Part shown: in pieces, positions 1-64,000 of the stretch
How positions within the stretch are numbered: position 1 is the stretch's first letter
How the letters are laid out: each line of letters opens with the position of its first letter
Source: Candidatus Poribacteria bacterium
GTDB lineage: Bacteria; Poribacteria; WGA-4E; WGA-3G
NCBI GenBank assembly: GCA_026710795.1
Contig: JAPOQK010000001.1
Coordinates: 1 to 64,000 of the forward strand
DNA: 64,000 bases
Reading direction: 5' to 3'
Notes under the pieces: model-generated
What the model saw: only the letters and a program-made list of their open reading frames with translations
The model's database searches: none
Told to the model about the DNA's origin: nothing
Program-made: the position numbers and the translations under genes

Positions 1-36
1 AGTTGCACTCAGTTCAAGTTTATGGTGTTTTGCCAT
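1..36 (-). CDS. N-terminus of an unidentified protein (cut by window edge)
   Basis: Only the first 12 codons are in the window, reading leftward and beginning M-A-K-H-H-K-L-E-L-S-A-T. The start is supported by a strong AGGAGGT ribosome-binding site about 8 nt upstream (complement of roughly 44-50). Nothing can be said about function from so short a piece. Confidence 0.55.
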   Translation of the reverse strand, partial: MAKHHKLELSAT

Positions 37-167
37 GATAAAATACCTCCTTACACAACAGTATAACACAAAAATAAAAATTACCGATTTAATAAATTAA
101 TCTTCATACAGATTGTGCTACATAGGTAGCAACTTAGGTATAAATAGTGAACTATACTATTAACTTT

Positions 168-342
168 ACATTTGATATGTAGAAGGATTTCCAATTACCG
201 AACTTCATAATGCTCCATCGCGACCAGGAGGTCGCTCCTACAGAAGACTCGGTAGAACGTTATTTATCAGCCACCTCAATTAAAACATTTGATATGTAGA
301 AGGATTTCCAATTACCGACCTGCATAATGCTCCATCGCGACC
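168..342. repeat. Two direct copies of a ~58-bp repeat
   Basis: The unit beginning ACATTTGATATGTAGAAGG and ending at the REP core CGCGACC occurs at 168-225 and 285-342, with only a few differences (for example ACTTCATAATG against CCTGCATAATG). Each copy runs directly into a REP-like palindrome, so the 58 bp probably belong to one larger repeat element. Confidence 0.75.
219..246 (+). repeat. REP-like palindromic element
   Basis: Core CGCGACCAGGAGGTCG pairs with itself (CGACC/GGTCG) and is followed by CTCCTACAGAAG. The same element, with minor changes, is at 4238-4265 and, inverted, at 47142-47169; a split copy is at 336-468. Confidence 0.7.
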
Positions 343-468
343 GGGAAATCAACGGTATGAATGCCATTAAGGCATTCCCCCAAATCAACGCCGAATACGC
401 CAAATCAACGGTATGAATGCCATTTAGGCATTCCCCGTGTGGTATTCGGCGGGTCGCTCCTACAGAAG
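336..468 (+). repeat. REP-like palindrome interrupted by a nested insert
   Basis: The left arm CGCGACCGGG (336-345) and the right arm GGGTCGCTCCTACAGAAG (451-468) of the REP-like element are separated by about 105 bp. The insert holds a 35-bp direct repeat with an internal palindrome ATGCCATTAAGGCAT (346-380 and 402-436) and an inverted pair GCCGAATAC / GTATTCGGC (390-398 and 442-450). It looks like one small repeat inserted in another. Confidence 0.6.
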
Positions 469-518
469 AGGGGTTAGCATATTTTCAAAATTCACCAAGA
501 TAGAGAGATTTCTCATAG

Positions 519-2528
<2,010 letters not shown>

Positions 2529-2577
2529 TGGTATTGACAACAGAAGAGATCACTGAGATCTTATGGGATAGTTTTAG

Positions 2578-3450
2578 TTAATCAGCGGCGAGGTGTAAAA
2601 AAGTCATCACCTGATTTGTGCTTGGAATTCGTCGCGAATGTTCAAAAATTCTATGTTTTTCAGCCGTCGAATGAGACCCGTTCATTTGGCGGTTTTTTGG
2701 TTGGCACCAGTAATTTAGTGGGACATCATCCATGACTTCGTTAACACGCGTTCCATTTGAGAAACGGGATGCTAATGCGTCCGGATGAAGCGGTTGTCCA
2801 CTATTGAGGTAACAGTCCTTGTTCTCACGAAACCCCTTTGAATATGCGAAGTATCGGATAACCCCCTCCTCAGAAAACACAATTGCACATACAAGATTGG
2901 ATAATCTTGTGTAATGGATTCCTGTGCTTGTCAAAGATGTTCCGTATTGGGTGGCAAGTGTTGAAATCGCAGGTAAACCTACCTGTGAAAGCAGTGATGA
3001 ATCTGCTAAGAAAATGGGTGATGGCATCAACAATTCAACAGCAAATTGATTAGCGCGTTGTTCACTCAGAAGATACGCTTGTTTTTGTTCCTTCTCGTTT
3101 TCTGTGTCATCTTCCTGTTCAGCAATCATAGCATTTAGTTGTTCGTTCAGTGAGCAGGAACGGGTAGAATCACGTTCTAACAGGTAATGTCCAATTTCGT
3201 GTGCGATAGTAAACTTTCGTCGCGCTTCAGATTGGATGTTTGCGTTGACGAGAATACCCCAAGCATTTCCTACCTGCATTAGACATCCGTCACAAGTATC
3301 TGGAAGTTCTCTCTCCCATAACACAATACCGAGTTCAGCAGCAATTTGTTTTGGATTAATTGGGAAATCTTGTATGCTTAGGTCGCGAAGGATGTTCCAC
3401 GCTGTGGCTGCTGGACTATCCTTCGCATAACGTAACCGGTTACTCGGCAT
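2578..3450 (-). CDS. ImmA/IrrE-family zinc metallopeptidase
   Basis: The 290-residue protein has the ImmA/IrrE (DUF955) signature: HEIGHYLLE near residue 86 supplies two zinc-binding histidines and the catalytic glutamate, and the downstream EQRANQFAVELLMP helix is the usual third-ligand region. Members cleave partner repressors (ImmR, DdrO) in response to phage or DNA-damage signals. The start overlaps the end of the upstream XRE regulator by 11 nt, so the two are co-transcribed and translationally coupled. I infer a repressor/protease switch, but no integrative element or prophage genes lie beside it, so its target may be chromosomal. Confidence 0.9.
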   Translation of the reverse strand: MPSNRLRYAKDSPAATAWNILRDLSIQDFPINPKQIAAELGIVLWERELPDTCDGCLMQVGNAWGILVNANIQSEARRKFTIAHEIGHYLLERDSTRSCSLNEQLNAMIAEQEDDTENEKEQKQAYLLSEQRANQFAVELLMPSPIFLADSSLLSQVGLPAISTLATQYGTSLTSTGIHYTRLSNLVCAIVFSEEGVIRYFAYSKGFRENKDCYLNSGQPLHPDALASRFSNGTRVNEVMDDVPLNYWCQPKNRQMNGSHSTAEKHRIFEHSRRIPSTNQVMTFLHLAAD

Positions 3451-3802
3451 CCTCAGAACCTTTGACTTCTATTTCCGATTGTGTCTTGAGGAATTTATAA
3501 AATTCATAGAGGGTTTCTTTATCTCTTTCTTTGAAATTCATCATTCCTCTAAACATTAGCTTGAGTCTTGGGTCAGCCATAAGGTCTTCATACCCGCGTT
3601 CTTTTTTACCGAGTAGGTAATCTGTTGTTACCTTGAGGGCATCAGATAAGCTGGAAAGCGTATTGAAAGAAGGTTTTCGAGTTCCCGACTCAAACTGGGA
3701 TATTGCTGCGGGTGTTAAATTAGCTTCTTTTGCCAATTCAGTTTGCGTCATTTTCAGTTCGCGTCGACGTTGTTTTATTCTGGAAATAACTTCATCACTC
3801 AT
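3440..3802 (-). CDS. XRE-family helix-turn-helix regulator
   Basis: A 120-residue repressor-like protein. Residues 7-65 form a Cro/C1-type HTH (RRRELKMTQTELAKEANL, then AAISQFESGTRKPS), ending in the common YLLG motif. The C-terminal 55 residues are charged and probably mediate oligomerisation. It is the first gene of a two-gene unit with the ImmA-like protease, the arrangement known from ImmR-ImmA and DdrO-IrrE pairs. I expect it to bind its own upstream AT-rich region, but no operator could be picked out with confidence. Confidence 0.92.
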   Translation of the reverse strand: MSDEVISRIKQRRRELKMTQTELAKEANLTPAAISQFESGTRKPSFNTLSSLSDALKVTTDYLLGKKERGYEDLMADPRLKLMFRGMMNFKERDKETLYEFYKFLKTQSEIEVKGSEDAE

Positions 3803-4203
3803 TTTTCAATTCCTTTCATTAGGTATATAATAAAAAGTATAAAATAAATAAAAGATCCTTATACAAAAAAATTCGTTTGGCGTTTTCTCTAAACGAATCC
3901 GATAAAAACGTGAAAGATAGTTTAACATAAAAATTTATTTAATGCAAACTTATTAACTAAATTTTCATATTTATAAGGATTTTTTACTATTATGTTTCAA
4001 TTAAAGCGTTAAAAAAACACTTTTTACCTTACTTTACAATTCTATATACTATATGTTAACACAATAATTAACACAAGTCAAATAAAATTTTACAATTATT
4101 TTAGGTAAAGATTAAAAGGAATATTATCTATATTTTGATGTATTCCAGACCAAGCAGGACGACAGGTATTACATGTTGCTTTTCGTTCCTCAACTCAACT
4201 TAT

Positions 4204-4238
4204 GATTTACTGAATACACCTCTGGTATTCAGTAAATC
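4204..4238. repeat. Perfect 14-bp inverted repeat (hairpin)
   Basis: GATTTACTGAATAC (4204-4217) is exactly mirrored by GTATTCAGTAAATC (4225-4238) across a 7-nt loop. The right arm abuts the REP-like element. There is no T-run, so a simple intrinsic terminator is unlikely. Confidence 0.7.
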
Positions 4239-4312
4239 GCGACCGGGAGGTCGCTCCTACAGAAGAAAGATTTCCAATCAATAACAATGGTTGAATCCAG
4301 TAATGGGACAAT
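4238..4312 (+). repeat. REP-like element, extended ~75-80-bp copy
   Basis: CGCGACCGGGAGGTCGCTCC and the following CTACAGAAG are continued by a conserved tail containing TTTCCAATC and TGGTTGAATCCAGTAATGGG. A near-identical inverted copy, tail included, is at about 47093-47169, so the mobile or repeated unit is longer than the palindrome. Confidence 0.75.
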
Positions 4313-4345
4313 AAATATTAGAATTGGTATTAGGTTATTTTATTA

Positions 4346-4374
4346 TTGAAAAATAATTGTAAATTTGTTACACT
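4346..4374 (+). promoter_or_regulatory. Putative sigma70 promoter of the giant-protein operon
   Basis: TTGAAA (4346-4351), 17-bp spacer, TACACT (4369-4374). It lies about 30 bp upstream of the start codon of the first gene of the operon. Confidence 0.55.
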
Positions 4375-4406
4375 AAAACAAGGGTAAAGAGGAATTGAGG
4401 AATTAT

Positions 4407-7400
4407 ATGAGGAATTATTATTATATTATCATTATTTTATTAATGTGGTGTGGAGGTATCTCATATTGTTATGCGGCAGATGGTGAAAGGAAGTTAGGAC
4501 TATCAGAGGCTGCAATCCAGATACGAGATGAGATCTCTATTCGTAACATTCGGAAAGACCTTGCACGTTTATCAAGTTTAGAAAGCCGTGTTACCGGCTA
4601 TCCTCAGGCAGCAAATGGAAGTAAATATATTTTTGACCGTTTCGTTGAAATGGGATTGAAAAATGTTGAAAGTCGTGAATTTTCTGTAACAGTCCCTATT
4701 GACCATGGCGATAGTGCTATTGAGATACTTTCCCCTGATGGTACTGTATTGCAGACATATTCGCTTAAATCGCTATGGCCCAACCTTGTCAGGACATCCC
4801 TCCTTGCCGATGGCGTTAAACATACTGTTTCGGTAGGGGAAACCCTTGAACAAATAGCGGTAAACTATGCTGTCCCCTTAACAGACATTGTTGACAACGA
4901 ACATAACCGATACCTTCCTACACCTGTCGTTGAAGGCAACACGGTATTCATTCCAACTGGAGGTCTTACCGGTCCGTTGCTTTACGGGGACGATGCCCAA
5001 CTTGCTGATTTCAATGGAAGTAACGTTGGTGGTTTTTGGTATAAACTCCAAGAACGGGATACACTTGTTTCCCTTGCAAGAAGGTTTCGCGTTACGCAAG
5101 CAAGTATAACCGATGATGTCCTCAACGGACACCTACAAAAAGCTTCCGATGGCATAGATAATGATGAAGATGGCATTATTGACGAGTATGGCGAAATACC
5201 GTTGTTATCCGAGATACTGGGTTGGTCAACAGACAGTATTGATAACAATGCCGATGGTTGGACAGACGAAATTCCCGGTGATGCTACAGATGGACTTGAT
5301 AACAACAATGATGGACGGATTGACGAAACGGGAGAATTCATAGCAGCAAGTGAATCGCATATATTTATTCCAAAGGGTGCCATCGTCCTCACTGAGTTCA
5401 ACTCTGGAACTCGGTGGATCAACGCTGCGATGTTAGGCGCATCCGCTGTCGTTTTTATTGAACCGGATACGACTATACGCGGTGAGGCAGAGAACAAGTT
5501 TCTTACCGTTCCTGCAAATATACCTCGGTTTTGGGTTTCTAAAACAGATGCGGCGGAACTGAAAAGATTACTTGCAATGGGTGAAGATGTTAATGTCCGT
5601 TTGCGAGGTAAAATGAAATGGGACCGGCGCGTTGGACAGAACATTCGCGGCTTTTTGGAAGGTGGCGATCCAGTTTTACGCGATGAGTTAGTCGTTCTCA
5701 CTGCCTACTACGATTCGATGTCGGTTGTTCCTGCCATAGCACCTGGTGCTGACCCGACTTGTGGTATTGCTGTGTTGATGGAAATTGCACGTTTGTTCGG
5801 AGATCCGCAATATCGTCCTGGTCGTTCAGTTCTTTTTGTTGCTGTTGACGCGCATTTTCAAGGCTTGGCTGGTATGCGTGCGTTTATGGAAGGTATTGGA
5901 CAAGACATAGTTGGAACAGCGACCGACTCACCGGGAACGCCTACGTTGCAAGGATTGAGAAGGGGATTGTCTACGGATATAATTGAATTTGAAGAGTTGG
6001 GACGGAAACTGCTACTCTCCATTGACCGCAGTATTCTGGTAGACCTTGATGCAGATTTTTACCATGGGGTTCACGGTATAAAGAATGACCTTGATTCACT
6101 TTCAACAACGTTGGAGGGACTTGCATCAACACGTTCGCAAATTGATTGGCTACATAGGGCACAGCGCGATTTTTCAGAACGTCAGAAAAAAGATGCCGAA
6201 CGAAACCGTAAACGCGAGAAACAGGGATTTACAGAAGAAGAAAAATCAAGACTCAACGCTAATCTTGTCCGTTTTGAAAAGGAAGCACTGCAAACAACAC
6301 ACTTCCTGCGTCAGATTGTTATGCGTCTTGCTCAGATACGGACATCCGCTTTAGAAACGAGTAGAATCGCACAGCAGGAACTGATTGATACCATTGCCTT
6401 ACCTACTGCGCGATTGGACACTTGGGCGGTTGACAAACTGATTCGTGAAGTTGAAGCGGGTGAGATAGGTAGTCATTACGGCACACACCCGAATTCATCC
6501 TACCTACTGCCGGAGAAAAATGGTACTGATTATGAAGTGCCAACACCCAACGATCTACCCCCAGAATTAATCTCTGACATTGCAACCTTTAACAATACCC
6601 TTGCTAATTGGGAAATGAGTGACCAGCGCAAGTTCGCTCTCATGTGGACACCGGATAAAATACTTGACCGGCACTTAGATCTACCTACTCTAAAAGAAGC
6701 GAGGAAGGCGCGTAATATAATTGCAAACACAACAGAATCGAAGGAAGAAGCAATTGCGAGGGAACGTGCATTTCTTCAGAAAGTTCAGAGAAACCTAAAG
6801 GACAGTTCATCTGCGACAAGCCAGATTATAGATACGATCACAAAATTAGGCAATGAACGTTTACACGATTTACCCCCTGAAGTCCGATCCCAATATCTCA
6901 CGGAGTCATCACAAGAACGTATAGATAGGATTAATGATCAGTTGCGACAACGTCTAACCGAAGAGGCTGCAGCGGAAAGTTTAAGTGATAGTGAAGATGG
7001 TTTGATTAAGGATTTGACACGGGATAAGCAAGGTATATTTGAAATTGCCCTGCGGAATGCGCGTTTAGAACGCTCACGTGTTCAAAATCTCTTAGATGTG
7101 CAGGGAGCTCTTACTCGCGGATACCTTGATGAGGAGTTGCTAATTCTAAACGGTTATCTGTCAAATGAAGAGGTTGAACAGGTAATAGAAGCGCGTAAAC
7201 ATGTCTCCGCCTATCTTGTTGAGTCTCAAATACTACAAGCGGTCAAACTGAACGCAGCTGCAGATATCGTGTCGCTCAACAATTTGATTGAAAAACTGCC
7301 ATCGCTAACCACAGATTTGGATGTACAGACAAAGGTGCTTCTGCGTGATAACATGCTTACCTTAAGAAATGCTCGTTTCCGTAACATTCAGAGCCGTGTC

Positions 7401-10400
7401 CAGAAAATGGCGCGTATAAGCGAGACAGAATATAATCGCAAACTTGCACAGATTGAAGCAGCGGTAGCACTTCAAGACCTTTTCAATCGATATTATACAT
7501 CTCTTTTCTGTAGTATAGACCTATCCTCTCAGTCAAATCAATTCGGTGTATTTAATAAAGGTTGGTTTTATGACCAAGAACCTGAGTTTGTGTTGCGGCG
7601 TGAATTCGCGAGCATTGGAAACAAACTTGCTGCGTATGCTGCAGATGCTGATTTTGGTGTGCGTGTCAGGAAATTATGGCGTGCAACAGACGACCAGATT
7701 CGTCAAGCTGTTATGGCACGTCAATGGTCAGTTGCGAGTCAGATATCTGATAAGGAAAACCTTGAGGGGAAAACACTCGAAACCCTTCTCAGTGCACATT
7801 ATGGTAAGCTTACTGGCTTAGGTGGCGTCAGTCGTCTGATGAAGATGCAGTTTGAGCAGTGGCGGAACAGCGGTGAACCGTCTGAAGATATGCTCAAGGA
7901 CATGGACTATATCCGCAAAGAGGTAGAGCGGTTTATCCGAAACGATGTCCGCAGTGCTAAGAAAAATCGTAAGAACAGTATCCGTATGCGAGAAAAGTTA
8001 GATGCGATGCTTAGACTCCGACACGAAGACCCTGACACATTTACAGAAGATGAAATAGAGGACATTAAAACATTAATCTCAATTGTAGGACTCGGTGGTG
8101 GAACCAACTTTGTAAATGCTATCTCTGCCAGTGGTGGGAAAACGTGGAAAACATATATACCGGGCAAGATTGCTTTTGACAGTGAGGTTGCCACGCTTGT
8201 TGGTAAAACGGGTATCGCGTTTGCAACGATAGAAGATGCTCGGGTTCTTACCGACACACCGCTTGATACTATTGATCGCGTTGATCTACGGGAAGATGGG
8301 AATTTACACCAACAAGCGAAGACTTTAGCATCGCTGCTGATACAAGCGTTACGTGACCCGCGGATGCCGACGGCTGCGAGAGTCGGAAACTTCTATTGTA
8401 ACCTTTTTGGTGATGTCGTTGAATTTGATGCCCGTGAATCTGCGCTTCCTAATAAACCTGTACCATACCCGATTCTGACATTGCGTCGTAAACACAAGAC
8501 GATGATGGGTGTGCGGGGTGACCTATTTGCCATGGGTGATAACAAAGGTAATTTTGAAGTTGCTGGGTTGGCAATGGAAGGTAGAGCGACCCGCAGACCT
8601 GGTGGTGCCCAAGAAGTTGAGGCATATATCCTTGACCCCGACTCTGGAGATATAATCTACGCGCCGGATCTCGGAAATTATGGTGCGAAACTCCTACCGA
8701 ATAAAGTACCAATCAACACACGTCGGCGTGGGTGTAGGGTTGTTACCTTCCCGTGTGTATCCACAACTATCTACGACTTGGTTGACCAACGCTACCTCCG
8801 GACCTTGCGAGAATTAGAGGTATATGATGCGTTATCAGATAGTCCACCTGAAAAATACGGTGTGTCTAAACCGTGGCAGCAGGAAGGCGTATCTGCTGCG
8901 GAACCTATCGCGCTTGTGTATAGCGAACCACAAAGCCGTATAAAAATCGGGATGGCTTATGGACAGATCGGCAAACGTCTACTTCTTATTAAGGCAACCA
9001 AAAGCGGTATGAAAAACCCAACGCTCTACACTGGGGAAGGGTTTGTGGTGCGCGAAAATGGCAGTATCCGTCTAACGCCTTATGTTGTTGTGCGCGATAT
9101 GTGGTGGCTTGATGAAAACCGATCTCGACTTTACAAACGGTTTGGGATTTCAAGCGACCGTCTTGACAAATTACACCAATTTGCAAATGAGTATCTCACA
9201 AGGGCGGAAACCGCACTTTTCCAAAATGACTACCAACAAGCACTCAAGTTGGCACGCGCTGCGTGGGGATACGAATCACGCGCATACCCGGATGTTAAAA
9301 GAACAGGTAACGATGTTGTAAACGGCATTATGTTCTACCTTGCCCTGTTGATGCCATTTGCCTACTTTATGGAACGGTTGATATTCGGTTTCCCCAATAT
9401 TAACAGACAGATAATAGCCACTTTTGGTATTTTCCTACTCGTCTTTTACTTCTTAAGTCAGGTTCATCCTGCATTCCAGATCACAACAACACCTATCATT
9501 ATTTTAATTGCATTCGTTGTCCTTGCATTAACGGTAATTGTCATTAGTATTATCGTCAGGAAATTTGAGGAGCAACTTGAGAAAATACGTCAGCAAGGCA
9601 ACAAAGTGTATAAAGCCGATGTCGGTAGGCTGAGTGCGAGTGCAGCGGCATTTAGTCTCGGTATATCCAATATGCGGAAGCGGAAGGGACGAACAATCCT
9701 TACCTGTACGACATTGGTTATTTTGACGTTTACTGTGATTTCTTTCACATCTGTGCGGACATTTATGCGTCCAAACCGAACAAGTTTGCCACAGGTGACA
9801 CCGCGCTACACCGGCTTACTGATACGAGATCAGTATTGGCGACCACTTGAAGAACCTGTCCTGAACTCAATTCTAAACGACATGCAGAAGACGCAAATTA
9901 CTGTCGGTAATTTAGAACGTCTTTTGGAACAGAAAAACATACTCTTGGCTCAACAGGGGCAAACACCAATAGATATACCAACAGCACTAACCGAATTGCA
10001 GGAGAATGGATTTATCGTAAACGTTGACGAAAATCCTATTCTCTCCGTACAGAATGTTGTTGCCCCACGTTCTTGGTATCAGTCTTCTGGAACAGGTGAC
10101 CAATCTTTTGTGCAATTGACACGTAGTGCTAACGAACAAGATCTTGCACCACCGACACGTCCACTTACAGACGAACCTTTGAGTTTTGCAGCAAACATGC
10201 TTGTCGGAATGAGTGAAGCGGAACCCGCAGTCACTGGTATTAATCGTTATTTGCAATACGGAAAATGGTTTGACCGTGCGGATGCTGAGAATTGGCCCAC
10301 CGAGTGGCCCTATGCTATTGTCCTTCCGAAAGGTATGGCAGATCTCTTGAAGATCACTGAGAGTGATATGGGTAAAGCGACAGTCTCTGTGTATGGTGCT

Positions 10401-11675
10401 GACTTCACTGTGGTTGGTGTTTTAGGAATAGGATTCAAGGATCTCACAGATAATGATGGTGAAGAAATGACACCCGTTGACTATCAATTGATGCAACAGC
10501 AGCGTAGTCGTGGTGGAACAGGTGATGAAACGCTTGAAGGGGAACTTCAGAAATATCTGCATCTCACGCCTGATAGTATTGCGATATTGCCTTATGAAGT
10601 TGTTATGAATCAAGGTGGTACGCTCAGGAGTGTTGCTGTTAACATGGAACCGCATGAGGACGATCCGGAACTACTCGGTGCGATTGATAAGCTGGACCTC
10701 ATCATGGCACCGCTGATGAACCGCATTGCGCTTGACTTCTTTGTTGGACGCGATAAAGACACCTATCTTTACAGCAGTATCGGTATGACCAGTTTTAGTG
10801 GAATGGGTAACCTGTTTGTACCAATTCTGATTGCTGCACTGATTGTATTAAATACCATGCTTGGTGCTGTTTATGAGCGCGTGCGAGAGATTGGGATTTA
10901 CAGTTCAGTGGGGCTTGCACCTACCCATATCGCTTTCCTATTCCTTGCGGAGGCATGCGTATATGCGATTGTTGGTGCAGTTTTGGGTTATCTGATGGGA
11001 CAAGTGATCGCAACGACGTTGGTGCATTTCGGTTGGCTTGCCGGATTAACCCTAAACTATTCTTCTATGTCCACTGTTGTCGCAACAGTTATTGTAATGA
11101 TTGTAGTACTTCTCAGTACGATGTACCCTGCTATCAAAGCGTCGCGTATGGCAGTACCTGATATTGAGCGTAAATGGAAGTTGCCTGAACCTGAAGGTGA
11201 TGTGTGGCATTTCAATCTTCCGTTTACTGTATTGGCGGAAGAGGCACTCGGATTAAACGTCTTTATGCGTGACTACTTTGATGCACACGCAGATGAATCT
11301 GCAAGTGATTTCTATACCGATAATGTAACTTTCAGTTCTGCCGAGGAGGACTCGTATCAGATTGGAATGATGGTGTGGTTAGCACCTTATGATTTAGGTG
11401 TAAGCCAATCTATTGAGTTTATTACTTCTCCTGTAGGTGGTGAAGAGGAAGACCTTTTTAAGATCACATTAGACGTGAACCGTGAAAGCGGAGAGATCGC
11501 TTCTTGGAAACGGGTAAACCGTCGTTTCCTCAACTTATTGCGTAAACAATTGCTGATTTGGCGTACCTTTAGTGTAGATATTCGTGCAGAATTCCATGAA
11601 CGTGGTAGAACCGAAAGCGATGATGAAGCGGAAGACACGGCACAATTGCAACCGGTCTTGACTACGGCTGATTAA
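4407..11675 (+). CDS. Giant envelope protein: LysM + degenerate M28 peptidase + coiled coil + FtsX/MacB-type permease
   Basis: About 2422 residues. A signal peptide is followed by an M28-aminopeptidase-like N-terminal region. Two LysM-like segments (about 140-187 and 215-325) follow; the second is interrupted by Asp-rich DGIDNDEDG / DGLDNNNDG repeats that resemble calcium-binding loops. A PA-like segment (~335-370) precedes an M28 core (~430-500) whose metal-binding His is replaced (AYYDS) and whose Glu-Glu pair is missing (DAHFQG), so peptidase activity is doubtful. Long coiled coils run from ~560 to 1100. Membrane segments lie near 1645-1745 and 1765, then a MacB-like periplasmic core and three terminal helices (~2138-2245) typical of FtsX permeases. 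The matching ATPase is at 15471. ATG 4407, with GAGG six nt upstream, is preferred over TTG 4395. The substrate is unknown. Confidence 0.85.
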   Translation: MRNYYYIIIILLMWCGGISYCYAADGERKLGLSEAAIQIRDEISIRNIRKDLARLSSLESRVTGYPQAANGSKYIFDRFVEMGLKNVESREFSVTVPIDHGDSAIEILSPDGTVLQTYSLKSLWPNLVRTSLLADGVKHTVSVGETLEQIAVNYAVPLTDIVDNEHNRYLPTPVVEGNTVFIPTGGLTGPLLYGDDAQLADFNGSNVGGFWYKLQERDTLVSLARRFRVTQASITDDVLNGHLQKASDGIDNDEDGIIDEYGEIPLLSEILGWSTDSIDNNADGWTDEIPGDATDGLDNNNDGRIDETGEFIAASESHIFIPKGAIVLTEFNSGTRWINAAMLGASAVVFIEPDTTIRGEAENKFLTVPANIPRFWVSKTDAAELKRLLAMGEDVNVRLRGKMKWDRRVGQNIRGFLEGGDPVLRDELVVLTAYYDSMSVVPAIAPGADPTCGIAVLMEIARLFGDPQYRPGRSVLFVAVDAHFQGLAGMRAFMEGIGQDIVGTATDSPGTPTLQGLRRGLSTDIIEFEELGRKLLLSIDRSILVDLDADFYHGVHGIKNDLDSLSTTLEGLASTRSQIDWLHRAQRDFSERQKKDAERNRKREKQGFTEEEKSRLNANLVRFEKEALQTTHFLRQIVMRLAQIRTSALETSRIAQQELIDTIALPTARLDTWAVDKLIREVEAGEIGSHYGTHPNSSYLLPEKNGTDYEVPTPNDLPPELISDIATFNNTLANWEMSDQRKFALMWTPDKILDRHLDLPTLKEARKARNIIANTTESKEEAIARERAFLQKVQRNLKDSSSATSQIIDTITKLGNERLHDLPPEVRSQYLTESSQERIDRINDQLRQRLTEEAAAESLSDSEDGLIKDLTRDKQGIFEIALRNARLERSRVQNLLDVQGALTRGYLDEELLILNGYLSNEEVEQVIEARKHVSAYLVESQILQAVKLNAAADIVSLNNLIEKLPSLTTDLDVQTKVLLRDNMLTLRNARFRNIQSRVQKMARISETEYNRKLAQIEAAVALQDLFNRYYTSLFCSIDLSSQSNQFGVFNKGWFYDQEPEFVLRREFASIGNKLAAYAADADFGVRVRKLWRATDDQIRQAVMARQWSVASQISDKENLEGKTLETLLSAHYGKLTGLGGVSRLMKMQFEQWRNSGEPSEDMLKDMDYIRKEVERFIRNDVRSAKKNRKNSIRMREKLDAMLRLRHEDPDTFTEDEIEDIKTLISIVGLGGGTNFVNAISASGGKTWKTYIPGKIAFDSEVATLVGKTGIAFATIEDARVLTDTPLDTIDRVDLREDGNLHQQAKTLASLLIQALRDPRMPTAARVGNFYCNLFGDVVEFDARESALPNKPVPYPILTLRRKHKTMMGVRGDLFAMGDNKGNFEVAGLAMEGRATRRPGGAQEVEAYILDPDSGDIIYAPDLGNYGAKLLPNKVPINTRRRGCRVVTFPCVSTTIYDLVDQRYLRTLRELEVYDALSDSPPEKYGVSKPWQQEGVSAAEPIALVYSEPQSRIKIGMAYGQIGKRLLLIKATKSGMKNPTLYTGEGFVVRENGSIRLTPYVVVRDMWWLDENRSRLYKRFGISSDRLDKLHQFANEYLTRAETALFQNDYQQALKLARAAWGYESRAYPDVKRTGNDVVNGIMFYLALLMPFAYFMERLIFGFPNINRQIIATFGIFLLVFYFLSQVHPAFQITTTPIIILIAFVVLALTVIVISIIVRKFEEQLEKIRQQGNKVYKADVGRLSASAAAFSLGISNMRKRKGRTILTCTTLVILTFTVISFTSVRTFMRPNRTSLPQVTPRYTGLLIRDQYWRPLEEPVLNSILNDMQKTQITVGNLERLLEQKNILLAQQGQTPIDIPTALTELQENGFIVNVDENPILSVQNVVAPRSWYQSSGTGDQSFVQLTRSANEQDLAPPTRPLTDEPLSFAANMLVGMSEAEPAVTGINRYLQYGKWFDRADAENWPTEWPYAIVLPKGMADLLKITESDMGKATVSVYGADFTVVGVLGIGFKDLTDNDGEEMTPVDYQLMQQQRSRGGTGDETLEGELQKYLHLTPDSIAILPYEVVMNQGGTLRSVAVNMEPHEDDPELLGAIDKLDLIMAPLMNRIALDFFVGRDKDTYLYSSIGMTSFSGMGNLFVPILIAALIVLNTMLGAVYERVREIGIYSSVGLAPTHIAFLFLAEACVYAIVGAVLGYLMGQVIATTLVHFGWLAGLTLNYSSMSTVVATVIVMIVVLLSTMYPAIKASRMAVPDIERKWKLPEPEGDVWHFNLPFTVLAEEALGLNVFMRDYFDAHADESASDFYTDNVTFSSAEEDSYQIGMMVWLAPYDLGVSQSIEFITSPVGGEEEDLFKITLDVNRESGEIASWKRVNRRFLNLLRKQLLIWRTFSVDIRAEFHERGRTESDDEAEDTAQLQPVLTTAD

Positions 11676-11706
11676 CAAGCGTGTGGTTGACTGAACAAGG
11701 ATTTAT

Positions 11707-11898
11707 ATGGAAAAATTAGCAAGTTTAATTATTATCATTGGAACTGTCCTATGGTTTGTTAGCGTTCTATTTTTAGGAGGTAGTTGGCAGTGGCAGATGT
11801 TTGCTGCACTCATTTTGACTGTCGGAATCTTCACTGCTCATTTTTGGGAAGAACTTAGCGAAGGTAGGAACAAGAAGACACCAAAAGATGATAATTGA
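11707..11898 (+). CDS. Small two-helix membrane protein
   Basis: 63 residues with two hydrophobic stretches (LIIIIGTVLWFVSVLFLGG and MFAALILTVGIFTAHFW) and a short charged tail (ELSEGRNKKTPKDD). Family not recognised. It sits 31 nt after the giant FtsX fusion and about 100 nt before the OPT-like transporter on the same strand, so it is probably a small accessory subunit of that envelope system. Confidence 0.7.
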   Translation: MEKLASLIIIIGTVLWFVSVLFLGGSWQWQMFAALILTVGIFTAHFWEELSEGRNKKTPKDDN

Positions 11899-11994
11899 GT
11901 GGTTTTCAGTTCTCAAAGTATTTTGCACGTTATATATTCGAGGTAAGTAGAAACCCTCCTACAAGAGAGTTTGTAACAAAGGAGATAGATTAAT

Positions 11995-13983
11995 TTGGCG
12001 AGAGAGAGAATCTCACAAGCAGATGAATGGCAAGCGTGGGCACAACGCTACGACATAGAAGGCGGTACACGAACCTTTGAATCGGGTTTGACCGTCAAAG
12101 TGTTCTTCGGCGCACTCTTTGTTGGGTTGCTGATGATGCCAGGGTCCATCTATCTGAGCTATGTATCTGGACAATCTGGTGCGGCGGCTGCCCCTTGGGT
12201 GGCAGTTATCTTGTTCACCGAATTAGCCAGACGATCCTTCACAACGGCACGTCGTCAGGAACTCTATATGCTGCTTAGCCTCACAGGTGCAGCAGTCGGT
12301 AGCGGTATGCAATATCGGAGTTTTATCTGGTATGCATATTTTGTCAACACACCGCAAGCCGTATCCTACGAAATTGCCGATAAAATCCCTGCGTGGGTTG
12401 TTCCCGCGGGTGATTCTGTTGGGGTATTGTCGAGGAGTTTGTTACACCCCGACTGGTTATTACCTATAGGTATCTACCTCCTCACTAAACTGCTTGGGAC
12501 TTTACGATTTGTCAGTGGTCAATATATTCTGTTTAGGTTTACTGCAGACCTTGAACGGCTCCCGTTTCCCATGGCACCGATTACAGCACAAGGTGCAACT
12601 GCATTAGCAGAAACAACCGGTAAACAGGAGACATGGCGATGGCAAGTCTTCTCTATCGGGTCTATGGCAGGCTTATTATGGGGATTCATCTATATAGGTG
12701 TTCCTGCACTCACTGGCGTTATGATGAGTACGCCGATACAAATTCTAAAGATTCCGTGGATAGACTTTACGCAAAGCATTGAAGGATTCGCGCCAACAGG
12801 CGTTTTCGCACTTCGAACAGACTTCAGCCAAATGCTCATCGGCTTTGTATTACCGTTTCCTGTAGTAATGTCGGAGTTTGTTACAGCGATGCTCTCGCAA
12901 TTTTTTGTAAATCCGCACATCCTTTACAGAAACGAGATATTACATCAATGGCATCCTGGTCTTGATGTTCGGGCAGTTGGACTATTCAACGGTCTTGATT
13001 TCTATAGAAGTTATGACATGGGTAAAAACTTTAGCCTTGGTCTGGTTGGCATGGCTGCTTCTATCCCGATGATTTTCAAACTCCGCGGTACGAAAAAAGA
13101 AGCGGGACAACGCGGTTCACTGGCTACCCCACCGAACCGTGGTGATTTTCCACTATGGTTGATGGGAATACTGTGGCTGATCGGTATGGCTGGATTTGTC
13201 TGGCTTATCCATTGGATGGTTCCTAATTTCCCACTCAGTTTCCTACTTGGATTTGCGTTTTTATATACACCGATAAATTCGTATATTACTGCAAGGACCT
13301 TTGGAGTGCTTGGACGCGATCTATTTGAAATACCTTATTTGCATGAGATTACCTTTATTTTGAGTCGGTACGAGGAGATTGATATCTGGTTTGCCCCGTT
13401 GCCTGATGAAGATTACGGAGCAGGTACACAGGGGTGGCGTGTGCTTGAACTGACAGGAACGACATTTACATCAAACCTTGCTGCTACACTGCTAATTATG
13501 CCTATCCTAATTATTAGTGGAATATTGGTGCAGCACTTTATTTGGCAAATTGCCCCGATACCGAGTGCACAATACCCGTTTGTTCAGATGATGTGGCCCA
13601 TTAACGCTACTCACGAATGTCTTATGAAAACTTCTCTACGTGATGGGAATAGTGAAATGCTTCAAGCCATCCGAGGTGATTATGTTGCTGCAGGCTTTAC
13701 TTCAAGTCTTGCTATCTATGGAATGCTTTGGGTGTTCAAATATCCATCAATGTGGTTCTACGGTATTATCGGCGGAATCGGTGCCGACCCGGGAAGCATG
13801 GTCGCACGCCTACTCGGTGCTGTCATCGGTAGATTCTATATGATTAAGCGGTTCGGATTGAAAAGATGGTTTATGTTCAATCCGGTTCTGGCAGCAGGAT
13901 TTGCTTGTGGCGTTGGATTGGTAGGTATGGGTACTGTTGCAATTGCCCTTGTCTCTAAGGCGGTTATTGTTAAACCGTTTTAG
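11995..13983 (+). CDS. OPT-superfamily-like polytopic transporter (DUF6785/DUF6784 type)
   Basis: 662 residues with a dozen or more hydrophobic segments. It resembles the OPT-related DUF6785/DUF6784 proteins annotated in Planctomycetes and Poribacteria; those labels are from memory, and the transported substrate is unknown (OPT relatives move oligopeptides or metal chelates). The start is TTG 11995, supported by AAAGGAG at 11979-11985, 9 nt upstream; no ATG fits better. It is the third gene of the operon and is followed 15 nt later by the duplicated-domain protein. Linkage to an FtsX/LolD pair suggests co-regulation rather than a shared complex. Confidence 0.75.
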   Translation: MARERISQADEWQAWAQRYDIEGGTRTFESGLTVKVFFGALFVGLLMMPGSIYLSYVSGQSGAAAAPWVAVILFTELARRSFTTARRQELYMLLSLTGAAVGSGMQYRSFIWYAYFVNTPQAVSYEIADKIPAWVVPAGDSVGVLSRSLLHPDWLLPIGIYLLTKLLGTLRFVSGQYILFRFTADLERLPFPMAPITAQGATALAETTGKQETWRWQVFSIGSMAGLLWGFIYIGVPALTGVMMSTPIQILKIPWIDFTQSIEGFAPTGVFALRTDFSQMLIGFVLPFPVVMSEFVTAMLSQFFVNPHILYRNEILHQWHPGLDVRAVGLFNGLDFYRSYDMGKNFSLGLVGMAASIPMIFKLRGTKKEAGQRGSLATPPNRGDFPLWLMGILWLIGMAGFVWLIHWMVPNFPLSFLLGFAFLYTPINSYITARTFGVLGRDLFEIPYLHEITFILSRYEEIDIWFAPLPDEDYGAGTQGWRVLELTGTTFTSNLAATLLIMPILIISGILVQHFIWQIAPIPSAQYPFVQMMWPINATHECLMKTSLRDGNSEMLQAIRGDYVAAGFTSSLAIYGMLWVFKYPSMWFYGIIGGIGADPGSMVARLLGAVIGRFYMIKRFGLKRWFMFNPVLAAGFACGVGLVGMGTVAIALVSKAVIVKPF

Positions 13984-13998
13984 TGGTAGGAGACAGTT

Positions 13999-14946
13999 AT
14001 GGACTGGACTCTTTTTGGTTGGGCTGGCATTCAATTGGAGATTCCGACCACTTGGGAACTCAGTGGTATCAGTGGTGATGAAAAGAATGGGTATCTCCGA
14101 CTGGATGATGCCGATATGCCCCGGTTAGAACTCAAATGGGCAAAATCTCGGAAGAAGAAACCTGACCTACACAAAACACTCGATGAATACTTCAAGTTAG
14201 TCCGTAAAAACTACAAACGCGGTGGCAATGTCTCATTTCGTAGAAACGTTGAACTCATTAAAGACGAAGATTTCTTAAAAGATTGCACTGTGCTTGGGTT
14301 TAGTTGGAAAGGTGGTATCCGTGCCAACGGGTTAATCATACACAATCCGGATGCGAAACGTATCACGATCGTGCAAGTTATGGGGAGGCTTAAAGAGAAC
14401 TGGCGTCCCATTGTGCATCGTGTCTTTCAATCAATTTCAGATCAAGTAGACGCGAAACACAAGGTCTGGAGTGCTTACGGTCTTAGACTTGCTGTCCCGA
14501 GTGCCTACAAGTTGGAGAAACAGAAACTTCTGAGTGGATATCTGTTGTTTACATTTAACAGAGGTAAATACCGCAAAATCAGTGTTGAACGTTACGGTCC
14601 GGCGGAGGTGTTATTAAACGAATTCAGTTCGGAAGATAATCAATTGGAGACATGGTTTCGTAGCCGTTACGCAAAAGCGATACGTGGATATGGGTTTGAA
14701 GTAACACCACAAAACGAGCACGGAGATGAACGTATCAATTTTGTTGGACAACAGACCCGACTATACGATAGTGTGCCGTTTTCACCTGTGCTGTTAGTTG
14801 ACAAAATTTTGAAACGCACGCGACTTACGTTTTACACATGGCACTGTCACCATACCAATCGTATTTATGTTGTGCAATCCATTGGACGACAGGAAGTTTC
14901 CGAAAAACTGGCACAAGAGGTAGCAGAGAGTATCCACTGTCATTGA
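13999..14946 (+). CDS. Conserved hypothetical protein with two copies of a DcrB/PsbP-like domain
   Basis: 315 residues, no signal peptide or membrane segment. Two halves share one layout: an aromatic-glycine start (FGWAGIQLEIPTTWEL, about 6-22; SAYGLRLAVPSAYKLE, about 157-172), a GYL strand ten or so residues later (NGYLRL; SGYLLF), a middle hydrophilic region and a final strand leading into a helix (about 120-145; 285-315). This looks like an internal duplication of a DcrB/PsbP-type fold, which is inference from pattern only. It lies between the OPT-like transporter and the PqqD-domain gene. Confidence 0.7.
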   Translation: MDWTLFGWAGIQLEIPTTWELSGISGDEKNGYLRLDDADMPRLELKWAKSRKKKPDLHKTLDEYFKLVRKNYKRGGNVSFRRNVELIKDEDFLKDCTVLGFSWKGGIRANGLIIHNPDAKRITIVQVMGRLKENWRPIVHRVFQSISDQVDAKHKVWSAYGLRLAVPSAYKLEKQKLLSGYLLFTFNRGKYRKISVERYGPAEVLLNEFSSEDNQLETWFRSRYAKAIRGYGFEVTPQNEHGDERINFVGQQTRLYDSVPFSPVLLVDKILKRTRLTFYTWHCHHTNRIYVVQSIGRQEVSEKLAQEVAESIHCH

Positions 14947-14974
14947 GGTAGTAGACCAAACTCTACTATAAAAC

Positions 14975-15439
14975 ATGCTCAACAAAATTCTATACACACT
15001 TAAACTGAAAAAACGACCCGATGTAGATAGAGACAAAGTCCTCAAGGCGTTCCCACTAAGAAATCAGTTGATAACTTGGGAAGTAGACGACAAGGGTGAG
15101 GCATCACTTGTCATTCCACAGAAAGACAAATTCTGGGTGAGAATTACAAGCAAAATCTTTATGCTCCCTGATAAACGTGTCGTAGTGTTGGATAGTATCG
15201 GTGCGCTTGTATGGCAGATGTGCGATGGAAAACATACCATAACACAGATTATAAAGGCACTACAGAAAAAACATCAGTTGACCCGAAAAGAGGCAGAAAC
15301 TTCATTATTTACCTTTATAAAGCAACTTGGAAAACGGAATTTTATCGGATTTGCTATTCCAACAGAAACTAAACAGAATGTAGCCACTCCACAGAAACCA
15401 GAACCGCAGAAACGTTTCGGTTTTTTATCAAGAGGGTAA
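14975..15439 (+). CDS. PqqD-domain protein
   Basis: 154 residues. The central part (about 65-130) matches PqqD: VLDSIGALVWQMCDGKHT, then a helical ITQIIKALQKKHQLTRKEAE and a C-terminal helix. PqqD domains bind ribosomally made peptides and present them to radical-SAM or other modifying enzymes; stand-alone PqqD-like proteins also sit beside ABC exporters. Here it directly precedes the LolD/MacB-type ATPase (31-nt gap with an AAAGGAG site). No precursor peptide or radical-SAM enzyme is adjacent, so a role as peptide chaperone for this transporter is inference. The C-terminal ~25 residues are Pro/Gln/Lys-rich. Confidence 0.8.
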   Translation: MLNKILYTLKLKKRPDVDRDKVLKAFPLRNQLITWEVDDKGEASLVIPQKDKFWVRITSKIFMLPDKRVVVLDSIGALVWQMCDGKHTITQIIKALQKKHQLTRKEAETSLFTFIKQLGKRNFIGFAIPTETKQNVATPQKPEPQKRFGFLSRG

Positions 15440-15470
15440 ATCGGAGTTTATAATAAAAGGAGAAACAGAT

Positions 15471-16277
15471 ATGCAGACAGAAATAGGTAGTGTACAACCA
15501 AATCTCACCGAAACACCGAAACGATTCCAACGCATCCTTCCCAAAGAGAATACTGTCCGTGTCAGAAACCTGATTAAACGTTATGAAATGGGAACACAGA
15601 CTGTGGATGCTCTACGCGGTGTCAATTTCCAAATTCAACGTGGGGAATATATCTCTATTATGGGTCCATCTGGGTCTGGCAAATCTACACTCTTCAATAT
15701 GATTGGTGGATTAGATAAACCGACCGAGGGAAGGGTTTATATTGATGAAGTTGATATAGCACAACTTGATGCTTATGAGTTAGCGTGGTTACGTTGCCGA
15801 AAAATCGGTTATATCTTCCAATCGTTCAACCTAATTCCTGTTATGACTGCACTTGAAAATGTATCTCTTCCCATGATTTTTGCAGGAATGAGTGCTGACG
15901 AAAGCAGGGATAAAGGCGTAGATCTACTCTCTCTTGTAGGATTAGGTGACCGCGTGCAACATAAGCCACTTGAACTCTCCGGTGGTCAGCAGCAACGTGT
16001 TGCTATTGCGCGTTCTCTTGCAAACGATCCTGCCATTGTCCTCGCAGACGAACCAACAGGAAACTTGGATACAAAGACTGGTCTTGAAATTATTGACTTG
16101 CTACGCAGCCTCAATGATGAAAATGGTGTGACTATCATTACCGCTACACACGATCACAAAATGCTTGATGTCTCAGATCGGATTTTCCACATGGCAGATG
16201 GCAAGGTTGAGAAAATTGAGTCGCGCGATGAAATTGACCTACATGTCGGTAAATTGGACGGTCAGGAAGTCGGATAA
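15471..16277 (+). CDS. ABC transporter ATP-binding protein, LolD/MacB family
   Basis: 268 residues, cytoplasmic ATPase. Walker A GPSGSGKST (~64-72), Q-loop in IFQSFNLIP, signature LSGGQQQRVAIARSL, Walker B IVLADEPTGNLD and the H-loop TATHDHKM are all intact. The combination LSGGQQQR / ADEPTGNLD marks the LolD/FtsE/MacB group that powers FtsX-type permeases, so the probable partner is the giant FtsX fusion at the head of the operon. Substrates of this group include lipoproteins, peptides and mechanical signals for cell-wall hydrolases. The N-terminus has about 25 extra residues. An AAAGGAG site precedes ATG 15471. Confidence 0.93.
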   Translation: MQTEIGSVQPNLTETPKRFQRILPKENTVRVRNLIKRYEMGTQTVDALRGVNFQIQRGEYISIMGPSGSGKSTLFNMIGGLDKPTEGRVYIDEVDIAQLDAYELAWLRCRKIGYIFQSFNLIPVMTALENVSLPMIFAGMSADESRDKGVDLLSLVGLGDRVQHKPLELSGGQQQRVAIARSLANDPAIVLADEPTGNLDTKTGLEIIDLLRSLNDENGVTIITATHDHKMLDVSDRIFHMADGKVEKIESRDEIDLHVGKLDGQEVG

Positions 16278-16285
16278 TTCTTCAA

Positions 16286-17407
16286 ATGTCCATCTACAAA
16301 CGCTTAGGCATACGGACAGTTATCAATGGTAATGCGACGTTAACACGTCTCGGTGGCTCTATCATGCCACCTGAAGTCGTTTCCGCTATGGCTGATGCAG
16401 CAAAGCATTTTGTAGACATCATTGAACTTCAGAAACGAGTCGGTGAAGAAATCGCAAAACTAACCCATAACGAAGCTGCCTACGTCTCCAATGGTGCGGC
16501 AGCTGCCTTAACGCTTAGCACTGCAGCATGTATCACCGGACTTGATGCAACCAAGCGTGCAAAATTACCCTGTCTTGACAACTCAATGAAAAGCGAAGTC
16601 ATCGTGCATCGACACGGTAGGGTTGGATACGATTTTGCTGTGAGACAGGTCGGCGTGGAATTTGTAGAGATAGGAGACGGAAACGGTACAACACCAGAAG
16701 AGTTGGAAAATTCCATTACTGACAAAACCGCTGCTATTTTCTACTTCGCAAACCCCAGTAGAGAACACCTTTGGGTGTCTTATGAAAAGGGAATCGAAAT
16801 TGCACAAAAGCACGGTGTCCCATTGATCGTTGATGCTGCGGCACAGTTACCACCACCAGAAAACTTGTGGCGTTTCACACAGATGGGAGCAGATATAGTA
16901 ATGTTTAGTGGAGGAAAAGGCTTGTGTGGTCCACAAAGCAGTGGATTGATCGTGGGTAAAAAACCTTTGATAGACGCAATAGCGTTCAACGGTCCTCCTC
17001 ATCCCTTTATCGGTAGAGGTATGAAGGTCGGCAAAGAAGAGATGGTCGGATTGCTTGCAGCAGTAGAATGGTACCTGAATCAAGATCCCGAACGATTAAT
17101 GCAGTCTTATGAAGACCAAGTTACCTACTATTCTAATGAGTTTGTGGACATTCAAGGTATTTCTGTACATCGCAGTTATCCATCCGAAGCAGGACAACCG
17201 ATGCCACGCACCGAAATCCGATTTGATGCAGAAAAGCTTGGTATTACACGCGATGAAATACTCCAACAACTACATACTGGTGAACCTTCAATAGACATTC
17301 CTGCTGCGGGTCCTCACGGAATCCTTATTAACGGACAAACCCTCATGCAGGGTGAAGTAGTAATAATTGCAAATAGAATAAAGGAGATTTTAAATACAGC
17401 GAAATGA
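16286..17407 (+). CDS. SelA-like PLP-dependent enzyme (aminotransferase fold type I)
   Basis: 373 residues, related to L-seryl-tRNA(Sec) selenium transferase and to D-glucosaminate-6-phosphate ammonia-lyase (DgaE). The PLP lysine is in SGGKGLCGPQSSG; the Asp that contacts the pyridine ring is in PLIVDAAAQ. The protein is shorter than true SelA (~460 residues), and no selD, selB or tRNA-Sec is visible, so a catabolic lyase/racemase-type role on an amino sugar or amino acid is more likely. It starts 8 nt after the ATPase stop and overlaps the next gene by 4 nt (ATGA), so it is probably part of the same transcript. Confidence 0.82.
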   Translation: MSIYKRLGIRTVINGNATLTRLGGSIMPPEVVSAMADAAKHFVDIIELQKRVGEEIAKLTHNEAAYVSNGAAAALTLSTAACITGLDATKRAKLPCLDNSMKSEVIVHRHGRVGYDFAVRQVGVEFVEIGDGNGTTPEELENSITDKTAAIFYFANPSREHLWVSYEKGIEIAQKHGVPLIVDAAAQLPPPENLWRFTQMGADIVMFSGGKGLCGPQSSGLIVGKKPLIDAIAFNGPPHPFIGRGMKVGKEEMVGLLAAVEWYLNQDPERLMQSYEDQVTYYSNEFVDIQGISVHRSYPSEAGQPMPRTEIRFDAEKLGITRDEILQQLHTGEPSIDIPAAGPHGILINGQTLMQGEVVIIANRIKEILNTAK

Positions 17408-18114
17408 AACTCAACAACGGTATTCGTTTAACATGGCTTGGACATGCGACCTTCAAATTTGAAACTGAAGGAAAAACCTTCTTAATTGACCCGTGGGTCG
17501 ATAGCAATCCCGCCTGTCCCGATGAGCTCAAAACATTCGACAAACTTGATGTTATGTATATAACGCATGGACATTGGGATCATACAGAAGATGCAGTTCC
17601 AATTGCGAAAAAACATTCTCCCACTGTGGTTGCTATGATTGAAGTCGCAAAATGGCTTGAATCGAAGGGTGTTCAAAACACAATTGGAATGAATAAGGGT
17701 GGCACCGTATCGAACTATGGCGTGAAAGCAACTATGGTAACTGCAAATCATAGCAGTAGTGTTACAGAGGAAGATGGCACTACCGTTTATATGGGTGAAC
17801 CTGCTGGGTTCGTGCTGGAATTTGCAAATGGCTATAAAATATATCACGCTGGCGATACAAATGTGTTCGGAGATATGCAAATTATAGGGGAGATCTATCA
17901 ACCTGACTTGGCACTGCTTCCCATCGGCGACCATTTCACGATGGGACCGCGTGAAGCTGCTTATGCTGTCAAGTTGCTCAAAGTGCCAGCAATTCTACCG
18001 ATGCATTATGGCACTTTCCCGTTGTTGACAGGGACATTAGAAGAGTTCCTCAAATTGACTGCATCTATGGATGTTGAAATTGTTGATTTAGAGGTAGGAG
18101 GAACGTTAGAGTAA
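17404..18114 (+). CDS. Metal-dependent hydrolase, metallo-beta-lactamase fold (UPF0173/YtkL type)
   Basis: 236 residues. The di-metal motif HGHWDHTED (about residues 55-63), a second His in TANHSSS, AGDTN and the final LPMHYGTFP are all present, which is the UPF0173 pattern. The natural substrate of this family is not established; phosphodiesters and lactones are proposed. It begins within the stop codon of the SelA-like gene (ATGA overlap) and its 3' end overlaps galU on the other strand by 9 nt, so the rightward operon ends here by convergence. Confidence 0.88.
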   Translation: MKLNNGIRLTWLGHATFKFETEGKTFLIDPWVDSNPACPDELKTFDKLDVMYITHGHWDHTEDAVPIAKKHSPTVVAMIEVAKWLESKGVQNTIGMNKGGTVSNYGVKATMVTANHSSSVTEEDGTTVYMGEPAGFVLEFANGYKIYHAGDTNVFGDMQIIGEIYQPDLALLPIGDHFTMGPREAAYAVKLLKVPAILPMHYGTFPLLTGTLEEFLKLTASMDVEIVDLEVGGTLE

Positions 18115-19020
18115 GATATTTTGATAGGGACCGTGCAGTCCAAAGGTATAGGCTGTTCTTAACAATTCCTGCGGGTTGCCTGTGTCATATCGGCTACCAG
18201 CCACACGGTAGCCGAACATACCTTCCTGTTTGACTACTTCTGACATCGCATCGCGCAGTTGGATTTCACCATGCGTTAGAATCTGATTGCGGTAGTTGTA
18301 ATCCAGTATGTCAAACAGGAGAGGCGTGAGTAGATCTATTCCGAAGTGACAGAGATATTGATGCGAATCCTGTGCATCCCATACCCCTTCAACGCGCATA
18401 TGTTCTCTCGCATAATCCACAGTCGGTTTTTCTGCAATGTGCGCTAACTCAAAGAGACGTGGAGTATCCGGCGCTGGACTCCCTTGCACAATTCCATTCA
18501 CTGAGAGTTCGCTTTCGTCACATACGTCAAGACTTGTCACAGATTTTCCGGTTTGCGTATAGACATCTGCCAACTGTTTCGCACAAGAATCATCAGTGTC
18601 TGAAATATAGAGATGGTCACCCAACAGAATCATGACAGGGTCATCTGCAGCAAAGTCCTTTGCACAATAGATAGCATGTCCGAACCCTTGTGGATCCTCT
18701 TGAATAGCAAATTGCAGACGTTCTCCGATTTCTGTCAATCTATCTGCTTGCTCCGCAAGTTCCGGTTTTTCACGAATAGCATCTGGAACGTTACCAGAAA
18801 AATAGTCGGTAATCGGTTCCACTTGGTGTGGTTGTGCAACAAGACACACCTCTTCCACGCCAGCAGATAGTGCCTCCTCAATTATCAGTTGGATAATCGG
18901 TTTTGCGAGACCATCCTGTGCTATGATAGGAAATAGTGCCTTCGGCACGGCTTTTGTTGCGGGGAAGAGGCGTGTTCCGTATCCAGCGATCGGAATAATC
19001 GCCTTATCAATTGATTGCAT
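18106..19020 (-). CDS. galU: UTP-glucose-1-phosphate uridylyltransferase
   Basis: 304 residues. It makes UDP-glucose from UTP and glucose-1-phosphate for glycan synthesis. The nucleotide-binding start is GYGTRLFPATKAVPKALFPI (about 13-32), with the QPHQVEPITDYF region, GFGHAIYCAKDF and the metal-binding ILLGDHLY following, as in GalU/RfbA-type nucleotidyltransferases. The C-terminal GYRVAGSRYDTGNPQELLRT motif (substrate loop) favours GalU over RfbA. Convergent with the UPF0173 gene; the neighbouring leftward gene upstream is a tailed LamG protein. Confidence 0.9.
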   Translation of the reverse strand: MQSIDKAIIPIAGYGTRLFPATKAVPKALFPIIAQDGLAKPIIQLIIEEALSAGVEEVCLVAQPHQVEPITDYFSGNVPDAIREKPELAEQADRLTEIGERLQFAIQEDPQGFGHAIYCAKDFAADDPVMILLGDHLYISDTDDSCAKQLADVYTQTGKSVTSLDVCDESELSVNGIVQGSPAPDTPRLFELAHIAEKPTVDYAREHMRVEGVWDAQDSHQYLCHFGIDLLTPLLFDILDYNYRNQILTHGEIQLRDAMSEVVKQEGMFGYRVAGSRYDTGNPQELLRTAYTFGLHGPYQNILL

Positions 19021-19050
19021 TATGTTTTATGAAATGTATCATCAAAAATC

Positions 19051-19905
19051 TTATTCAGACGATTTAAGTCTACCCCAAGTCGTAGTAGTCTTTCCAGCTG
19101 CATCAACAGCAAAAGCACCTTCAATACCATTGCCGAGGGTTTTAACATCATCAGCGGAAAGTGGTACATTAAACATAACGATTTCATCAATGATTCCACC
19201 GAAATGACACCTTCCGTTAGGTTCATTACAACCCGCATCTGCCCCGATATAAACTGCTTCAAAAGAATCCCAAGGTTGTCCAGCGGCATTTTTACTATCC
19301 TGAAGTTCACCGTTAACGTAGATATATATTTTCGCTCCATCCCATACACCTACAAGGTGAACCCACTCATTTACGGGAAGAGCTTCACCGAGTGCTTCAT
19401 GTTTTTCAGGGGCACTGTTGAGACGATAATGAAACGAAGCCTGGTTAATTCTCCCACCGACATTCTCATGGGCACCAGTACCAAGTAGATACTGCGACCA
19501 ACTTGAACATCCTTTCCCTTTCCATATCACACATTTTCCTTCGGGAGGTATCGTTGGGAATATCCACGCATGGATTGAAAAACCTTCGGAGTCCTTGAAA
19601 TTCAATGCTGCTAAAGTCGCAGGTTCACCTTCTGTTCCAATACGAACATGGTTTTGTGCGACTTCACCGGTAAATTCTATTCCACCACCGAATTTGGCAT
19701 CTGCCCATTTGACATCTCCAACAAAAACACCATCGCTACCGTTTCCAGAAAGGTCTTTTACAGTTTTACCTTGTCCTTCTTCAAAAGTCCACATACCTTG
19801 AATCGTATTAGCAGCAAACTTTGCTTCACCTACCTGTATCATAGAAAAAATAAGCATAATAATAGCAGATGTGGTGAGAATATAGTTCAAATATCTTTTT
19901 GACAA
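19051..19905 (-). CDS. Secreted LamG-domain protein with TTTWG C-terminal tail
   Basis: 284 residues. An N-terminal hydrophobic signal sequence (about 6-27) is followed by a concanavalin-like/LamG domain: GMWTFEEGQGKTVKDLSGNG, an NEWVHLVGVWDG core strand and a closing GGIIDEIVMFNVPLSADDVK. The C-terminus is AGKTTTTWGRLKSSE, one of six such tails in this window. The start is TTG 19905; a strong AGGAGGA lies just upstream though slightly far. The domain normally binds glycans or proteins; no catalytic residues are apparent. Probably exported to the envelope or medium. Confidence 0.85.
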   Translation of the reverse strand: MSKRYLNYILTTSAIIMLIFSMIQVGEAKFAANTIQGMWTFEEGQGKTVKDLSGNGSDGVFVGDVKWADAKFGGGIEFTGEVAQNHVRIGTEGEPATLAALNFKDSEGFSIHAWIFPTIPPEGKCVIWKGKGCSSWSQYLLGTGAHENVGGRINQASFHYRLNSAPEKHEALGEALPVNEWVHLVGVWDGAKIYIYVNGELQDSKNAAGQPWDSFEAVYIGADAGCNEPNGRCHFGGIIDEIVMFNVPLSADDVKTLGNGIEGAFAVDAAGKTTTTWGRLKSSE

Positions 19906-20115
19906 AACCTGTTTCCTCCTATTGATCGTAGGTTGTAAAACGGGACACCTCTTCTACATCACGTCATTTAACTTATCATCTACTTTCAACTGAATAGTCG
20001 GTTAATGCTATCAGTCTGTGCAATAATATGAAAAAGCCCTTTCGTTGTAGGAAGAGGTGTGCTCTGTATTCAACGATTGGAATATTCGCATATTGATTAG
20101 TTTGTGTCGATCCTA

Positions 20116-20883
20116 TTAGATTCTCTTCCGCTTAAGTGCTCCCCAAGTGGTAGAAAGTTTATCAGCAGGTTCTACAGGTAATTGATCAGATTTTGCCTCA
20201 AAGTTCTGCATAACCTCATCTTCATCAAGGACTCTGTCATAGATACGAACATTATCAATCATCCCGTTGAGGTAACGACCATCGTGTTCACTGCCGATCC
20301 GCCGTTCTTTCATATTTTCGGGTGTGGCACCAGAAACACCTTCGGATCTCAACTCTCCGTCAACATAAAGTTTAAGTTCATTTGCCTTTGTATCAGTTGT
20401 GTAAATGATATGGTACCAGGTGTCAGCTGCAGCAGCAAAGACAATCTTTACACCATCGTTTTTATGTACCTGGATCTGGTTTCCCTCAAATTTGTAATGG
20501 ACCTTACCCGCTGCCCACATCCACGTTGAAATGATACCTTGACTGCCACCAAGTGTAGATGAAAGCCCGTAGCATTCAATAGATACAGTTTCCAGATCAT
20601 CCAGGGCAGGGATTTCAACGTAGTTGTTCGCGGCGGCTTTAAATTCAAAAGCGTCTCCTAATGGTCCTTCAACAAAATCAAGTTTGCCGATAAGTTTAGC
20701 GTGGTTGTCGTTTCCAGATGTATCCATGACAACGTCACCATCAAGGTCACTCTCATTGAGTGTATACATAGCTATTAAGCCGTCTACTACAAAATCTTCT
20801 GCTGCATCAGCCACATTTACATACCACATAGCGGTGAGTAATAGACTGAGGACACATGCCACTTTTATAACTTTGCTAATCAC
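20116..20883 (-). CDS. Secreted LamG-domain protein with TTTWG C-terminal tail
   Basis: 255 residues. The signal peptide (about 1-27) ends near ADAAEDF. The LamG fold is clear: GLIAMYTLNESDLDG, VVMDTSGNDNHAKLIG, ADTWYHIIYTTDTKANELK and a terminal GMIDNVRIYDRVLDEDEV. The C-terminus is ADKLSTTWGALKRKRI, matching the tail shared by five other proteins here. It lies just upstream of the previous LamG gene on the same strand but shares only fold-level similarity, so recent duplication is unlikely. Function beyond carbohydrate or protein binding is unknown. Confidence 0.85.
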   Translation of the reverse strand: MISKVIKVACVLSLLLTAMWYVNVADAAEDFVVDGLIAMYTLNESDLDGDVVMDTSGNDNHAKLIGKLDFVEGPLGDAFEFKAAANNYVEIPALDDLETVSIECYGLSSTLGGSQGIISTWMWAAGKVHYKFEGNQIQVHKNDGVKIVFAAAADTWYHIIYTTDTKANELKLYVDGELRSEGVSGATPENMKERRIGSEHDGRYLNGMIDNVRIYDRVLDEDEVMQNFEAKSDQLPVEPADKLSTTWGALKRKRI

Positions 20884-21312
20884 TTTTATTCTCCTTAATA
20901 TATTTGTGTATCTGATAGATGTTTTGACTCTCTATGTCAGATATTGTTCGCTGATATTTATGGTAAACATTGAAATTAAAGAGACACATTTCTGTAGGAG
21001 CGATCTCCGAATCGCGACAAAACTCACTGATAGTCGGGAATCAGAGTTCCCTCCTACAACTCAAAATGTCCTGTTAATTCTAAAGTTCATTATAGTTTAG
21101 ATACCTGACGGATATGAGAAAAAACTATTATTAGAGGAAATCAAACTATCGGTACTAAACGATTTGCTATAGTCTAACAAATACAATATAATTCGTCAAG
21201 AAAGTTTCAATCAATACCAGGGTTATTTAGTTTTAAAAATCTTCTGTTGGTAATTGTTACAAGTAGTATATATCGATGTCTGTACTCACTTGCAAATTAT
21301 GACATGACACGC

Positions 21313-21347
21313 GTAGGTCGGAACGAGCATAGCGACCTCCGACCTAC
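21313..21347. repeat. Inverted repeat GTAGGTCGGA/TCCGACCTAC
   Basis: Ten-bp perfect arms separated by 15 nt containing ACGAGCATAGCGACC. The word GTAGGTCGG also begins the repeat copy at 53887, so it belongs to the local family of palindromic intergenic elements. Confidence 0.6.
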
Positions 21348-21486
21348 AGTCCTAATCTAAGACATTTTTTAGATTTCGGTTTTTCGCACAAGTTTTGTCA
21401 CAACGTGATTATTGATATTTACTTATTGTCTGAACCACATGCCAATATCTTACACATCCACTGCCAAATATTACTTTGCATGTTTA

Positions 21487-21516
21487 TTGAAAATCTGTTA
21501 TAGTATGTCGTAAAAT
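21487..21516 (+). promoter_or_regulatory. Possible sigma70 promoter of aroC
   Basis: TTGAAA (21487-21492), 18-bp spacer, TAAAAT (21511-21516), about 65 bp before the aroC start. Other AT-rich hexamers overlap it, so the exact choice is uncertain. Confidence 0.4.
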
Positions 21517-21580
21517 ATGTGAATTATACACTTGATAAAATATACGCACACTTGAATGCGTGCCTGTCAGGATAAAGTAA

Positions 21581-22654
21581 ATGAACACTTTCGGACACCT
21601 ATTTCGGATTACAACTTGGGGTGAATCACATGGCGGTGCTGTTGGAGTCGTGGTAGATGGATGCCCTCCACAGATTGACATTGATAAATCCGCAATACAA
21701 TATGAACTCAATCGTCGAAGACCGGGACAAAGCCATCTCACTACACCGCGTCAGGAGGAAGATGTTGTTGAGATACTCTCTGGCGTGTTTGAAGGAAAAA
21801 GCCTCGGCAGTCCTATTTCTATGTTGGTATGGAATAAGGACGCACGTCCTGCAGCCTACGAACACCTAAAAGATTTATACCGACCCTCACATGCTGACTT
21901 TACATATCAACAGAAATATGGCATTCGGAACTGGCAAGGAGGCGGCAGAGCAAGCGCACGAGAAACTATAGGACGTGTTGCCGCTGGTGCAATCGCAAAA
22001 GAGATCCTACGGGTGCAGTGTGAAACAGAAACATTGGCGTATGTCAAACAGATTCATACCCTTGAAGCCACAGTAGCTTCAGACACGGTTACGCTTGATG
22101 ATATTGAAGCAAGTCCAGTTCGGTGTCCCGACCCAATTGTCAGTCCGAAGATGGCGGAACGTATCGATCAGGCACGTCGTGATCAGGATTCACTCGGTGG
22201 TATAATTGAATCGGTTTGCCGTAATGTTCCCGCCGGTCTTGGTGAACCTATCTTTGACAAACTCAAGGCAGATTTAGCAAAGGCGATGATGTCTCTACCC
22301 GCAACGATGGGATTCCAAATCGGGTCAGGTTTTGACGGTATTACCATGACAGGTTCTGAACACAATGACGAATTCTACAACAATTCAGGACAGATTCGAA
22401 CTCGCACAAACAATTCAGGGGGTACACAAGGAGGAATATCCAATGGCGAAAATATCTTGTTCCAAGTTGCTTTTAAACCGACAGCAACGATTGGTAAGCC
22501 TCAGCAGACTGTTGATATGGACGGAAATGAAGTTACTTTAGAAGCAAGTGGTCGGCACGACCCATGCGTGTTAGTACGTGCACCCGCGATTGTAGAGGCA
22601 ATGGCTGCACTTGTTCTGACAGATCATCTACTACGACACAAGGCAAAATCCTAA
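21581..22654 (+). CDS. aroC: Chorismate synthase
   Basis: 357 residues, the usual length. It converts EPSP to chorismate with reduced FMN, the last shikimate-pathway step. The N-terminal signature [20 protein letters not shown] is intact, as are [20 protein letters not shown] and the C-terminal [20 protein letters not shown] with the active-site His/Asp region. No other aro gene is near. It is followed 11 nt later by mgtE (ATG 22666), probably in the same transcript though unrelated in function. Confidence 0.97.
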
Positions 22655-22665
22655 GAGATACTTGC

Positions 22666-24054
22666 ATGGAAGGTCAAACAATCATTAAAACACAAGATGT
22701 TGATGAGTTGTTAATCTCAACCGTTGTTCGTTTGATCCAACGACGTGCTTTCCCTAACCTTCGTAACATAATTGCTAAAACGCATTCGGCAGACATCGCA
22801 CGTTGGTTTCCGAGACTCCGTCCTGAAGCAAAAAGTAGCCTATTTACACTGCTAATTGAAGAAAAACGGATGGGAGAGGTGCTGTGTGACCTGAATACTA
22901 CAGATATTGACGAATTTGTTGAAGAAACAGAAGCATCAACCGTTGCAAGTGTCTTGCACACAATGCCTGCAGACGATGTTACACGAATTCTCTCCGACCT
23001 TCCTGAAGAGAAAAAGGAGGAACTGCTTAATCTCATTGAAGGTGCAAATTCAGAAGATATAGAACGGCTTCTTGAATATGAGGAGAAAACAGCGGGAGCT
23101 ATTATGTCACCGAATTACTTCGCACTGCTTCAAGAGACAACAGCTTCTGAAGCAACCGAGATGATTCGGGAACTGACTGAAGTAGAAATACCACCGATTA
23201 CTTTCTATGTTTATGTTGTTGACGAAGATAATAAGTTGAAAGGAGTTCTATCGTTACGGCAGTTGGTGCAGACAAAGCCGGATACCCCGCTGAAGGATTT
23301 GATGACATCAAACCTATATACTGTTCACACAGATATGCTACAAGAAACAGTTGCTCGTGCGGTGGCTCGGTACAACTTACTCGCTATACCGGTAATCAAT
23401 CACATCGGACAATTAGTTGGTGTTGTTACAATTGATGATGTTGTTGATGTTATCCGAGAAGAGAATACTGAAGATATGCTCAAGATGGCGGGTACCGGTG
23501 ATGTAGATATTACCTCACGTTCTATTCTTAGACATACTCGTGCACGTTTACCATGGTTGCTTGCAAGTTTTGGTGGAGGATTACTCGCTGTTTATGTCAT
23601 CGGAATTTTTGAAACGCAATTGAAAGAGGTAGCTGCCTTAGCAGCGTTTATCCCCGTGATCATGGGAATGGGAGGAAACATAGGCACACAATCCTCTACC
23701 ATCATTGTCCGAAGTATAGCTATTGGAGAAGTCAGCATAAAAGACACTTGGCGTGTGTTGTGGCGTGAATTTAGCACTGGGGCATTACTCGGAATAACTT
23801 ATGGAGTATTACTCGGTGGGTTTGCCGGTCTCTTTCCACATTTCCGAGAATATGCATGGAAATTGCCACTTGTTGTCGCGCTTGCTATCTTCGTGAACAT
23901 GATTATTGCAGCAACAGTAGGAACAATCATACCCATGTTTTTCAAACGTGTCCAGATTGACCCCGCAGTTGCTACGGGACCATTCGTTACAACTGCAATT
24001 GATGTAATCGGTATTTTTACCTATTTTTTGTTAGCAAAAGTTTTTCTTTTTTAG
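22666..24054 (+). CDS. mgtE: Magnesium transporter MgtE
   Basis: 462 residues from ATG 22666; an in-frame GTG-type start 34 codons earlier would overlap aroC and encodes no family sequence. Order: an N-terminal MgtE helical domain (about 25-120), two CBS domains (about 130-255, with AGAIMSPNY and DLMTSNLYTV), then five membrane helices (~285-462). The pore-region motif IPVIMGMGGNIGTQSSTI is clear. MgtE is a Mg2+-gated Mg2+ channel of the inner membrane. The neighbouring genes (CHAD, ROK kinase, possible VTC/CYTH-like) would all deal with Mg-bound polyanions, a suggestive but unproven link. Confidence 0.95.
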   Translation: MEGQTIIKTQDVDELLISTVVRLIQRRAFPNLRNIIAKTHSADIARWFPRLRPEAKSSLFTLLIEEKRMGEVLCDLNTTDIDEFVEETEASTVASVLHTMPADDVTRILSDLPEEKKEELLNLIEGANSEDIERLLEYEEKTAGAIMSPNYFALLQETTASEATEMIRELTEVEIPPITFYVYVVDEDNKLKGVLSLRQLVQTKPDTPLKDLMTSNLYTVHTDMLQETVARAVARYNLLAIPVINHIGQLVGVVTIDDVVDVIREENTEDMLKMAGTGDVDITSRSILRHTRARLPWLLASFGGGLLAVYVIGIFETQLKEVAALAAFIPVIMGMGGNIGTQSSTIIVRSIAIGEVSIKDTWRVLWREFSTGALLGITYGVLLGGFAGLFPHFREYAWKLPLVVALAIFVNMIIAATVGTIIPMFFKRVQIDPAVATGPFVTTAIDVIGIFTYFLLAKVFLF

Positions 24055-24112
24055 ATTTCGATGTAGAGATAAGGGAAATCAACCTTTTCCCCACGTTTTG
24101 GAGGATGTCATA

Positions 24113-24586
24113 ATGAGTACAGCAATTGAAATCAGAGGTATCGCACCAGAAAAGACTTTAGAAACTTGTGCTCAACAAATTATAGTAGGATATTTTCACG
24201 AGATGATGTCTCACAAATCAGGGGCAAGCGATGGTACTGATATTGAATTCGTCCATGATATGCGTGTTGCCTCACGTCGGTTACGCGCCGCAATGGGCAA
24301 CTTCGCGGACTGTTTTGAAAATGAACCGTTCAAAAAATACTACAAACAGATAAGAACGATTACACAAACTATGGGAACTGTCCGAGATCTTGATGTCCTG
24401 ATTGTGCATTTTCAGAACGAATTAAAGACTCTATCAGTCCTTGAACAAAATGATGTTAAAGGATTGATTGAACATCTACAGCAGAAATGTGAAGAAGCAC
24501 GAAAGCCGATGTTAGAGCTATTTACAGAACTTGACGCAAGTGATTTTGAAAAACAATTTCTGACGTTCTTTGAGGCAGATGAATGA
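24113..24586 (+). CDS. CHAD-domain protein, N-terminal half
   Basis: 157 residues from ATG 24113, which has GGAGG eight nt upstream (the TTG at 24098 would overlap that site). It contains the first helical repeat of a CHAD domain: the conserved HDMRVASRRLRAAMGNF (about 44-60) and TMGTVRDLDVLI. CHAD domains bind polyphosphate through their basic helices. The ORF stops where a usual CHAD protein would continue into its second repeat, which is supplied by the next ORF. This is either a natural two-gene split or a frameshift. Confidence 0.82.
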   Translation: MSTAIEIRGIAPEKTLETCAQQIIVGYFHEMMSHKSGASDGTDIEFVHDMRVASRRLRAAMGNFADCFENEPFKKYYKQIRTITQTMGTVRDLDVLIVHFQNELKTLSVLEQNDVKGLIEHLQQKCEEARKPMLELFTELDASDFEKQFLTFFEADE

Positions 24587-24587
24587 A

Positions 24588-25052
24588 ATGGCAAAACCAC
24601 GAAAAATCACAGGACTCAAACCAGAACAGAATTATCGGACCAATGCGCGTATCATCCTGCCACAGAAGGTTGAAGAGGTATACAGTTGGGAGCAGTTTAT
24701 TCAGGACCCAGAACGACGTGAAGAACTACACAACATGCGAATTTCCATAAAAAGACTGCGATATACGATGGAGTTTTTTGCTGTTAACTACGATACTCAT
24801 TTTGATGATTTTCTTACAACTATTATAGATTTACAAGATATACTTGGAGATATTCACGATAGTGATGTCGTCTTAGAGGTTCTAATGAATTACAAAATAG
24901 GTGTTCAGTCAACTGAGTTGCCTGGGGTTGATACACTTATTACGCGCACCCAAGATACTCGTAATACTGACTATGATAGATTTCTAAAGAAATGGCAACA
25001 ATTATCAGAAGCAGGCTTTAAACAGAAACTCCTTGAAATTATTGCTTCATAG
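24588..25052 (+). CDS. CHAD-domain protein, C-terminal half
   Basis: 154 residues. It carries the second CHAD repeat: ELHNMRISIKRLRYTMEFF (about 42-60) and LQDILGDIHDSDVVLEVL, with the conserved His, Arg and Lys residues. ATG 24588 begins 1 nt after the TGA of the first half; another ATG (24579) overlaps it, so translational re-initiation is likely. Together the two ORFs add up to one normal CHAD domain (~310 residues). Confidence 0.82.
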   Translation: MAKPRKITGLKPEQNYRTNARIILPQKVEEVYSWEQFIQDPERREELHNMRISIKRLRYTMEFFAVNYDTHFDDFLTTIIDLQDILGDIHDSDVVLEVLMNYKIGVQSTELPGVDTLITRTQDTRNTDYDRFLKKWQQLSEAGFKQKLLEIIAS

Positions 25053-25097
25053 AAATCTGATTTTTTGACGTAGACCTATTAAACAAAGGAAATAAAG

Positions 25098-26072
25098 ATG
25101 AACACAAATGTTGTTGGCGTAGATATGGGTGGGACCAAGATTCTCTCCGCAGTTGTTGATGCAGAAGGTAATATCTTATCTACAGCCAAAGTGCCAACAC
25201 AAGCGAAAGACGATACGTCCATCGTTATTGATCGGATTGCAGAGTGTATCCGAGAGGCTTTTCAAGAATCGGGTGTCGCACCGGATTCTATTCAGGCAAT
25301 CGGTATTGGCGCACCGGGACCGCTTGATCCGGAAACAGGGATTGTGATTTTCGCTCCGAATCTTGGATGGAAGGACGTACCACTCAAAACAGAGTTAGAA
25401 TCACGTATCGGAATTCCAACATTCGTTGACAATGATGTGAACGTTGGAACCCTCGGTGAACACACATTCGGTGCAGGAAAAGGTATACAAAACCTTGTCG
25501 GGATTTTTGTTGGGACTGGTATTGGTGGAGGTATTATTCTAAACGGTGAACTTTTTCACGGGGCAAGTAAGACTGCTGGTGAAATTGGGCATATTATTGT
25601 TAAAGCAGATGGTCCCAAATGTGGTTGTGGTACACGTGGATGCTTAGAAGCACTTGCGAGTCGAACTGCAATGACAAAAGCATTTCAAAAAGCAATACTG
25701 AAAAAAGGGAAAAAAAGTATCCTTACAAAACTTACCGATGGTGATCTCGGACTAATTCGCAGCGGCACCTTAGCTAAGGCACTACGAAGTAAGGATAAAT
25801 TGACTCTCAAAGTCTTCAAACAGACAACGAAATATCTTGGTGTCGGTATCGGTTCTATTGTGAATTTCTTGAATCCAGACATGATTGTTCTTGGCGGTGG
25901 TGTTGTAGAAGCACTCGACGATAAATTCATAGACGATATTCGCAAAGCCGCTAAAAAGTACGCACTACCTGATACATTAAAAGGAGTTCAGATTGTGAGT
26001 GCACAACTTGGGGATGATGCTGGTGTGCTTGGCGCAGCCGCATTGGCAAGACAAAGACTCAAAGATGGATAG
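25098..26072 (+). CDS. ROK-family sugar kinase (glucokinase-like)
   Basis: 324 residues. N-terminal phosphate-binding motif GVDMGGTKILSAVVD, the sugar-binding/catalytic region GIGAPGPLDP and FVDNDVNVGTLGE (catalytic Asp), a second glycine-rich motif GIFVGTGIGGGI, EIGHI, and the ROK zinc motif CGCGTRGCLEALAS (about 176-189). Most ROK kinases use ATP on glucose or N-acetylated sugars; some use polyphosphate. An unusually Lys-rich insert (about 198-215, FQKAILKKGKKSILTK) is present. The neighbouring CHAD genes make a polyphosphate link worth testing, but the sequence alone does not settle the phosphate donor. Confidence 0.9.
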   Translation: MNTNVVGVDMGGTKILSAVVDAEGNILSTAKVPTQAKDDTSIVIDRIAECIREAFQESGVAPDSIQAIGIGAPGPLDPETGIVIFAPNLGWKDVPLKTELESRIGIPTFVDNDVNVGTLGEHTFGAGKGIQNLVGIFVGTGIGGGIILNGELFHGASKTAGEIGHIIVKADGPKCGCGTRGCLEALASRTAMTKAFQKAILKKGKKSILTKLTDGDLGLIRSGTLAKALRSKDKLTLKVFKQTTKYLGVGIGSIVNFLNPDMIVLGGGVVEALDDKFIDDIRKAAKKYALPDTLKGVQIVSAQLGDDAGVLGAAALARQRLKDG

Positions 26073-26118
26073 ATCTTAGGTTCGGATTGAAGGTCTATTA
26101 TCAGGGGAGGATGGAGCC

Positions 26119-27798
26119 ATGTTAGTAGATGATAATAGAGAAGAACATCGGATGATGATATTTGGTAACGATAGTCGTCCCGTGCAGGAACGGTTAATCG
26201 TTAATAATATGGCAAACGATCACGGTATTCTGGCACAAAAGGTGCATGAGGAATCCTATACGGTGACTCTGTATGCCCTACTGAAGGACTACGGTCTCAC
26301 GCCTGTCTTTCGTATCAAGCCGCGCATCCGGTTCCACCGATCCAGTTACGACAACCTATCATCAAGTGCCCCACTTCAATATAGTCTTGATGACATCATC
26401 CACTTCGCGGAACTCAAGCGTGGGACGGTATTGATAGAGAAGATTGACGACAAAAAATTGGCTGAAATCCTCGGAGATGCTCCGACCCTTGCAGGAATGA
26501 CAGACGATCCTGCTTTACAACTTGTTTCGCAACGTGATGTTTCACTCCGAAATCCACCTTTCAAGACGAAAACAAAGGTTTTTGGAAAGAGTGAGGACGA
26601 AGGGGTGGAAGAGGCAGGTATTCCGATCGGGTCGTTCCTTGATGCGCTCAATCAACCCCAAAGGACCGAGAAAATCTTCAGTAAATACTCGCGCGGAAGT
26701 GAGTTTGCACAGGATTTACGCAAGGCTTTGGCTCCCTACGAAACTTATGAGTTCCAATTTGGTCTGTATTCTCGATATGAAAGACGTGATTGTGTCTTGG
26801 CAGGAGGTGATGCGGAAACGAGTGGGTATTACCGCGCAACCTTTGATCCGTGGACTGCACTCGGATATATCCGCCCCAGTGGAGATAAGCAGCAGTTCCA
26901 AATCCTCGCACACGAACGCGGCACCAGATGGGAACACAAAGTTATGTTGGAATTACTTGATGCTGATACTCTTCAGCGACTCGCTACTGAAATTCCGAAA
27001 CTCCGCAGCGAATATCTCATCGGACGGGTATTGTCCAAAAGCCAAACGGCATTGACGCGCTTGGCACAACTCCGAAAATCACAACTAAGTCTCACAACCG
27101 ATTTGGATACAGGGTATACACTTCAGTTAGAGATACCTATTCCAGATAAACGGTTCACAGTGATTGACCATCGCAGAAATTTACGATCTGCGTTTAATGG
27201 AAATGGGAATTACCAGCTCCACCCGCTAAATGGTGAATTTGTTGAAAAACACCTCAACTTAGCGAAGGGTACCCGAGATGGAGTTCTATGGACACTTGAC
27301 AACGTTGACTTGCTGACAGGTCCTCCGCCAATTACCGAACAGGATACTGAATTGCCTATTTCTAAAATACTGCATCAAAACAGGTTCGTAGTCCGTTCAG
27401 CAGAGGAACTCAGAGAACGTCTCCCAAAGAACGGATTTGAGAAGTGTTGGAACGAATCTATTGACGAAGGCGGTTATACTATCCTCAATCAAACTACCGG
27501 TAGAGTTTATTCCGTGAGTTACGGACGTAAGATTACGGGTAGTATCCACGAAGGAAATCTTATCAAAGGAGAAGGTGATCAGTATCTTTCAATTGAATAC
27601 TTAGGGGTAGATCCCTGCCGTTCAGTGACATCACGGTTTGAAGTGCCTGAGGATCAACAACGAAGCTTCTTTGATAGACTATTTAGAAGAGAACCTGTTC
27701 CATCTTTCTATAATCAACTTATCCAAACCGAGACACAGGTCATTGATGAGATGAAAACGCTCGCGCGCTACTGCAAAGACAAACTGAAGATTCCATAA
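26119..27798 (+). CDS. Unknown protein, possibly VTC/CYTH-like
   Basis: 559 residues, no signal or membrane segment. I do not firmly recognise it. About residues 210-290 read like a triphosphate-tunnel (VTC/CYTH) domain: LYSRYERRDCVLAG, YYRATFDPWTALGYIRPSG and a strand with acidic residues, KVMLELLDAD, that would match the EVK-type strand. The N-terminal ~200 and C-terminal ~200 residues are unassigned. It follows the CHAD pair and the ROK kinase; VTC/CYTH and CHAD domains are often fused or linked, which supports but does not prove the reading. The start ATG 26119 has GGGGAGG 13 nt upstream; the spacing is long. Confidence 0.6.
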   Translation: MLVDDNREEHRMMIFGNDSRPVQERLIVNNMANDHGILAQKVHEESYTVTLYALLKDYGLTPVFRIKPRIRFHRSSYDNLSSSAPLQYSLDDIIHFAELKRGTVLIEKIDDKKLAEILGDAPTLAGMTDDPALQLVSQRDVSLRNPPFKTKTKVFGKSEDEGVEEAGIPIGSFLDALNQPQRTEKIFSKYSRGSEFAQDLRKALAPYETYEFQFGLYSRYERRDCVLAGGDAETSGYYRATFDPWTALGYIRPSGDKQQFQILAHERGTRWEHKVMLELLDADTLQRLATEIPKLRSEYLIGRVLSKSQTALTRLAQLRKSQLSLTTDLDTGYTLQLEIPIPDKRFTVIDHRRNLRSAFNGNGNYQLHPLNGEFVEKHLNLAKGTRDGVLWTLDNVDLLTGPPPITEQDTELPISKILHQNRFVVRSAEELRERLPKNGFEKCWNESIDEGGYTILNQTTGRVYSVSYGRKITGSIHEGNLIKGEGDQYLSIEYLGVDPCRSVTSRFEVPEDQQRSFFDRLFRREPVPSFYNQLIQTETQVIDEMKTLARYCKDKLKIP

Positions 27799-27868
27799 AT
27801 TTACACCCATTACAGATACCGTGGTTGAGAATGGTCCAGATAATGGAGCGTCTCCAAAAGGAAAATTG

Positions 27869-28696
27869 ATGCCAAACCGCAAAAAAGTCCTCGTCACAGG
27901 TGCAGCAGGCTATATCGCAGGACGGATGCTGCCAGCATTTCGTGAACGTTACGATCTTATCCTACTTGACATGAGAACAACAAATCGACAAGGTGAAGAG
28001 GTAGAAGGTCTTGAAATAGTTGACGTTAGCGACCCCGACCGTAAGTTATATAAGCACTATTTTGAAGGTGTTGACGCAGTCGTTCATTGTGCATTCCAAG
28101 GCGGAGGTTTTGAAAACGAACTCAACAACATTCAGATGGCATACAACGTCTACCACACCAGTTGGGAAACCGATGTCCGGCGCGTCGTTGTCTGTAGTTC
28201 AAATCATGCCGCAGATTATTACGAAAAACTCATCTGGACAGGCAAATGGGACTTCGTAACACCAGATATGCGTCCATTGTCAGATAACTTCTACGGGTGG
28301 GCAAAAGAGGCATACGAACATCTCGGGTTTGTTTTTGCTACTGGATTTAGAAAGAGTAAGAAGCTACAGAATGTGCAGATCCGTATCGGTGCTCCGCGAG
28401 AGACGGATTTGAATGACATCACAGCGGACAATTATCATAAGATGCACCGTGCACTCGGGGCATACTTGAGTGTGCGTGATCAGGTTCAACTCTTCGTCAA
28501 GAGCATTGAGACAGAAAGTATAGAGGATGAAAACGGAATCCCCTTCCAGATTTTCTACGGTATCAGCGACAACTCACATAAGTTCTGGAGTATCACCAAT
28601 GCACGAGAGGTGATTGACTACGAACCTGATGATAACAGTGAATTCCGTTTTGCCAAACGAATTGCAGAAATCCTTAATGAAACTGAAGATGACTAA
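27869..28696 (+). CDS. NAD-dependent epimerase/dehydratase (SDR family, uronate-dehydrogenase-like)
   Basis: 275 residues from ATG 27869, preceded by AAAAGGA; a longer GTG start at 27821 encodes no family sequence. The Rossmann motif VLVTGAAGYIAGRML is at about residues 7-21, VVHCAFQGGG follows the fourth strand, and the catalytic YGWAK is at about 137. The size and layout fit extended SDRs such as uronate dehydrogenase or UDP-sugar epimerases. The downstream gene is an Ldh2-type dehydrogenase with a 36-nt gap, so both may serve one sugar-acid pathway. Confidence 0.85.
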   Translation: MPNRKKVLVTGAAGYIAGRMLPAFRERYDLILLDMRTTNRQGEEVEGLEIVDVSDPDRKLYKHYFEGVDAVVHCAFQGGGFENELNNIQMAYNVYHTSWETDVRRVVVCSSNHAADYYEKLIWTGKWDFVTPDMRPLSDNFYGWAKEAYEHLGFVFATGFRKSKKLQNVQIRIGAPRETDLNDITADNYHKMHRALGAYLSVRDQVQLFVKSIETESIEDENGIPFQIFYGISDNSHKFWSITNAREVIDYEPDDNSEFRFAKRIAEILNETEDD

Positions 28697-28732
28697 TCCC
28701 ACCATATTTTGACATTCACAAAGGACTACCTA

Positions 28733-29755
28733 ATGCCGAATGTCACAGCAGAAGAACTTACCACCATTTGTCTAAATATATTCCAAAAGTTGAATGTTTC
28801 ACCTTATGAAGCAGAAGTGGTAACTCGTTCAATGGTAGATGCGAATCGTGTAGGGCATGATTCACATGGTGTTATCCACCTCCCAAAATATGTGCGTGAA
28901 TTGGAGGAAGAGGTAATCCAACCCAATGCACCAACAGAAATGATACACGAATCGGCATCCATAGCGGTATTGAATGGCAATTGGGGTTTTGGTCCCGTCA
29001 TCGCGACTCGTGCTGTTGAGTTAGCAATTCAGAAGGCAAAGCAAACAGACATCAGTTCGGTTGCTGTTTCCCAGTGCAATGAGGTAGGTAGATTAGGTGG
29101 ATATGCGTGCCTCGCAGCAGAGGCTGAGATGATTGCGTTGCTCATGGCAAACGACCACGGTGGTGGTACCTGCGTAGCACCGCATGGTGGGATTGAAGGA
29201 CGACTCTCAACTAATCCGATTGCGTGTGCAGTGCCAATTGAAGGACAGGATCCGATTGTATTGGACATGTCTACAAGCGTTGTTGCATCAGGGAAGATTC
29301 GTGTCAAGCAGCATGGGAATGAACAACTTCCACAAGGTTGGCTTATCAACATCGATGGAGAACCAACAACAGATGCTGACGATTTCTACGGAATGACTCC
29401 CGCTGCCTTGCTGCCATTTGGTGGTATTGCTGCACATAAAGGGTTTGGACTTAGTGTAATAGTAGACATTCTTGCAGGTGCACTTACAGGTGCGGGATGT
29501 AGCCGTAGTGATGACGCACGTGTTGGCAACGGGTTGTTTGTCTTTGTGATTAACGTCGCGAGTTTTAGGGGGTTTCCGGGGTTTAGTGCTGAGATATGTC
29601 GTTTTATGGAATATATCAAATCGGCAAAGCGCGCAGCTGGTGTTGACGCAATTCAGATGCCGGGAGAACGCGGTTGGGATGAACAACGTAAACGTGAACG
29701 GGAAGGTATTCCAATAGATACGGAGACGTGGCAACAGATTCAAGCACTATTATGA
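28733..29755 (+). CDS. Malate/L-lactate/ureidoglycolate-type dehydrogenase (Ldh2 family)
   Basis: 340 residues from ATG 28733, with AAAGGA upstream; the in-frame TTG-type start at 28709 lacks a site. Ldh2-family features: VGHDSHGVIHLPKYV (catalytic His region, about 39-53), GNWGFGPVIATRA, MANDHGGGTCVAPHGGIEG, the NPIACAVP region and VLDMSTSVVASGKI. These NAD(P)-dependent enzymes act on 2-hydroxy acids and are unrelated to classical LDH. It ends next to, and convergent with, the UgpC-type ATPase. Confidence 0.9.
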   Translation: MPNVTAEELTTICLNIFQKLNVSPYEAEVVTRSMVDANRVGHDSHGVIHLPKYVRELEEEVIQPNAPTEMIHESASIAVLNGNWGFGPVIATRAVELAIQKAKQTDISSVAVSQCNEVGRLGGYACLAAEAEMIALLMANDHGGGTCVAPHGGIEGRLSTNPIACAVPIEGQDPIVLDMSTSVVASGKIRVKQHGNEQLPQGWLINIDGEPTTDADDFYGMTPAALLPFGGIAAHKGFGLSVIVDILAGALTGAGCSRSDDARVGNGLFVFVINVASFRGFPGFSAEICRFMEYIKSAKRAAGVDAIQMPGERGWDEQRKREREGIPIDTETWQQIQALL

Positions 29756-29766
29756 CAAGAATCCAA

Positions 29767-30861
29767 TTATGTGGATGTCAATAAATCACCTGTCTCTGGG
29801 TGGAATAGGTGTGCTTTGTTGATGTCAAAACTGACTGTAAGTGGTGTGTTGTGCTGAGGTAAATCGACGAGATTAGATTGTGCTACAAAGTTGTTCTTTT
29901 CTGTTCGTAGGTATAGTAGCGCATGGTTTCCGAGCGGTTCAACCAACTCAACCTGAGTTATAATCTGATTATTCCCATTCTCACCGACATGAATATCCTC
30001 TGGACGGATTCCAAGCGTTACAGAGTCTCCCGATAGTTCAGTTAAGGCTGACTTTAAATTGGGATTCAAATCAACCGTAAAGTTATCAAACCGCAATTCC
30101 GATGTTCCATCGTTTTGGACAATGTGTGTCTGTATAAAGTTCATCGGTGGTGTGCCGATAAACCCTCCGACAAATTGGTTTGCAGGTTTGTGGTAGAGTG
30201 TTCCCGGATCTGCTATCTGCTGAATTTTCCCCTCATTGAGAACAACAATCTGATCCCCCATCGTCATTGCTTCAACTTGATCATGTGTGACGTAGATAAT
30301 GGTTGCGTTGAGCCGTTCATGGAGACGACTTATTTCCATCCGCATTTGCACGCGCAGCTTCGCATCAAGGTTGCTTAACGGTTCGTCAAATAGAAAAACC
30401 TTCGGCTGGCGAACAATTGCCCTACCGACTGCAACACGCTGACGTTCACCACCTGAAAGATGTTTCGGTTTGCGGTTCAGTAGGTGTGTGATATTGAGTA
30501 TGTCTGCTGCTTTGTTTACGCGATCGTCAATCTCTTGTTTTGGATACTTACGCAGTTTCAAGCCGAATGCCATGTTCTTATACACCGTCATATGCGGATA
30601 GAGGGCATAGTTTTGGAACACCATGGCGATGTCTCTATCTTTCGGTGGGATACCATTTACGCATTCGTCATCTATATAGATGTCACCCTCGGTAATCTCT
30701 TCGAGTCCTGCAATCATTCTCAAGATTGTTGATTTACCACACCCCGACGGTCCGACAAGCACAGTAAACGACTCGTCCAAAATCTGAAAGTTTGCTTTTT
30801 CAACTGCGAGGACATCACCGTCGTATATTTTTGTGACATCTTTCAAATTGACGTGCGCCAT
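29767..30861 (-). CDS. Sugar ABC transporter ATP-binding protein (MsmK/UgpC/MalK type)
   Basis: 364 residues. Walker A GPSGCGKSTILRMIAGLE, Q-loop MVFQNYALYPHMTV, signature LSGGERQRVAVGRAI, Walker B FLFDEPLSNLDAKLR and a C-terminal TOBE/MalK regulatory region (about 240-364) with GGFIGTPPMNF and LGIRPEDI. Such ATPases energise several sugar-uptake permeases and are often encoded apart from them, as here. The upstream neighbour is a small regulatory-like-domain protein; a ~840-bp tandem duplication has one endpoint precisely at this gene's start codon. Confidence 0.93.
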   Translation of the reverse strand: MAHVNLKDVTKIYDGDVLAVEKANFQILDESFTVLVGPSGCGKSTILRMIAGLEEITEGDIYIDDECVNGIPPKDRDIAMVFQNYALYPHMTVYKNMAFGLKLRKYPKQEIDDRVNKAADILNITHLLNRKPKHLSGGERQRVAVGRAIVRQPKVFLFDEPLSNLDAKLRVQMRMEISRLHERLNATIIYVTHDQVEAMTMGDQIVVLNEGKIQQIADPGTLYHKPANQFVGGFIGTPPMNFIQTHIVQNDGTSELRFDNFTVDLNPNLKSALTELSGDSVTLGIRPEDIHVGENGNNQIITQVELVEPLGNHALLYLRTEKNNFVAQSNLVDLPQHNTPLTVSFDINKAHLFHPETGDLLTST

Positions 30862-30870
30862 TGGTTATCC

Positions 30871-31347
30871 TCAAACACGCGACCTACCTGAACCCATGAT
30901 TAAAGCTACAAGAAAACCCAAGGCAAATCCGACAACAAGCTGCCAAGTGAAAACCTGACCCATGAAAAGCGTAATTATGTTATCTTTTTTACGCATCTTT
31001 ACTCTGTCAAAGATTTCACCACCTGCTGCAACAACCTTGGATCTACCGATTCTGTCACCGTAACCAGCTTTAGAAAAACTAATCGTATAGCGACCAGCAG
31101 GCAGTCCTGTTTTTTCATAAGCACCATCTTTATTTGTTGTTACAGTATATTCTCTGCCATCGCTGCTGCTAACGATTTTTACGGTAACCCCTTCTATTGG
31201 ATTCTGTTCAGGGGTAGTATCAATAATTTCACCTCGGATTGTTGCACCAATATTGATGAATTCTGCATCTTGACCGTTAGCAGAACCGATACAGAACATA
31301 GAACTCATACCCATAACAAACATCATAAGTAGGTTTAAGCGAGTCAT
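30871..31347 (-). CDS. Secreted carboxypeptidase-regulatory-like-domain protein with C-terminal membrane anchor (paralogue 1)
   Basis: 158 residues: signal peptide (about 1-25, ending SANG), one beta-sandwich carboxypeptidase-regulatory-like (CarbopepD_reg) domain (TIRGEIIDTTPEQNPIEGVT ... TNKDGAYEKTGLPAGRYTIS ... GGEIFDRVKMRKK) and a C-terminal membrane helix (WQLVVGFALGFLVALIM) ending in RSRV. It is nearly the same as the protein at 31713-32186, by tandem duplication. Such domains are structural or binding modules without catalysis. Role unknown; probably displayed on the outer face of the inner membrane or in the periplasm. Confidence 0.8.
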   Translation of the reverse strand: MTRLNLLMMFVMGMSSMFCIGSANGQDAEFINIGATIRGEIIDTTPEQNPIEGVTVKIVSSSDGREYTVTTNKDGAYEKTGLPAGRYTISFSKAGYGDRIGRSKVVAAGGEIFDRVKMRKKDNIITLFMGQVFTWQLVVGFALGFLVALIMGSGRSRV

Positions 31348-31414
31348 TATTCTCTCCTATTTGATTATCACCTGACGAAATGATTCAAAATAATAGAGTT
31401 TATTATGTACACTG

Positions 31415-31698
31415 CTATTTTCGCGATTTGATGTAGAAAAAGTAAATTAAATATCCAAACCCTAACATGTAGAGAATAAGGTGAATGAAAAGTAGAATAA
31501 AGAGGAAACCGTTAAATCCAAAGAAATATGTGAAGAAGCTCTTTTGTCTTCTCATCCTAATTCTGTCAAATATTTCACCACCGTCAGCAACATTTTTTGA
31601 TTTACCAAATCTGTTCTGATAACCTTTTTTTGAAACACTAATCGTATAGCGACCCTCAGGCAATCCTGTCTTTTCGTAAAGACCGTCTTTATCCGTTT
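31415..31698 (-). pseudogene. Truncated regulatory-like-domain gene (duplication remnant)
   Basis: The frame matches the C-terminal ~95 residues of the complete gene at 32254-32745 (TDKDGLYEKTGLPEGRYTIS ... GGEIFDRIRMRRQ ... terminal helix ... YIKSRK). It has lost the signal peptide and the first half of the domain. The break is at 31698, where sequence that belongs around the UgpC-type start codon (CCATTAGTTATCCTC) follows directly. A 5'-truncated 82-codon ORF (TTG 31663) remains but is unlikely to be expressed. Confidence 0.8.
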
Positions 31699-31712
31699 GC
31701 CATTAGTTATCC

Positions 31713-32186
31713 TCAAACACGCGACCTACCAGAACTCATAATTAAAGCGACAAGAAAACCTAAGGCAAATCCGACAACAAGCTGCCAAGTGAAAACCTGA
31801 CCCATGAAAAGAATAAATATGTTATCTTTTTTACGCATCTTTATTCTGTCAAATATTTCCCCGCCGTATACAACAACCTTAGATTTACCAATTCTTTCAC
31901 CGAATCCTTTCTTATGAGCAGAAATTATATAGCGACCACCATGCAGACCTGTTTTCTTGTAAAGACCATCTTTATCCGTTGTTACAGTATATTCTTTACC
32001 GTTAGTCGAATTAACGATTTTAACAGTGACTCCCTCAATCGGATTCTCTTCTGGTGTGGTATCAACAATTTCCCCTCGAATCGTTGCACTAACATCATAA
32101 TCAGGATCTAGTTCATTTGCAGAACCGACACAGAAATAAGAACTCATACCCATAACAAACATCATAAGTAGGTTTAAGCGAGTCAT
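31713..32186 (-). CDS. Secreted carboxypeptidase-regulatory-like-domain protein with C-terminal membrane anchor (paralogue 2)
   Basis: 157 residues: signal peptide MTRLNLLMMFVMGMSSYFCV..., one regulatory-like domain and the same WQLVVGFALGFLVALIM helix and RSRV end as paralogue 1. The N- and C-terminal thirds are almost identical to paralogue 1, while the domain has diverged more (AHKKGFGERIGKSKVVVYGG against SKAGYGDRIGRSKVVAAGG), which suggests selection on the exposed part or an older duplication with partial conversion. Same likely location and unknown function. Confidence 0.8.
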   Translation of the reverse strand: MTRLNLLMMFVMGMSSYFCVGSANELDPDYDVSATIRGEIVDTTPEENPIEGVTVKIVNSTNGKEYTVTTDKDGLYKKTGLHGGRYIISAHKKGFGERIGKSKVVVYGGEIFDRIKMRKKDNIFILFMGQVFTWQLVVGFALGFLVALIMSSGRSRV

Positions 32187-32253
32187 TATTCTCTCCTATT
32201 TGATTATCACCTGACGAAATGATTCAAAATAATAGAGTTTATTATGTACACTG

Positions 32254-32745
32254 CTATTTTCGCGATTCGATGTAGAAAAAGTAAATTAAATATCCAAACC
32301 CTAACATGCAGAGAATAAAAGGAATAGCAAGCAAAATAGTAAGGTGACCGTTAAACTCAAAGAAATACGTGAAGAAACTCTTTTGTTTTCTCATCCTAAT
32401 TCTGTCAAATATTTCACCACCGTCAGCAACATTTTTTGATTTACCAAATCTGTTCTGATAACCTTTTTTTGAAGCACTTATCGTATAGCGACCCTCAGGC
32501 AATCCTGTCTTTTCGTAAAGACCATCTTTATCCGTTGTGACGATATATTCTTGACCATAGGCACTGTTAACGATTTTTACGGTAACTCCTTCTATCGGAT
32601 TCTGTTCGGGGGTAGCATCAATAATTTCCCCTCGGATTGTTGTCCTCCCACCGATAAATCCTGCATCTTGACCGTGCGCTGTATAAATACTGATAGGAAC
32701 GATTATGCAGACAAGCAATAGAAAAGTGCTATTTTTCTGAGTCAT
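32254..32745 (-). CDS. Secreted carboxypeptidase-regulatory-like-domain protein with C-terminal membrane anchor (paralogue 3)
   Basis: 163 residues: signal peptide (about 1-25, ending TAHG), one regulatory-like domain (TIRGEIIDATPEQNPIEGVT ... GLPEGRYTISASKKGYQNRF) and a different C-terminal helix (LTILLAIPFILCMLGFGYLIYFFYI) ending ESRK. It is the intact parent of the truncated copy at 31415-31698. The frame lies between paralogues 2 and 4 on the same strand. Confidence 0.8.
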   Translation of the reverse strand: MTQKNSTFLLLVCIIVPISIYTAHGQDAGFIGGRTTIRGEIIDATPEQNPIEGVTVKIVNSAYGQEYIVTTDKDGLYEKTGLPEGRYTISASKKGYQNRFGKSKNVADGGEIFDRIRMRKQKSFFTYFFEFNGHLTILLAIPFILCMLGFGYLIYFFYIESRK

Positions 32746-32833
32746 CTTTTGCTTATTTGAGAGAAAGACTGATTCTTTCAGTGAATTTGTTGTGTGACTT
32801 CTGCTGTGTTTAAATCAATTACAAATTCAGAAA

Positions 32834-33598
32834 CTATAATTTTGCACCAGTAAAAATGAGAATAAATAAAATGAAGTGTAAAAGCAATAGATACCCAAAT
32901 GTATCCCATAGAAAGGTAAATATGTTCTCCTGCCTTCTCATCTTAATTCTATCAAAGACTTCACCGCCTGCTGCAACAACCTTTGGCGGACCGACTCGGT
33001 CTCCATAGCCTGGTTTTGAAACACTAATCATGTAGCGACCAGCAGGCAATCCTTTCTTTTCATAAGCACCATCTTTATCAGTTGTAACGGTATGTTCTTT
33101 TTCTGTAGCAGAATTAACAATTTTCACAGTAGCTCCTGCAATCGGTCTCTGTTCAGGAGATGTATCAACAACTTCACCTTTTATCGTTGCGCCACCAATA
33201 ATGTCCTCTTGTACGGCATCAGCCTTAATCTCTTGTGCGGCAATACCCTTTTTTCTCATCTTAATTCTATCAAAGACTTCACCACCTGCTGCAACAACCT
33301 TAGGTTTACCGATTCGATCACCATAGCCTGGTTTTGAAACACTAATCATATAGCGACCAGCAGATAATCCTTTCTTTTCGTAGATACCATTTTTATCAGT
33401 TTTGACGGTATATTCTTTGCCGTTAGCTGAATTAACGATTGTAACGGTGACTCCTTCTATCGGATTCTGTTCGGGGGATGTATCAATAACTTCACCTTTA
33501 ATCGTCGCATCACCAACGACATCCTCTTGTGCATATACGATAATAACATACATGCTCATACAGACAACTAACAGGAATATTATACTGAATCGGAACAT
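32834..33598 (-). CDS. Secreted protein with two tandem carboxypeptidase-regulatory-like domains and membrane anchor
   Basis: 254 residues: signal peptide (about 1-24), two copies of the regulatory-like domain (about 30-117 and 130-220), each closing with VVAAGGEVFDRIKMR, then a C-terminal hydrophobic helix (LLLLHFILFILIFTGAKL). The two repeats are near-identical even at DNA level (33020-33190 against 33320-33500), so the internal duplication is recent. Its arrangement suggests this family grows by both domain and gene duplication. Confidence 0.82.
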   Translation of the reverse strand: MFRFSIIFLLVVCMSMYVIIVYAQEDVVGDATIKGEVIDTSPEQNPIEGVTVTIVNSANGKEYTVKTDKNGIYEKKGLSAGRYMISVSKPGYGDRIGKPKVVAAGGEVFDRIKMRKKGIAAQEIKADAVQEDIIGGATIKGEVVDTSPEQRPIAGATVKIVNSATEKEHTVTTDKDGAYEKKGLPAGRYMISVSKPGYGDRVGPPKVVAAGGEVFDRIKMRRQENIFTFLWDTFGYLLLLHFILFILIFTGAKL

Positions 33599-33622
33599 TT
33601 TTTCGTATCTCCTTTTATTTAG

Positions 33623-35917
33623 TTACTCGTCTAATTCGTTAGGACGAAACAGTACTTCGTCAATTTCAGCATTCAGTTTTATGTCAGTAATCAAAACTTG
33701 CCGAACTTCACCGTTCTTTGTGGTGCGATGATGCGCTATTTTGATACCATCTACATCACGATATTCATCCAAAGATACGGTTACTGTTTCATTATCTTCT
33801 GCGATTTCATAATAATGAATATATTGGACTAAATGGTGAGTCTTTTCACTAAAGAAGACTTTTAGTTTTTTTCCAGAAGGCTGCGTAATTAGGAGAATAG
33901 ATGCGGTATCATCCTTTATATCTGCTGTACCTACATATTCAACCAGAATATGGTTTTGCGCAAGATATGTTAGAAGCCAGATCGGTTCTCGGAAAAGACT
34001 ATCTTTGAAGAAAGTAATAGTGGACTCAACTTCGTCAGGAGACATTTCGTTATCCTTTCCATTTGTTATCTGATACAAGGAATCACCATCAAAGATTAAA
34101 CTGTCTTTGCCGTTATCTGTGTTCCAATCGGCGCGGAATTTATCAGGATAATAGTAGGTTTTATTCTGTCCTTCATCTTGCACTGTGCCATTGGGGAGAT
34201 ATTCAAAACTCTGTGATTCTATCACAATGTTTTTTACGGCTTGTAGTTTTTCGAGTCCACCGTGTGCTGCAACAGCTGCGTCAATTATTTCTTTGACTTT
34301 GAGCGATGGGTTTGGTGCTATTTCAGGAGAGTCGGCAGGTATTTTTGTTGGAGGTGAGGGTTTAACATTATTTGCCAGATTCTTCTCCACTAATTCAGCG
34401 ACTGCAGATTCAACATCAAAAGCACCGAGACTTGCTTTTCGGATGATTCCTTCACCATCAATCAGAAATGCAGTTGGGATTGCCGTCACACCGTATTGCG
34501 TTCTTACTTTCCGATCTTGATCCCAATAGTGTTCCCATGCCAGTCCCTCTTTCTCAATATATGCATCAAGTGGTGTTTTTGACCTGTCCAAACTAATTGC
34601 AATTATCTGAAACTTCTGATCTTTATAATTTTGATAAGTATTCTTGAGTTTCGGCATCTCATTGATGCAGGGACCACACCACGTTGCCCAGAAATCGAGC
34701 AGTACAACCTGTCCACGATAGTCTTTCAGGGAGAGTTCTTCTCCATTTACATCCATCACCTTAAAATCAGGTGCAGGTTTTCCAACCCATTCACCTGGAC
34801 CTTGTCCAATAGGTTGAGGAGGAGTATCCATTTTGCGCATCTTTGTTGCAGGAATTGTCTTGCGTGGAGAAGTGGATTCAGGAGATTTTGGATTAGGTTT
34901 GGCAAGATTTTCCTTTACTAATTCAGCAACGGAGGTTTCAAGGGCATGTCCACGTAGATTTGTCTTACGGATAACACCTTTTCCATCAAGTAGAAACATT
35001 GATGGAATTCCGGTTACCTTGTATTGATTTGCGATTTTTCCACCTTGATCCCAATAGTGAACCCATCCAAGTCCTTCATTCTTAACAAACGTTTCGAGTG
35101 GTTGTTGTGACCTGTCCAAACTAATACCAATAATTTGGAATTTCTGATCTTTGTATTCTTCATAAGTCCTTTTCACATTTGGTAATTCATTGATGCAAGG
35201 TCCACACCATGTTGCCCAGAAATCAAGCAACACGACTTGTCCACGATATCTTTCTAATGTAAGTTCTTCACCTTTTAGGTCTTTTACCTTAAATTCTGGT
35301 GCTGGTTTGCCGATCCACTGGTTTGGTTTTGGGGTGGTTGCTACGGCACGATTGGACAAATTACCTTTCCGCTCAGATATATCCTGTTCAAGAATTTTTT
35401 GGGCAAGTTTCGCGTACGATTTATCACCGAATTTTGGGTGTTCTATCAGTTTAGTATAGACTTCGTCTGCTTTATCATGATTGTTTAGGCTGTCGTAAGC
35501 CATACCCAATTCCAACATACTCGGTTGAACATAACGTGCTTCAGGATGTTCATCGATAAGTTTTTCAAAAACTGTAATGCTCTCTTCAACACGCTCCAAG
35601 CGAACTAATGTGTTACCGAGATAGTAATATACTTCGTCTACACGTTTGTATTTTGGGAACGATGTGACAAAATCAGATGACACTTCAGCTAATGTCTTTA
35701 ATTCCTCTGGATTGTTTTGAAAAGTTAGTTTTTTATAAGTTGCTTTTATTTCTTGATATTTGGAGCCAATTTGTGCTGGACTTAGATTTGGAGTTGTTTG
35801 TGATGTGTCTTCAGCAGAGAGATATGAACAAAAACCTATTAACATCACAAGTAAAAGAATGCCTATACTGCATACAGAGTAACGTGCTTTATTTATATTT
35901 TTTAGGATGAACATCAT
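33623..35917 (-). CDS. Exported TPR + double thioredoxin (TlpA/ResA-like) + LolA-like fusion protein
   Basis: 764 residues. A signal sequence (about 15-35) is followed by a TPR-like helical region (~48-175), then two TlpA/ResA-type thioredoxin domains (~200-340 and ~385-520), each with intact FWATWCGPCINE active sites. The last ~225 residues (from VKEIIDAAVAAHGGLEKLQA) resemble LolA/outer-membrane-lipoprotein-sorting domains. TlpA-like domains reduce periplasmic disulfides; the LolA-type fold binds acyl chains. The combination in one chain is unusual. The downstream and upstream genes on this strand encode the regulatory-like-domain family and a single-domain TlpA-like lipoprotein. Confidence 0.85.
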   Translation of the reverse strand: MMFILKNINKARYSVCSIGILLLVMLIGFCSYLSAEDTSQTTPNLSPAQIGSKYQEIKATYKKLTFQNNPEELKTLAEVSSDFVTSFPKYKRVDEVYYYLGNTLVRLERVEESITVFEKLIDEHPEARYVQPSMLELGMAYDSLNNHDKADEVYTKLIEHPKFGDKSYAKLAQKILEQDISERKGNLSNRAVATTPKPNQWIGKPAPEFKVKDLKGEELTLERYRGQVVLLDFWATWCGPCINELPNVKRTYEEYKDQKFQIIGISLDRSQQPLETFVKNEGLGWVHYWDQGGKIANQYKVTGIPSMFLLDGKGVIRKTNLRGHALETSVAELVKENLAKPNPKSPESTSPRKTIPATKMRKMDTPPQPIGQGPGEWVGKPAPDFKVMDVNGEELSLKDYRGQVVLLDFWATWCGPCINEMPKLKNTYQNYKDQKFQIIAISLDRSKTPLDAYIEKEGLAWEHYWDQDRKVRTQYGVTAIPTAFLIDGEGIIRKASLGAFDVESAVAELVEKNLANNVKPSPPTKIPADSPEIAPNPSLKVKEIIDAAVAAHGGLEKLQAVKNIVIESQSFEYLPNGTVQDEGQNKTYYYPDKFRADWNTDNGKDSLIFDGDSLYQITNGKDNEMSPDEVESTITFFKDSLFREPIWLLTYLAQNHILVEYVGTADIKDDTASILLITQPSGKKLKVFFSEKTHHLVQYIHYYEIAEDNETVTVSLDEYRDVDGIKIAHHRTTKNGEVRQVLITDIKLNAEIDEVLFRPNELDE

Positions 35918-35959
35918 TTTCTCCTCTTGTGTGTTGTAATCATAAGGGTTGATATATGT

Positions 35960-35982
35960 GGACGGGAACAGAGTTCCCGTCC
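35960..35982. repeat. Perfect hairpin GGACGGGAAC/GTTCCCGTCC
   Basis: Ten-bp perfect arms with a 3-nt loop (AGA), between two TlpA-like genes. It has no T-run on the minus strand, so it may be mRNA-stabilising or a member of the palindromic intergenic repeats rather than a terminator. A related palindrome is at 52106-52130. Confidence 0.6.
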
Positions 35983-35998
35983 ATTCGTTTGGTTCATA

Positions 35999-37000
35999 TT
36001 AACGTGACATATTTTCCTGTACAAGTTGAGCGACAGCGGATTCAAGTGCACTTCCTCGGAGATTCGTCTTACGGATAACGCCGTCCCCATCAATTAGAAA
36101 AGTTGATGGAATGGAGCGGACTTGATACATATTAGAAACCTGTCTGCTGCTGTCGTAATGTTGTGGCCATGTGATACCTTCTTTCTCAATATAGGATTCA
36201 AGAGGAGCTTTTCCGCGGTCTATACTGATTCCGATAATCTCAAAGTTGCGATTTTTGTATTTTGCATAAGTTGCTTTTACATTCGGCATCTCTTGAATAC
36301 AAGGTCCACACCACGTTGCCCAGAAATCAAGAAGTACAACCTTTCCGCGATATTGTGCTAACGATAGAGGTTGACCGTTCAAGTCCTTCACCTGAAAATC
36401 CATAGCGGTTTGACCGATGAAATTAGTTGGACTGCTACTATCAGCTAAGCCATCTAATGCACCTGTCCGATCTGCCCTATTTGTGTCCAGCAATTTCTGT
36501 GCGGTTGCGGCATACTGTCTATTACCAGACTTTGAATTATTTACTAAATCATAGTATACTGCATCTGCTTTATCATGCTGATTGATTTTGTCGTAAGCTA
36601 ACCCTAATGTTAATTTCCCTTTTCCAATTGATGGTGCAAGCGGATAGTATCGGATTAGTTCGTCAAGTACCGTAATAGCTTCATCAGCACGATCAAACTG
36701 GACTAAAGTAGTTCCCAAAATATAGTAGACTTCATCAACATCTTTATATTTTGAGTGTTGGTTGATAAATCCTTTAGACTTCTCAATTAACAATTCAGCA
36801 TCAATTGGATCAGCAGTAGTTGTAACTTTCATTGAGAGTTTTACGATCTCGTCATAAGCATCGGTTGGACGAACTGATGATGAACCTGTGGTATTTTGGG
36901 TAGTTGGAACACAGGACGCTAACATCAGCAGACTTGTGAGAACGGTTAGAAGGTAACACCAACCGTTGTTTCTGGATATTATATCGTTTATAATCATCAA
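35999..37000 (-). CDS. TlpA/ResA-like thioredoxin lipoprotein with TPR region
   Basis: 333 residues. The N-terminus carries a lipoprotein signal with lipobox LASC (cysteine near residue 29). A TPR-like segment (~45-170, with DEVYYILGTTLVQFDRADEA) precedes one TlpA-type thioredoxin domain (~190-330) with FWATWCGPCIQEMPN intact. It matches the first half of the 764-residue fusion just downstream and is probably its paralogue. Likely membrane-anchored periplasmic thiol reductant. Confidence 0.88.
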   Translation of the reverse strand: MMIINDIISRNNGWCYLLTVLTSLLMLASCVPTTQNTTGSSSVRPTDAYDEIVKLSMKVTTTADPIDAELLIEKSKGFINQHSKYKDVDEVYYILGTTLVQFDRADEAITVLDELIRYYPLAPSIGKGKLTLGLAYDKINQHDKADAVYYDLVNNSKSGNRQYAATAQKLLDTNRADRTGALDGLADSSSPTNFIGQTAMDFQVKDLNGQPLSLAQYRGKVVLLDFWATWCGPCIQEMPNVKATYAKYKNRNFEIIGISIDRGKAPLESYIEKEGITWPQHYDSSRQVSNMYQVRSIPSTFLIDGDGVIRKTNLRGSALESAVAQLVQENMSR

Positions 37001-37035
37001 CTAACTCCTTTGTCTTTCTTTGGATACAACATATT

Positions 37036-37626
37036 TTATATTGCGTTACGATAGGAATACGCGAGTAGCAATTTAATCTCTTCTGCTTGTACCTGTTGTA
37101 AGAAATGGGTTACATCTGAGGATGGATCGTTTTCTGCCTCTTGACACCAATCAATAAACTGATATGCGTCCCAATGTTCTTGTGTTTCAATAGTTTGTGC
37201 AATTTGTGTTAGTGCATCGGATGGATTCTGTATCTCTTTAGCAATAGAAATTGCATGTTCTCGGAGAGACGGAAATATCGGATGTGTTCCGACTCTGCCG
37301 AACCAATACTTTGCATTGCTGTAATCCGGTTCACGACGGTGCATGATTCCGTGCCAATAACTACCTGTGTTGTTACTCAGTTCTTGCGAGATGTCATGAG
37401 AGTCGTTCAATGCATCGTTCCAGAGGAGCAATCCGCTTTTAATCGCACCACCAAAAATATCATCTTTCAGTGATTGCCCTTGGAAAAGGTCTTCAAGCGA
37501 TGAGGCGACGAGTTCGTCTGTGAGTTCATTGTTCCATGCGTTCTCAGGGACAAGTGGTGGGAGTGGGTTACCTGTCTCTAATTTTTCAATTACTTCAGCG
37601 ATTGCCGATGTGTATGCTACATCCAT
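37036..37626 (-). CDS. Conserved hypothetical protein
   Basis: 196 residues, soluble, no signal. The most striking stretch is GSYWHGIMHRREPDYSNAKY followed by WFGRVGTHPIF (about 88-118), dense in His, Trp, Tyr and Arg, which looks like a binding or active site. I have a weak impression of similar uncharacterised proteins in Planctomycetes and Poribacteria, but no function is known to me. It is separated from the TlpA-like gene by 35 nt on the same strand and may share its transcript. Confidence 0.7.
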   Translation of the reverse strand: MDVAYTSAIAEVIEKLETGNPLPPLVPENAWNNELTDELVASSLEDLFQGQSLKDDIFGGAIKSGLLLWNDALNDSHDISQELSNNTGSYWHGIMHRREPDYSNAKYWFGRVGTHPIFPSLREHAISIAKEIQNPSDALTQIAQTIETQEHWDAYQFIDWCQEAENDPSSDVTHFLQQVQAEEIKLLLAYSYRNAI

Positions 37627-37874
37627 GAGGAAACTCCTTAGTCTTCAAATCGGTAATATGAAGTTTAGTTTAACATCTTTTTGTGTTTATATCAAGCGTT
37701 TTCCGCTATTGAGAAGAGACATTCAATTGTCGCTATTCAACATTTTCGGAATCACGGATTTACGCGAATTACACAGATTTTGCGGACTATTCAGTTTGAG
37801 GAGACAAAATCCTATTGAAATATCGGTAAGCAAACTTTCATAAGAATGGTTGAAAAATGTCATACTTTAGAGTT

Positions 37875-37981
37875 TTTAGAGTCAATCGCAATTTTGATTA
37901 TTTTAGTATAAAGCTATAGACCTATATCTACACTGGGTTTACGGCTTATTTATGATAAATATAGTCAGGATTGACTCTAAA
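37875..37981 (+). repeat. 107-bp element with 13-bp terminal inverted repeats (copy 1)
   Basis: TTTAGAGTCAATC (37875-37887) is perfectly inverted as GATTGACTCTAAA (37969-37981). Inside is CTGGGTTTACGGCTTATTT (37933-37951). A second copy in opposite orientation, with the same internal word and outer TTTAGAGTCA ends, is at 54105-54211. The structure is that of a very small MITE-like or hairpin repeat; no flanking target duplication could be confirmed. Confidence 0.7.
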
Positions 37982-38152
37982 GTTTTACATTTCTCTATAA
38001 GTCATACCATTTCTAATAAATTAAATGTCATTTACTGAGGAATACTTGTAGGTCAACAAGGAAGTCGTTCCTATATATATAAAATGTCTGATTAATTTCA
38101 AAATTCACCATAATTCTTAAAACATAATAAAGCTGTCCATCTGCAATATATT

Positions 38153-38181
38153 TTGCCATTCTATCTCAAATGTGTTACAAT
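38153..38181 (+). promoter_or_regulatory. Putative sigma70 promoter
   Basis: TTGCCA (38153-38158), 17-bp spacer, TACAAT (38176-38181), 44 bp upstream of the small membrane protein gene. Confidence 0.55.
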
Positions 38182-38224
38182 TATTCATACATAGTTTGGA
38201 GTCTGAAAGAGAGTTTAGTCAGAG

Positions 38225-38581
38225 ATGAGAAGTGCCTATACAAAAGCCTTAATCGTTTACATTGGATTTTTAGTGATATTGGTTGGCATTTTAATGGTTG
38301 TCATCCATCGCTATTCACAATATGGCTCAATTCCTGAAACGATGGAGATGGTTGACTTTCAAGGACTTCTCTTAGGAACTTTAGGAGCGGTTGTTCTAAT
38401 TTTGGTTAGTGTTGTTCTAACCTTTACCTTGGCACGCGCATGGGTAAAGGAACAACCTGAATTGGCAGAACGGATATTTCGGTACGCATTAATAATCAAT
38501 CTCAGTATTATTCTTATATTGGGCGGTATAGCAAGTGGTATCATTATTTTACGGACATTATGGACTATAGGATACTTTTAA
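38225..38581 (+). CDS. Small membrane protein of unknown function
   Basis: 118 residues with three hydrophobic helices (about 9-28, 49-70, 87-112). Between them are short polar loops, one containing EQPELAERIFRY. Family not recognised. It has its own promoter and is separated from infC by a second promoter, so it is probably a monocistronic gene unrelated to the translation genes downstream. Confidence 0.75.
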   Translation: MRSAYTKALIVYIGFLVILVGILMVVIHRYSQYGSIPETMEMVDFQGLLLGTLGAVVLILVSVVLTFTLARAWVKEQPELAERIFRYALIINLSIILILGGIASGIIILRTLWTIGYF

Positions 38582-38583
38582 GT

Positions 38584-38612
38584 TTGCATTAATGTTGAAT
38601 TTGTGATATAAT
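38584..38612 (+). promoter_or_regulatory. Strong sigma70-type promoter of the infC operon
   Basis: TTGCAT (38584-38589), 17-bp spacer, consensus TATAAT (38607-38612). It starts right at the stop of the small membrane protein and would leave a ~210-nt leader before infC, long enough for regulatory structure. Confidence 0.65.
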
Positions 38613-38827
38613 ACTTTAATTAATTTGGAGATACATTTCTGACGCTTTTGCGTAAGTATTCTCATTTTGTGAGATTGAATTATCGTCGTGAAAGTGTGCT
38701 GAGAATGTAAATGTAAGATTTGGTCGTGTAGAAGTTTACGGGTATTTCTTATAGTTACAAGATCTGTTTTAGTATTCATCTACATTATGACTAATCAAAA
38801 GCCTACTAAAACTTGGGGGTGTGAAAA

Positions 38828-39373
38828 ATACACTATAGAGGCAGACGTAATCAGAAACCGAAGGAAAGACAGACGCGTTCGAATTATCAGATTCGTGCAA
38901 AAGAGATTCGAGTTATTGATGAAGAGAACAAACAGCTCGGTGTGATGACTCCACGCGAAGCGATGGAACGTGCTGAAGAAATCGGCTTGGATTTGGTTGA
39001 GGTTTCGCCAAATGCTAACCCACCCGTATGTAAGATAATGAACTACGGGAAATATCAGTATGAAAAGAACAAGCGTGCGAGAGAAGCTCGAAAGAAACAG
39101 TCTAAGATTGTTTTAAAAGAGATTCAATTCCGACCGGATACAGCGGAACATGATTACCAATTCAAGAAGCGTCATATTGAAGACTTTTTGAAAAATGGTT
39201 GGAAGGTTAGAGCGACAGTGCGTTTTCGTGGCAGAGAGATGCTGCATACAGATTTGGGTAAAAACATGCTTGCCCGATTGGAAGAAGATGTGGCTGAACT
39301 TGGTGAGGTAGAACAACCTGCTAAGATGGAAACGCGTGTGATGTCAATGCTCTTAACACCGAAATCTTCGTAA
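38828..39373 (+). CDS. infC: Translation initiation factor IF-3 (apparent AUA start)
   Basis: Binds the 30S subunit, prevents premature 50S joining and proofreads initiator tRNA and start codons. The family sequence NYQIRAKEIRVIDEENKQLG lies upstream of the first ATG/GTG (38942), so those are not the start. The frame is open back to a TGA at 38822, leaving only a few codons; AUA at 38828, with GGGGGTG just 6-7 nt upstream, is the best candidate and gives 181 residues, the normal IF-3 length. Non-AUG starts are a known device for infC autoregulation (AUU in E. coli). The C-domain (FRPDTAEHDYQFK, VRATVRFRGREM) is intact. rpmI and rplT follow in the classical order. Confidence 0.93.
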   Translation: MHYRGRRNQKPKERQTRSNYQIRAKEIRVIDEENKQLGVMTPREAMERAEEIGLDLVEVSPNANPPVCKIMNYGKYQYEKNKRAREARKKQSKIVLKEIQFRPDTAEHDYQFKKRHIEDFLKNGWKVRATVRFRGREMLHTDLGKNMLARLEEDVAELGEVEQPAKMETRVMSMLLTPKSS

Positions 39374-39481
39374 CTACAGTGTCCCTCATGCCATATATGA
39401 GTAGACTTTAACGTATTTTTGTGATCTATAAAACATGTATCTCTTTTAATTAGACGGCTTTTGAAAGAGACACACCGTTTG

Positions 39482-39512
39482 CGAGGAGAGCGCGGTTCTC
39501 CTCGTTTATTTT
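39482..39512 (+). terminator. Terminator/attenuator between infC and rpmI
   Basis: CGAGGAGA (39482-39489) pairs with TCTCCTCG (39497-39504) and is followed by TTTATTTTG. It may end part of the infC transcripts, or act as an attenuator in the rpmI-rplT leader, where L20 autoregulation is known in other bacteria. Confidence 0.65.
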
Positions 39513-39591
39513 GTGAGTTTATGCCTATATCTCACCTACATATTACCTTAATAGAAATGATCTGGATAAGCCGTACCAAAGGAAAATTGTT

Positions 39592-39783
39592 ATGCCGAAA
39601 ATGAAAACGCATAAAGGCGCGGCAAAGCGTTTTAAATTAACTGCGAAAGGTAAAATACGTCGTAATCGAGCGTATGCGGGTCACTTGTTTATATCAAAAT
39701 CTTCAAAACGTAAACGTCGGTTAAGACAACCTACGTTGGTTGACCCAAGTAATGAAAAACGTTTGAAACGTCTAATTTATTAG
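39592..39783 (+). CDS. rpmI: 50S ribosomal protein L35
   Basis: 63 residues, start ATG with AAAGGA upstream. The family pattern is intact: MPKMKTHKGAAKRFKLTAKG at the N-terminus, KIRRNRAYAGHLF and a basic SKSSKRKRRLR stretch. L35 binds 23S rRNA in the large subunit. It follows infC and precedes rplT by 9 nt, the universal IF3-L35-L20 order. Confidence 0.97.
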   Translation: MPKMKTHKGAAKRFKLTAKGKIRRNRAYAGHLFISKSSKRKRRLRQPTLVDPSNEKRLKRLIY

Positions 39784-39792
39784 GAGTTAGAA

Positions 39793-40140
39793 ATGGCACG
39801 AGTAAAAACAGGGAGTGTTCGTCGAAAGCGAAGAAAACGTATACTAAAGCATTCCAAAGGGTTTCGTGGTGGACGTAATAACCTTAGACGTACCGCGAAG
39901 GAAGCGGTTGAAAAAGCTTGGAATCACGCCTACACACATAGGCGTACACGGAAACGGGACTTTAGAAGGCTTTGGATCATGCGAATTAACGCTGCCGCAA
40001 GGTTACATGGACTGACATATAGTAAATTTATACACGGTTTAAAAAACGCTGGTATTGAATTGGATAGGAAGGTCCTCGCGGATATAGCGGTCAACGATGC
40101 AGCAGGTTTTGGACAGCTTGTCGCCCGCGTAAAAGGATAG
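39793..40140 (+). CDS. rplT: 50S ribosomal protein L20
   Basis: 115 residues, full length. N-terminal basic extension ([20 protein letters not shown]) and globular C-terminal part with [20 protein letters not shown] are as in L20. The protein is needed for early 50S assembly and in several bacteria represses its own operon by binding the leader mRNA. The start has GGAG 6 nt upstream. Confidence 0.97.
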
Positions 40141-40179
40141 GTTAAATACGAATACATTTAAATGTTATACTATTAAAAG

Positions 40180-40434
40180 GCAATGAAGGGACAAAGTAGG
40201 TAGTTGGGAAACCTCAATTAGAGAGACTGTGCCATCGGCTGAAAGCATGGTTTTGAGAGCAACTGTTGAATTTCATCTTGGAGCCGAATTATTAAGAAAT
40301 GAAGCGGACAGATTGTAGAAATAATCTGTCAAGCGGGGTGGTACCGCGGAAGTAGATGCCTGTCGCTTTCGTCCCCAGAAATGCCTCAAACAAAATATGA
40401 GGCAGTGGGACAGCGTGACGGGCATAATCATTTT
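40180..40434 (+). promoter_or_regulatory. T-box riboswitch leader of pheST
   Basis: The hallmark T-box sequence GGGTGGTACCGCGG is at about 40336-40349. Upstream are the Stem I parts expected for this class: AATGAAGGGACAAAGTA at the 5' side, AGAGAG, a GGCTGAAAGC distal loop, and GAATTTCATCTTGGAGCC, in which TTC at 40272-40274 would be the Phe specifier codon. Downstream, ATGCCTGTCGC can pair with the segment ending GTGACGGGCAT, enclosing GTCCC/GGGAC and TGCCTCA/TGAGGCA helices. Only a weak T-run (CATTTTAAAA) follows, so control could be by termination or by hiding the pheS ribosome site. A -10-like TATACT is at 40166-40171. Confidence 0.85.
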
Positions 40435-40445
40435 AAAAGGCACTT

Positions 40446-41462
40446 ATGAAAGCAGAATTAGAGGCGATTCAAGCTACAGCACTTGAAGCATTGAAGGATG
40501 TGAAAACGACAGATGTGCTTGAATCGCTTAGAATTGAGTATTTTGGACGTAGAGGTAAGTTGACGGATGTCATGAAGGGAATGGGGCAGCTGTCTAAAGA
40601 GGAACGTCCGATAATTGGGAAACTTGCCAATGAGGTGCGTGCTTCACTAACAGAAGCGTTTGAAGCGACCAAAACCGCACTGGAAAGCCAACAGCAAGAA
40701 CAACAACTCCACGCAGAAGCCGTTGATATCACGTTGCCGGGACGAAAACCTGCTTACGGAAAAGCACATCCAGTGATGCAAACGTTGGAACGGATTGAAG
40801 CGATTTTCACGCAAATGGGTTTTCAGGTGGTGACAGGACCGGAGGTAGAAACAGAGCATTACAATTTTGATGCACTCAATACACCTTCGGATCATCCTGC
40901 ACGGGATCTGCATGATACTTTCTATCTCACTGATGGACATCTCTTACGTACCCACACATCGCCGGTTCAGATTCGTGTTATGGAAAATCAGAAACCCCCA
41001 GTGCGTATTATTGTTCCGGGTAAGGCGTATCGTGTGGATTACGATGTTTCGCATACACCGATGTTTCATCAGGTTGAAGGATTGCTTGTGGATAGACATG
41101 TTACCTTTAGTGAATTGAAGGGAGTGTTGGTATCTTTTGCACGTCAGATGTTCGGGGATCAGACACAGATGCGTTTCCGTCCACATTTTTTTCCGTTTAC
41201 TGAACCGAGTGCTGAAGCGGATATTTCTTGTACTGTGTGTCGTGGTAAAGGTTGTCGTAGTTGCGGACACACTGGTTGGATTGAAATCTTGGGAGCAGGT
41301 GCAGTTGATCCGGAAGTATTTCGTGCTGTTAATTATAACCCAGAAGAGGTTACTGGTTTTGCCTTCGGTATGGGTGTAGAACGGATTGCAAACCTGCAGT
41401 TTCGTATACCAGATATCCGCACTTTTTATGAGAATGATCTGCGTTTCTTGCAGCAGTTTTAA
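40446..41462 (+). CDS. pheS: Phenylalanyl-tRNA synthetase alpha subunit
   Basis: 338 residues. An N-terminal coiled coil (about 1-85) binds tRNA. The class II catalytic core follows: GPEVETEHYNFDALNTPSDH, HTSPVQIRVM, the motif 2 region VIVPGKAYRVDYDVSHTPMF-like segment, FRPHFFPFTEPSAE and motif 3 GFAFGMGVERIA. A four-Cys stretch (CTVCRGKGCRSCG, about 260-272) is inserted in the catalytic domain. It forms the (alpha-beta)2 enzyme with PheT, encoded 81 nt downstream. It lies under T-box control. Confidence 0.97.
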   Translation: MKAELEAIQATALEALKDVKTTDVLESLRIEYFGRRGKLTDVMKGMGQLSKEERPIIGKLANEVRASLTEAFEATKTALESQQQEQQLHAEAVDITLPGRKPAYGKAHPVMQTLERIEAIFTQMGFQVVTGPEVETEHYNFDALNTPSDHPARDLHDTFYLTDGHLLRTHTSPVQIRVMENQKPPVRIIVPGKAYRVDYDVSHTPMFHQVEGLLVDRHVTFSELKGVLVSFARQMFGDQTQMRFRPHFFPFTEPSAEADISCTVCRGKGCRSCGHTGWIEILGAGAVDPEVFRAVNYNPEEVTGFAFGMGVERIANLQFRIPDIRTFYENDLRFLQQF

Positions 41463-41543
41463 TAGAATAGAAGGCATATTCTGTCGAATGTCATACGCGC
41501 ATTCAGCATTGATTTGGATGTGCCGTAACGAAGGATTTAGAAA

Positions 41544-43940
41544 TTGAACGTAACACTAAATTGGCTAAAAAACTATATAGATTTTGAGTTTTCTGCAGAT
41601 GAACTCGCTGATAGGTTAACGATGCTGGGTGTTGAAGTTGAATCTGTCAAGCAACTCGGTGTAGCATTAGAAGGCATAGTTGTTGGCAAAGTGAACTCCA
41701 TCAGTCCACACCCGAATGCGGATAAACTTGTGCTTTGTCAGGTAGATATTGGTGAACAGGATGCACTTCAGATCGTGTGTGGTGCACCGAATGTAAGTGA
41801 AAGGATGTCTGTCCCTGTTGCTACAATCGGGACAGAATTGTCGAGTGGTATCACGATAAAACAAGCTAAATTACGTGGTGAGGAATCGTATGGTATGCTC
41901 TGTTCAGAAAGGGAATTGGGTATTTCCGAGGATGCCGCAGGACTCATGGAATTATCCTCAGACACATCCGTTGGCACACCACTCGCCGAAGCATTGGGAT
42001 TAGACGATACGGTCTTTGAATTGGAGATAACACCGAACCGTCCGGACTGCCTTAGTCTGATCGGTGTTGCTCGCGAAATTCGTGCGGAAACAGGTAACGA
42101 GTTGAAACTTCCAGAAGTTAACATCCGAGAAAACGATACCGATATTCGGGAGGTAACGTCTGTAACAATTGATGCACCCGATCTCTGTCCTCGTTATGCA
42201 GCACGTGTAATTCGTGGTGTCAAAATTGGTGAATCTCCTGCGTGGCTAAAACAACGACTTGAATCTGTTGGTATTGGCGTTATCAATAATATCGTGGACG
42301 TTACAAACTTCGTATTGATGGAATATGGTCAACCGTTGCACGCATTTGATTACCATAAACTTGGGGAGAACCGTATCGTTGTTCGTCGTGCAGCAGAAGG
42401 TGAACAGATAACAACCCTTGATGAAGAAGAACGCGAACTCACATCAGATATGTTAGTTATCGCTGATGCGAACAAACCTGTGGCACTTGCTGGCGTTATG
42501 GGTGGTTATGATTCTGAGATTACTGATGAAACGTGTGATGTGCTGCTGGAAAGTGCCAATTTTCAGCCGGCAAGCATCCGTGCAACTGGCAAAAAGTTGG
42601 GTATGCACACGGAAGCGTCATATAGATTTGAACGCGGTGTTGATCCAGAAGCAGTTATTCCTGCACTTAATCGCGCGGCACAACTTATTGTGGAATTGGC
42701 TGGTGGTACTGTCTGTGAAGGAATTATTGATGTTTATCCTGGAAAGAGTGAACCAATCCAGATTCAACTCCGTTCTGATCGTGTCAATTTCATATTGGGA
42801 ACTGCGCTTGAAGCAACCGAGATAGAGCAGATATTATATCGGTTAGGGTTTGGTATGGAAGCATCACAATTGGAAGATAGCAGCTATCAGGTCACTGTAC
42901 CGTCATTCCGTAGTGATATTACACGTGAGATTGACCTGATTGAGGAGGTAGCACGTGTTTACGGTTATGATAACATCCCTACAACACTGCCAAAGGGTGA
43001 TATCCCTGTTCCCGTTTCAGATATTTCAGTTGAGGTGCGAAAACATATAAAGCAATTCCTTCTTGGGGCTGGTATGATGGAATCAGTGAACTATAGTTTC
43101 AGCCACCCGAACTGTTTTGATAAGGTTCGGTTAGCTGCGGATAATCCACTTCGTGATGCTTTGAAATTGCGTAATCCGTTGAGTCCAGAGATGTCAATCC
43201 TTCGTACAACATTGATGCCAAGTTTATTGGATAACGCACAACACAACCATAACCATCAGATCAATAATATAGCCCTTTTTGAGATGTCCACAGTTTTTGT
43301 GAAAGGCGAAGAACCTTGGCGTATTGCTGGTATCCTCGCTGGAGAAATTGGTGGGGGTGTCTACGGTGATCCGTATAAAAATCCTGATTTCTTTGACATA
43401 AAGGGTATTGTAGAAAGGGTGCTTGAGGTATGTTGTCTTACCGATTACGCATTCAAGAAAACCGAAGAACCAACCTTCCATCCGGGTCGCAATGCTGCGG
43501 TGTTGTTGGGGGATAGACGTATCGGTATTCTGGGAGAGGTGCATCCTGAAGTGCTTGAAATTTACGAACTACCGTATAAGGCATACCTTTTTGAACTTGA
43601 CCTTGAGGCACTTGCTAACGCAGCTGATTTTTCCAAACGTTTTGAACCAATTCCCATTTATCCGAGTGTGCAGCGCGATCTTGCGATTGTAGTAGATAAA
43701 GAGATGCAGTCGGATACACCGATAGATATTATCTATTCCACGGGAGGAGAGTTAGTTGATTCGGTGCGGTTGTTTGACGTGTATGTTGGGGATCAGGTGT
43801 CGGAAGGTAAGAAAAGTCTCGCCTATACAATCACATATCACTCCGCAACTGAAACATTGACAGATAAAGATGTAAATAACCTTCATGACAAGGTTGTGAA
43901 ACGATTAAATCAGGAACTTGGTGCAGAACTGCGGCTATAA
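41544..43940 (+). CDS. pheT: Phenylalanyl-tRNA synthetase beta subunit
   Basis: 798 residues, standard length. Start TTG 41544 with AAGGA upstream; the sequence after it (MNVTLNWLKNYIDF) is the conserved PheT N-terminus. Order: N-terminal region, EMAP-like tRNA-binding OB fold (~40-150, with GVALEGIVVGKVNSISPHPN), B3/B4 editing domain (~210-375), B5 (~400-475), a catalytic-like core (~490-690) and a C-terminal anticodon-binding ferredoxin-like domain (~705-798, FEPIPIYPSVQRDLAIVVDK). Pairs with PheS. Confidence 0.97.
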   Translation: MNVTLNWLKNYIDFEFSADELADRLTMLGVEVESVKQLGVALEGIVVGKVNSISPHPNADKLVLCQVDIGEQDALQIVCGAPNVSERMSVPVATIGTELSSGITIKQAKLRGEESYGMLCSERELGISEDAAGLMELSSDTSVGTPLAEALGLDDTVFELEITPNRPDCLSLIGVAREIRAETGNELKLPEVNIRENDTDIREVTSVTIDAPDLCPRYAARVIRGVKIGESPAWLKQRLESVGIGVINNIVDVTNFVLMEYGQPLHAFDYHKLGENRIVVRRAAEGEQITTLDEEERELTSDMLVIADANKPVALAGVMGGYDSEITDETCDVLLESANFQPASIRATGKKLGMHTEASYRFERGVDPEAVIPALNRAAQLIVELAGGTVCEGIIDVYPGKSEPIQIQLRSDRVNFILGTALEATEIEQILYRLGFGMEASQLEDSSYQVTVPSFRSDITREIDLIEEVARVYGYDNIPTTLPKGDIPVPVSDISVEVRKHIKQFLLGAGMMESVNYSFSHPNCFDKVRLAADNPLRDALKLRNPLSPEMSILRTTLMPSLLDNAQHNHNHQINNIALFEMSTVFVKGEEPWRIAGILAGEIGGGVYGDPYKNPDFFDIKGIVERVLEVCCLTDYAFKKTEEPTFHPGRNAAVLLGDRRIGILGEVHPEVLEIYELPYKAYLFELDLEALANAADFSKRFEPIPIYPSVQRDLAIVVDKEMQSDTPIDIIYSTGGELVDSVRLFDVYVGDQVSEGKKSLAYTITYHSATETLTDKDVNNLHDKVVKRLNQELGAELRL

Positions 43941-43996
43941 TCTGAAGAAATTAACGTTGTTGGTGGGTATAGTATTGTTTGGAATAGGATGGGTAA

Positions 43997-44698
43997 ATGC
44001 AGGCACACCGTATAAAGAATCTGTTTTCTGCTATTGCGCGGCACTACGACTTTCTTAATTCACTGTTGAGCCTTCGGTTTGATCGTGTGTGGCGACGAGA
44101 AACAGTCAAAGTGAGTGGTGTAACACCTACGAGTAAGGTGCTTGATGTTTGCACAGGTACAGGTGAACTCGCCCTTGCGTATGCTGATAAACTTGAGACC
44201 GGTGTTTCTGTCATCGGTTCGGATTTCTGTTTTGAGATGTTAGTTGTCGGCAAGCAAAAGGTGGAACGACAGAATCGCACGCACGCCTTTGTTCCGATTG
44301 AGGCGGATACCCTCACGCTCCCGTTTGCAGACAACACTTTTGACATTGTTTCTGTCGGTTTTGGTATCCGAAACGTTTCTGATCTTGAATTGGGAATCCG
44401 TGAGATGACCCGTGTTGCTGTACCCGGTGGAAGAATTGCCATCTTGGAATTCACGCAGCCTGTCAATCCGATTTTTCGCGGTCTCTACTATTTCTATTTC
44501 ACGAAGATATTACCTTTCATCGGCAATTGTATATCTCGGAATAAGGATGATGCTTACGGGTATCTTCCTCGTTCTGTGTTGCAGTTTCCGAATTGTGATG
44601 CGTTGAAAGATGTAATGGAGCAGTGTGGACTGACAGATGTGCAGTATTATAGGAAAACTTTGGGTATTGTTGCTATTCACGCGGGAAAAAAGATGTAA
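43997..44698 (+). CDS. ubiE: Demethylmenaquinone/ubiquinone C-methyltransferase, UbiE/MenG family
   Basis: 233 residues. Class I SAM-dependent methyltransferase: family start IKNLFSAIARHYDFLNSLLS, SAM-binding VLDVCTGTGELAL (~50-62), FDIVSVGFGIRNVSD and GRIAILEFTQP, all diagnostic of UbiE/MenG. It performs the C-methylation of the quinone ring in menaquinone or ubiquinone synthesis; an AUG-started gene 56 nt after pheT. Which quinone the organism uses cannot be told from this window. Confidence 0.9.
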   Translation: MQAHRIKNLFSAIARHYDFLNSLLSLRFDRVWRRETVKVSGVTPTSKVLDVCTGTGELALAYADKLETGVSVIGSDFCFEMLVVGKQKVERQNRTHAFVPIEADTLTLPFADNTFDIVSVGFGIRNVSDLELGIREMTRVAVPGGRIAILEFTQPVNPIFRGLYYFYFTKILPFIGNCISRNKDDAYGYLPRSVLQFPNCDALKDVMEQCGLTDVQYYRKTLGIVAIHAGKKM

Positions 44699-44732
44699 AA
44701 CGTATAGAAAGTTATCATTATAGGAGGCTACT

Positions 44733-45866
44733 GTGAAGACTTTTTTCAACTATATGATCCTAATGGTTATTGGAATACTGACTGTTTGTATGCTCAGTTG
44801 TGGAGATCGGGCTGAAGATGACGATGAACTTGTGCGGTTGCTCCGCGCAAATCCAACACCCGGTAGCACGATTGAAGAAAGTAGTAAGATTACCATTACT
44901 TTTGATAGTGAACCGGGAAATGTAGAAGTGAATGTTGGAACTGCTACGACGACTGACAATACGGTTACAATCACAGGACCTTTTCCAGAAGGGCAATTTA
45001 CCTTGAAACTGACATGGGAAGATGGAACTCGAGACATAACTTACACTGTTGGAGGTGACGATCCATCGATCACTAAACCAGACCCAGACCCAGAACCTGA
45101 TCCTATTGCTCCTGAAGGAATGGTACTCATTCCTGAAGGGGAATTTGTGATGGGAAGTGAAAAAGCGAATGCTGATAACGATGAACAACCAGAACATACG
45201 GTTTTTATTGATGCTTTTTTTATTGACGAAAACGAAGTAACCAACACACAATTTAAGGAATTTATCCTCGCTAATCCACAGTGGCAGAAGAACCAAATTG
45301 ATGAGAGATTTACAGATGAAAATTACTTAAACGATTGGGATCGGAACAATTTTCCTCATGGAGAAGATGATCATCCTGTACGATACGTCAGCTGGTATGC
45401 AGCGATGGCATACGCGCAATGGGTAGATAAGCGACTTCCTACAGAAGCGGAGTGGGAGAAAGCCGCGCGGGGTGGATTAAATAGGAAAGATTATCCGTGG
45501 GGTGAGCTTATTAGCGAGAGAAAAGCTAACTATGGTAAACTCATTAGTCATACAACGCCTGTTGGCGAATATCCTCCGAACGACTACGGTGTATATGACA
45601 CGTCAGGGAATGTTTGGGAGTGGTGTCTTGACGCTTACCAGAGTGACTTCTATGCGAACTCACCACGTGAAAACCCTGTCGCTGGTGCTGATAGCATAGA
45701 GGAAATCGTAAATGATTATGAGAACGTTGCTACTGACCGTGTATTGCGTGGTAGTGGGTGGAACGGTAACCCTGAATGGTTACGTTCTGCGAATCGTTAT
45801 GGGGACAGTCCTACCTATGCGGGAATTGGTGCTCTTGGATTCCGATGTGCGCAGAATATTGAATAG
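44733..45866 (+). CDS. SUMF1/FGE-sulfatase-domain lipoprotein
   Basis: 377 residues, GTG start with AGGAGG upstream. A lipoprotein signal (lipobox CMLSC, cysteine near residue 23) and a beta-sandwich-like segment (~35-105) lead to a DPDPEPDPIAPEG linker and a formylglycine-generating-enzyme-like domain (~128-377): GMVLIPEGEFVMGS, the VSWYAAMAYAQWVDKRLPTE AEWEKAARGG region, GNVWEWCLDAY and the closing GALGFRCA. Only some members make formylglycine; many are binding modules. As a surface lipoprotein it is not the likely activator of the cytoplasmically translated sulfatase at 58667. Confidence 0.9.
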   Translation: MKTFFNYMILMVIGILTVCMLSCGDRAEDDDELVRLLRANPTPGSTIEESSKITITFDSEPGNVEVNVGTATTTDNTVTITGPFPEGQFTLKLTWEDGTRDITYTVGGDDPSITKPDPDPEPDPIAPEGMVLIPEGEFVMGSEKANADNDEQPEHTVFIDAFFIDENEVTNTQFKEFILANPQWQKNQIDERFTDENYLNDWDRNNFPHGEDDHPVRYVSWYAAMAYAQWVDKRLPTEAEWEKAARGGLNRKDYPWGELISERKANYGKLISHTTPVGEYPPNDYGVYDTSGNVWEWCLDAYQSDFYANSPRENPVAGADSIEEIVNDYENVATDRVLRGSGWNGNPEWLRSANRYGDSPTYAGIGALGFRCAQNIE

Positions 45867-45875
45867 TTGATGTTA

Positions 45876-46820
45876 TTATTTATTGACATTCAAACGTTCA
45901 ACATGTGCTACAACAGATTCGGAGATGCCCTCCAAACTATAACCACCTTCCAATGCTGAAACGACGTTACCTGATGCAGTGTCTTCTGCAATGGCAAGAA
46001 CTAAATCTGTTAACATGGCAAACCCTTCTGCAGTGATGTTAGTGTTAGAGAGTGGGTCAAGGTAATGTGCATCAAATCCAGCGGATATCAGGATAAACTC
46101 AGGTGAAAAGTCTTGTAATGCTGAACGGAGAACATCCTCAAAGACTGTCCTGTACTCATCATCGCCACTTCCTGGTGACATCGGCACATTAAGCGTTGTG
46201 CCTTTTGCATTTCCACTACCTTGTTCATACTTTGAACCGGTACCAGGATAAAGCGGAGACTGATGGATAGAGAAGAAAAAAACTGTTTCGTCTTCGTAGA
46301 AAATATCTTGTGTACCGTTGCCGTGATGCACATCCCAATCCACGATTGCAACCTTGCCTACACCGTGCTCCCGTTGGAGATAACGTGCTGTAACGGCTAT
46401 GTTGTTGAACAAGCAAAACCCCATGCTCTGTCCTAGAGTGGCGTGGTGTCCTGGTGGACGCACCATAGCAAAGGCGTTTTTCACTTGGTCTGTTGCGACT
46501 GCCTCTGCTGCACATAATACCCCTCCAGTTGAAAGCAAGGCAATATCGTAAGATTCATGTCCAACAGGTGTGTCGTATGCCATTGGTATTTCTGCTTCAC
46601 AGGATTGTCGTATGTGTTCGCTATAACCGGAGTTATGTGCATAAGCGATCTGATCAACGGTCGCGGGTGTTGGGTCAATGTGGTGCAATTGTTCCCAAAC
46701 ATCGCTTTGTTGGAGTGCTGCGAGGCTGGCTCTGAGTCGGTCTGGACGTTCGGGGTGTCCTGGACCTGTGTCGTGGTTTAGGTAGTCTGGGTGGTAGATG
46801 AATGCAGTTTTTTGTGGCAT
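45876..46820 (-). CDS. Histone-deacetylase-family (AcuC/APAH-like) hydrolase
   Basis: 314 residues. Family sequence: FIYHPDYLNHDTGPGHPERP DRL at the start, RPPGHHATLGQSMGFCLFNN (catalytic His-His), KVAIVDWDVHHGNGTQDIFY (zinc-binding Asp and His) and SAGFDAHYLDPLS (second zinc Asp). Bacterial members deacetylate acetylpolyamines or acetylated proteins. The 3' end is 9 nt from, and convergent with, the SUMF1-like gene; upstream by 9 nt is the HicB-like gene, in the same direction. Confidence 0.93.
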   Translation of the reverse strand: MPQKTAFIYHPDYLNHDTGPGHPERPDRLRASLAALQQSDVWEQLHHIDPTPATVDQIAYAHNSGYSEHIRQSCEAEIPMAYDTPVGHESYDIALLSTGGVLCAAEAVATDQVKNAFAMVRPPGHHATLGQSMGFCLFNNIAVTARYLQREHGVGKVAIVDWDVHHGNGTQDIFYEDETVFFFSIHQSPLYPGTGSKYEQGSGNAKGTTLNVPMSPGSGDDEYRTVFEDVLRSALQDFSPEFILISAGFDAHYLDPLSNTNITAEGFAMLTDLVLAIAEDTASGNVVSALEGGYSLEGISESVVAHVERLNVNK

Positions 46821-46829
46821 ATTAGAACT

Positions 46830-47060
46830 CTAATAAAGTTCAGGAGAATGCTCAGATGAGTATGGTAGAGGAATCTCATCATCGTGATGTTTGGAGGTTT
46901 CTATCCAGCAGATAAGTGTGTCCCTTCCGTTCTCAATCGCTTCATCAATAGTCTCTCCGTCAGAAATACATCCTGGTAAGTCAGGAAATTCAATTAGATA
47001 ACCTCCACCTTCTACATCTGATAAAATGCTTATACAGAATGTATACGCAAATTTATTCAT
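46830..47060 (-). CDS. Solitary HicB-like protein
   Basis: 76 residues resembling the HicB/UPF0150 antitoxin fold: GGYLIEFPDLPGCISDGETI DEAIENGRD. It has a GGAG site and ATG start. No HicA-like RNA-binding toxin (about 60 residues with GSH) is found next to it; upstream is only a REP-like repeat, and downstream is the HDAC-family gene. It also lacks the DNA-binding tail of full HicB proteins. It may be an orphan regulator or remnant of a toxin-antitoxin pair. Confidence 0.85.
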   Translation of the reverse strand: MNKFAYTFCISILSDVEGGGYLIEFPDLPGCISDGETIDEAIENGRDTLICWIETSKHHDDEIPLPYSSEHSPELY

Positions 47061-47092
47061 GATTTTCTCCTAACTAATATCTATTCTAATAA

Positions 47093-47169
47093 TTATTGTT
47101 CCATTACTGGATTCAACCATTATTGTTGATTGGAAATTCATCTTCTGTAGGAGCGACCTCCTAGTCGCG
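47093..47169 (-). repeat. REP-like element, extended copy (inverted relative to 4238-4312)
   Basis: CTTCTGTAGGAGCGACCTCC followed by TAGTCGCG is at 47142-47169, preceded by the same conserved tail (TTGTTCCATTACTGGATTC...) as in the copy at 4238-4312, which lies 43 kb away in the other orientation. Confidence 0.75.
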
Positions 47170-47261
47170 GAATGTTATAATATATCATTCTTACAAACGG
47201 ATTTTCTTGTTTTATCATATCAGATGTGATCTACATTGTCAAATAAGAGAATTGTGGTTTA

Positions 47262-48362
47262 TTAACCCCGCGTACGCCTAACCCGAGCAGGTGTATCATC
47301 ACCATGAATCTCAGACGAAAGGATACGCAGACTGCGATCTTCTATCGGCAGTTTCACTTTTACACCACCACGTCGATGCGACTCACGCAGAGCAATTGCG
47401 ACCTCAAGTGCTTCACGTCCATCTTCCTCGGAACATTTTGGTGAACCCCCGTTTTCAATAGCATTGATGATGTCGTCAACAATAGTCAATCCCATCCCTT
47501 GCATCCGATTAGGGTATGGAAACGGACATGTTGCAGGCACACCACGTCCACGTCGACCACCGGGTAGGACACGAATCAACTCAAACTTTTCTGCATTGTT
47601 GATGGAACGGATACGTCCACCTGAACCGATGACATCCACCTCCCACGGTGCTGCACCACACGACGTGCTTCGGAGATATGCCCTAACTCCGTTATCAAAT
47701 ACGAGATAGCCGTTTCCCATTAGATCGTTTTCACCTGCAGCAGCCTCGTCAGACTGCATCTCACCGAAAACCCACTCTACATTGCCTCCTGCCATATAAC
47801 GTAGAATGTCAATAGCATGGCTGCCGTTATGTGAAAGACCACACTGTGCATACACGGTTACCTGAAGCACATTGCCAATCTCACCTTCGTCAATGAGTTT
47901 TCGCGCCTCACTAAAGAATGGATTCCAACGACGCGCGCAATTAACTGCCATGACGACACCGTTTTCTTGGCAGACATCAACCATTACATCCGCTTCCTCA
48001 AGACTGAGCGAGATCGGTTTCTCTGCCCAAATTCCTTTTACACCAGCACGTGCCACATCCTGAACGATAGTTGACCGCACCCGTGCAGTTGTGCAAATGC
48101 TGACAAGATCAAGGTTTTCCTGTTCTAACATTTCACGATAATCGCTATAGATATGTTCTGAACTTAGCCCCCACCGTTCACCGAAGATTGAGGCTTGTTC
48201 GGCATGTAAGTCAGCACCCGCAACCAATTCTACTTTCGGTGATGCTGCATAACTTGGTGCATGACAGTAGGGAAGAAAAAGTGATCCTCCCTGTGTGATT
48301 TCGTCATCAAAAGTGCTTCCCATCCGTCCTAAACCGATTACACCTGCTCGATAAATTGACAT
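47262..48362 (-). CDS. Gfo/Idh/MocA-family NAD(P)-dependent oxidoreductase
   Basis: 366 residues. Rossmann start AGVIGLGRMGS (~6-16), the family's nucleotide-binding EKPISLSLEEAD (~116-127, conserved EKP) and the substrate-domain GSHAIDILRYMAGG containing the catalytic His. These enzymes oxidise or reduce sugars, inositols and related polyols. No linked sugar-transport genes are adjacent, so the substrate is unknown. A usual Poribacteria-type expansion family; the GH32-like and PhyH genes nearby fit carbohydrate or osmolyte use. Confidence 0.92.
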   Translation of the reverse strand: MSIYRAGVIGLGRMGSTFDDEITQGGSLFLPYCHAPSYAASPKVELVAGADLHAEQASIFGERWGLSSEHIYSDYREMLEQENLDLVSICTTARVRSTIVQDVARAGVKGIWAEKPISLSLEEADVMVDVCQENGVVMAVNCARRWNPFFSEARKLIDEGEIGNVLQVTVYAQCGLSHNGSHAIDILRYMAGGNVEWVFGEMQSDEAAAGENDLMGNGYLVFDNGVRAYLRSTSCGAAPWEVDVIGSGGRIRSINNAEKFELIRVLPGGRRGRGVPATCPFPYPNRMQGMGLTIVDDIINAIENGGSPKCSEEDGREALEVAIALRESHRRGGVKVKLPIEDRSLRILSSEIHGDDTPARVRRTRG

Positions 48363-48507
48363 CTTTATTCCTCCAAGAAAATGTGTCAGGTAAATGTGAA
48401 GGCTTAAGGTGTTAAACCCTTCCTTTGCACAGTTCTACCAGAAAATTACGTCTCAACGATTTTATAGGTAATGCTGATGAGGACCGGCTTTGTACTTAAC
48501 ATGATTC

Positions 48508-49272
48508 CTATAGGTTGGCTTTTATATTTCCCCATGTTGTAGTTAATTTGCTTGCGGGGTAAACCGCCAACGCGGATTTGAACCCTTTTGTCATGAGGAC
48601 TTTAATGTCAGCCTCAGTCAAAGCAACATTGAAAAACGCGACCTCATCAAAGAGTCCTGAATAATATTGTCCCCATTGATCTAAAAAATTCGCGCCAATA
48701 CCGATCTCCGTAAAAACATAGGAATCGGAAACTGTGTCCTCTTTTTCACCATTGTAATAGCCTGTCACATTTCCAGCACCATCAAATACGAAGGCATAGT
48801 GCCCCCATTTATTATTATCAAATTTTGGGATGACGGGTTTCCATGCGGCACCCCAGATTTCAACCGCGCCATTTTGGTACCGGATTGCGAAGGCTGGATT
48901 TGTCGGTCCACTGGTATTCGATATTAGCCGGTCATCATTAACCGCGTCGTTTGGATTTGCCCACAAAATTAATGTGATCGTTCCAGATAAACCCAAATCC
49001 CCAACAGCTACCTGGCTTTTACTTTCATTTCCATCAAATTCCAGTGCAGATCCGAACTTACCGTTTTTTGTCCATTTTGGACTGTTCACAAGTATTCCGT
49101 CATTGCTATTGTCAGAAGAATCCTCCGCTGTATTCCCCTTGTCATCATCAAAGTGCCACATTCCGACAACGGTTTTCAGATCAAGTTCGGCATTGCTGAT
49201 GTCAACGAACATCAGACTAAGGACAATTAAGCTGGTACAACCAAGAATTAAATTCGCTCTTACGATCTTCAT
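48508..49272 (-). CDS. Secreted LamG-domain protein with TTTWG C-terminal tail
   Basis: 254 residues. Signal peptide (about 8-28, ending ISNAEL), LamG/concanavalin-like domain (GMWHFDDDKGNTAEDSSDNS, GTITLILWANPND, FDNNKWGHYAFVFDGAGNVTG, GLFDEVAFFNVALTEADIKV) and the terminal sequence ASKLTTTWGNIKANL, one of six related tails in the window. Domain layout is the same as that of the proteins at 19051 and 20116. Monocistronic by spacing. Confidence 0.87.
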   Translation of the reverse strand: MKIVRANLILGCTSLIVLSLMFVDISNAELDLKTVVGMWHFDDDKGNTAEDSSDNSNDGILVNSPKWTKNGKFGSALEFDGNESKSQVAVGDLGLSGTITLILWANPNDAVNDDRLISNTSGPTNPAFAIRYQNGAVEIWGAAWKPVIPKFDNNKWGHYAFVFDGAGNVTGYYNGEKEDTVSDSYVFTEIGIGANFLDQWGQYYSGLFDEVAFFNVALTEADIKVLMTKGFKSALAVYPASKLTTTWGNIKANL

Positions 49273-49649
49273 CTGTCATGATCTCCTTCATTGTGTAAGA
49301 AGGTTGTAAATTGTGAATTCGTGACGACATATAAGAGTTAAACATGTAATGTGTGAACATACCACTGACTTGTTCTTACCATTTGTTCGTCATTCTATCA
49401 CAGTTTCAATCTTCTAAACAAAAAATCTGGACGAATTCAGAGACGGCTGGATATTTTTTGCTTTCAGCATGACAGCTTTCACAGATCGATTGCTGTCCAC
49501 AACGTTGGCACCAAAGAATCGATTTGTCTCGTAGCATGATTAACTCCGTTTTCACCAACTCAATGAAACTGTGCTGTACGATGCGGCGGCAGTGTTCATC
49601 TTTGAAATTGATCGTTGTAGCTTATTTTCCTGATATGTTGTTACTATAA
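49273..49649. other. Gap between LamG gene and Nudix gene, with a possible small ORF
   Basis: About 380 bp. The left part shows nothing recognisable; the right part holds the possible zinc-ribbon ORF described separately (49406-49537). Confidence 0.5.
49406..49537 (-). CDS. Possible small zinc-ribbon-like protein
   Basis: A 43-codon frame from ATG 49537, preceded by GGAG at a 6-nt spacing. It contains two CxxC pairs, WCQRCGQQSICESCHAE, the pattern of a small zinc ribbon. The frame stays open for another 35 codons upstream without an ATG (including CRRIVQHSFIELVKTEL), so the true start may be further 5' and non-AUG. Below the usual gene-calling size; no family recognised. Confidence 0.35.
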   Translation of the reverse strand: MLRDKSILWCQRCGQQSICESCHAESKKYPAVSEFVQIFCLED

Positions 49650-50288
49650 TTATTCGACAAGGATTTTCTCGTAGACAAAATCCAACCATCTGTCTTGTGG
49701 TGATATAATCAGAGGTTTCGGAGAAAGGGGTGTCCAGTAAGGTTTGAAAATGTGTCCTAAATCACTTTTCAATTCCCATGCATCCTCTGTTTCCTCTTGT
49801 GTGGATAAATGGAAAAAATGTCTTTTTTTCTGGTCACTTAGGTTATCATTCAGCACCCATCCTGTAATATTATAGTCAATGCATATAGGTTTGTGAAATT
49901 CGTCATATTCATATTCAATGTACGAAATGTGTGTGAAATCTTCTTGTGTAGAATGATAATCAACAGTGAGTCCTCTGGTGAGTTTATCCTTGTAGGGTAC
50001 TGCATTTAAGTTGGGTTTGATATAGACGGTGGTTGTATTTGTGATTATTCTCTGTTGTTGTTCTAATTCATTCTCAAAACAACCGAGATATTTTTCGATC
50101 TTTACGACTCTTAGTCCTGTTTCTTCATAAGTTTCACGTATGACTGCAGTTTCAATATCTTCACCGACTTCCACACTACCAGCGGGGATTTGAATGCCAG
50201 CTGTGGGGTGTTTGAATACAAGCAGCGAGTTTACTCGATTTCGTTTTTGTGTTATAAATGCGGTGACTTTTTCAATGGAATTGTTAAT
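49650..50288 (-). CDS. Nudix hydrolase (apparent AUU start)
   Basis: The Nudix box is GSVEVGEDIETAVIRETYEE TG (G-x5-E-x7-RE-x2-EE-x-G), the Mg-binding site for hydrolysing nucleoside diphosphate-linked substrates. A GTG inside the box at 50174 cannot be the start, because the first Nudix strands (EKVTAFITQKRNRVNSLLVF) lie upstream in frame. No ATG, GTG or TTG precedes them; AUU at 50288, with AGGAG nine nt upstream, is the best candidate and gives 212 residues. The C-terminal half (~95-212) is unassigned. Alternatively the 5' end has been damaged. Confidence 0.75.
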   Translation of the reverse strand: MNNSIEKVTAFITQKRNRVNSLLVFKHPTAGIQIPAGSVEVGEDIETAVIRETYEETGLRVVKIEKYLGCFENELEQQQRIITNTTTVYIKPNLNAVPYKDKLTRGLTVDYHSTQEDFTHISYIEYEYDEFHKPICIDYNITGWVLNDNLSDQKKRHFFHLSTQEETEDAWELKSDLGHIFKPYWTPLSPKPLIISPQDRWLDFVYEKILVE

Positions 50289-50409
50289 ATTTCTATTCTC
50301 CTGTACGATTTTTTACTCAATTTAAATAGAACGCATCTGCCACATATCCATTGACACGATCATCTTCCACAATGCCCTATCCATTGTAGAAGTGCTGTTT
50401 ATGAGAAAT

Positions 50410-50434
50410 GGCGAGGCACAGAGACCTCGCCCTA
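50410..50434. repeat. Palindromic hairpin GGCGAGG/CCTCGCC
   Basis: GGCGAGG-CACAGAGA-CCTCGCC followed by CTACAAAT. It lies in the 168-bp gap between the GH32-like stop and the Nudix gene and shares the CCTAC(A) flank seen at the REP-like elements. It could also end the Nudix transcript. Confidence 0.55.
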
Positions 50435-50456
50435 CAAATAATATATTTGATATGCT

Positions 50457-52013
50457 CTAAGCATAAATATTTTTCATCTGCCAAGAATCCAGTGATTTGA
50501 GTTCACTGTCTTGTCCCTGTGAACGCAAAGACACCCCAACGCTATCTTCCCTGTCAGGATAGACACGCATCGCGACACACTGTCGTCCATTGGCAAATAC
50601 TTCAACGACACTCTTATCAATAAACACACGCAATTTGAGCGTTTCGTCTCCCAGAATAGACAGACCACCAGTTTCGGGAGCACGGGAACGAACATCCGGT
50701 GCAATTGAGGAATACGATGAATCTATCGTTAGCAGACTTTCGCGAACATTTCTCTCGGAATTATGATTTCGCATGCCACGTTCTCTGAAGAAGGCAATAC
50801 GTGTGAACTCCTCTTTGTTCGGAGAACGAAGTACGTTCAACTCAACCATCGGGGAACCTTTCGTGTCGATTTCCAATTCCAATTCCATCGCATTGCCATT
50901 GATGTTTTCTAATACAACTTCCTGATTCGCAGGTAGCGTCATCGAATCAACATGTTGATGGTCAGACCGTAGTGATTCTATATCGCCAGCAGGTTCAACA
51001 CCAATTTCATCTCTTGAGAGAAGTGTCAGACGACGGGGCAAAGTCATAATCTGATTCCAACCCTTTGTGGGTTTTGCTGGGTTCATGTTGTAGATAACAA
51101 TAACTCCACCCTCACCATCAGGTGTTGCAGATGGGGCGTGCACTCCTGCGGGAGAGGCTGCGCCAAAATTGTTTTTTGCTCCTCCTGTGACAACGAACTT
51201 GTCGCGTGCTTTATCATAATCACCAAGTAGATATTGTCCACCACTCATGTGACTGAAGAATAAGAGGATATGTCGGTCACCGATAGGCCAGAAATATGGA
51301 CATGCGCCATCATCACCTACCAAGGTGTATTGATCATCTTCTACGAAGGGATGTAAATAGACCCAATTCGCTAAATCAGCAGAACGAAGTAAGAAATTGG
51401 CGCGGACAGGTTTACCAGCAGGACCGTGTGGAAGCGTCCCACCCGATAACGAGTAATACATGTCATCTTTTTTCCAGATGCATGGATCGAACACACGATA
51501 GACAGGTGTTGTGCCATCTGCATGTCTTGAGGGTATCACTGCCTTGCCAGAGACCTTTTCCCAATTCAGTAGGAGTGGATCGCTTGACACTGCCACCATA
51601 TTTCCAACAACCGTTCCGTGATACATTGCTATCACGCGGTCCTCTTCCACGTATGTTGATCCAGAGAAACAACATCTTTCTGGATTCGGATAGATCGCGT
51701 AGGGCAAATCCTGCCAATGGATCAGGTCATCACTAATCGCATGTCCCCAATGTTGACGTGTATCTTCCGGTGGATATGCCTGATAGAATAGATGCCACCG
51801 CCCCTGCCAAAAACAGAGTCCGTTTGGGTCATTAAGCATCGCTTCTGGATTGATGTAATGATAAATAGGACGATGCGGGTCCCCTTCGTATGTTTTACGA
51901 TAAGCGTTCAACCGTTGCATCAACGGATTCGTCTTTAACTGTTCTTCCTGTTCTTCCAACGTTTCCGCGAACGTATAGTGCGGTACTTTAGAGGTAAAAT
52001 CTTCGTTAGCCAT
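50457..52013 (-). CDS. GH32-like glycoside hydrolase lacking the usual acid/base Glu
   Basis: 518 residues, no signal peptide. GH32 (invertase/levanase) layout: a five-bladed propeller with the nucleophile motif MLNDPNG (Asp62), a second-motif equivalent VFDPCIWK (Asp176) and a C-terminal beta-sandwich (LRVFIDKSVVEVFANG). The third motif, normally WECP with the acid/base Glu, reads DGACPYFWPIG: Ala237 replaces Glu. So classical sucrose/fructan hydrolysis is doubtful; it may be a binding protein or a variant using another acid. The N-terminal ~45 residues are extra. Monocistronic. Confidence 0.85.
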   Translation of the reverse strand: MANEDFTSKVPHYTFAETLEEQEEQLKTNPLMQRLNAYRKTYEGDPHRPIYHYINPEAMLNDPNGLCFWQGRWHLFYQAYPPEDTRQHWGHAISDDLIHWQDLPYAIYPNPERCCFSGSTYVEEDRVIAMYHGTVVGNMVAVSSDPLLLNWEKVSGKAVIPSRHADGTTPVYRVFDPCIWKKDDMYYSLSGGTLPHGPAGKPVRANFLLRSADLANWVYLHPFVEDDQYTLVGDDGACPYFWPIGDRHILLFFSHMSGGQYLLGDYDKARDKFVVTGGAKNNFGAASPAGVHAPSATPDGEGGVIVIYNMNPAKPTKGWNQIMTLPRRLTLLSRDEIGVEPAGDIESLRSDHQHVDSMTLPANQEVVLENINGNAMELELEIDTKGSPMVELNVLRSPNKEEFTRIAFFRERGMRNHNSERNVRESLLTIDSSYSSIAPDVRSRAPETGGLSILGDETLKLRVFIDKSVVEVFANGRQCVAMRVYPDREDSVGVSLRSQGQDSELKSLDSWQMKNIYA

Positions 52014-52105
52014 AGTTTCTCCTCTGCGAAATGTATATGAGATTTATGACTTTTAGCATAGCAGAGAATTGGCTGCATGTCCAGAAAATTGAAAAGTTAA
52101 AGCAA

Positions 52106-52134
52106 ACGGACGGGAGTAATTTATCCCGTCCGTT
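52106..52134 (-). terminator. Possible terminator after the restriction endonuclease gene
   Basis: AACGGACGGGA and TCCCGTCCGTT form an 11-bp perfect stem with a short AT loop. On the minus strand it is followed by TTGCTTTAACTTTT. The stem resembles the hairpin at 35960-35982, so it may be a repeat family member serving as terminator. Confidence 0.5.
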
Positions 52135-52164
52135 CTTTATATATTGAACTGCCATTAAAATTGT

Positions 52165-52908
52165 CTATATAGCAGAGGAATCTGCTGAATTAAATTTAAC
52201 GATTTCTTCCCAAAGGACGTTACCTTCAGGATCGCAAAATGTTGTGATAAATTCTAACGTAAATTTGTTTACAACTTTGGCATATTCCTGAATAAAATGT
52301 TCGTTTCTTACTTTCGCATGATGTCCTAATGGTTCAATTATATCTGTGTAAAGATTCTTATCACCTGAAATAAATGTCCAAAATTGTTGTCCACAATATT
52401 TATAGTATTCACCTTTATCTGGCTTTTGATTTTTTCCATAACAGCAACCGTTTACAGCCACAATGTTCGTTGATGATGTATTTGTCCTGAGAATTCTTTT
52501 CGCTTTTGTGAAATTATCTTTCAGTCTCGCAACTTGGTTGCTATTTCCCCAATTAGGTCCAGATTTGATTGACACAATATATCTAATACCATTATTTATA
52601 AATTCTAAATCAATACCTTCTGCAGAAGATTTTTGTCCACCAAATACTTGCGTACAAATGAAGATCACAAGTTCCTCCAGAAATCCACCAAAGATCGTTT
52701 CTTCCTGTGAAGACAGATGGGCATCCAAAATTGTCTTTACATAATCTTGAGCTGTATTTATATTTTTTGCTTTGAATAGGTAGGGGTTTTTTCGTTTGAC
52801 AACAGTCATCAGTTTCAATTTATGAAGATTGTCTAACCTTTTTTGGTGAAAGTTCTGAATGTTCGCCTCTACATAATCAGTTATCTCCTGTTGTGTAATT
52901 TGTTTCAT
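52165..52908 (-). CDS. Type II restriction endonuclease (PmeII-like)
   Basis: 247 residues from ATG 52908 (GGAAG upstream); an earlier in-frame start lies deep within the methyltransferase gene. PD-(D/E)XK nuclease features: SAEGIDLEFINN...YIVSIKSG (about 116-138) supply the acidic residues and lysine. The overall sequence recalls PmeII-type endonucleases (from memory). Residue GCCYG (about 172) adds a Cys pair. Its start overlaps the 3' end of the methyltransferase gene by 32 nt, which would delay endonuclease translation until methylase is made. Target sequence unknown. Confidence 0.82.
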   Translation of the reverse strand: MKQITQQEITDYVEANIQNFHQKRLDNLHKLKLMTVVKRKNPYLFKAKNINTAQDYVKTILDAHLSSQEETIFGGFLEELVIFICTQVFGGQKSSAEGIDLEFINNGIRYIVSIKSGPNWGNSNQVARLKDNFTKAKRILRTNTSSTNIVAVNGCCYGKNQKPDKGEYYKYCGQQFWTFISGDKNLYTDIIEPLGHHAKVRNEHFIQEYAKVVNKFTLEFITTFCDPEGNVLWEEIVKFNSADSSAI

Positions 52909-53746
52909 CTTCTTCCTCTTCAAATAGCCGATATTGTTGCGATTTGATGTTTTCCTTTGCAACTTGATAATATTGGGGAAAAATCTCTATACCAACGGAA
53001 TTTCTGGATAACTTTTGAGCGACTTGACTGGTTGTTCCAGAACCAGCAAACGGGTCAAGCACCCAATCATTTTCTTCAGTAAACAATTTGATAAACCACT
53101 CAGGCAACGTATTCGGAAATACGGCACTATGTTTTTTATTTCCTGTTTCCGTTGCTAAGTGCAAAACATTCGTCGGATACGCCATTTTTCGGTCTAACCA
53201 ATTTGATACATTTTTACCGAATCCGCTACCCACCTTTGATGTATCCCGACTCTGGTCTGTTTTGCTGAGTTTTCTCAGCCTTTTCTCCGCCCAATCTCCC
53301 ATCGGCACCATCACAGACTCTTGATACATAGCGAATTTCTTGGTCTTGTTGAATTGTAAACATCTTTCCCATGCATCTCTAAACCGATTTGGCCATTTAC
53401 CCGGATAACTGTTTTTCTTGTGCCAGATAAACTCCTCTGTCCACAACCAACCTTGTTTTTTCATCTCAAGAATTAACTCAATTACATAGGTATGTCGTTC
53501 TCCGTTAACAGCTTTTTCTTTAATGTTCAAAATGAATGTACCAGATGGCTTGAGTACTCTAAAAAATTGCTCAGCGCGAGGCATGAACCAATTGACATAT
53601 TCATTTGGATTGATTCCCCCGTATGTTTTGGACCGCCGGTCAGCGTATGGAGGAGAAGTTACAATCAAGTCAAATGAATCTGATTCAAACTTGGTGAGTA
53701 CCTCTAAACAATCTCCGAGATAAAGATCAGTTTTTATTCTTCCCAT
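52877..53746 (-). CDS. Site-specific DNA methyltransferase (N4-cytosine/N6-adenine class)
   Basis: 289 residues from ATG 53746 (AAAGG upstream); a TTG start 13 codons earlier is possible. The motif order is that of the beta group: catalytic motif IV DLIVTSPPYADRRSK comes first (~28-42) and SAM-binding motif I DPFAGSGTTSQVA last (~240-252). SPPY is typical of N4-cytosine enzymes. It protects host DNA against the endonuclease encoded directly downstream in the same operon, so together they form a complete type II system. Confidence 0.92.
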   Translation of the reverse strand: MGRIKTDLYLGDCLEVLTKFESDSFDLIVTSPPYADRRSKTYGGINPNEYVNWFMPRAEQFFRVLKPSGTFILNIKEKAVNGERHTYVIELILEMKKQGWLWTEEFIWHKKNSYPGKWPNRFRDAWERCLQFNKTKKFAMYQESVMVPMGDWAEKRLRKLSKTDQSRDTSKVGSGFGKNVSNWLDRKMAYPTNVLHLATETGNKKHSAVFPNTLPEWFIKLFTEENDWVLDPFAGSGTTSQVAQKLSRNSVGIEIFPQYYQVAKENIKSQQYRLFEEEEDETNYTTGDN

Positions 53747-53830
53747 TGAATTATTTGCCTTTATGCTGCTAATAGTAAGTCTCAAATATTACCATACCTA
53801 CTTAGAAAAATCAAGTGGAAGGTAAAAACG

Positions 53831-53917
53831 CAGGGATATTAGTTTTAAGAATATTCTGTAGATGAGTGTTACCAATGGTTTATGTCGTAGGTCGGGTAGA
53901 GCTTGCGAAACCCATAG
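53831..53917 (+). repeat. Three-copy intergenic repeat family, copy B
   Basis: Begins CAGGGATATTAGTTTTAAGA and ends GGGTAGAGCTTGCGAAACCC ATAG. Copy C (54351-54438) shares both ends; copy A (21217-21275) shares the first part. Confidence 0.65.
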
Positions 53918-54029
53918 GTGTCAACTTAAGGTAAATATGCGTTCGTACAAGCGCATTTCATTACAACTCTTACAGAAGAAAGCCCGCTACTTACAATCTG
54001 GATTCATTCCCTTAAGTTGACACTTATGG
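53912..54029. repeat. 118-bp element with ~23-bp inverted ends
   Basis: CCATAGGTGTCAACTTAAGG (53912-53931) is inverted, with two mismatches over 23 bp, at 54007-54029 (ending GTTGACACTTATGG). The ~72-bp interior contains an inner palindrome ATGCG...GCGCAT (53937-53956). It is attached to copy B of the repeat family and resembles a MITE. Confidence 0.6.
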
Positions 54030-54104
54030 ATTTTCCTAACTCACTTCACACACATAAATTATTGTTTTAGATTTTCTCAAACATAACTATCCAAATCTAA
54101 TAGT

Positions 54105-54211
54105 TTTAGAGTCATTTATGACTATTATAGTCATAAATAAGCTGTAAACCCAGTTCTGATAAGGATTTGTAGCAAAATACAAAAATCCGAAAAATTGCGA
54201 TTGACTCTAAA
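54105..54211 (-). repeat. 107-bp element with terminal inverted repeats (copy 2)
   Basis: Outer ends TTTAGAGTCA (54105-54114) and TGACTCTAAA (54202-54211); internal AAATAAGCTGTAAACCCAG (54135-54153) is the complement of the internal word of copy 1 at 37875-37981. The two copies have the same length and opposite orientation, and share an extra outer AGAGTTTTTAGAG extension on one side. Confidence 0.7.
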
Positions 54212-54247
54212 AACTCTAAAGTTTTTGGCATTAACCGCATAATTCAT

Positions 54248-54302
54248 TGTAGGAGAGAACTCCGATACCCGATAGATCGGGATTCGGAGATCGATCCTAC
54301 AA
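54248..54302. repeat. Palindromic repeat, diverged REP-like
   Basis: TGTAGGAGAGAACTCCGATA and a mirrored TCGGAGATCGATCCTACA flank CCCGATAGATCGGG. It shares TGTAGGAG / CTACA ends with the other REP-like elements. Confidence 0.55.
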
Positions 54303-54350
54303 GTATTTTGATCATATTTTACCAAAGACTTTACACACCCTAATCGGTTT

Positions 54351-54438
54351 CAGGGTCATTTAGTCTTAAGAATACGCAGTTGATGGTTGTTACAAGGAGG
54401 TTATATCGTAGGTTGGGTAGAGCTTGCGAAACCCATAG
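54351..54438 (+). repeat. Three-copy intergenic repeat family, copy C
   Basis: Begins CAGGGTCATTTAGTCTTAAG and ends GGGTAGAGCTTGCGAAACCC ATAG, as copy B 500 bp upstream in the same orientation. Confidence 0.65.
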
Positions 54439-54655
54439 TGGACAATTTAAGGAAGGAATGTATTTGTAGTCGCGTAATTCATTACGCCCCTTTATTACGG
54501 GAACAGTATCGTAAGTTGAGTTCGCTTCGCTCACTCTGACCTACGGACTACTCCTATCAAAGCAATTCTAAAATCCGCTATAAAATTTACTTGGACGAAG
54601 GAAGTTTAATATTTTAGTCGTTACACAAACAGAGACACGGTTGCTCAATTAGTTC

Positions 54656-56206
54656 TTGCGAAAAGCAACGATAATTGGTATCCTTGATGAAATGAAAAGA
54701 CAGATAGGACATGTTTTTACGCCGCAAAAATGGGCAGAATGGCTCATCAATAAATGGGACATTTTTGACGCATGGATTGATGGTGCACATATTTGTGACC
54801 CTACAGCTGGACAAGGAGCATTCGTGCTTGCCATGCTCCATATTGCACGTAACAAGGGAATTTCTATCACACCTGAACGCTTGTCCCGCCTTACGCTCAT
54901 TGAGTTGGTTCCATCACATCTTGATCAATTCAAAAGAAATGTCCTACTCGAATTCGGTATTGATTTTCCAACCACTCAACTCTATTGCCAAGATATTATT
55001 ACGGAGGAACATGAGGGGAAGTATGATATTCTCATTGGGAATCCACCTTGGGTAAACTTTGGCGACTTGCCTACAGATTATAAAACATACCTAAAGCCAT
55101 ATTTCATAAAAGAAGGACTAATTGCGGATATGCAACGGACACTTTTGGGGTCTTCACGCGTTGATATTGCTGCGTTAGTTCTAAAAGTTGTATTGGGGAA
55201 ATTGCTCAAAGAGAACGGTTCAGGATATTTCTACCTTCCCACGTCTCTCTTTTTTGGCGATGGTGCTCATCGTGGCTTCAGAAGTTATAACACAAAATGT
55301 TCGAAAAGATCTTTTAATACCTATCGAAATTTTGCCATAGATTCCGTCTATGAATTTACATCTACTAAAGTGTTCGAAGGTGTTAGCACTGCTTATTGTT
55401 GTGCGAGATTTCAAGGTGATACACAACAGAAATTTCCTGTGTCGTATTTCAAGGAAAAAGGAGGAAAATGGGTTGAATATAAAGCGTTGCCACTCAAGAA
55501 TCCTGCAGATCCATGGCGAATTGTGCATAACCTTGATGAACTCAATACCAGCAAAATTCTTGATATTAGTTTAACACCTGAACAGAAACCACGACAAGGG
55601 GTGAATACATGTGGAGCGAATAGTATCTTCATCTTTGACCACAAACCCTCTCATCTTCCTGATGAGTTTCTTTATCCTCTGGTAACTAAAGAGATATGGC
55701 GACAACACCCATTGACACCCCAAAAATGGATTCTACTCCCATATCATCGGGAGACAGGAAAACCCCTTACTTGGGAACAAATCCAGCAGAACGACACATT
55801 GTCCAGTTACCTATTGAGTTACCAAGATGTTTTACAAGATAGAAAAGGTACACTACTACGATCAGTAATAAACAGGGAAAATTGGTGGGCTATGCTTGGC
55901 GTTGGCACCTATTCGTTTGCACCATTCAAAGTGATATGGGAGGCATACGGGAGTAAACAATTTATACCAATTATTCTAAGTAGTATAGATGGACAAATGT
56001 GGCAAGGAAATCAGGCAATGCATGCGTTTATTCCGTGCTGGAGTGAAGATGAAGCACATAGAATAAAAACTGAACTTGAGAATCCAGAAATATTAAACCT
56101 GTTGCAACAACTTAACGGAGCAGGAAAGTGTAATTGGGCACAACCGGGGAAGATGAAGAAAATATTATCATTTAGCGAAACTGAGAATATGTCAATAGAA
56201 TGGTAA
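54656..56206 (+). CDS. N6-adenine DNA methyltransferase (TaqI-like, type IIG/I-type core)
   Basis: 516 residues. Gamma-type order: GHVFTPQKWAEWLINKW at the start, SAM-binding ICDPTAGQGAFVLAML (~45-60) and catalytic DILIGNPPWVNFGD (~125-138), the NPPW motif of N6-adenine methylases. The C-terminal ~200 residues (with NRENWWAMLGVGTYSFAPFK VIW) resemble the target-recognition part of M.TaqI-like enzymes. No nuclease domain is seen. The start is uncertain: TTG 54656 or ATG 54692, neither with a good ribosome site. It is transcribed away from the type II pair 900 bp to the left and could be an orphan methylase or part of the same island. Confidence 0.85.
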   Translation: MRKATIIGILDEMKRQIGHVFTPQKWAEWLINKWDIFDAWIDGAHICDPTAGQGAFVLAMLHIARNKGISITPERLSRLTLIELVPSHLDQFKRNVLLEFGIDFPTTQLYCQDIITEEHEGKYDILIGNPPWVNFGDLPTDYKTYLKPYFIKEGLIADMQRTLLGSSRVDIAALVLKVVLGKLLKENGSGYFYLPTSLFFGDGAHRGFRSYNTKCSKRSFNTYRNFAIDSVYEFTSTKVFEGVSTAYCCARFQGDTQQKFPVSYFKEKGGKWVEYKALPLKNPADPWRIVHNLDELNTSKILDISLTPEQKPRQGVNTCGANSIFIFDHKPSHLPDEFLYPLVTKEIWRQHPLTPQKWILLPYHRETGKPLTWEQIQQNDTLSSYLLSYQDVLQDRKGTLLRSVINRENWWAMLGVGTYSFAPFKVIWEAYGSKQFIPIILSSIDGQMWQGNQAMHAFIPCWSEDEAHRIKTELENPEILNLLQQLNGAGKCNWAQPGKMKKILSFSETENMSIEW

Positions 56207-56282
56207 GCTATTCTTACAGAAAAGAGGGTGTTAATTTGTTTTGGACACAACTATACCAGGTGTGCCCAAAACCTATATCAAA

Positions 56283-57053
56283 TTATCGTGTAGACTTTAC
56301 ACGTGCCCACGTTGTTGCCAATTTACCTTCAGGTTCAACATCAAACGCTTCATCCCAGCCGTTTAGCAACTGTTGAATCTCTTCTTGTTCAAGAGCGCGA
56401 CTGAGTATGACAATCTCATCAATCGCACCAGTAAACGATTCGGGACCAAATTTGAGTTGTAATACCTGTCCTGGAGACACCTTACCACCCCATTCTGGTT
56501 TCCAAGCATTCTTACCTGCATCCAGTGCGCCTTGTTCACTTTCAGGTTCACCATCAACATACATCTCTACAGTTGTGCCGTCATAAGTTCCAGCAACGTG
56601 ATACCATATTTTCTGTTCCAACTCAGTTTTTCCGTAGTATCCTGGGGTAATGCCTTGATCTGTCCAGACTCTGAAAGAGAAACCGTTAGGAACAGGTTCA
56701 CCACCAGACTGGTCTTCAAGAAGAAAAGCACCGTTTTTTCTAATACCAGTATCCGAATCAGCATCTACTCTGAACCATGCAGCGACAGTTAATTCTTCCT
56801 GGATACTTTTTAGGCTATTGGATTCTTGAACATCAATGCTACCAGCACCGCTTGCAACCACAGCCTCACCGAACTTACCTTCTTCAAATTTGAAATTACC
56901 CTTAATTTCACCATCATTCTTATTTCCTGAAGAATCGTCTGCATTGCCATCAAACAGCCATACACCAACGATTGCTTCGTCGTTCTCTTCAAGACCCCAA
57001 GAGACGGCACAAATACATAACAACAAAATGACAAAAACATAACTGAATTTCAT
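56283..57053 (-). CDS. Secreted LamG-domain protein with TTxW C-terminal tail
   Basis: 256 residues. Signal peptide (about 1-20, ending AVSWG), LamG-type domain (GVWLFDGNADDSSGNKNDGE, ELTVAAWFRVD, KIWYHVAGTYDGTTVEMYVD G, GAIDEIVILSRALEQEEIQ) and the terminal EGKLATTWARVKSTR. This tail has Ala for the Gly of TTTWG in the other members. The start ATG has GGAGG upstream. Likely exported binding protein. Confidence 0.87.
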   Translation of the reverse strand: MKFSYVFVILLLCICAVSWGLEENDEAIVGVWLFDGNADDSSGNKNDGEIKGNFKFEEGKFGEAVVASGAGSIDVQESNSLKSIQEELTVAAWFRVDADSDTGIRKNGAFLLEDQSGGEPVPNGFSFRVWTDQGITPGYYGKTELEQKIWYHVAGTYDGTTVEMYVDGEPESEQGALDAGKNAWKPEWGGKVSPGQVLQLKFGPESFTGAIDEIVILSRALEQEEIQQLLNGWDEAFDVEPEGKLATTWARVKSTR

Positions 57054-57228
57054 ATTTACACCTCCATGATGTAGAAATTGTAAGTCATAAGTATCAAAGA
57101 ACCTTCAATTAATTTTCCTAATATCAATAATACACTTCATAGTTTTTATTATCAAGTATTTATTTTCCAAAATGTATAACATAACTGTTGATATATAAAG
57201 ACATTAGAGGATCGGTGACACTTTTTTG

Positions 57229-57257
57229 TTGTGGATTCATGTGGAATGTGCTAAACT
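57229..57257 (+). promoter_or_regulatory. Possible sigma70 promoter of the maturase-sulfatase pair
   Basis: TTGTGG (57229-57234), 17-bp spacer, TAAACT (57252-57257), 33 bp upstream of ATG 57290. The -35 match is weak. Confidence 0.35.
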
Positions 57258-57289
57258 TTATCTGAGATTCAAAGCAGGAGGTAAAACAA

Positions 57290-58603
57290 ATGGTTCAACC
57301 AAATCTCCCACGCGCATTCCATGTGATGACAAAGCCGATAGGACCGATCTGCAATTTAGATTGTGAATACTGCTTTTATCTGGAAAAAGAGGAACTCTAC
57401 CCCGAAACTCGTTCTTTCCGGATGAATGATGAGACTTTAGAGAATTACGTCAAACAATATATAGAGGCACAGCAGGTTAACGAAGTCACTTTTGCGTGGC
57501 AGGGTGGAGAACCGACGTTGATGGGTGTGGACTTTTTTCGACAGGCTGTCCGGTATCAGCAGAAATATAGAAGAACCGGCATGACAATCCAGAATACATT
57601 TCAAACCAATGCCACACTACTTGATGACGAATGGGGGCAATTTCTAAAACAGAACAAATTCCTAATTGGAATTAGTATAGACGGACCACCTGAAATTCAC
57701 GACAAATACCGTTATGACAAACGCGGGCAACCATCATCAGGACAGGTAATACGTGGATTACGGATTTTACAAAAGCATAATGTTGATTATAATATTCTCT
57801 GTGTAGTCAACAGACACAATGCTGATTACCCTAAAGAAATATACACCTATTTCAAAGAACTGGGTGCTGAGTTCATGCAGTTTATTCCCGCAGTTGAGCA
57901 TTTTGATGGAAAGAATGTATCCCCGCGCTCTGTCACAGCGAAACAGTATGGAAAATTCCTCTCCGCAATTTTTGATGAGTGGGTCGTAAGTGACATCGGA
58001 AAAGTCTTTGTGCAGATCTTTGATGTCGCATTAGAGGCATGGTTAGGCTATAACCCAAGTCTTTGTGTCTTTAACGAAACCTGTGGGGATGCAATGGCTA
58101 TTGAACATAATGGTGATCTCTACTCCTGCGACCATTATGTCACACCTGACTACTTCATCGGTAACATAGAAGAAACATCATTAGCAGAACTTGTAGATTC
58201 ACCTTTCCAGCGTAAATTTGGGACAGATAAACGGGATACACTCCCAGAATACTGTCTTAATTGTGAGGTGAAGTTCGTATGCAACGGTGGTTGTCCGAAA
58301 AACCGAATCATCAAAACTCCGGATGGAGAAGACGGTTTGAACTACCTTTGTGAAGGCTATAAACATTTTTTCAAACACATTGATGAACCGATGAAACTAA
58401 TGGCTTCGGCACTTCAGGCAGGGAAACCTGCGAATAGTATTATACCTATAATACAGGAACGTCGCCAACCCAAGCGTAGAGATAAAACTGTAAGATCTCA
58501 GGCTATTACAACTACATCATCACAGAAAATTGGACGAAATTCACCGTGTCCATGCGGAAGTGGACGAAAATATAAGCAGTGCTGTTTAGGAAAACAGACC
58601 TAA
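57290..58603 (+). CDS. Anaerobic sulfatase-maturating radical SAM enzyme with C-terminal SEC-C motif
   Basis: 437 residues. The radical SAM cluster motif CNLDCEYCFYLEK (~21-33) binds the 4Fe-4S that cleaves SAM; SPASM-type cysteines follow (CGDAMAIEHNGDLYSCDHYV, CLNCEVKFVCNGGCPKNR), as in anSME enzymes that turn an active-site Cys or Ser of a sulfatase into formylglycine. The last ~25 residues form a zinc-binding SEC-C motif (NSPCPCGSGRKYKQCC), an uncommon addition that may recruit ribosomes or partner proteins. A CxPxR sulfatase begins 63 nt downstream, the expected client. Confidence 0.93.
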   Translation: MVQPNLPRAFHVMTKPIGPICNLDCEYCFYLEKEELYPETRSFRMNDETLENYVKQYIEAQQVNEVTFAWQGGEPTLMGVDFFRQAVRYQQKYRRTGMTIQNTFQTNATLLDDEWGQFLKQNKFLIGISIDGPPEIHDKYRYDKRGQPSSGQVIRGLRILQKHNVDYNILCVVNRHNADYPKEIYTYFKELGAEFMQFIPAVEHFDGKNVSPRSVTAKQYGKFLSAIFDEWVVSDIGKVFVQIFDVALEAWLGYNPSLCVFNETCGDAMAIEHNGDLYSCDHYVTPDYFIGNIEETSLAELVDSPFQRKFGTDKRDTLPEYCLNCEVKFVCNGGCPKNRIIKTPDGEDGLNYLCEGYKHFFKHIDEPMKLMASALQAGKPANSIIPIIQERRQPKRRDKTVRSQAITTTSSQKIGRNSPCPCGSGRKYKQCCLGKQT

Positions 58604-58666
58604 ACGGTAGTATGTGGAATGAGAAGATAATACTGAGTTTTGACTTGATTAAAGACAAGGATATAT

Positions 58667-60178
58667 ATGGATAAAAGCAGACCTAATATTTTGCTTATCA
58701 CAAGTGACCAACAACATTGGAATACCTTGGGTTGCCTTAACCCTGAAATACAAACACCCCACTTAGATGCCTTAGCACAAGATGGCACACTTTTCCACAG
58801 AGCCTATTGTCCAAACCCAACCTGTACACCGACGCGCGCGTCCATCATTACAGGTAAGTATCCGAGTCAACACGGTGCGTGGTCTCTCGGAACAAAACTC
58901 TTAGAAGATGAGCATACTGTCGGTGAAGATTTTATGGATGCAGGCTATCGCACTGCTTTGGTTGGTAAAGCACATTTCCAACCACTACACGGCTCTGACG
59001 AATATCCATCGCTGGAATCCTACCCTATCCTACAAGACTTAGATTTTTGGCGTAACTTTAATGAACCGTTTTATGGTTTTGATCATGTTGAACTTGCGCG
59101 TAACCACGCGGATGAAGCACATGTCGGACAGCACTATGCCATCTGGATGGAAGAGAAAGGTCTTTCAAATTGGCGTGATTATTTCGCACCACCGACGGGG
59201 AATGCACGCGGACAATACCATCATTGGCCAATTCCTGAAGAATATCATTACGATACATGGATTGCTGAACGTACAAATGCGCTTATGGAAGCATATCAAC
59301 AAAACGGTGAGAACTTTTTCCTTTGGGCAAGTTTCTTTGACCCGCACCCGAAATATCTTGTGCCGGAACCGTGGGATACGATGTATGATCCTGAAGCGTT
59401 GACAGTACCTTCTGTAACAGAAGGAGAACATGACAACAACCCACCACATTTCCAGATGACACAGCAGCGAAAACCGGATTTCTCTACATGGCGTGAGAGT
59501 GGTAAAGGTATTCACGGATTTAGATCACATCTGCATGATCGGAATAAACTCGCTAAAGATATTGCTGTGTATTACGGTATGGTGAGTCTGATGGATAAGT
59601 ATATCGGCAACATCTTAGGTAAACTTGACGAACTCGGACTTGCAGATAATACGTTGGTAGTCTTTTCATCGGATCATGGACATTTTTATGGGCAACACGG
59701 TCTGATAGCAAAGGGTGCGTTTCACTACGAAGATGTTATTAAAGTGCCTTACATCGTGAGGTATCCGGGGGTTGTGCCAGCAGGAAAACAGTCTGATGCA
59801 TTGCAGACTTTAGTGGATTTAGCACCGTCGTTCCTCAGTGCTGCCGGAATTGATATTCCACTTTCAATGACAGGTGTCGATCAAACACCGGTCTGGTATG
59901 GACAGGAAGCACAAGCACGTGACCATATCATCGTTGAGAACCACCACGAACCGACGACTGTCCACGTAAAAACCTATGTTGATGAACGATATAAACTTAC
60001 TGTCTATTACAACCGCGAGTATGGGGAGTTGTTCGACATGCATGAGGATCCAGGGGAAGTCAACAACTTATGGAATTCATCTGAGCATGCAGAATTGAAG
60101 GCGGAATTGGTGATGAAGTTATTGTTTGCAGAAATGGGTAAAGAGGTTCTGCCAGTGCCGCGAACTTCGGGGGCATAA
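58667..60178 (+). CDS. Type I sulfatase (CTPTR active site)
   Basis: 503 residues. Metal-binding NILLITSDQQHWNTLG near the start; formylglycine motif CTPTRASIITGKYPSQHG with the target cysteine at residue 53 (CxPxR); KAHFQP, the second metal site VVFSSDHGHFYGQHGL and IIVENHHEP follow. It cleaves sulfate esters, with choline-sulfatase-like and polysaccharide sulfatases as close relatives. No signal peptide is apparent, so it probably acts in the cytoplasm on imported small sulfate esters. Activation is expected by the radical SAM maturase encoded immediately upstream. Confidence 0.93.
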   Translation: MDKSRPNILLITSDQQHWNTLGCLNPEIQTPHLDALAQDGTLFHRAYCPNPTCTPTRASIITGKYPSQHGAWSLGTKLLEDEHTVGEDFMDAGYRTALVGKAHFQPLHGSDEYPSLESYPILQDLDFWRNFNEPFYGFDHVELARNHADEAHVGQHYAIWMEEKGLSNWRDYFAPPTGNARGQYHHWPIPEEYHYDTWIAERTNALMEAYQQNGENFFLWASFFDPHPKYLVPEPWDTMYDPEALTVPSVTEGEHDNNPPHFQMTQQRKPDFSTWRESGKGIHGFRSHLHDRNKLAKDIAVYYGMVSLMDKYIGNILGKLDELGLADNTLVVFSSDHGHFYGQHGLIAKGAFHYEDVIKVPYIVRYPGVVPAGKQSDALQTLVDLAPSFLSAAGIDIPLSMTGVDQTPVWYGQEAQARDHIIVENHHEPTTVHVKTYVDERYKLTVYYNREYGELFDMHEDPGEVNNLWNSSEHAELKAELVMKLLFAEMGKEVLPVPRTSGA

Positions 60179-60221
60179 TGAGGTACGGCACATAAACTTC
60201 ATTCAACAGTTGCTTGTTAGC

Positions 60222-61037
60222 TTAATATCTCCGTTTCCAATGCCAACTCTCACTCCCAGAAATAAGCGGACGAATTTCCTCTGGCAGTGTCTCGATAAAT
60301 GCTGGACTCACCTCGTTACCAGGCCATTCTCTCACCATCGGTGGGGTATATCCAGCGATTAGAATAACCCGTTCATTGTCGCTTCGTATAGCAGTGGTAC
60401 TATGGATGAGTGCCTCAGCGAATAACAACACAGAACCAGCAGACGCTTCAACTTGATGGATAAGACTGTCATCGGACAGTGCTGCTTCTATCATCTCGCT
60501 CTGATTCCAGGTCAAGCGGTGACTTCCTGGAATAACACATGTCCCTCCATCGTCAGGACCTACATCGGTTAGATATGCCAACGTTTTTACAAAGATACAG
60601 TGAAACTTGTCCTGTTCCATATAGGTTCCCCAACCGTGTTTTGTGCCACGGTGAAAACCTGTTGGATTGTAGCGGCGTTGATGGAGTTCTTCTAAATTTG
60701 CTTCTGCACTCCGCTTATTGATGATAGCCTCAGTTTCCTCAAGGCGAACATTCCCACCAACTACTTCCTCAACAAGTGGAACAAGTTTTGGGTGTGATGC
60801 ATATTCCAATAACGCTGAATCGTATTCAACGAGATTTCCCATGTGCGCGTGATGTTCACCACGCCAATTTAGGTAGACTCTTGTGCCATCAAGGTCCTGA
60901 TCATCCTTTATTCTGTAGAGCGCAGATTTCATCCGTTCAATTTCGTCGCTGGTCAGCACGTTTTCCAACAATACAAACCCGTAAATGTCAAAATGTAGAC
61001 GTTGTGCTGGTGTAAGATGAACTGATTCGTTGTCCAT
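60222..61037 (-). CDS. Phytanoyl-CoA dioxygenase (PhyH) family protein
   Basis: 271 residues. PhyH-type Fe(II)/2-oxoglutarate oxygenase pattern: an N-terminal FDIYGFVLLENVLTSDEIER, FHRGTKHGWGTYMEQDKFHC in the core, LTDVGPDDGGTCVIPGSHRL TW and the final His in ALIHSTTAIRSDN followed by the 2OG-binding Arg. The usual HxD Fe motif is not obvious in the core (HRG instead), a feature I have the impression is common in this Poribacteria-type subgroup, so catalysis is probable but unproven. Convergent with the sulfatase gene. Confidence 0.85.
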   Translation of the reverse strand: MDNESVHLTPAQRLHFDIYGFVLLENVLTSDEIERMKSALYRIKDDQDLDGTRVYLNWRGEHHAHMGNLVEYDSALLEYASHPKLVPLVEEVVGGNVRLEETEAIINKRSAEANLEELHQRRYNPTGFHRGTKHGWGTYMEQDKFHCIFVKTLAYLTDVGPDDGGTCVIPGSHRLTWNQSEMIEAALSDDSLIHQVEASAGSVLLFAEALIHSTTAIRSDNERVILIAGYTPPMVREWPGNEVSPAFIETLPEEIRPLISGSESWHWKRRY

Positions 61038-61089
61038 AATTTATCTCCCGAAAATTATAAAATTTACTCAATGGCTTAAAAGTCAAACA

Positions 61090-61881
61090 CTAACGTAATG
61101 TGGAATGTCCTTTGATATGTCCCCAAACGGTTGTGAGTTTACCTATAGGATCAACTGCAAGGTTTAGAGGTTCATCGCCTTCATAGATCAATAAATCATC
61201 CACATATCCGGGTGCAGCGATTGAATAAACGTGGAAAGCAACCCATTTAGCAACCGGACCTACAGCAGCATTGCGGAAAGGGAGTCCTTTTTTACCTCTG
61301 TCCTTCAGTGCTTCGTTTCTATCGTCTCCTGTATAAAAATCAAACTTGCTTTTGCTGATATCGGAGACGACACGAACGTACTTCCATGTGTCGGTCTCAA
61401 AGTCGTCAATAGGCTGCCATGCACCACCATCGAATAGTCGGACAGCGTTTGCATTCCAATTTATATAGGCACCACCATCATTTTGTGCAATGTTGTCAGA
61501 GGAAATAACTTTCAAGTTAAATGATCGACCACCACCTTTAATGTATATCCAAAATTCTACTGAGATGATAGGGTTTTCGGTGTCAATTGCGACTCCAGTT
61601 CTGTCGTCATCTGCTCCACCTAAGATACCGAGTGATTTTTTGTCAGTTTTGACGACATCATCTGTTACCTCCATTCTTTCCCCTCTTATTTCCCAATCAG
61701 GTGGTGGTTTTCCGATTGAGTCTTTTTCAAATCCAGTCTGTACAAACACCTTTTGAGCGGTCGTTGTATGTACAAAAATGGCACTTAAGACAAGGACACC
61801 AAGAAAAATAAAGCACGTGATAAGATGTGTAGCTCCTGCAGTTAAGGTTACTTGGTTGAAACGGTACTGTTTTGGGTTCAT
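61090..61881 (-). CDS. Exported concanavalin-like protein with TTVWG C-terminal tail (tandem paralogue 1)
   Basis: 263 residues. N-terminal membrane/signal helix (about 18-42), then FVQTGFEKDSIGKPPPDWEI RG and a jelly-roll/LamG-like domain (NPIISVEFWIYIKGGGRSFN LKV, TWKYVRVVSDISKSKFDFYT, GYVDDLLIYEG). The C-terminus IGKLTTVWGHIKGHSTLR is a variant of the shared tail. It is a close duplicate of the next gene upstream (61950), by tandem duplication. AAGGAGG precedes the ATG. Confidence 0.85.
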   Translation of the reverse strand: MNPKQYRFNQVTLTAGATHLITCFIFLGVLVLSAIFVHTTTAQKVFVQTGFEKDSIGKPPPDWEIRGERMEVTDDVVKTDKKSLGILGGADDDRTGVAIDTENPIISVEFWIYIKGGGRSFNLKVISSDNIAQNDGGAYINWNANAVRLFDGGAWQPIDDFETDTWKYVRVVSDISKSKFDFYTGDDRNEALKDRGKKGLPFRNAAVGPVAKWVAFHVYSIAAPGYVDDLLIYEGDEPLNLAVDPIGKLTTVWGHIKGHSTLR

Positions 61882-61949
61882 TGATTCCTCCTTATATATT
61901 TTCTATGATAGGAAGTTGTTACTACAGATGACTACTGCAAAAGTGCGTT

Positions 61950-62744
61950 TTATCGCAACGCGGGCTTTTTCTTAATATTTCCCCAGAACGTTGTGAGTTT
62001 ACCTTTTGGTTCCACCGGTGTAAGGGCAGGTGGTTCTCCACCTTCATAGATTAATAGATCATCTACAAATCCTTGTGCAACTGATGAATAAACGTGGAAC
62101 ACGACCCACTGTGCCACAGGATTTGTTGCGGCTTTACGAAATTCCAATCCTGTTATAGGTGTTGCTTCCCGAGCTGCCTCCATATCATCTCCAACATAGA
62201 AATCAAATGTACTTTTACTGACATCAGCGACAACACGCACATATTTCCAAGTATCAAATTGGAAGTCCCCAATTGCAACCCAAGCGGAACCGTTGTATAG
62301 GCGAACAGCGTTTTCATTCCAATTGATATATACGCCTCCATCGTTGACTGCGATGTTATCATCAGAAACGACTTTGAGATTGAAGGAACGACCAGAACCC
62401 TTAATGTAGACCCAAAACTCAACTGAAATGATGGGATTTTCGGTGTCAATGGCAATTCCAACCCTATCGTCGTTTGCCCCACCTAAGATTCCGAGCGATT
62501 TATCATCGGTTTTGACTGTATCGTCTGTTACTTGCATCTGATTGCCTCGGACTTCCCAATCTGTTGGTGGTTCACCAACGGTGAAATCCTCAAACCCGGT
62601 TTGGACTAATATCTTTTGTGCTGTTGCTGTTTGAACAGTCAAGAAACTAAAAATAAAGACGGCAGCAAAAAGAATCGGGATTATTAGGTAGGTGGTTTTA
62701 ATTCTTGATGAATCCGTTTTAAAATTGTATTGGCAACGATTCAT
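61950..62744 (-). CDS. Exported concanavalin-like protein with TTFWG C-terminal tail (tandem paralogue 2)
   Basis: 264 residues with the same build as paralogue 1: helix (~20-42), FVQTGFED-like start, NPIISVEFWVYIKGSGRSFN LKV, FVDDLLIYEG and the tail KGKLTTFWGNIKKKPALR. AGGAGG precedes the ATG. The two genes are 68 nt apart and clearly diverged after a local duplication. No catalytic residues are seen; glycan or protein binding is the likely role. Confidence 0.85.
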   Translation of the reverse strand: MNRCQYNFKTDSSRIKTTYLIIPILFAAVFIFSFLTVQTATAQKILVQTGFEDFTVGEPPTDWEVRGNQMQVTDDTVKTDDKSLGILGGANDDRVGIAIDTENPIISVEFWVYIKGSGRSFNLKVVSDDNIAVNDGGVYINWNENAVRLYNGSAWVAIGDFQFDTWKYVRVVADVSKSTFDFYVGDDMEAAREATPITGLEFRKAATNPVAQWVVFHVYSSVAQGFVDDLLIYEGGEPPALTPVEPKGKLTTFWGNIKKKPALR

Positions 62745-62817
62745 TATATCCTCCTTGAATGCGATTGTTAAGGTTCGTAAACCTTGTATTGATTAAAGTC
62801 TGTAAGGTGATTAATTT

Positions 62818-63440
62818 TCAGTTATTATTCATTTGTTCCACACACGCCCTTATGCCTTCAACAAAAACCTGAAAACTTTTTGATCTATTCCGACTTGGTT
62901 CCATGTATTGTGCAATGTTATGGGCGACAGTGGTTTTAGGGAGTTTTCCGGTATAGTATCGATTTCGTATTAGCAATCGTTCTAATGCTTCATAGGTCCC
63001 TCCTGTAATTGCATCCGGATTGCGGTAATCTGATATTGAAGTGATTTCGAAACTCTGGGATATGCTTCACGTAGAGCCGCTATGTCTCCAAAAAACCATG
63101 CTTCTAATTCTTCAATTGCTAATCGGTTGACAACTTGGAATTCACCGATAGGTAGAATACTGGATTTTGTAACTAAACCCGTCCCGTGCACTGCGTTTTC
63201 CAATTGTGACTTAAGTTCGAAGCAGTTTTCTCGGTCCTCATCAATAAGTACTATAATCCGCCAATTTTCTGGAATCCATGTTGAGTAACCTTTCAACCGC
63301 ATTCGGAGTTTGTTCAGCAAATCTGGTTTACCCTCAAAAACATGCAAGTCAAAACTGACATCATCTGGAAGAAGCTTGGGTAAAATTAAATTCAATGTTA
63401 CTTCTGCAGAACGTTCCTCCAAAAGGAATTCAATATGCAT
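62818..63440 (-). pseudogene. DUF4276-family (Toprim-like) gene with a frameshift
   Basis: The first ~130 codons (IEFLLEERSAEV with the lone Glu, VLIDEDREN with the DxD) are a DUF4276/Toprim-like N-terminus, but the frame stops at 62982. Sequence typical of the family's second half (SDYRNPDAITGGTYEALERL, later FQVFVEGIRACVEQM) continues in another frame to a TGA at 62818, so a single-nucleotide shift lies around 63020-63050, after YPRVSKS. DUF4276 proteins are commonly paired with AAA ATPases; the upstream gene is one. Either a disrupted defence gene or an assembly error. Confidence 0.75.
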
Positions 63441-63442
63441 AC

Positions 63443-64000
63443 TTATACTTTCTTTGGACCTCCTGCATTGGTCAACGGATCACCGAATTCAAAATAACCT
63501 TCCATCCACAGTTGTCCCAACTTAGCTCCTGCTTCCAGAAAATCCTTGATTCCCTGCATATCCGATGTACGTTTGCACACTGTAAATCCTTGTTCATCTC
63601 TATAAAGCACCCATACCTCCTCTGCACGAAATTCATTTACAAAATGGGGTGAATGCGTGGTAATCATGAGTTGCGACAAGGCTGAGACCTGATGACATTC
63701 CTCTGCTAAGCCAGATAATAGGCGTGGATGCAAATAGTTTTCAGGTTCTTCAATTCCGATCAACTGAGGAGGTTCTGGATCGTATAATAGTGTCAGGTAA
63801 GATAACATCTTTAACGTGCCATCGGAAGCAAATTTTGCCAAGATAGGTTGATCAAATGGAGCATCTTTGATCTGTAACAATAGGCGTCCATCCATCATAA
63901 TTTCTGCATCTACCTTCTCTAAACGTGGAACTCTTCTGGATAAAATTGTAAGTATTTTATCCAGGTGTGGTTGATGTTGTTCTTTCAAATACTGAATGAC
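63443..64000 (-). CDS. AAA/OLD-like ATPase, C-terminal part (cut by window edge)
   Basis: Only the last ~185 residues are visible; the N-terminal Walker A lies beyond 64000. Seen are [20 protein letters not shown] (signature helix), Walker [20 protein letters not shown] and the switch [16 protein letters not shown], the pattern of SMC/RecF-like AAA_21 ATPases. It ends 2 nt before the DUF4276 gene, in the order ATPase then Toprim-like partner. I infer a two-gene equivalent of OLD nucleases, likely defence-related. Confidence 0.88.

What the first reader, a model, noticed from the sequence alone, without database searches (positions are those of the whole stretch)
19051..62744. Shared TTTWGxIK C-terminal tail on six secreted lectin-like proteins
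Six leftward genes (19051, 20116, 48508, 56283, 61090, 61950) encode proteins with a signal sequence, a concanavalin/LamG-like fold and a C-terminus of the form V-x-P-x-G-K-L-[TS]-T-x-W-[GA]-x-[LIV]-K followed by 2-7 mostly basic residues. The domains are only distantly alike, but the last 15 residues are the most conserved part, and no other secreted protein in the window has them. There is no hydrophobic segment behind the motif, so it is not LPXTG- or PEP-CTERM-like. I infer a sorting, secretion or attachment tag recognised by a dedicated machine.
Basis: partly seen in the sequence, partly recalled or inferred. Interest (0 to 1): 0.75.

Follow-up and report, generated by a model that had tools for sequence, protein, structure and literature searches.

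The report
Shared export-protein tail tag in Poribacteria
In this bacterium more than a hundred exported proteins of many different kinds end in the same 17-residue tail, found in every member of its phylum that was searched, which looks like an address label whose reader is not yet known.

Summary
The six window proteins end in V-x-[PA]-x-x-K-L-[TAS]-T-T-W-[GA]-x-[LIV]-K (with single departures) plus 3-6 residues. In the same genome a profile of the tail finds 120 places, 118 of them at the end of an open frame. The 113 full-length carriers look exported and their bodies fall into 25 blastp groups. It is not the last LamG strand: it lies outside the predicted fold of one carrier and also sits on propellers and other folds. 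All 84 genomes searched of the phylum (Poribacteria) match, 25 to over 100 each. A GTDB-wide scan with one DNA spelling found tails in Poribacteria and one other record. That second lineage, 2 of 58 genomes, has them on unrelated proteins. In one protein family the tail and a T9SS-type CTD take the same slot. Poribacteria also have SprA-, PorU- and PorV-like proteins; the second lineage shows none, so T9SS alone does not explain the tail. Best reading: a new, portable, membrane-free C-terminal sorting tag; its reader is unidentified.

The parts
19051..19905 (-). Exported LamG protein, 284 aa; tail matched at 19054-19137
   Evidence: read; Laminin_G_3 E 1.5e-21; tail E 8.3e-15, but it is one of the six sequences that built the profile
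20116..20883 (-). Exported LamG protein, 255 aa; tail matched at 20122-20208
   Evidence: profile member
48508..49272 (-). Exported LamG protein, 254 aa; tail matched at 48514-48597; modelled: residues 238-254, the tail, are the only segment with pLDDT below 50
   Evidence: (profile member)
56283..57053 (-). Exported LamG protein, 256 aa; tail matched at 56286-56372
   Evidence: profile member
61090..61881 (-). Exported protein, 263 aa, no Pfam family over cut-off; tail matched at 61102-61191
   Evidence: profile member; paralogue of 61950, 64% identity
61950..62744 (-). Exported protein, 264 aa, no Pfam family over cut-off; tail matched at 61962-62054
   Evidence: (profile member)

Best explanation
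The 17-residue block (12 residues before the tryptophan to 4 after) plus 1-8 trailing residues is a C-terminal sorting tag. SHOWN by sequence: it is modular, C-terminal, in every genome of the phylum searched, conserved as protein while codons vary, on signal-peptide-bearing proteins of many folds, without predicted fold in the one carrier modelled well, and found in the slot of a T9SS-type CTD in one family. INFERRED: the carrier is exported through Sec and folds; the exposed tail, perhaps as a short helix with L(-4), W(0) and [LI](+3) on one face, then docks into an envelope receptor that places or retains the protein at the outer membrane or cell surface. The few proteins with the motif directly before a T9SS-type CTD would expose it once the CTD is removed. 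The receptor is unknown.
For: 118 of 120 profile matches are C-terminal; 113 of 117 carriers longer than 40 aa have a signal-like N-terminus, the four without being fragments of 46-86 aa (the start codon was chosen to favour a hydrophobic start); 25 blastp groups among 113 bodies; W 113/113, K(+4) 112/113, K(-5) 110/113, V(-10) 107/113, rows aligned on W-x-x-[LIVMQ]-[KR] with no row lost, and information rising sharply at -12; codons vary; 84 of 84 phylum genomes; 40 of 40 motif instances C-terminal in the 30 loci fetched from that search, which were among its best-scoring; GTDB-wide pattern: 28 of 29 Poribacteria matches fit the strict tail rule (the 29th ends WGALRALR), 1 of 20 elsewhere; second lineage with unrelated carriers; tail in place of CTD in a metalloprotease-ankyrin family, 35% identity over 366-367 residues, and a domain shared between tail carriers and CTD proteins (39-42% identity, E to 3e-31); tail outside the predicted fold.
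Against: No receptor was found; no experiment. Flanks searched for a recurrent gene were only 1.5-3.6 kb. Signal peptides were judged by a hydrophobicity rule. The helical reading rests on residue spacing and on a stretch modelled at pLDDT about 40. Some G130 carriers look, by eye, like lipoproteins already anchored at the N-terminus. 25 of 30 CTD proteins examined in the own genome have no tail motif, so the two are not generally coupled. The second structure job was too poor to use (mean pLDDT 44).
Confidence: 0.6

Rival explanations
1. The tail is a minimal T9SS signal: a short alternative to the type A CTD, read by SprA or a PorV-like shuttle of the poribacterial T9SS.
For: SprA matches in 10 of 10 Poribacteria tested, PorU-like C25 matches in 10 of 10, 14-27 PorV-family matches in 6 of 6. 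44 CTD matches in the own genome, 31 over at least 90 of 91 positions; the two CTDs tested exceed the TIGR04183 cut-off. Tail and CTD share a slot in one family and a domain family has both ends; 5 of 34 CTD proteins held carry the motif directly before the CTD.
Against: G130 and G084 have tails but no SprA by two profiles, no PorV match and no C25 domain (one CTD-only match in G084). The tail has no Ig-like domain. Absence in G084, a 1.9-Mb draft, is weak evidence; G130, with 2.84 of about 3.1 Mb in one contig, is stronger. A divergent T9SS cannot be excluded.
Confidence: 0.22
2. The tail is an assembly or anchoring piece: carriers polymerise through it, or are joined through the near-invariant lysine to an envelope polymer, with no sorting step.
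For: Lysine four residues after the tryptophan in 112 of 113; many lectin-like carriers (66 of 113 match Laminin_G_3), which would suit a surface matrix.
Against: No enzyme or partner identified; the models in mind (Lpp, antibody tailpieces) are recalled. Carriers include propellers and metalloproteases not obviously part of a matrix.
Confidence: 0.13
3. It is the last strand or helix of the LamG fold, or shared descent of one family.
For: 66 of 113 carriers match Laminin_G_3 and one blastp group holds 63 of 113.
Against: 24 further groups, unrelated proteins in another lineage, and the tail follows the modelled fold with pLDDT below 50.
Confidence: 0.03

Closest known systems
T9SS type A C-terminal domain (TIGR04183, PF18962)
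   Same: C-terminal module on exported proteins of many folds, dozens per genome; takes the same slot as the tail in one metalloprotease-ankyrin family
   Different: The CTDs here are 86-91 residues long and Ig-like by their Pfam match; the tail is 17 residues plus a few. No TIGR04183 or Por_Secre_tail match on the six window proteins or among the families listed for 113 carriers (25 commonest shown). Tail found in a lineage without detected SprA, PorV or C25 domain
LPXTG, PEP-CTERM, GlyGly-CTERM and MYXO-CTERM signals (definitions recalled)
   Same: Short homologous C-terminal signal on otherwise unrelated exported proteins
   Different: Those have a transmembrane segment and a basic end behind the motif; here only 1-8 residues follow
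Encapsulin and microcompartment cargo-docking peptides (recalled)
   Same: Short C-terminal peptide after a linker, possibly helical
   Different: Those cargoes are cytoplasmic; here all 113 full-length carriers have a signal-like start

Membership tests
T9SS type A CTD | Match to TIGR04183 or PF18962 | tested here: not met
   None on the six window proteins. For 113 carriers not among the families listed, but only 25 of 64 (Pfam) and 25 of 36 (NCBIfam) are shown
T9SS type A CTD | Seven-stranded Ig-like fold of about 80 residues (PMC12618676, passages) | tested here: not met
   17-residue block, no fold in the model of 48508
T9SS type A CTD | Genome encodes SprA, PorU, PorV | tested here: inconclusive
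   Poribacteria: SprA 10 of 10, over cut-off in one (own protein 143 bits, cut-off 200); PorU-like 10 of 10, none over cut-off, and the profile also rings below cut-off in 5 of 14 control genomes and in tail-less G112 and G131; PorV 6 of 6 over cut-off. G084 and G130: no SprA, PorV or C25 domain
T9SS type A CTD | Secretion depends on SprA/PorV | not testable with these tools
   experiment needed
LPXTG / PEP-CTERM-like signals | Transmembrane segment behind the motif | tested here: not met
   1-8 residues follow the motif in 113 carriers
LamG domain element | Tail confined to and packed in the LamG fold | tested here: not met
Lipoprotein double anchor (Lpp-like) | N-terminal lipobox | tested here: not met
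   2 of 113 own-genome carriers have a lipobox-like string, one being 48508; some G130 carriers look like lipoproteins by eye

The most novel reading that the evidence does not exclude
A previously unrecognised protein-sorting system of diderm bacteria: a soluble 17-residue C-terminal tag, present in every Poribacteria genome searched with dozens to more than a hundred cargoes, read by an undiscovered envelope receptor that works without the type IX translocon, and able to move with its cargo slot into another phylum.
Probability: 0.4. Interest if true: 0.9.

Novelty: new variant of a known kind. Interest (0 to 1): 0.76.

Why it matters
If right, perhaps 2-3% of the proteins of this bacterium (a rough estimate: about 118 carriers in 4.7 Mb; genes were not counted) share one unexplained address label. 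It would tell which lectins, propellers and hydrolases of a sponge-symbiont phylum are delivered to the same place, and makes a receptor search possible. It also bears on an open point in print: Kamke et al. 2014 (PMC3909097, passages read) saw T9SS-type CTDs but no secretion genes in Poribacteria; SprA-, PorU- and PorV-like genes are found here.

Tried and rejected
Remnant CTD behind the stop codons of tail genes: none in 118 (one chance NPFR string). Recurrent neighbour gene as the machine: the commonest neighbour groups are leucine-rich-repeat/CTD, PhyH-like and oxidoreductase families (named by eye), none specific; flanks of 1.5-3.6 kb only. Genes shared between nine 20-kb G130 regions (175 ORFs) and 0.81 Mb of held Poribacteria DNA (673 ORFs): 11 matches, general families such as ABC transporters as far as I can tell by eye. 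Viral contigs: 0 matches to a stricter pattern. Structure of 61950/61090: mean pLDDT 44, unusable. My first tail regular expression was too strict and labelled only 1 of 60 candidates strong; replaced. Alignments A2 and A6 lack the first methionine of minus-strand rows; A7 was rebuilt correctly and drops one non-LamG row of A6. Profile miss: one LamG carrier, C47:21947, was not found and was seen. Three of the nine LamG ORFs without tail were first read from cut stretches; their true ends were fetched and have no tail.

Dropped rows: of 118 C-terminal places a 12-aa fragment was left out (117), then four ORFs under 200 aa (113). Of 44 CTD matches 30 were fetched as loci by that search.

Papers: PMC3909097, PMC7313196, PMC13052501 and PMC12618676 were seen as passages only; all others as listings with the start of the abstract.
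Full report
1. What is there. The six proteins exist as described. All six have a signal-peptide-like start and end in the motif. Four are Laminin_G_3 over cut-off; 61090 and 61950 (64% identical to each other) are over no Pfam cut-off. In the window a hydrophobicity rule flags 11 ORFs as exported and soluble, 6 with the tail; setting aside two lipoprotein-like ORFs (35999, 44733), 52165, and a DNA methylase (54656) leaves 6 of 7. No other ORF listed has the tail.

2. Scale in the genome. The window lies in a 4.70-Mb genome, 94% complete. A profile of the six tails gave 120 places at E up to 10, the six included. Translating each, 118 of 120 end 0-7 residues before a stop; the other two lie 89 and 94 residues before the C-terminus, directly in front of a T9SS-type CTD. 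Of 117 carriers longer than 40 aa, 113 have a signal-like N-terminus (start codon chosen to favour one); the four without are 46-86 aa fragments. A further carrier missed by the profile was found by reading (C47:21947). In 113 full-length carriers the conserved block runs from -12 to +4 around a tryptophan present in all, followed by 1-8 residues. DNA control: 42 pattern matches against 1 for the reversed pattern.

3. It is a module. With signal peptides kept and the last 25 residues removed, the 113 bodies form 25 single-linkage blastp groups at E 1e-5: 63, 7, 5, 4, 4, 3, eight pairs and eleven singletons. Distant relatives may be split by that cut, so 25 is an upper bound on unrelated families. 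Pfam finds Laminin_G_3 in 66, 3-keto-disaccharide hydrolase-like in 7, PD40 propellers in 5, CBM9 in 4 and Kelch in 1. Of 77 LamG places, 66 pair with a tail match and one more has it by reading; of the ten others nine are in ORFs of 644-1510 aa and one is cut by a contig end. An AlphaFold2 model of 48508 from 15 sequences has a folded domain and one segment under pLDDT 50, residues 238-254, the tail. No model of the tail appears among the Pfam and NCBIfam families listed for the carriers. One carrier matches 'choice-of-anchor C' weakly (E 0.00048), a name which by my recall denotes families with alternative C-terminal anchors.

4. Distribution. All 84 genomes of the phylum that were searched, in 21 genera, match at E up to 0.01, from 25 matches to the scoring ceiling of 108; C-terminal position was checked only in the 30 loci fetched (40 of 40 instances). 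G045, in the window's genus, has the length of OY282386.1, titled Candidatus Poribacteria, so the phylum is Poribacteria. A scan of the GTDB-based collection with one DNA spelling of KLTTTWG gave 49 matches in 48 stretches: 29 in records titled Poribacteria, 28 of them strict tails and the last ending WGALRALR; of 20 elsewhere, one is a tail, L217, titled Pseudomonadota RHO2_bin_21. One spelling misses most carriers, so this bounds the spread only roughly. Of the 20 non-poribacterial genomes so reached, 17 have no profile match, two have one marginal match (E 0.0068, 0.0079), and L217's genome G084 has four. G104 and G105 of that call look like the same genomes as G006 and G028 (identical coordinates).

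5. Second lineage. Of 58 genomes in G084's phylum, only G084 (4) and G130 (9) match at E up to 0.001. Their carriers are a two-cysteine family with no Pfam match in the seven proteins tested, which I read as trypsin-like because two distant homologues, in G131 and G152, show trypsin-type motifs by eye and have no tail; and metalloprotease-ankyrin proteins with lipoprotein-like starts. G084 also has a metalloprotease-ankyrin protein (L345, 5' end cut) that ends in a dockerin and a CTD over the TIGR04183 cut-off instead of the tail. It aligns to two G130 tail carriers over 366-367 columns at 35% identity, ending about where tail or CTD module begins. G084 is a metagenome bin and contamination cannot be excluded for it alone; G130 has 2.84 of about 3.1 Mb in one contig and carries the same families.

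6. Relation to T9SS. The own genome has 44 CTD-profile matches, 31 over at least 90 of 91 positions; 5 of 30 fetched, and 5 of 34 distinct CTD proteins held (a few from other genomes), carry the motif VEPxxKQxxT[WL]Gx[IV]K immediately before the CTD, and the rest do not. Tail carriers on C92 share a domain with CTD proteins. SprA matches occur in 10 of 10 Poribacteria tested, over cut-off in one (own protein 143 bits, cut-off 200). PorU-like C25 matches occur in 10 of 10, none over cut-off; that profile also rings below cut-off in 5 of 14 control genomes and, in the C25 range, in G112 and G131, tail-less relatives of G130. PorV-family matches occur in 6 of 6, over cut-off; 11 of 12 tail-less relatives of G130 have weak ones, G084 and G130 none. 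G084 and G130 have no SprA match with TIGR04189 or with a poribacterial profile that scores 3815 bits on the own protein, itself a member, and no C25 domain. Hence tail and CTD can take the same place, but the tail occurs where no T9SS was detected.

7. Literature. Kamke et al. 2014 report TIGR04183 domains on poribacterial proteins and state that structural genes of the Por system were not found (PMC3909097, passages). Searches for Poribacteria with sorting signal (0 papers), LamG (1), type IX secretion (3), T9SS (the same 3; passages of two seen, neither about a poribacterial T9SS), SprA (0) and broader queries showed no description of the tail or of a poribacterial T9SS in their listings. 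The library holds open-licence papers only. PMC12618676 (passages) shows that T9SS CTD type decides shuttle and final location, the nearest functional model.

8. Judgement. A real tag: very likely. A sorting or docking label: likely, by analogy and by the CTD exchange. Reader: unknown; the T9SS reading is a live rival in Poribacteria but does not cover the second lineage.

Noticed in passing
G000:C54:25505-29476 (L317:6691-13164): Divergent SprA (T9SS translocon) in Poribacteria, with PorU-like C25 and PorV-family matches; a 2014 paper reported no Por-system structural genes in this phylum.
   Followed up: partly
L345:199-1977: Metalloprotease with ankyrin repeats, dockerin and a Poribacteria-style CTD in a genome where no SprA was found; suggests transfer of C-terminal modules between bacteria.
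   Followed up: partly
window 30871-31347, 31713-32186, 32254-32745, 32834-33598: Row of four small exported proteins with carboxypeptidase-regulatory-like domains and a C-terminal hydrophobic stretch, two of them ending GSGRSRV and SSGRSRV behind it: a different, membrane-type C-terminus beside the redoxin proteins at 33623 and 35999.
   Followed up: no
G000:C27:14980-22758 (L122, L189, L190, L196): Genes with tail-only ends lie next to genes with the motif plus CTD, with a 54-aa tail-bearing fragment between them.
   Followed up: no
window 56283-62744: Tail carriers stand beside a sulfatase-like and a PhyH-like gene (named by eye), families seen around other carriers too.
   Followed up: no
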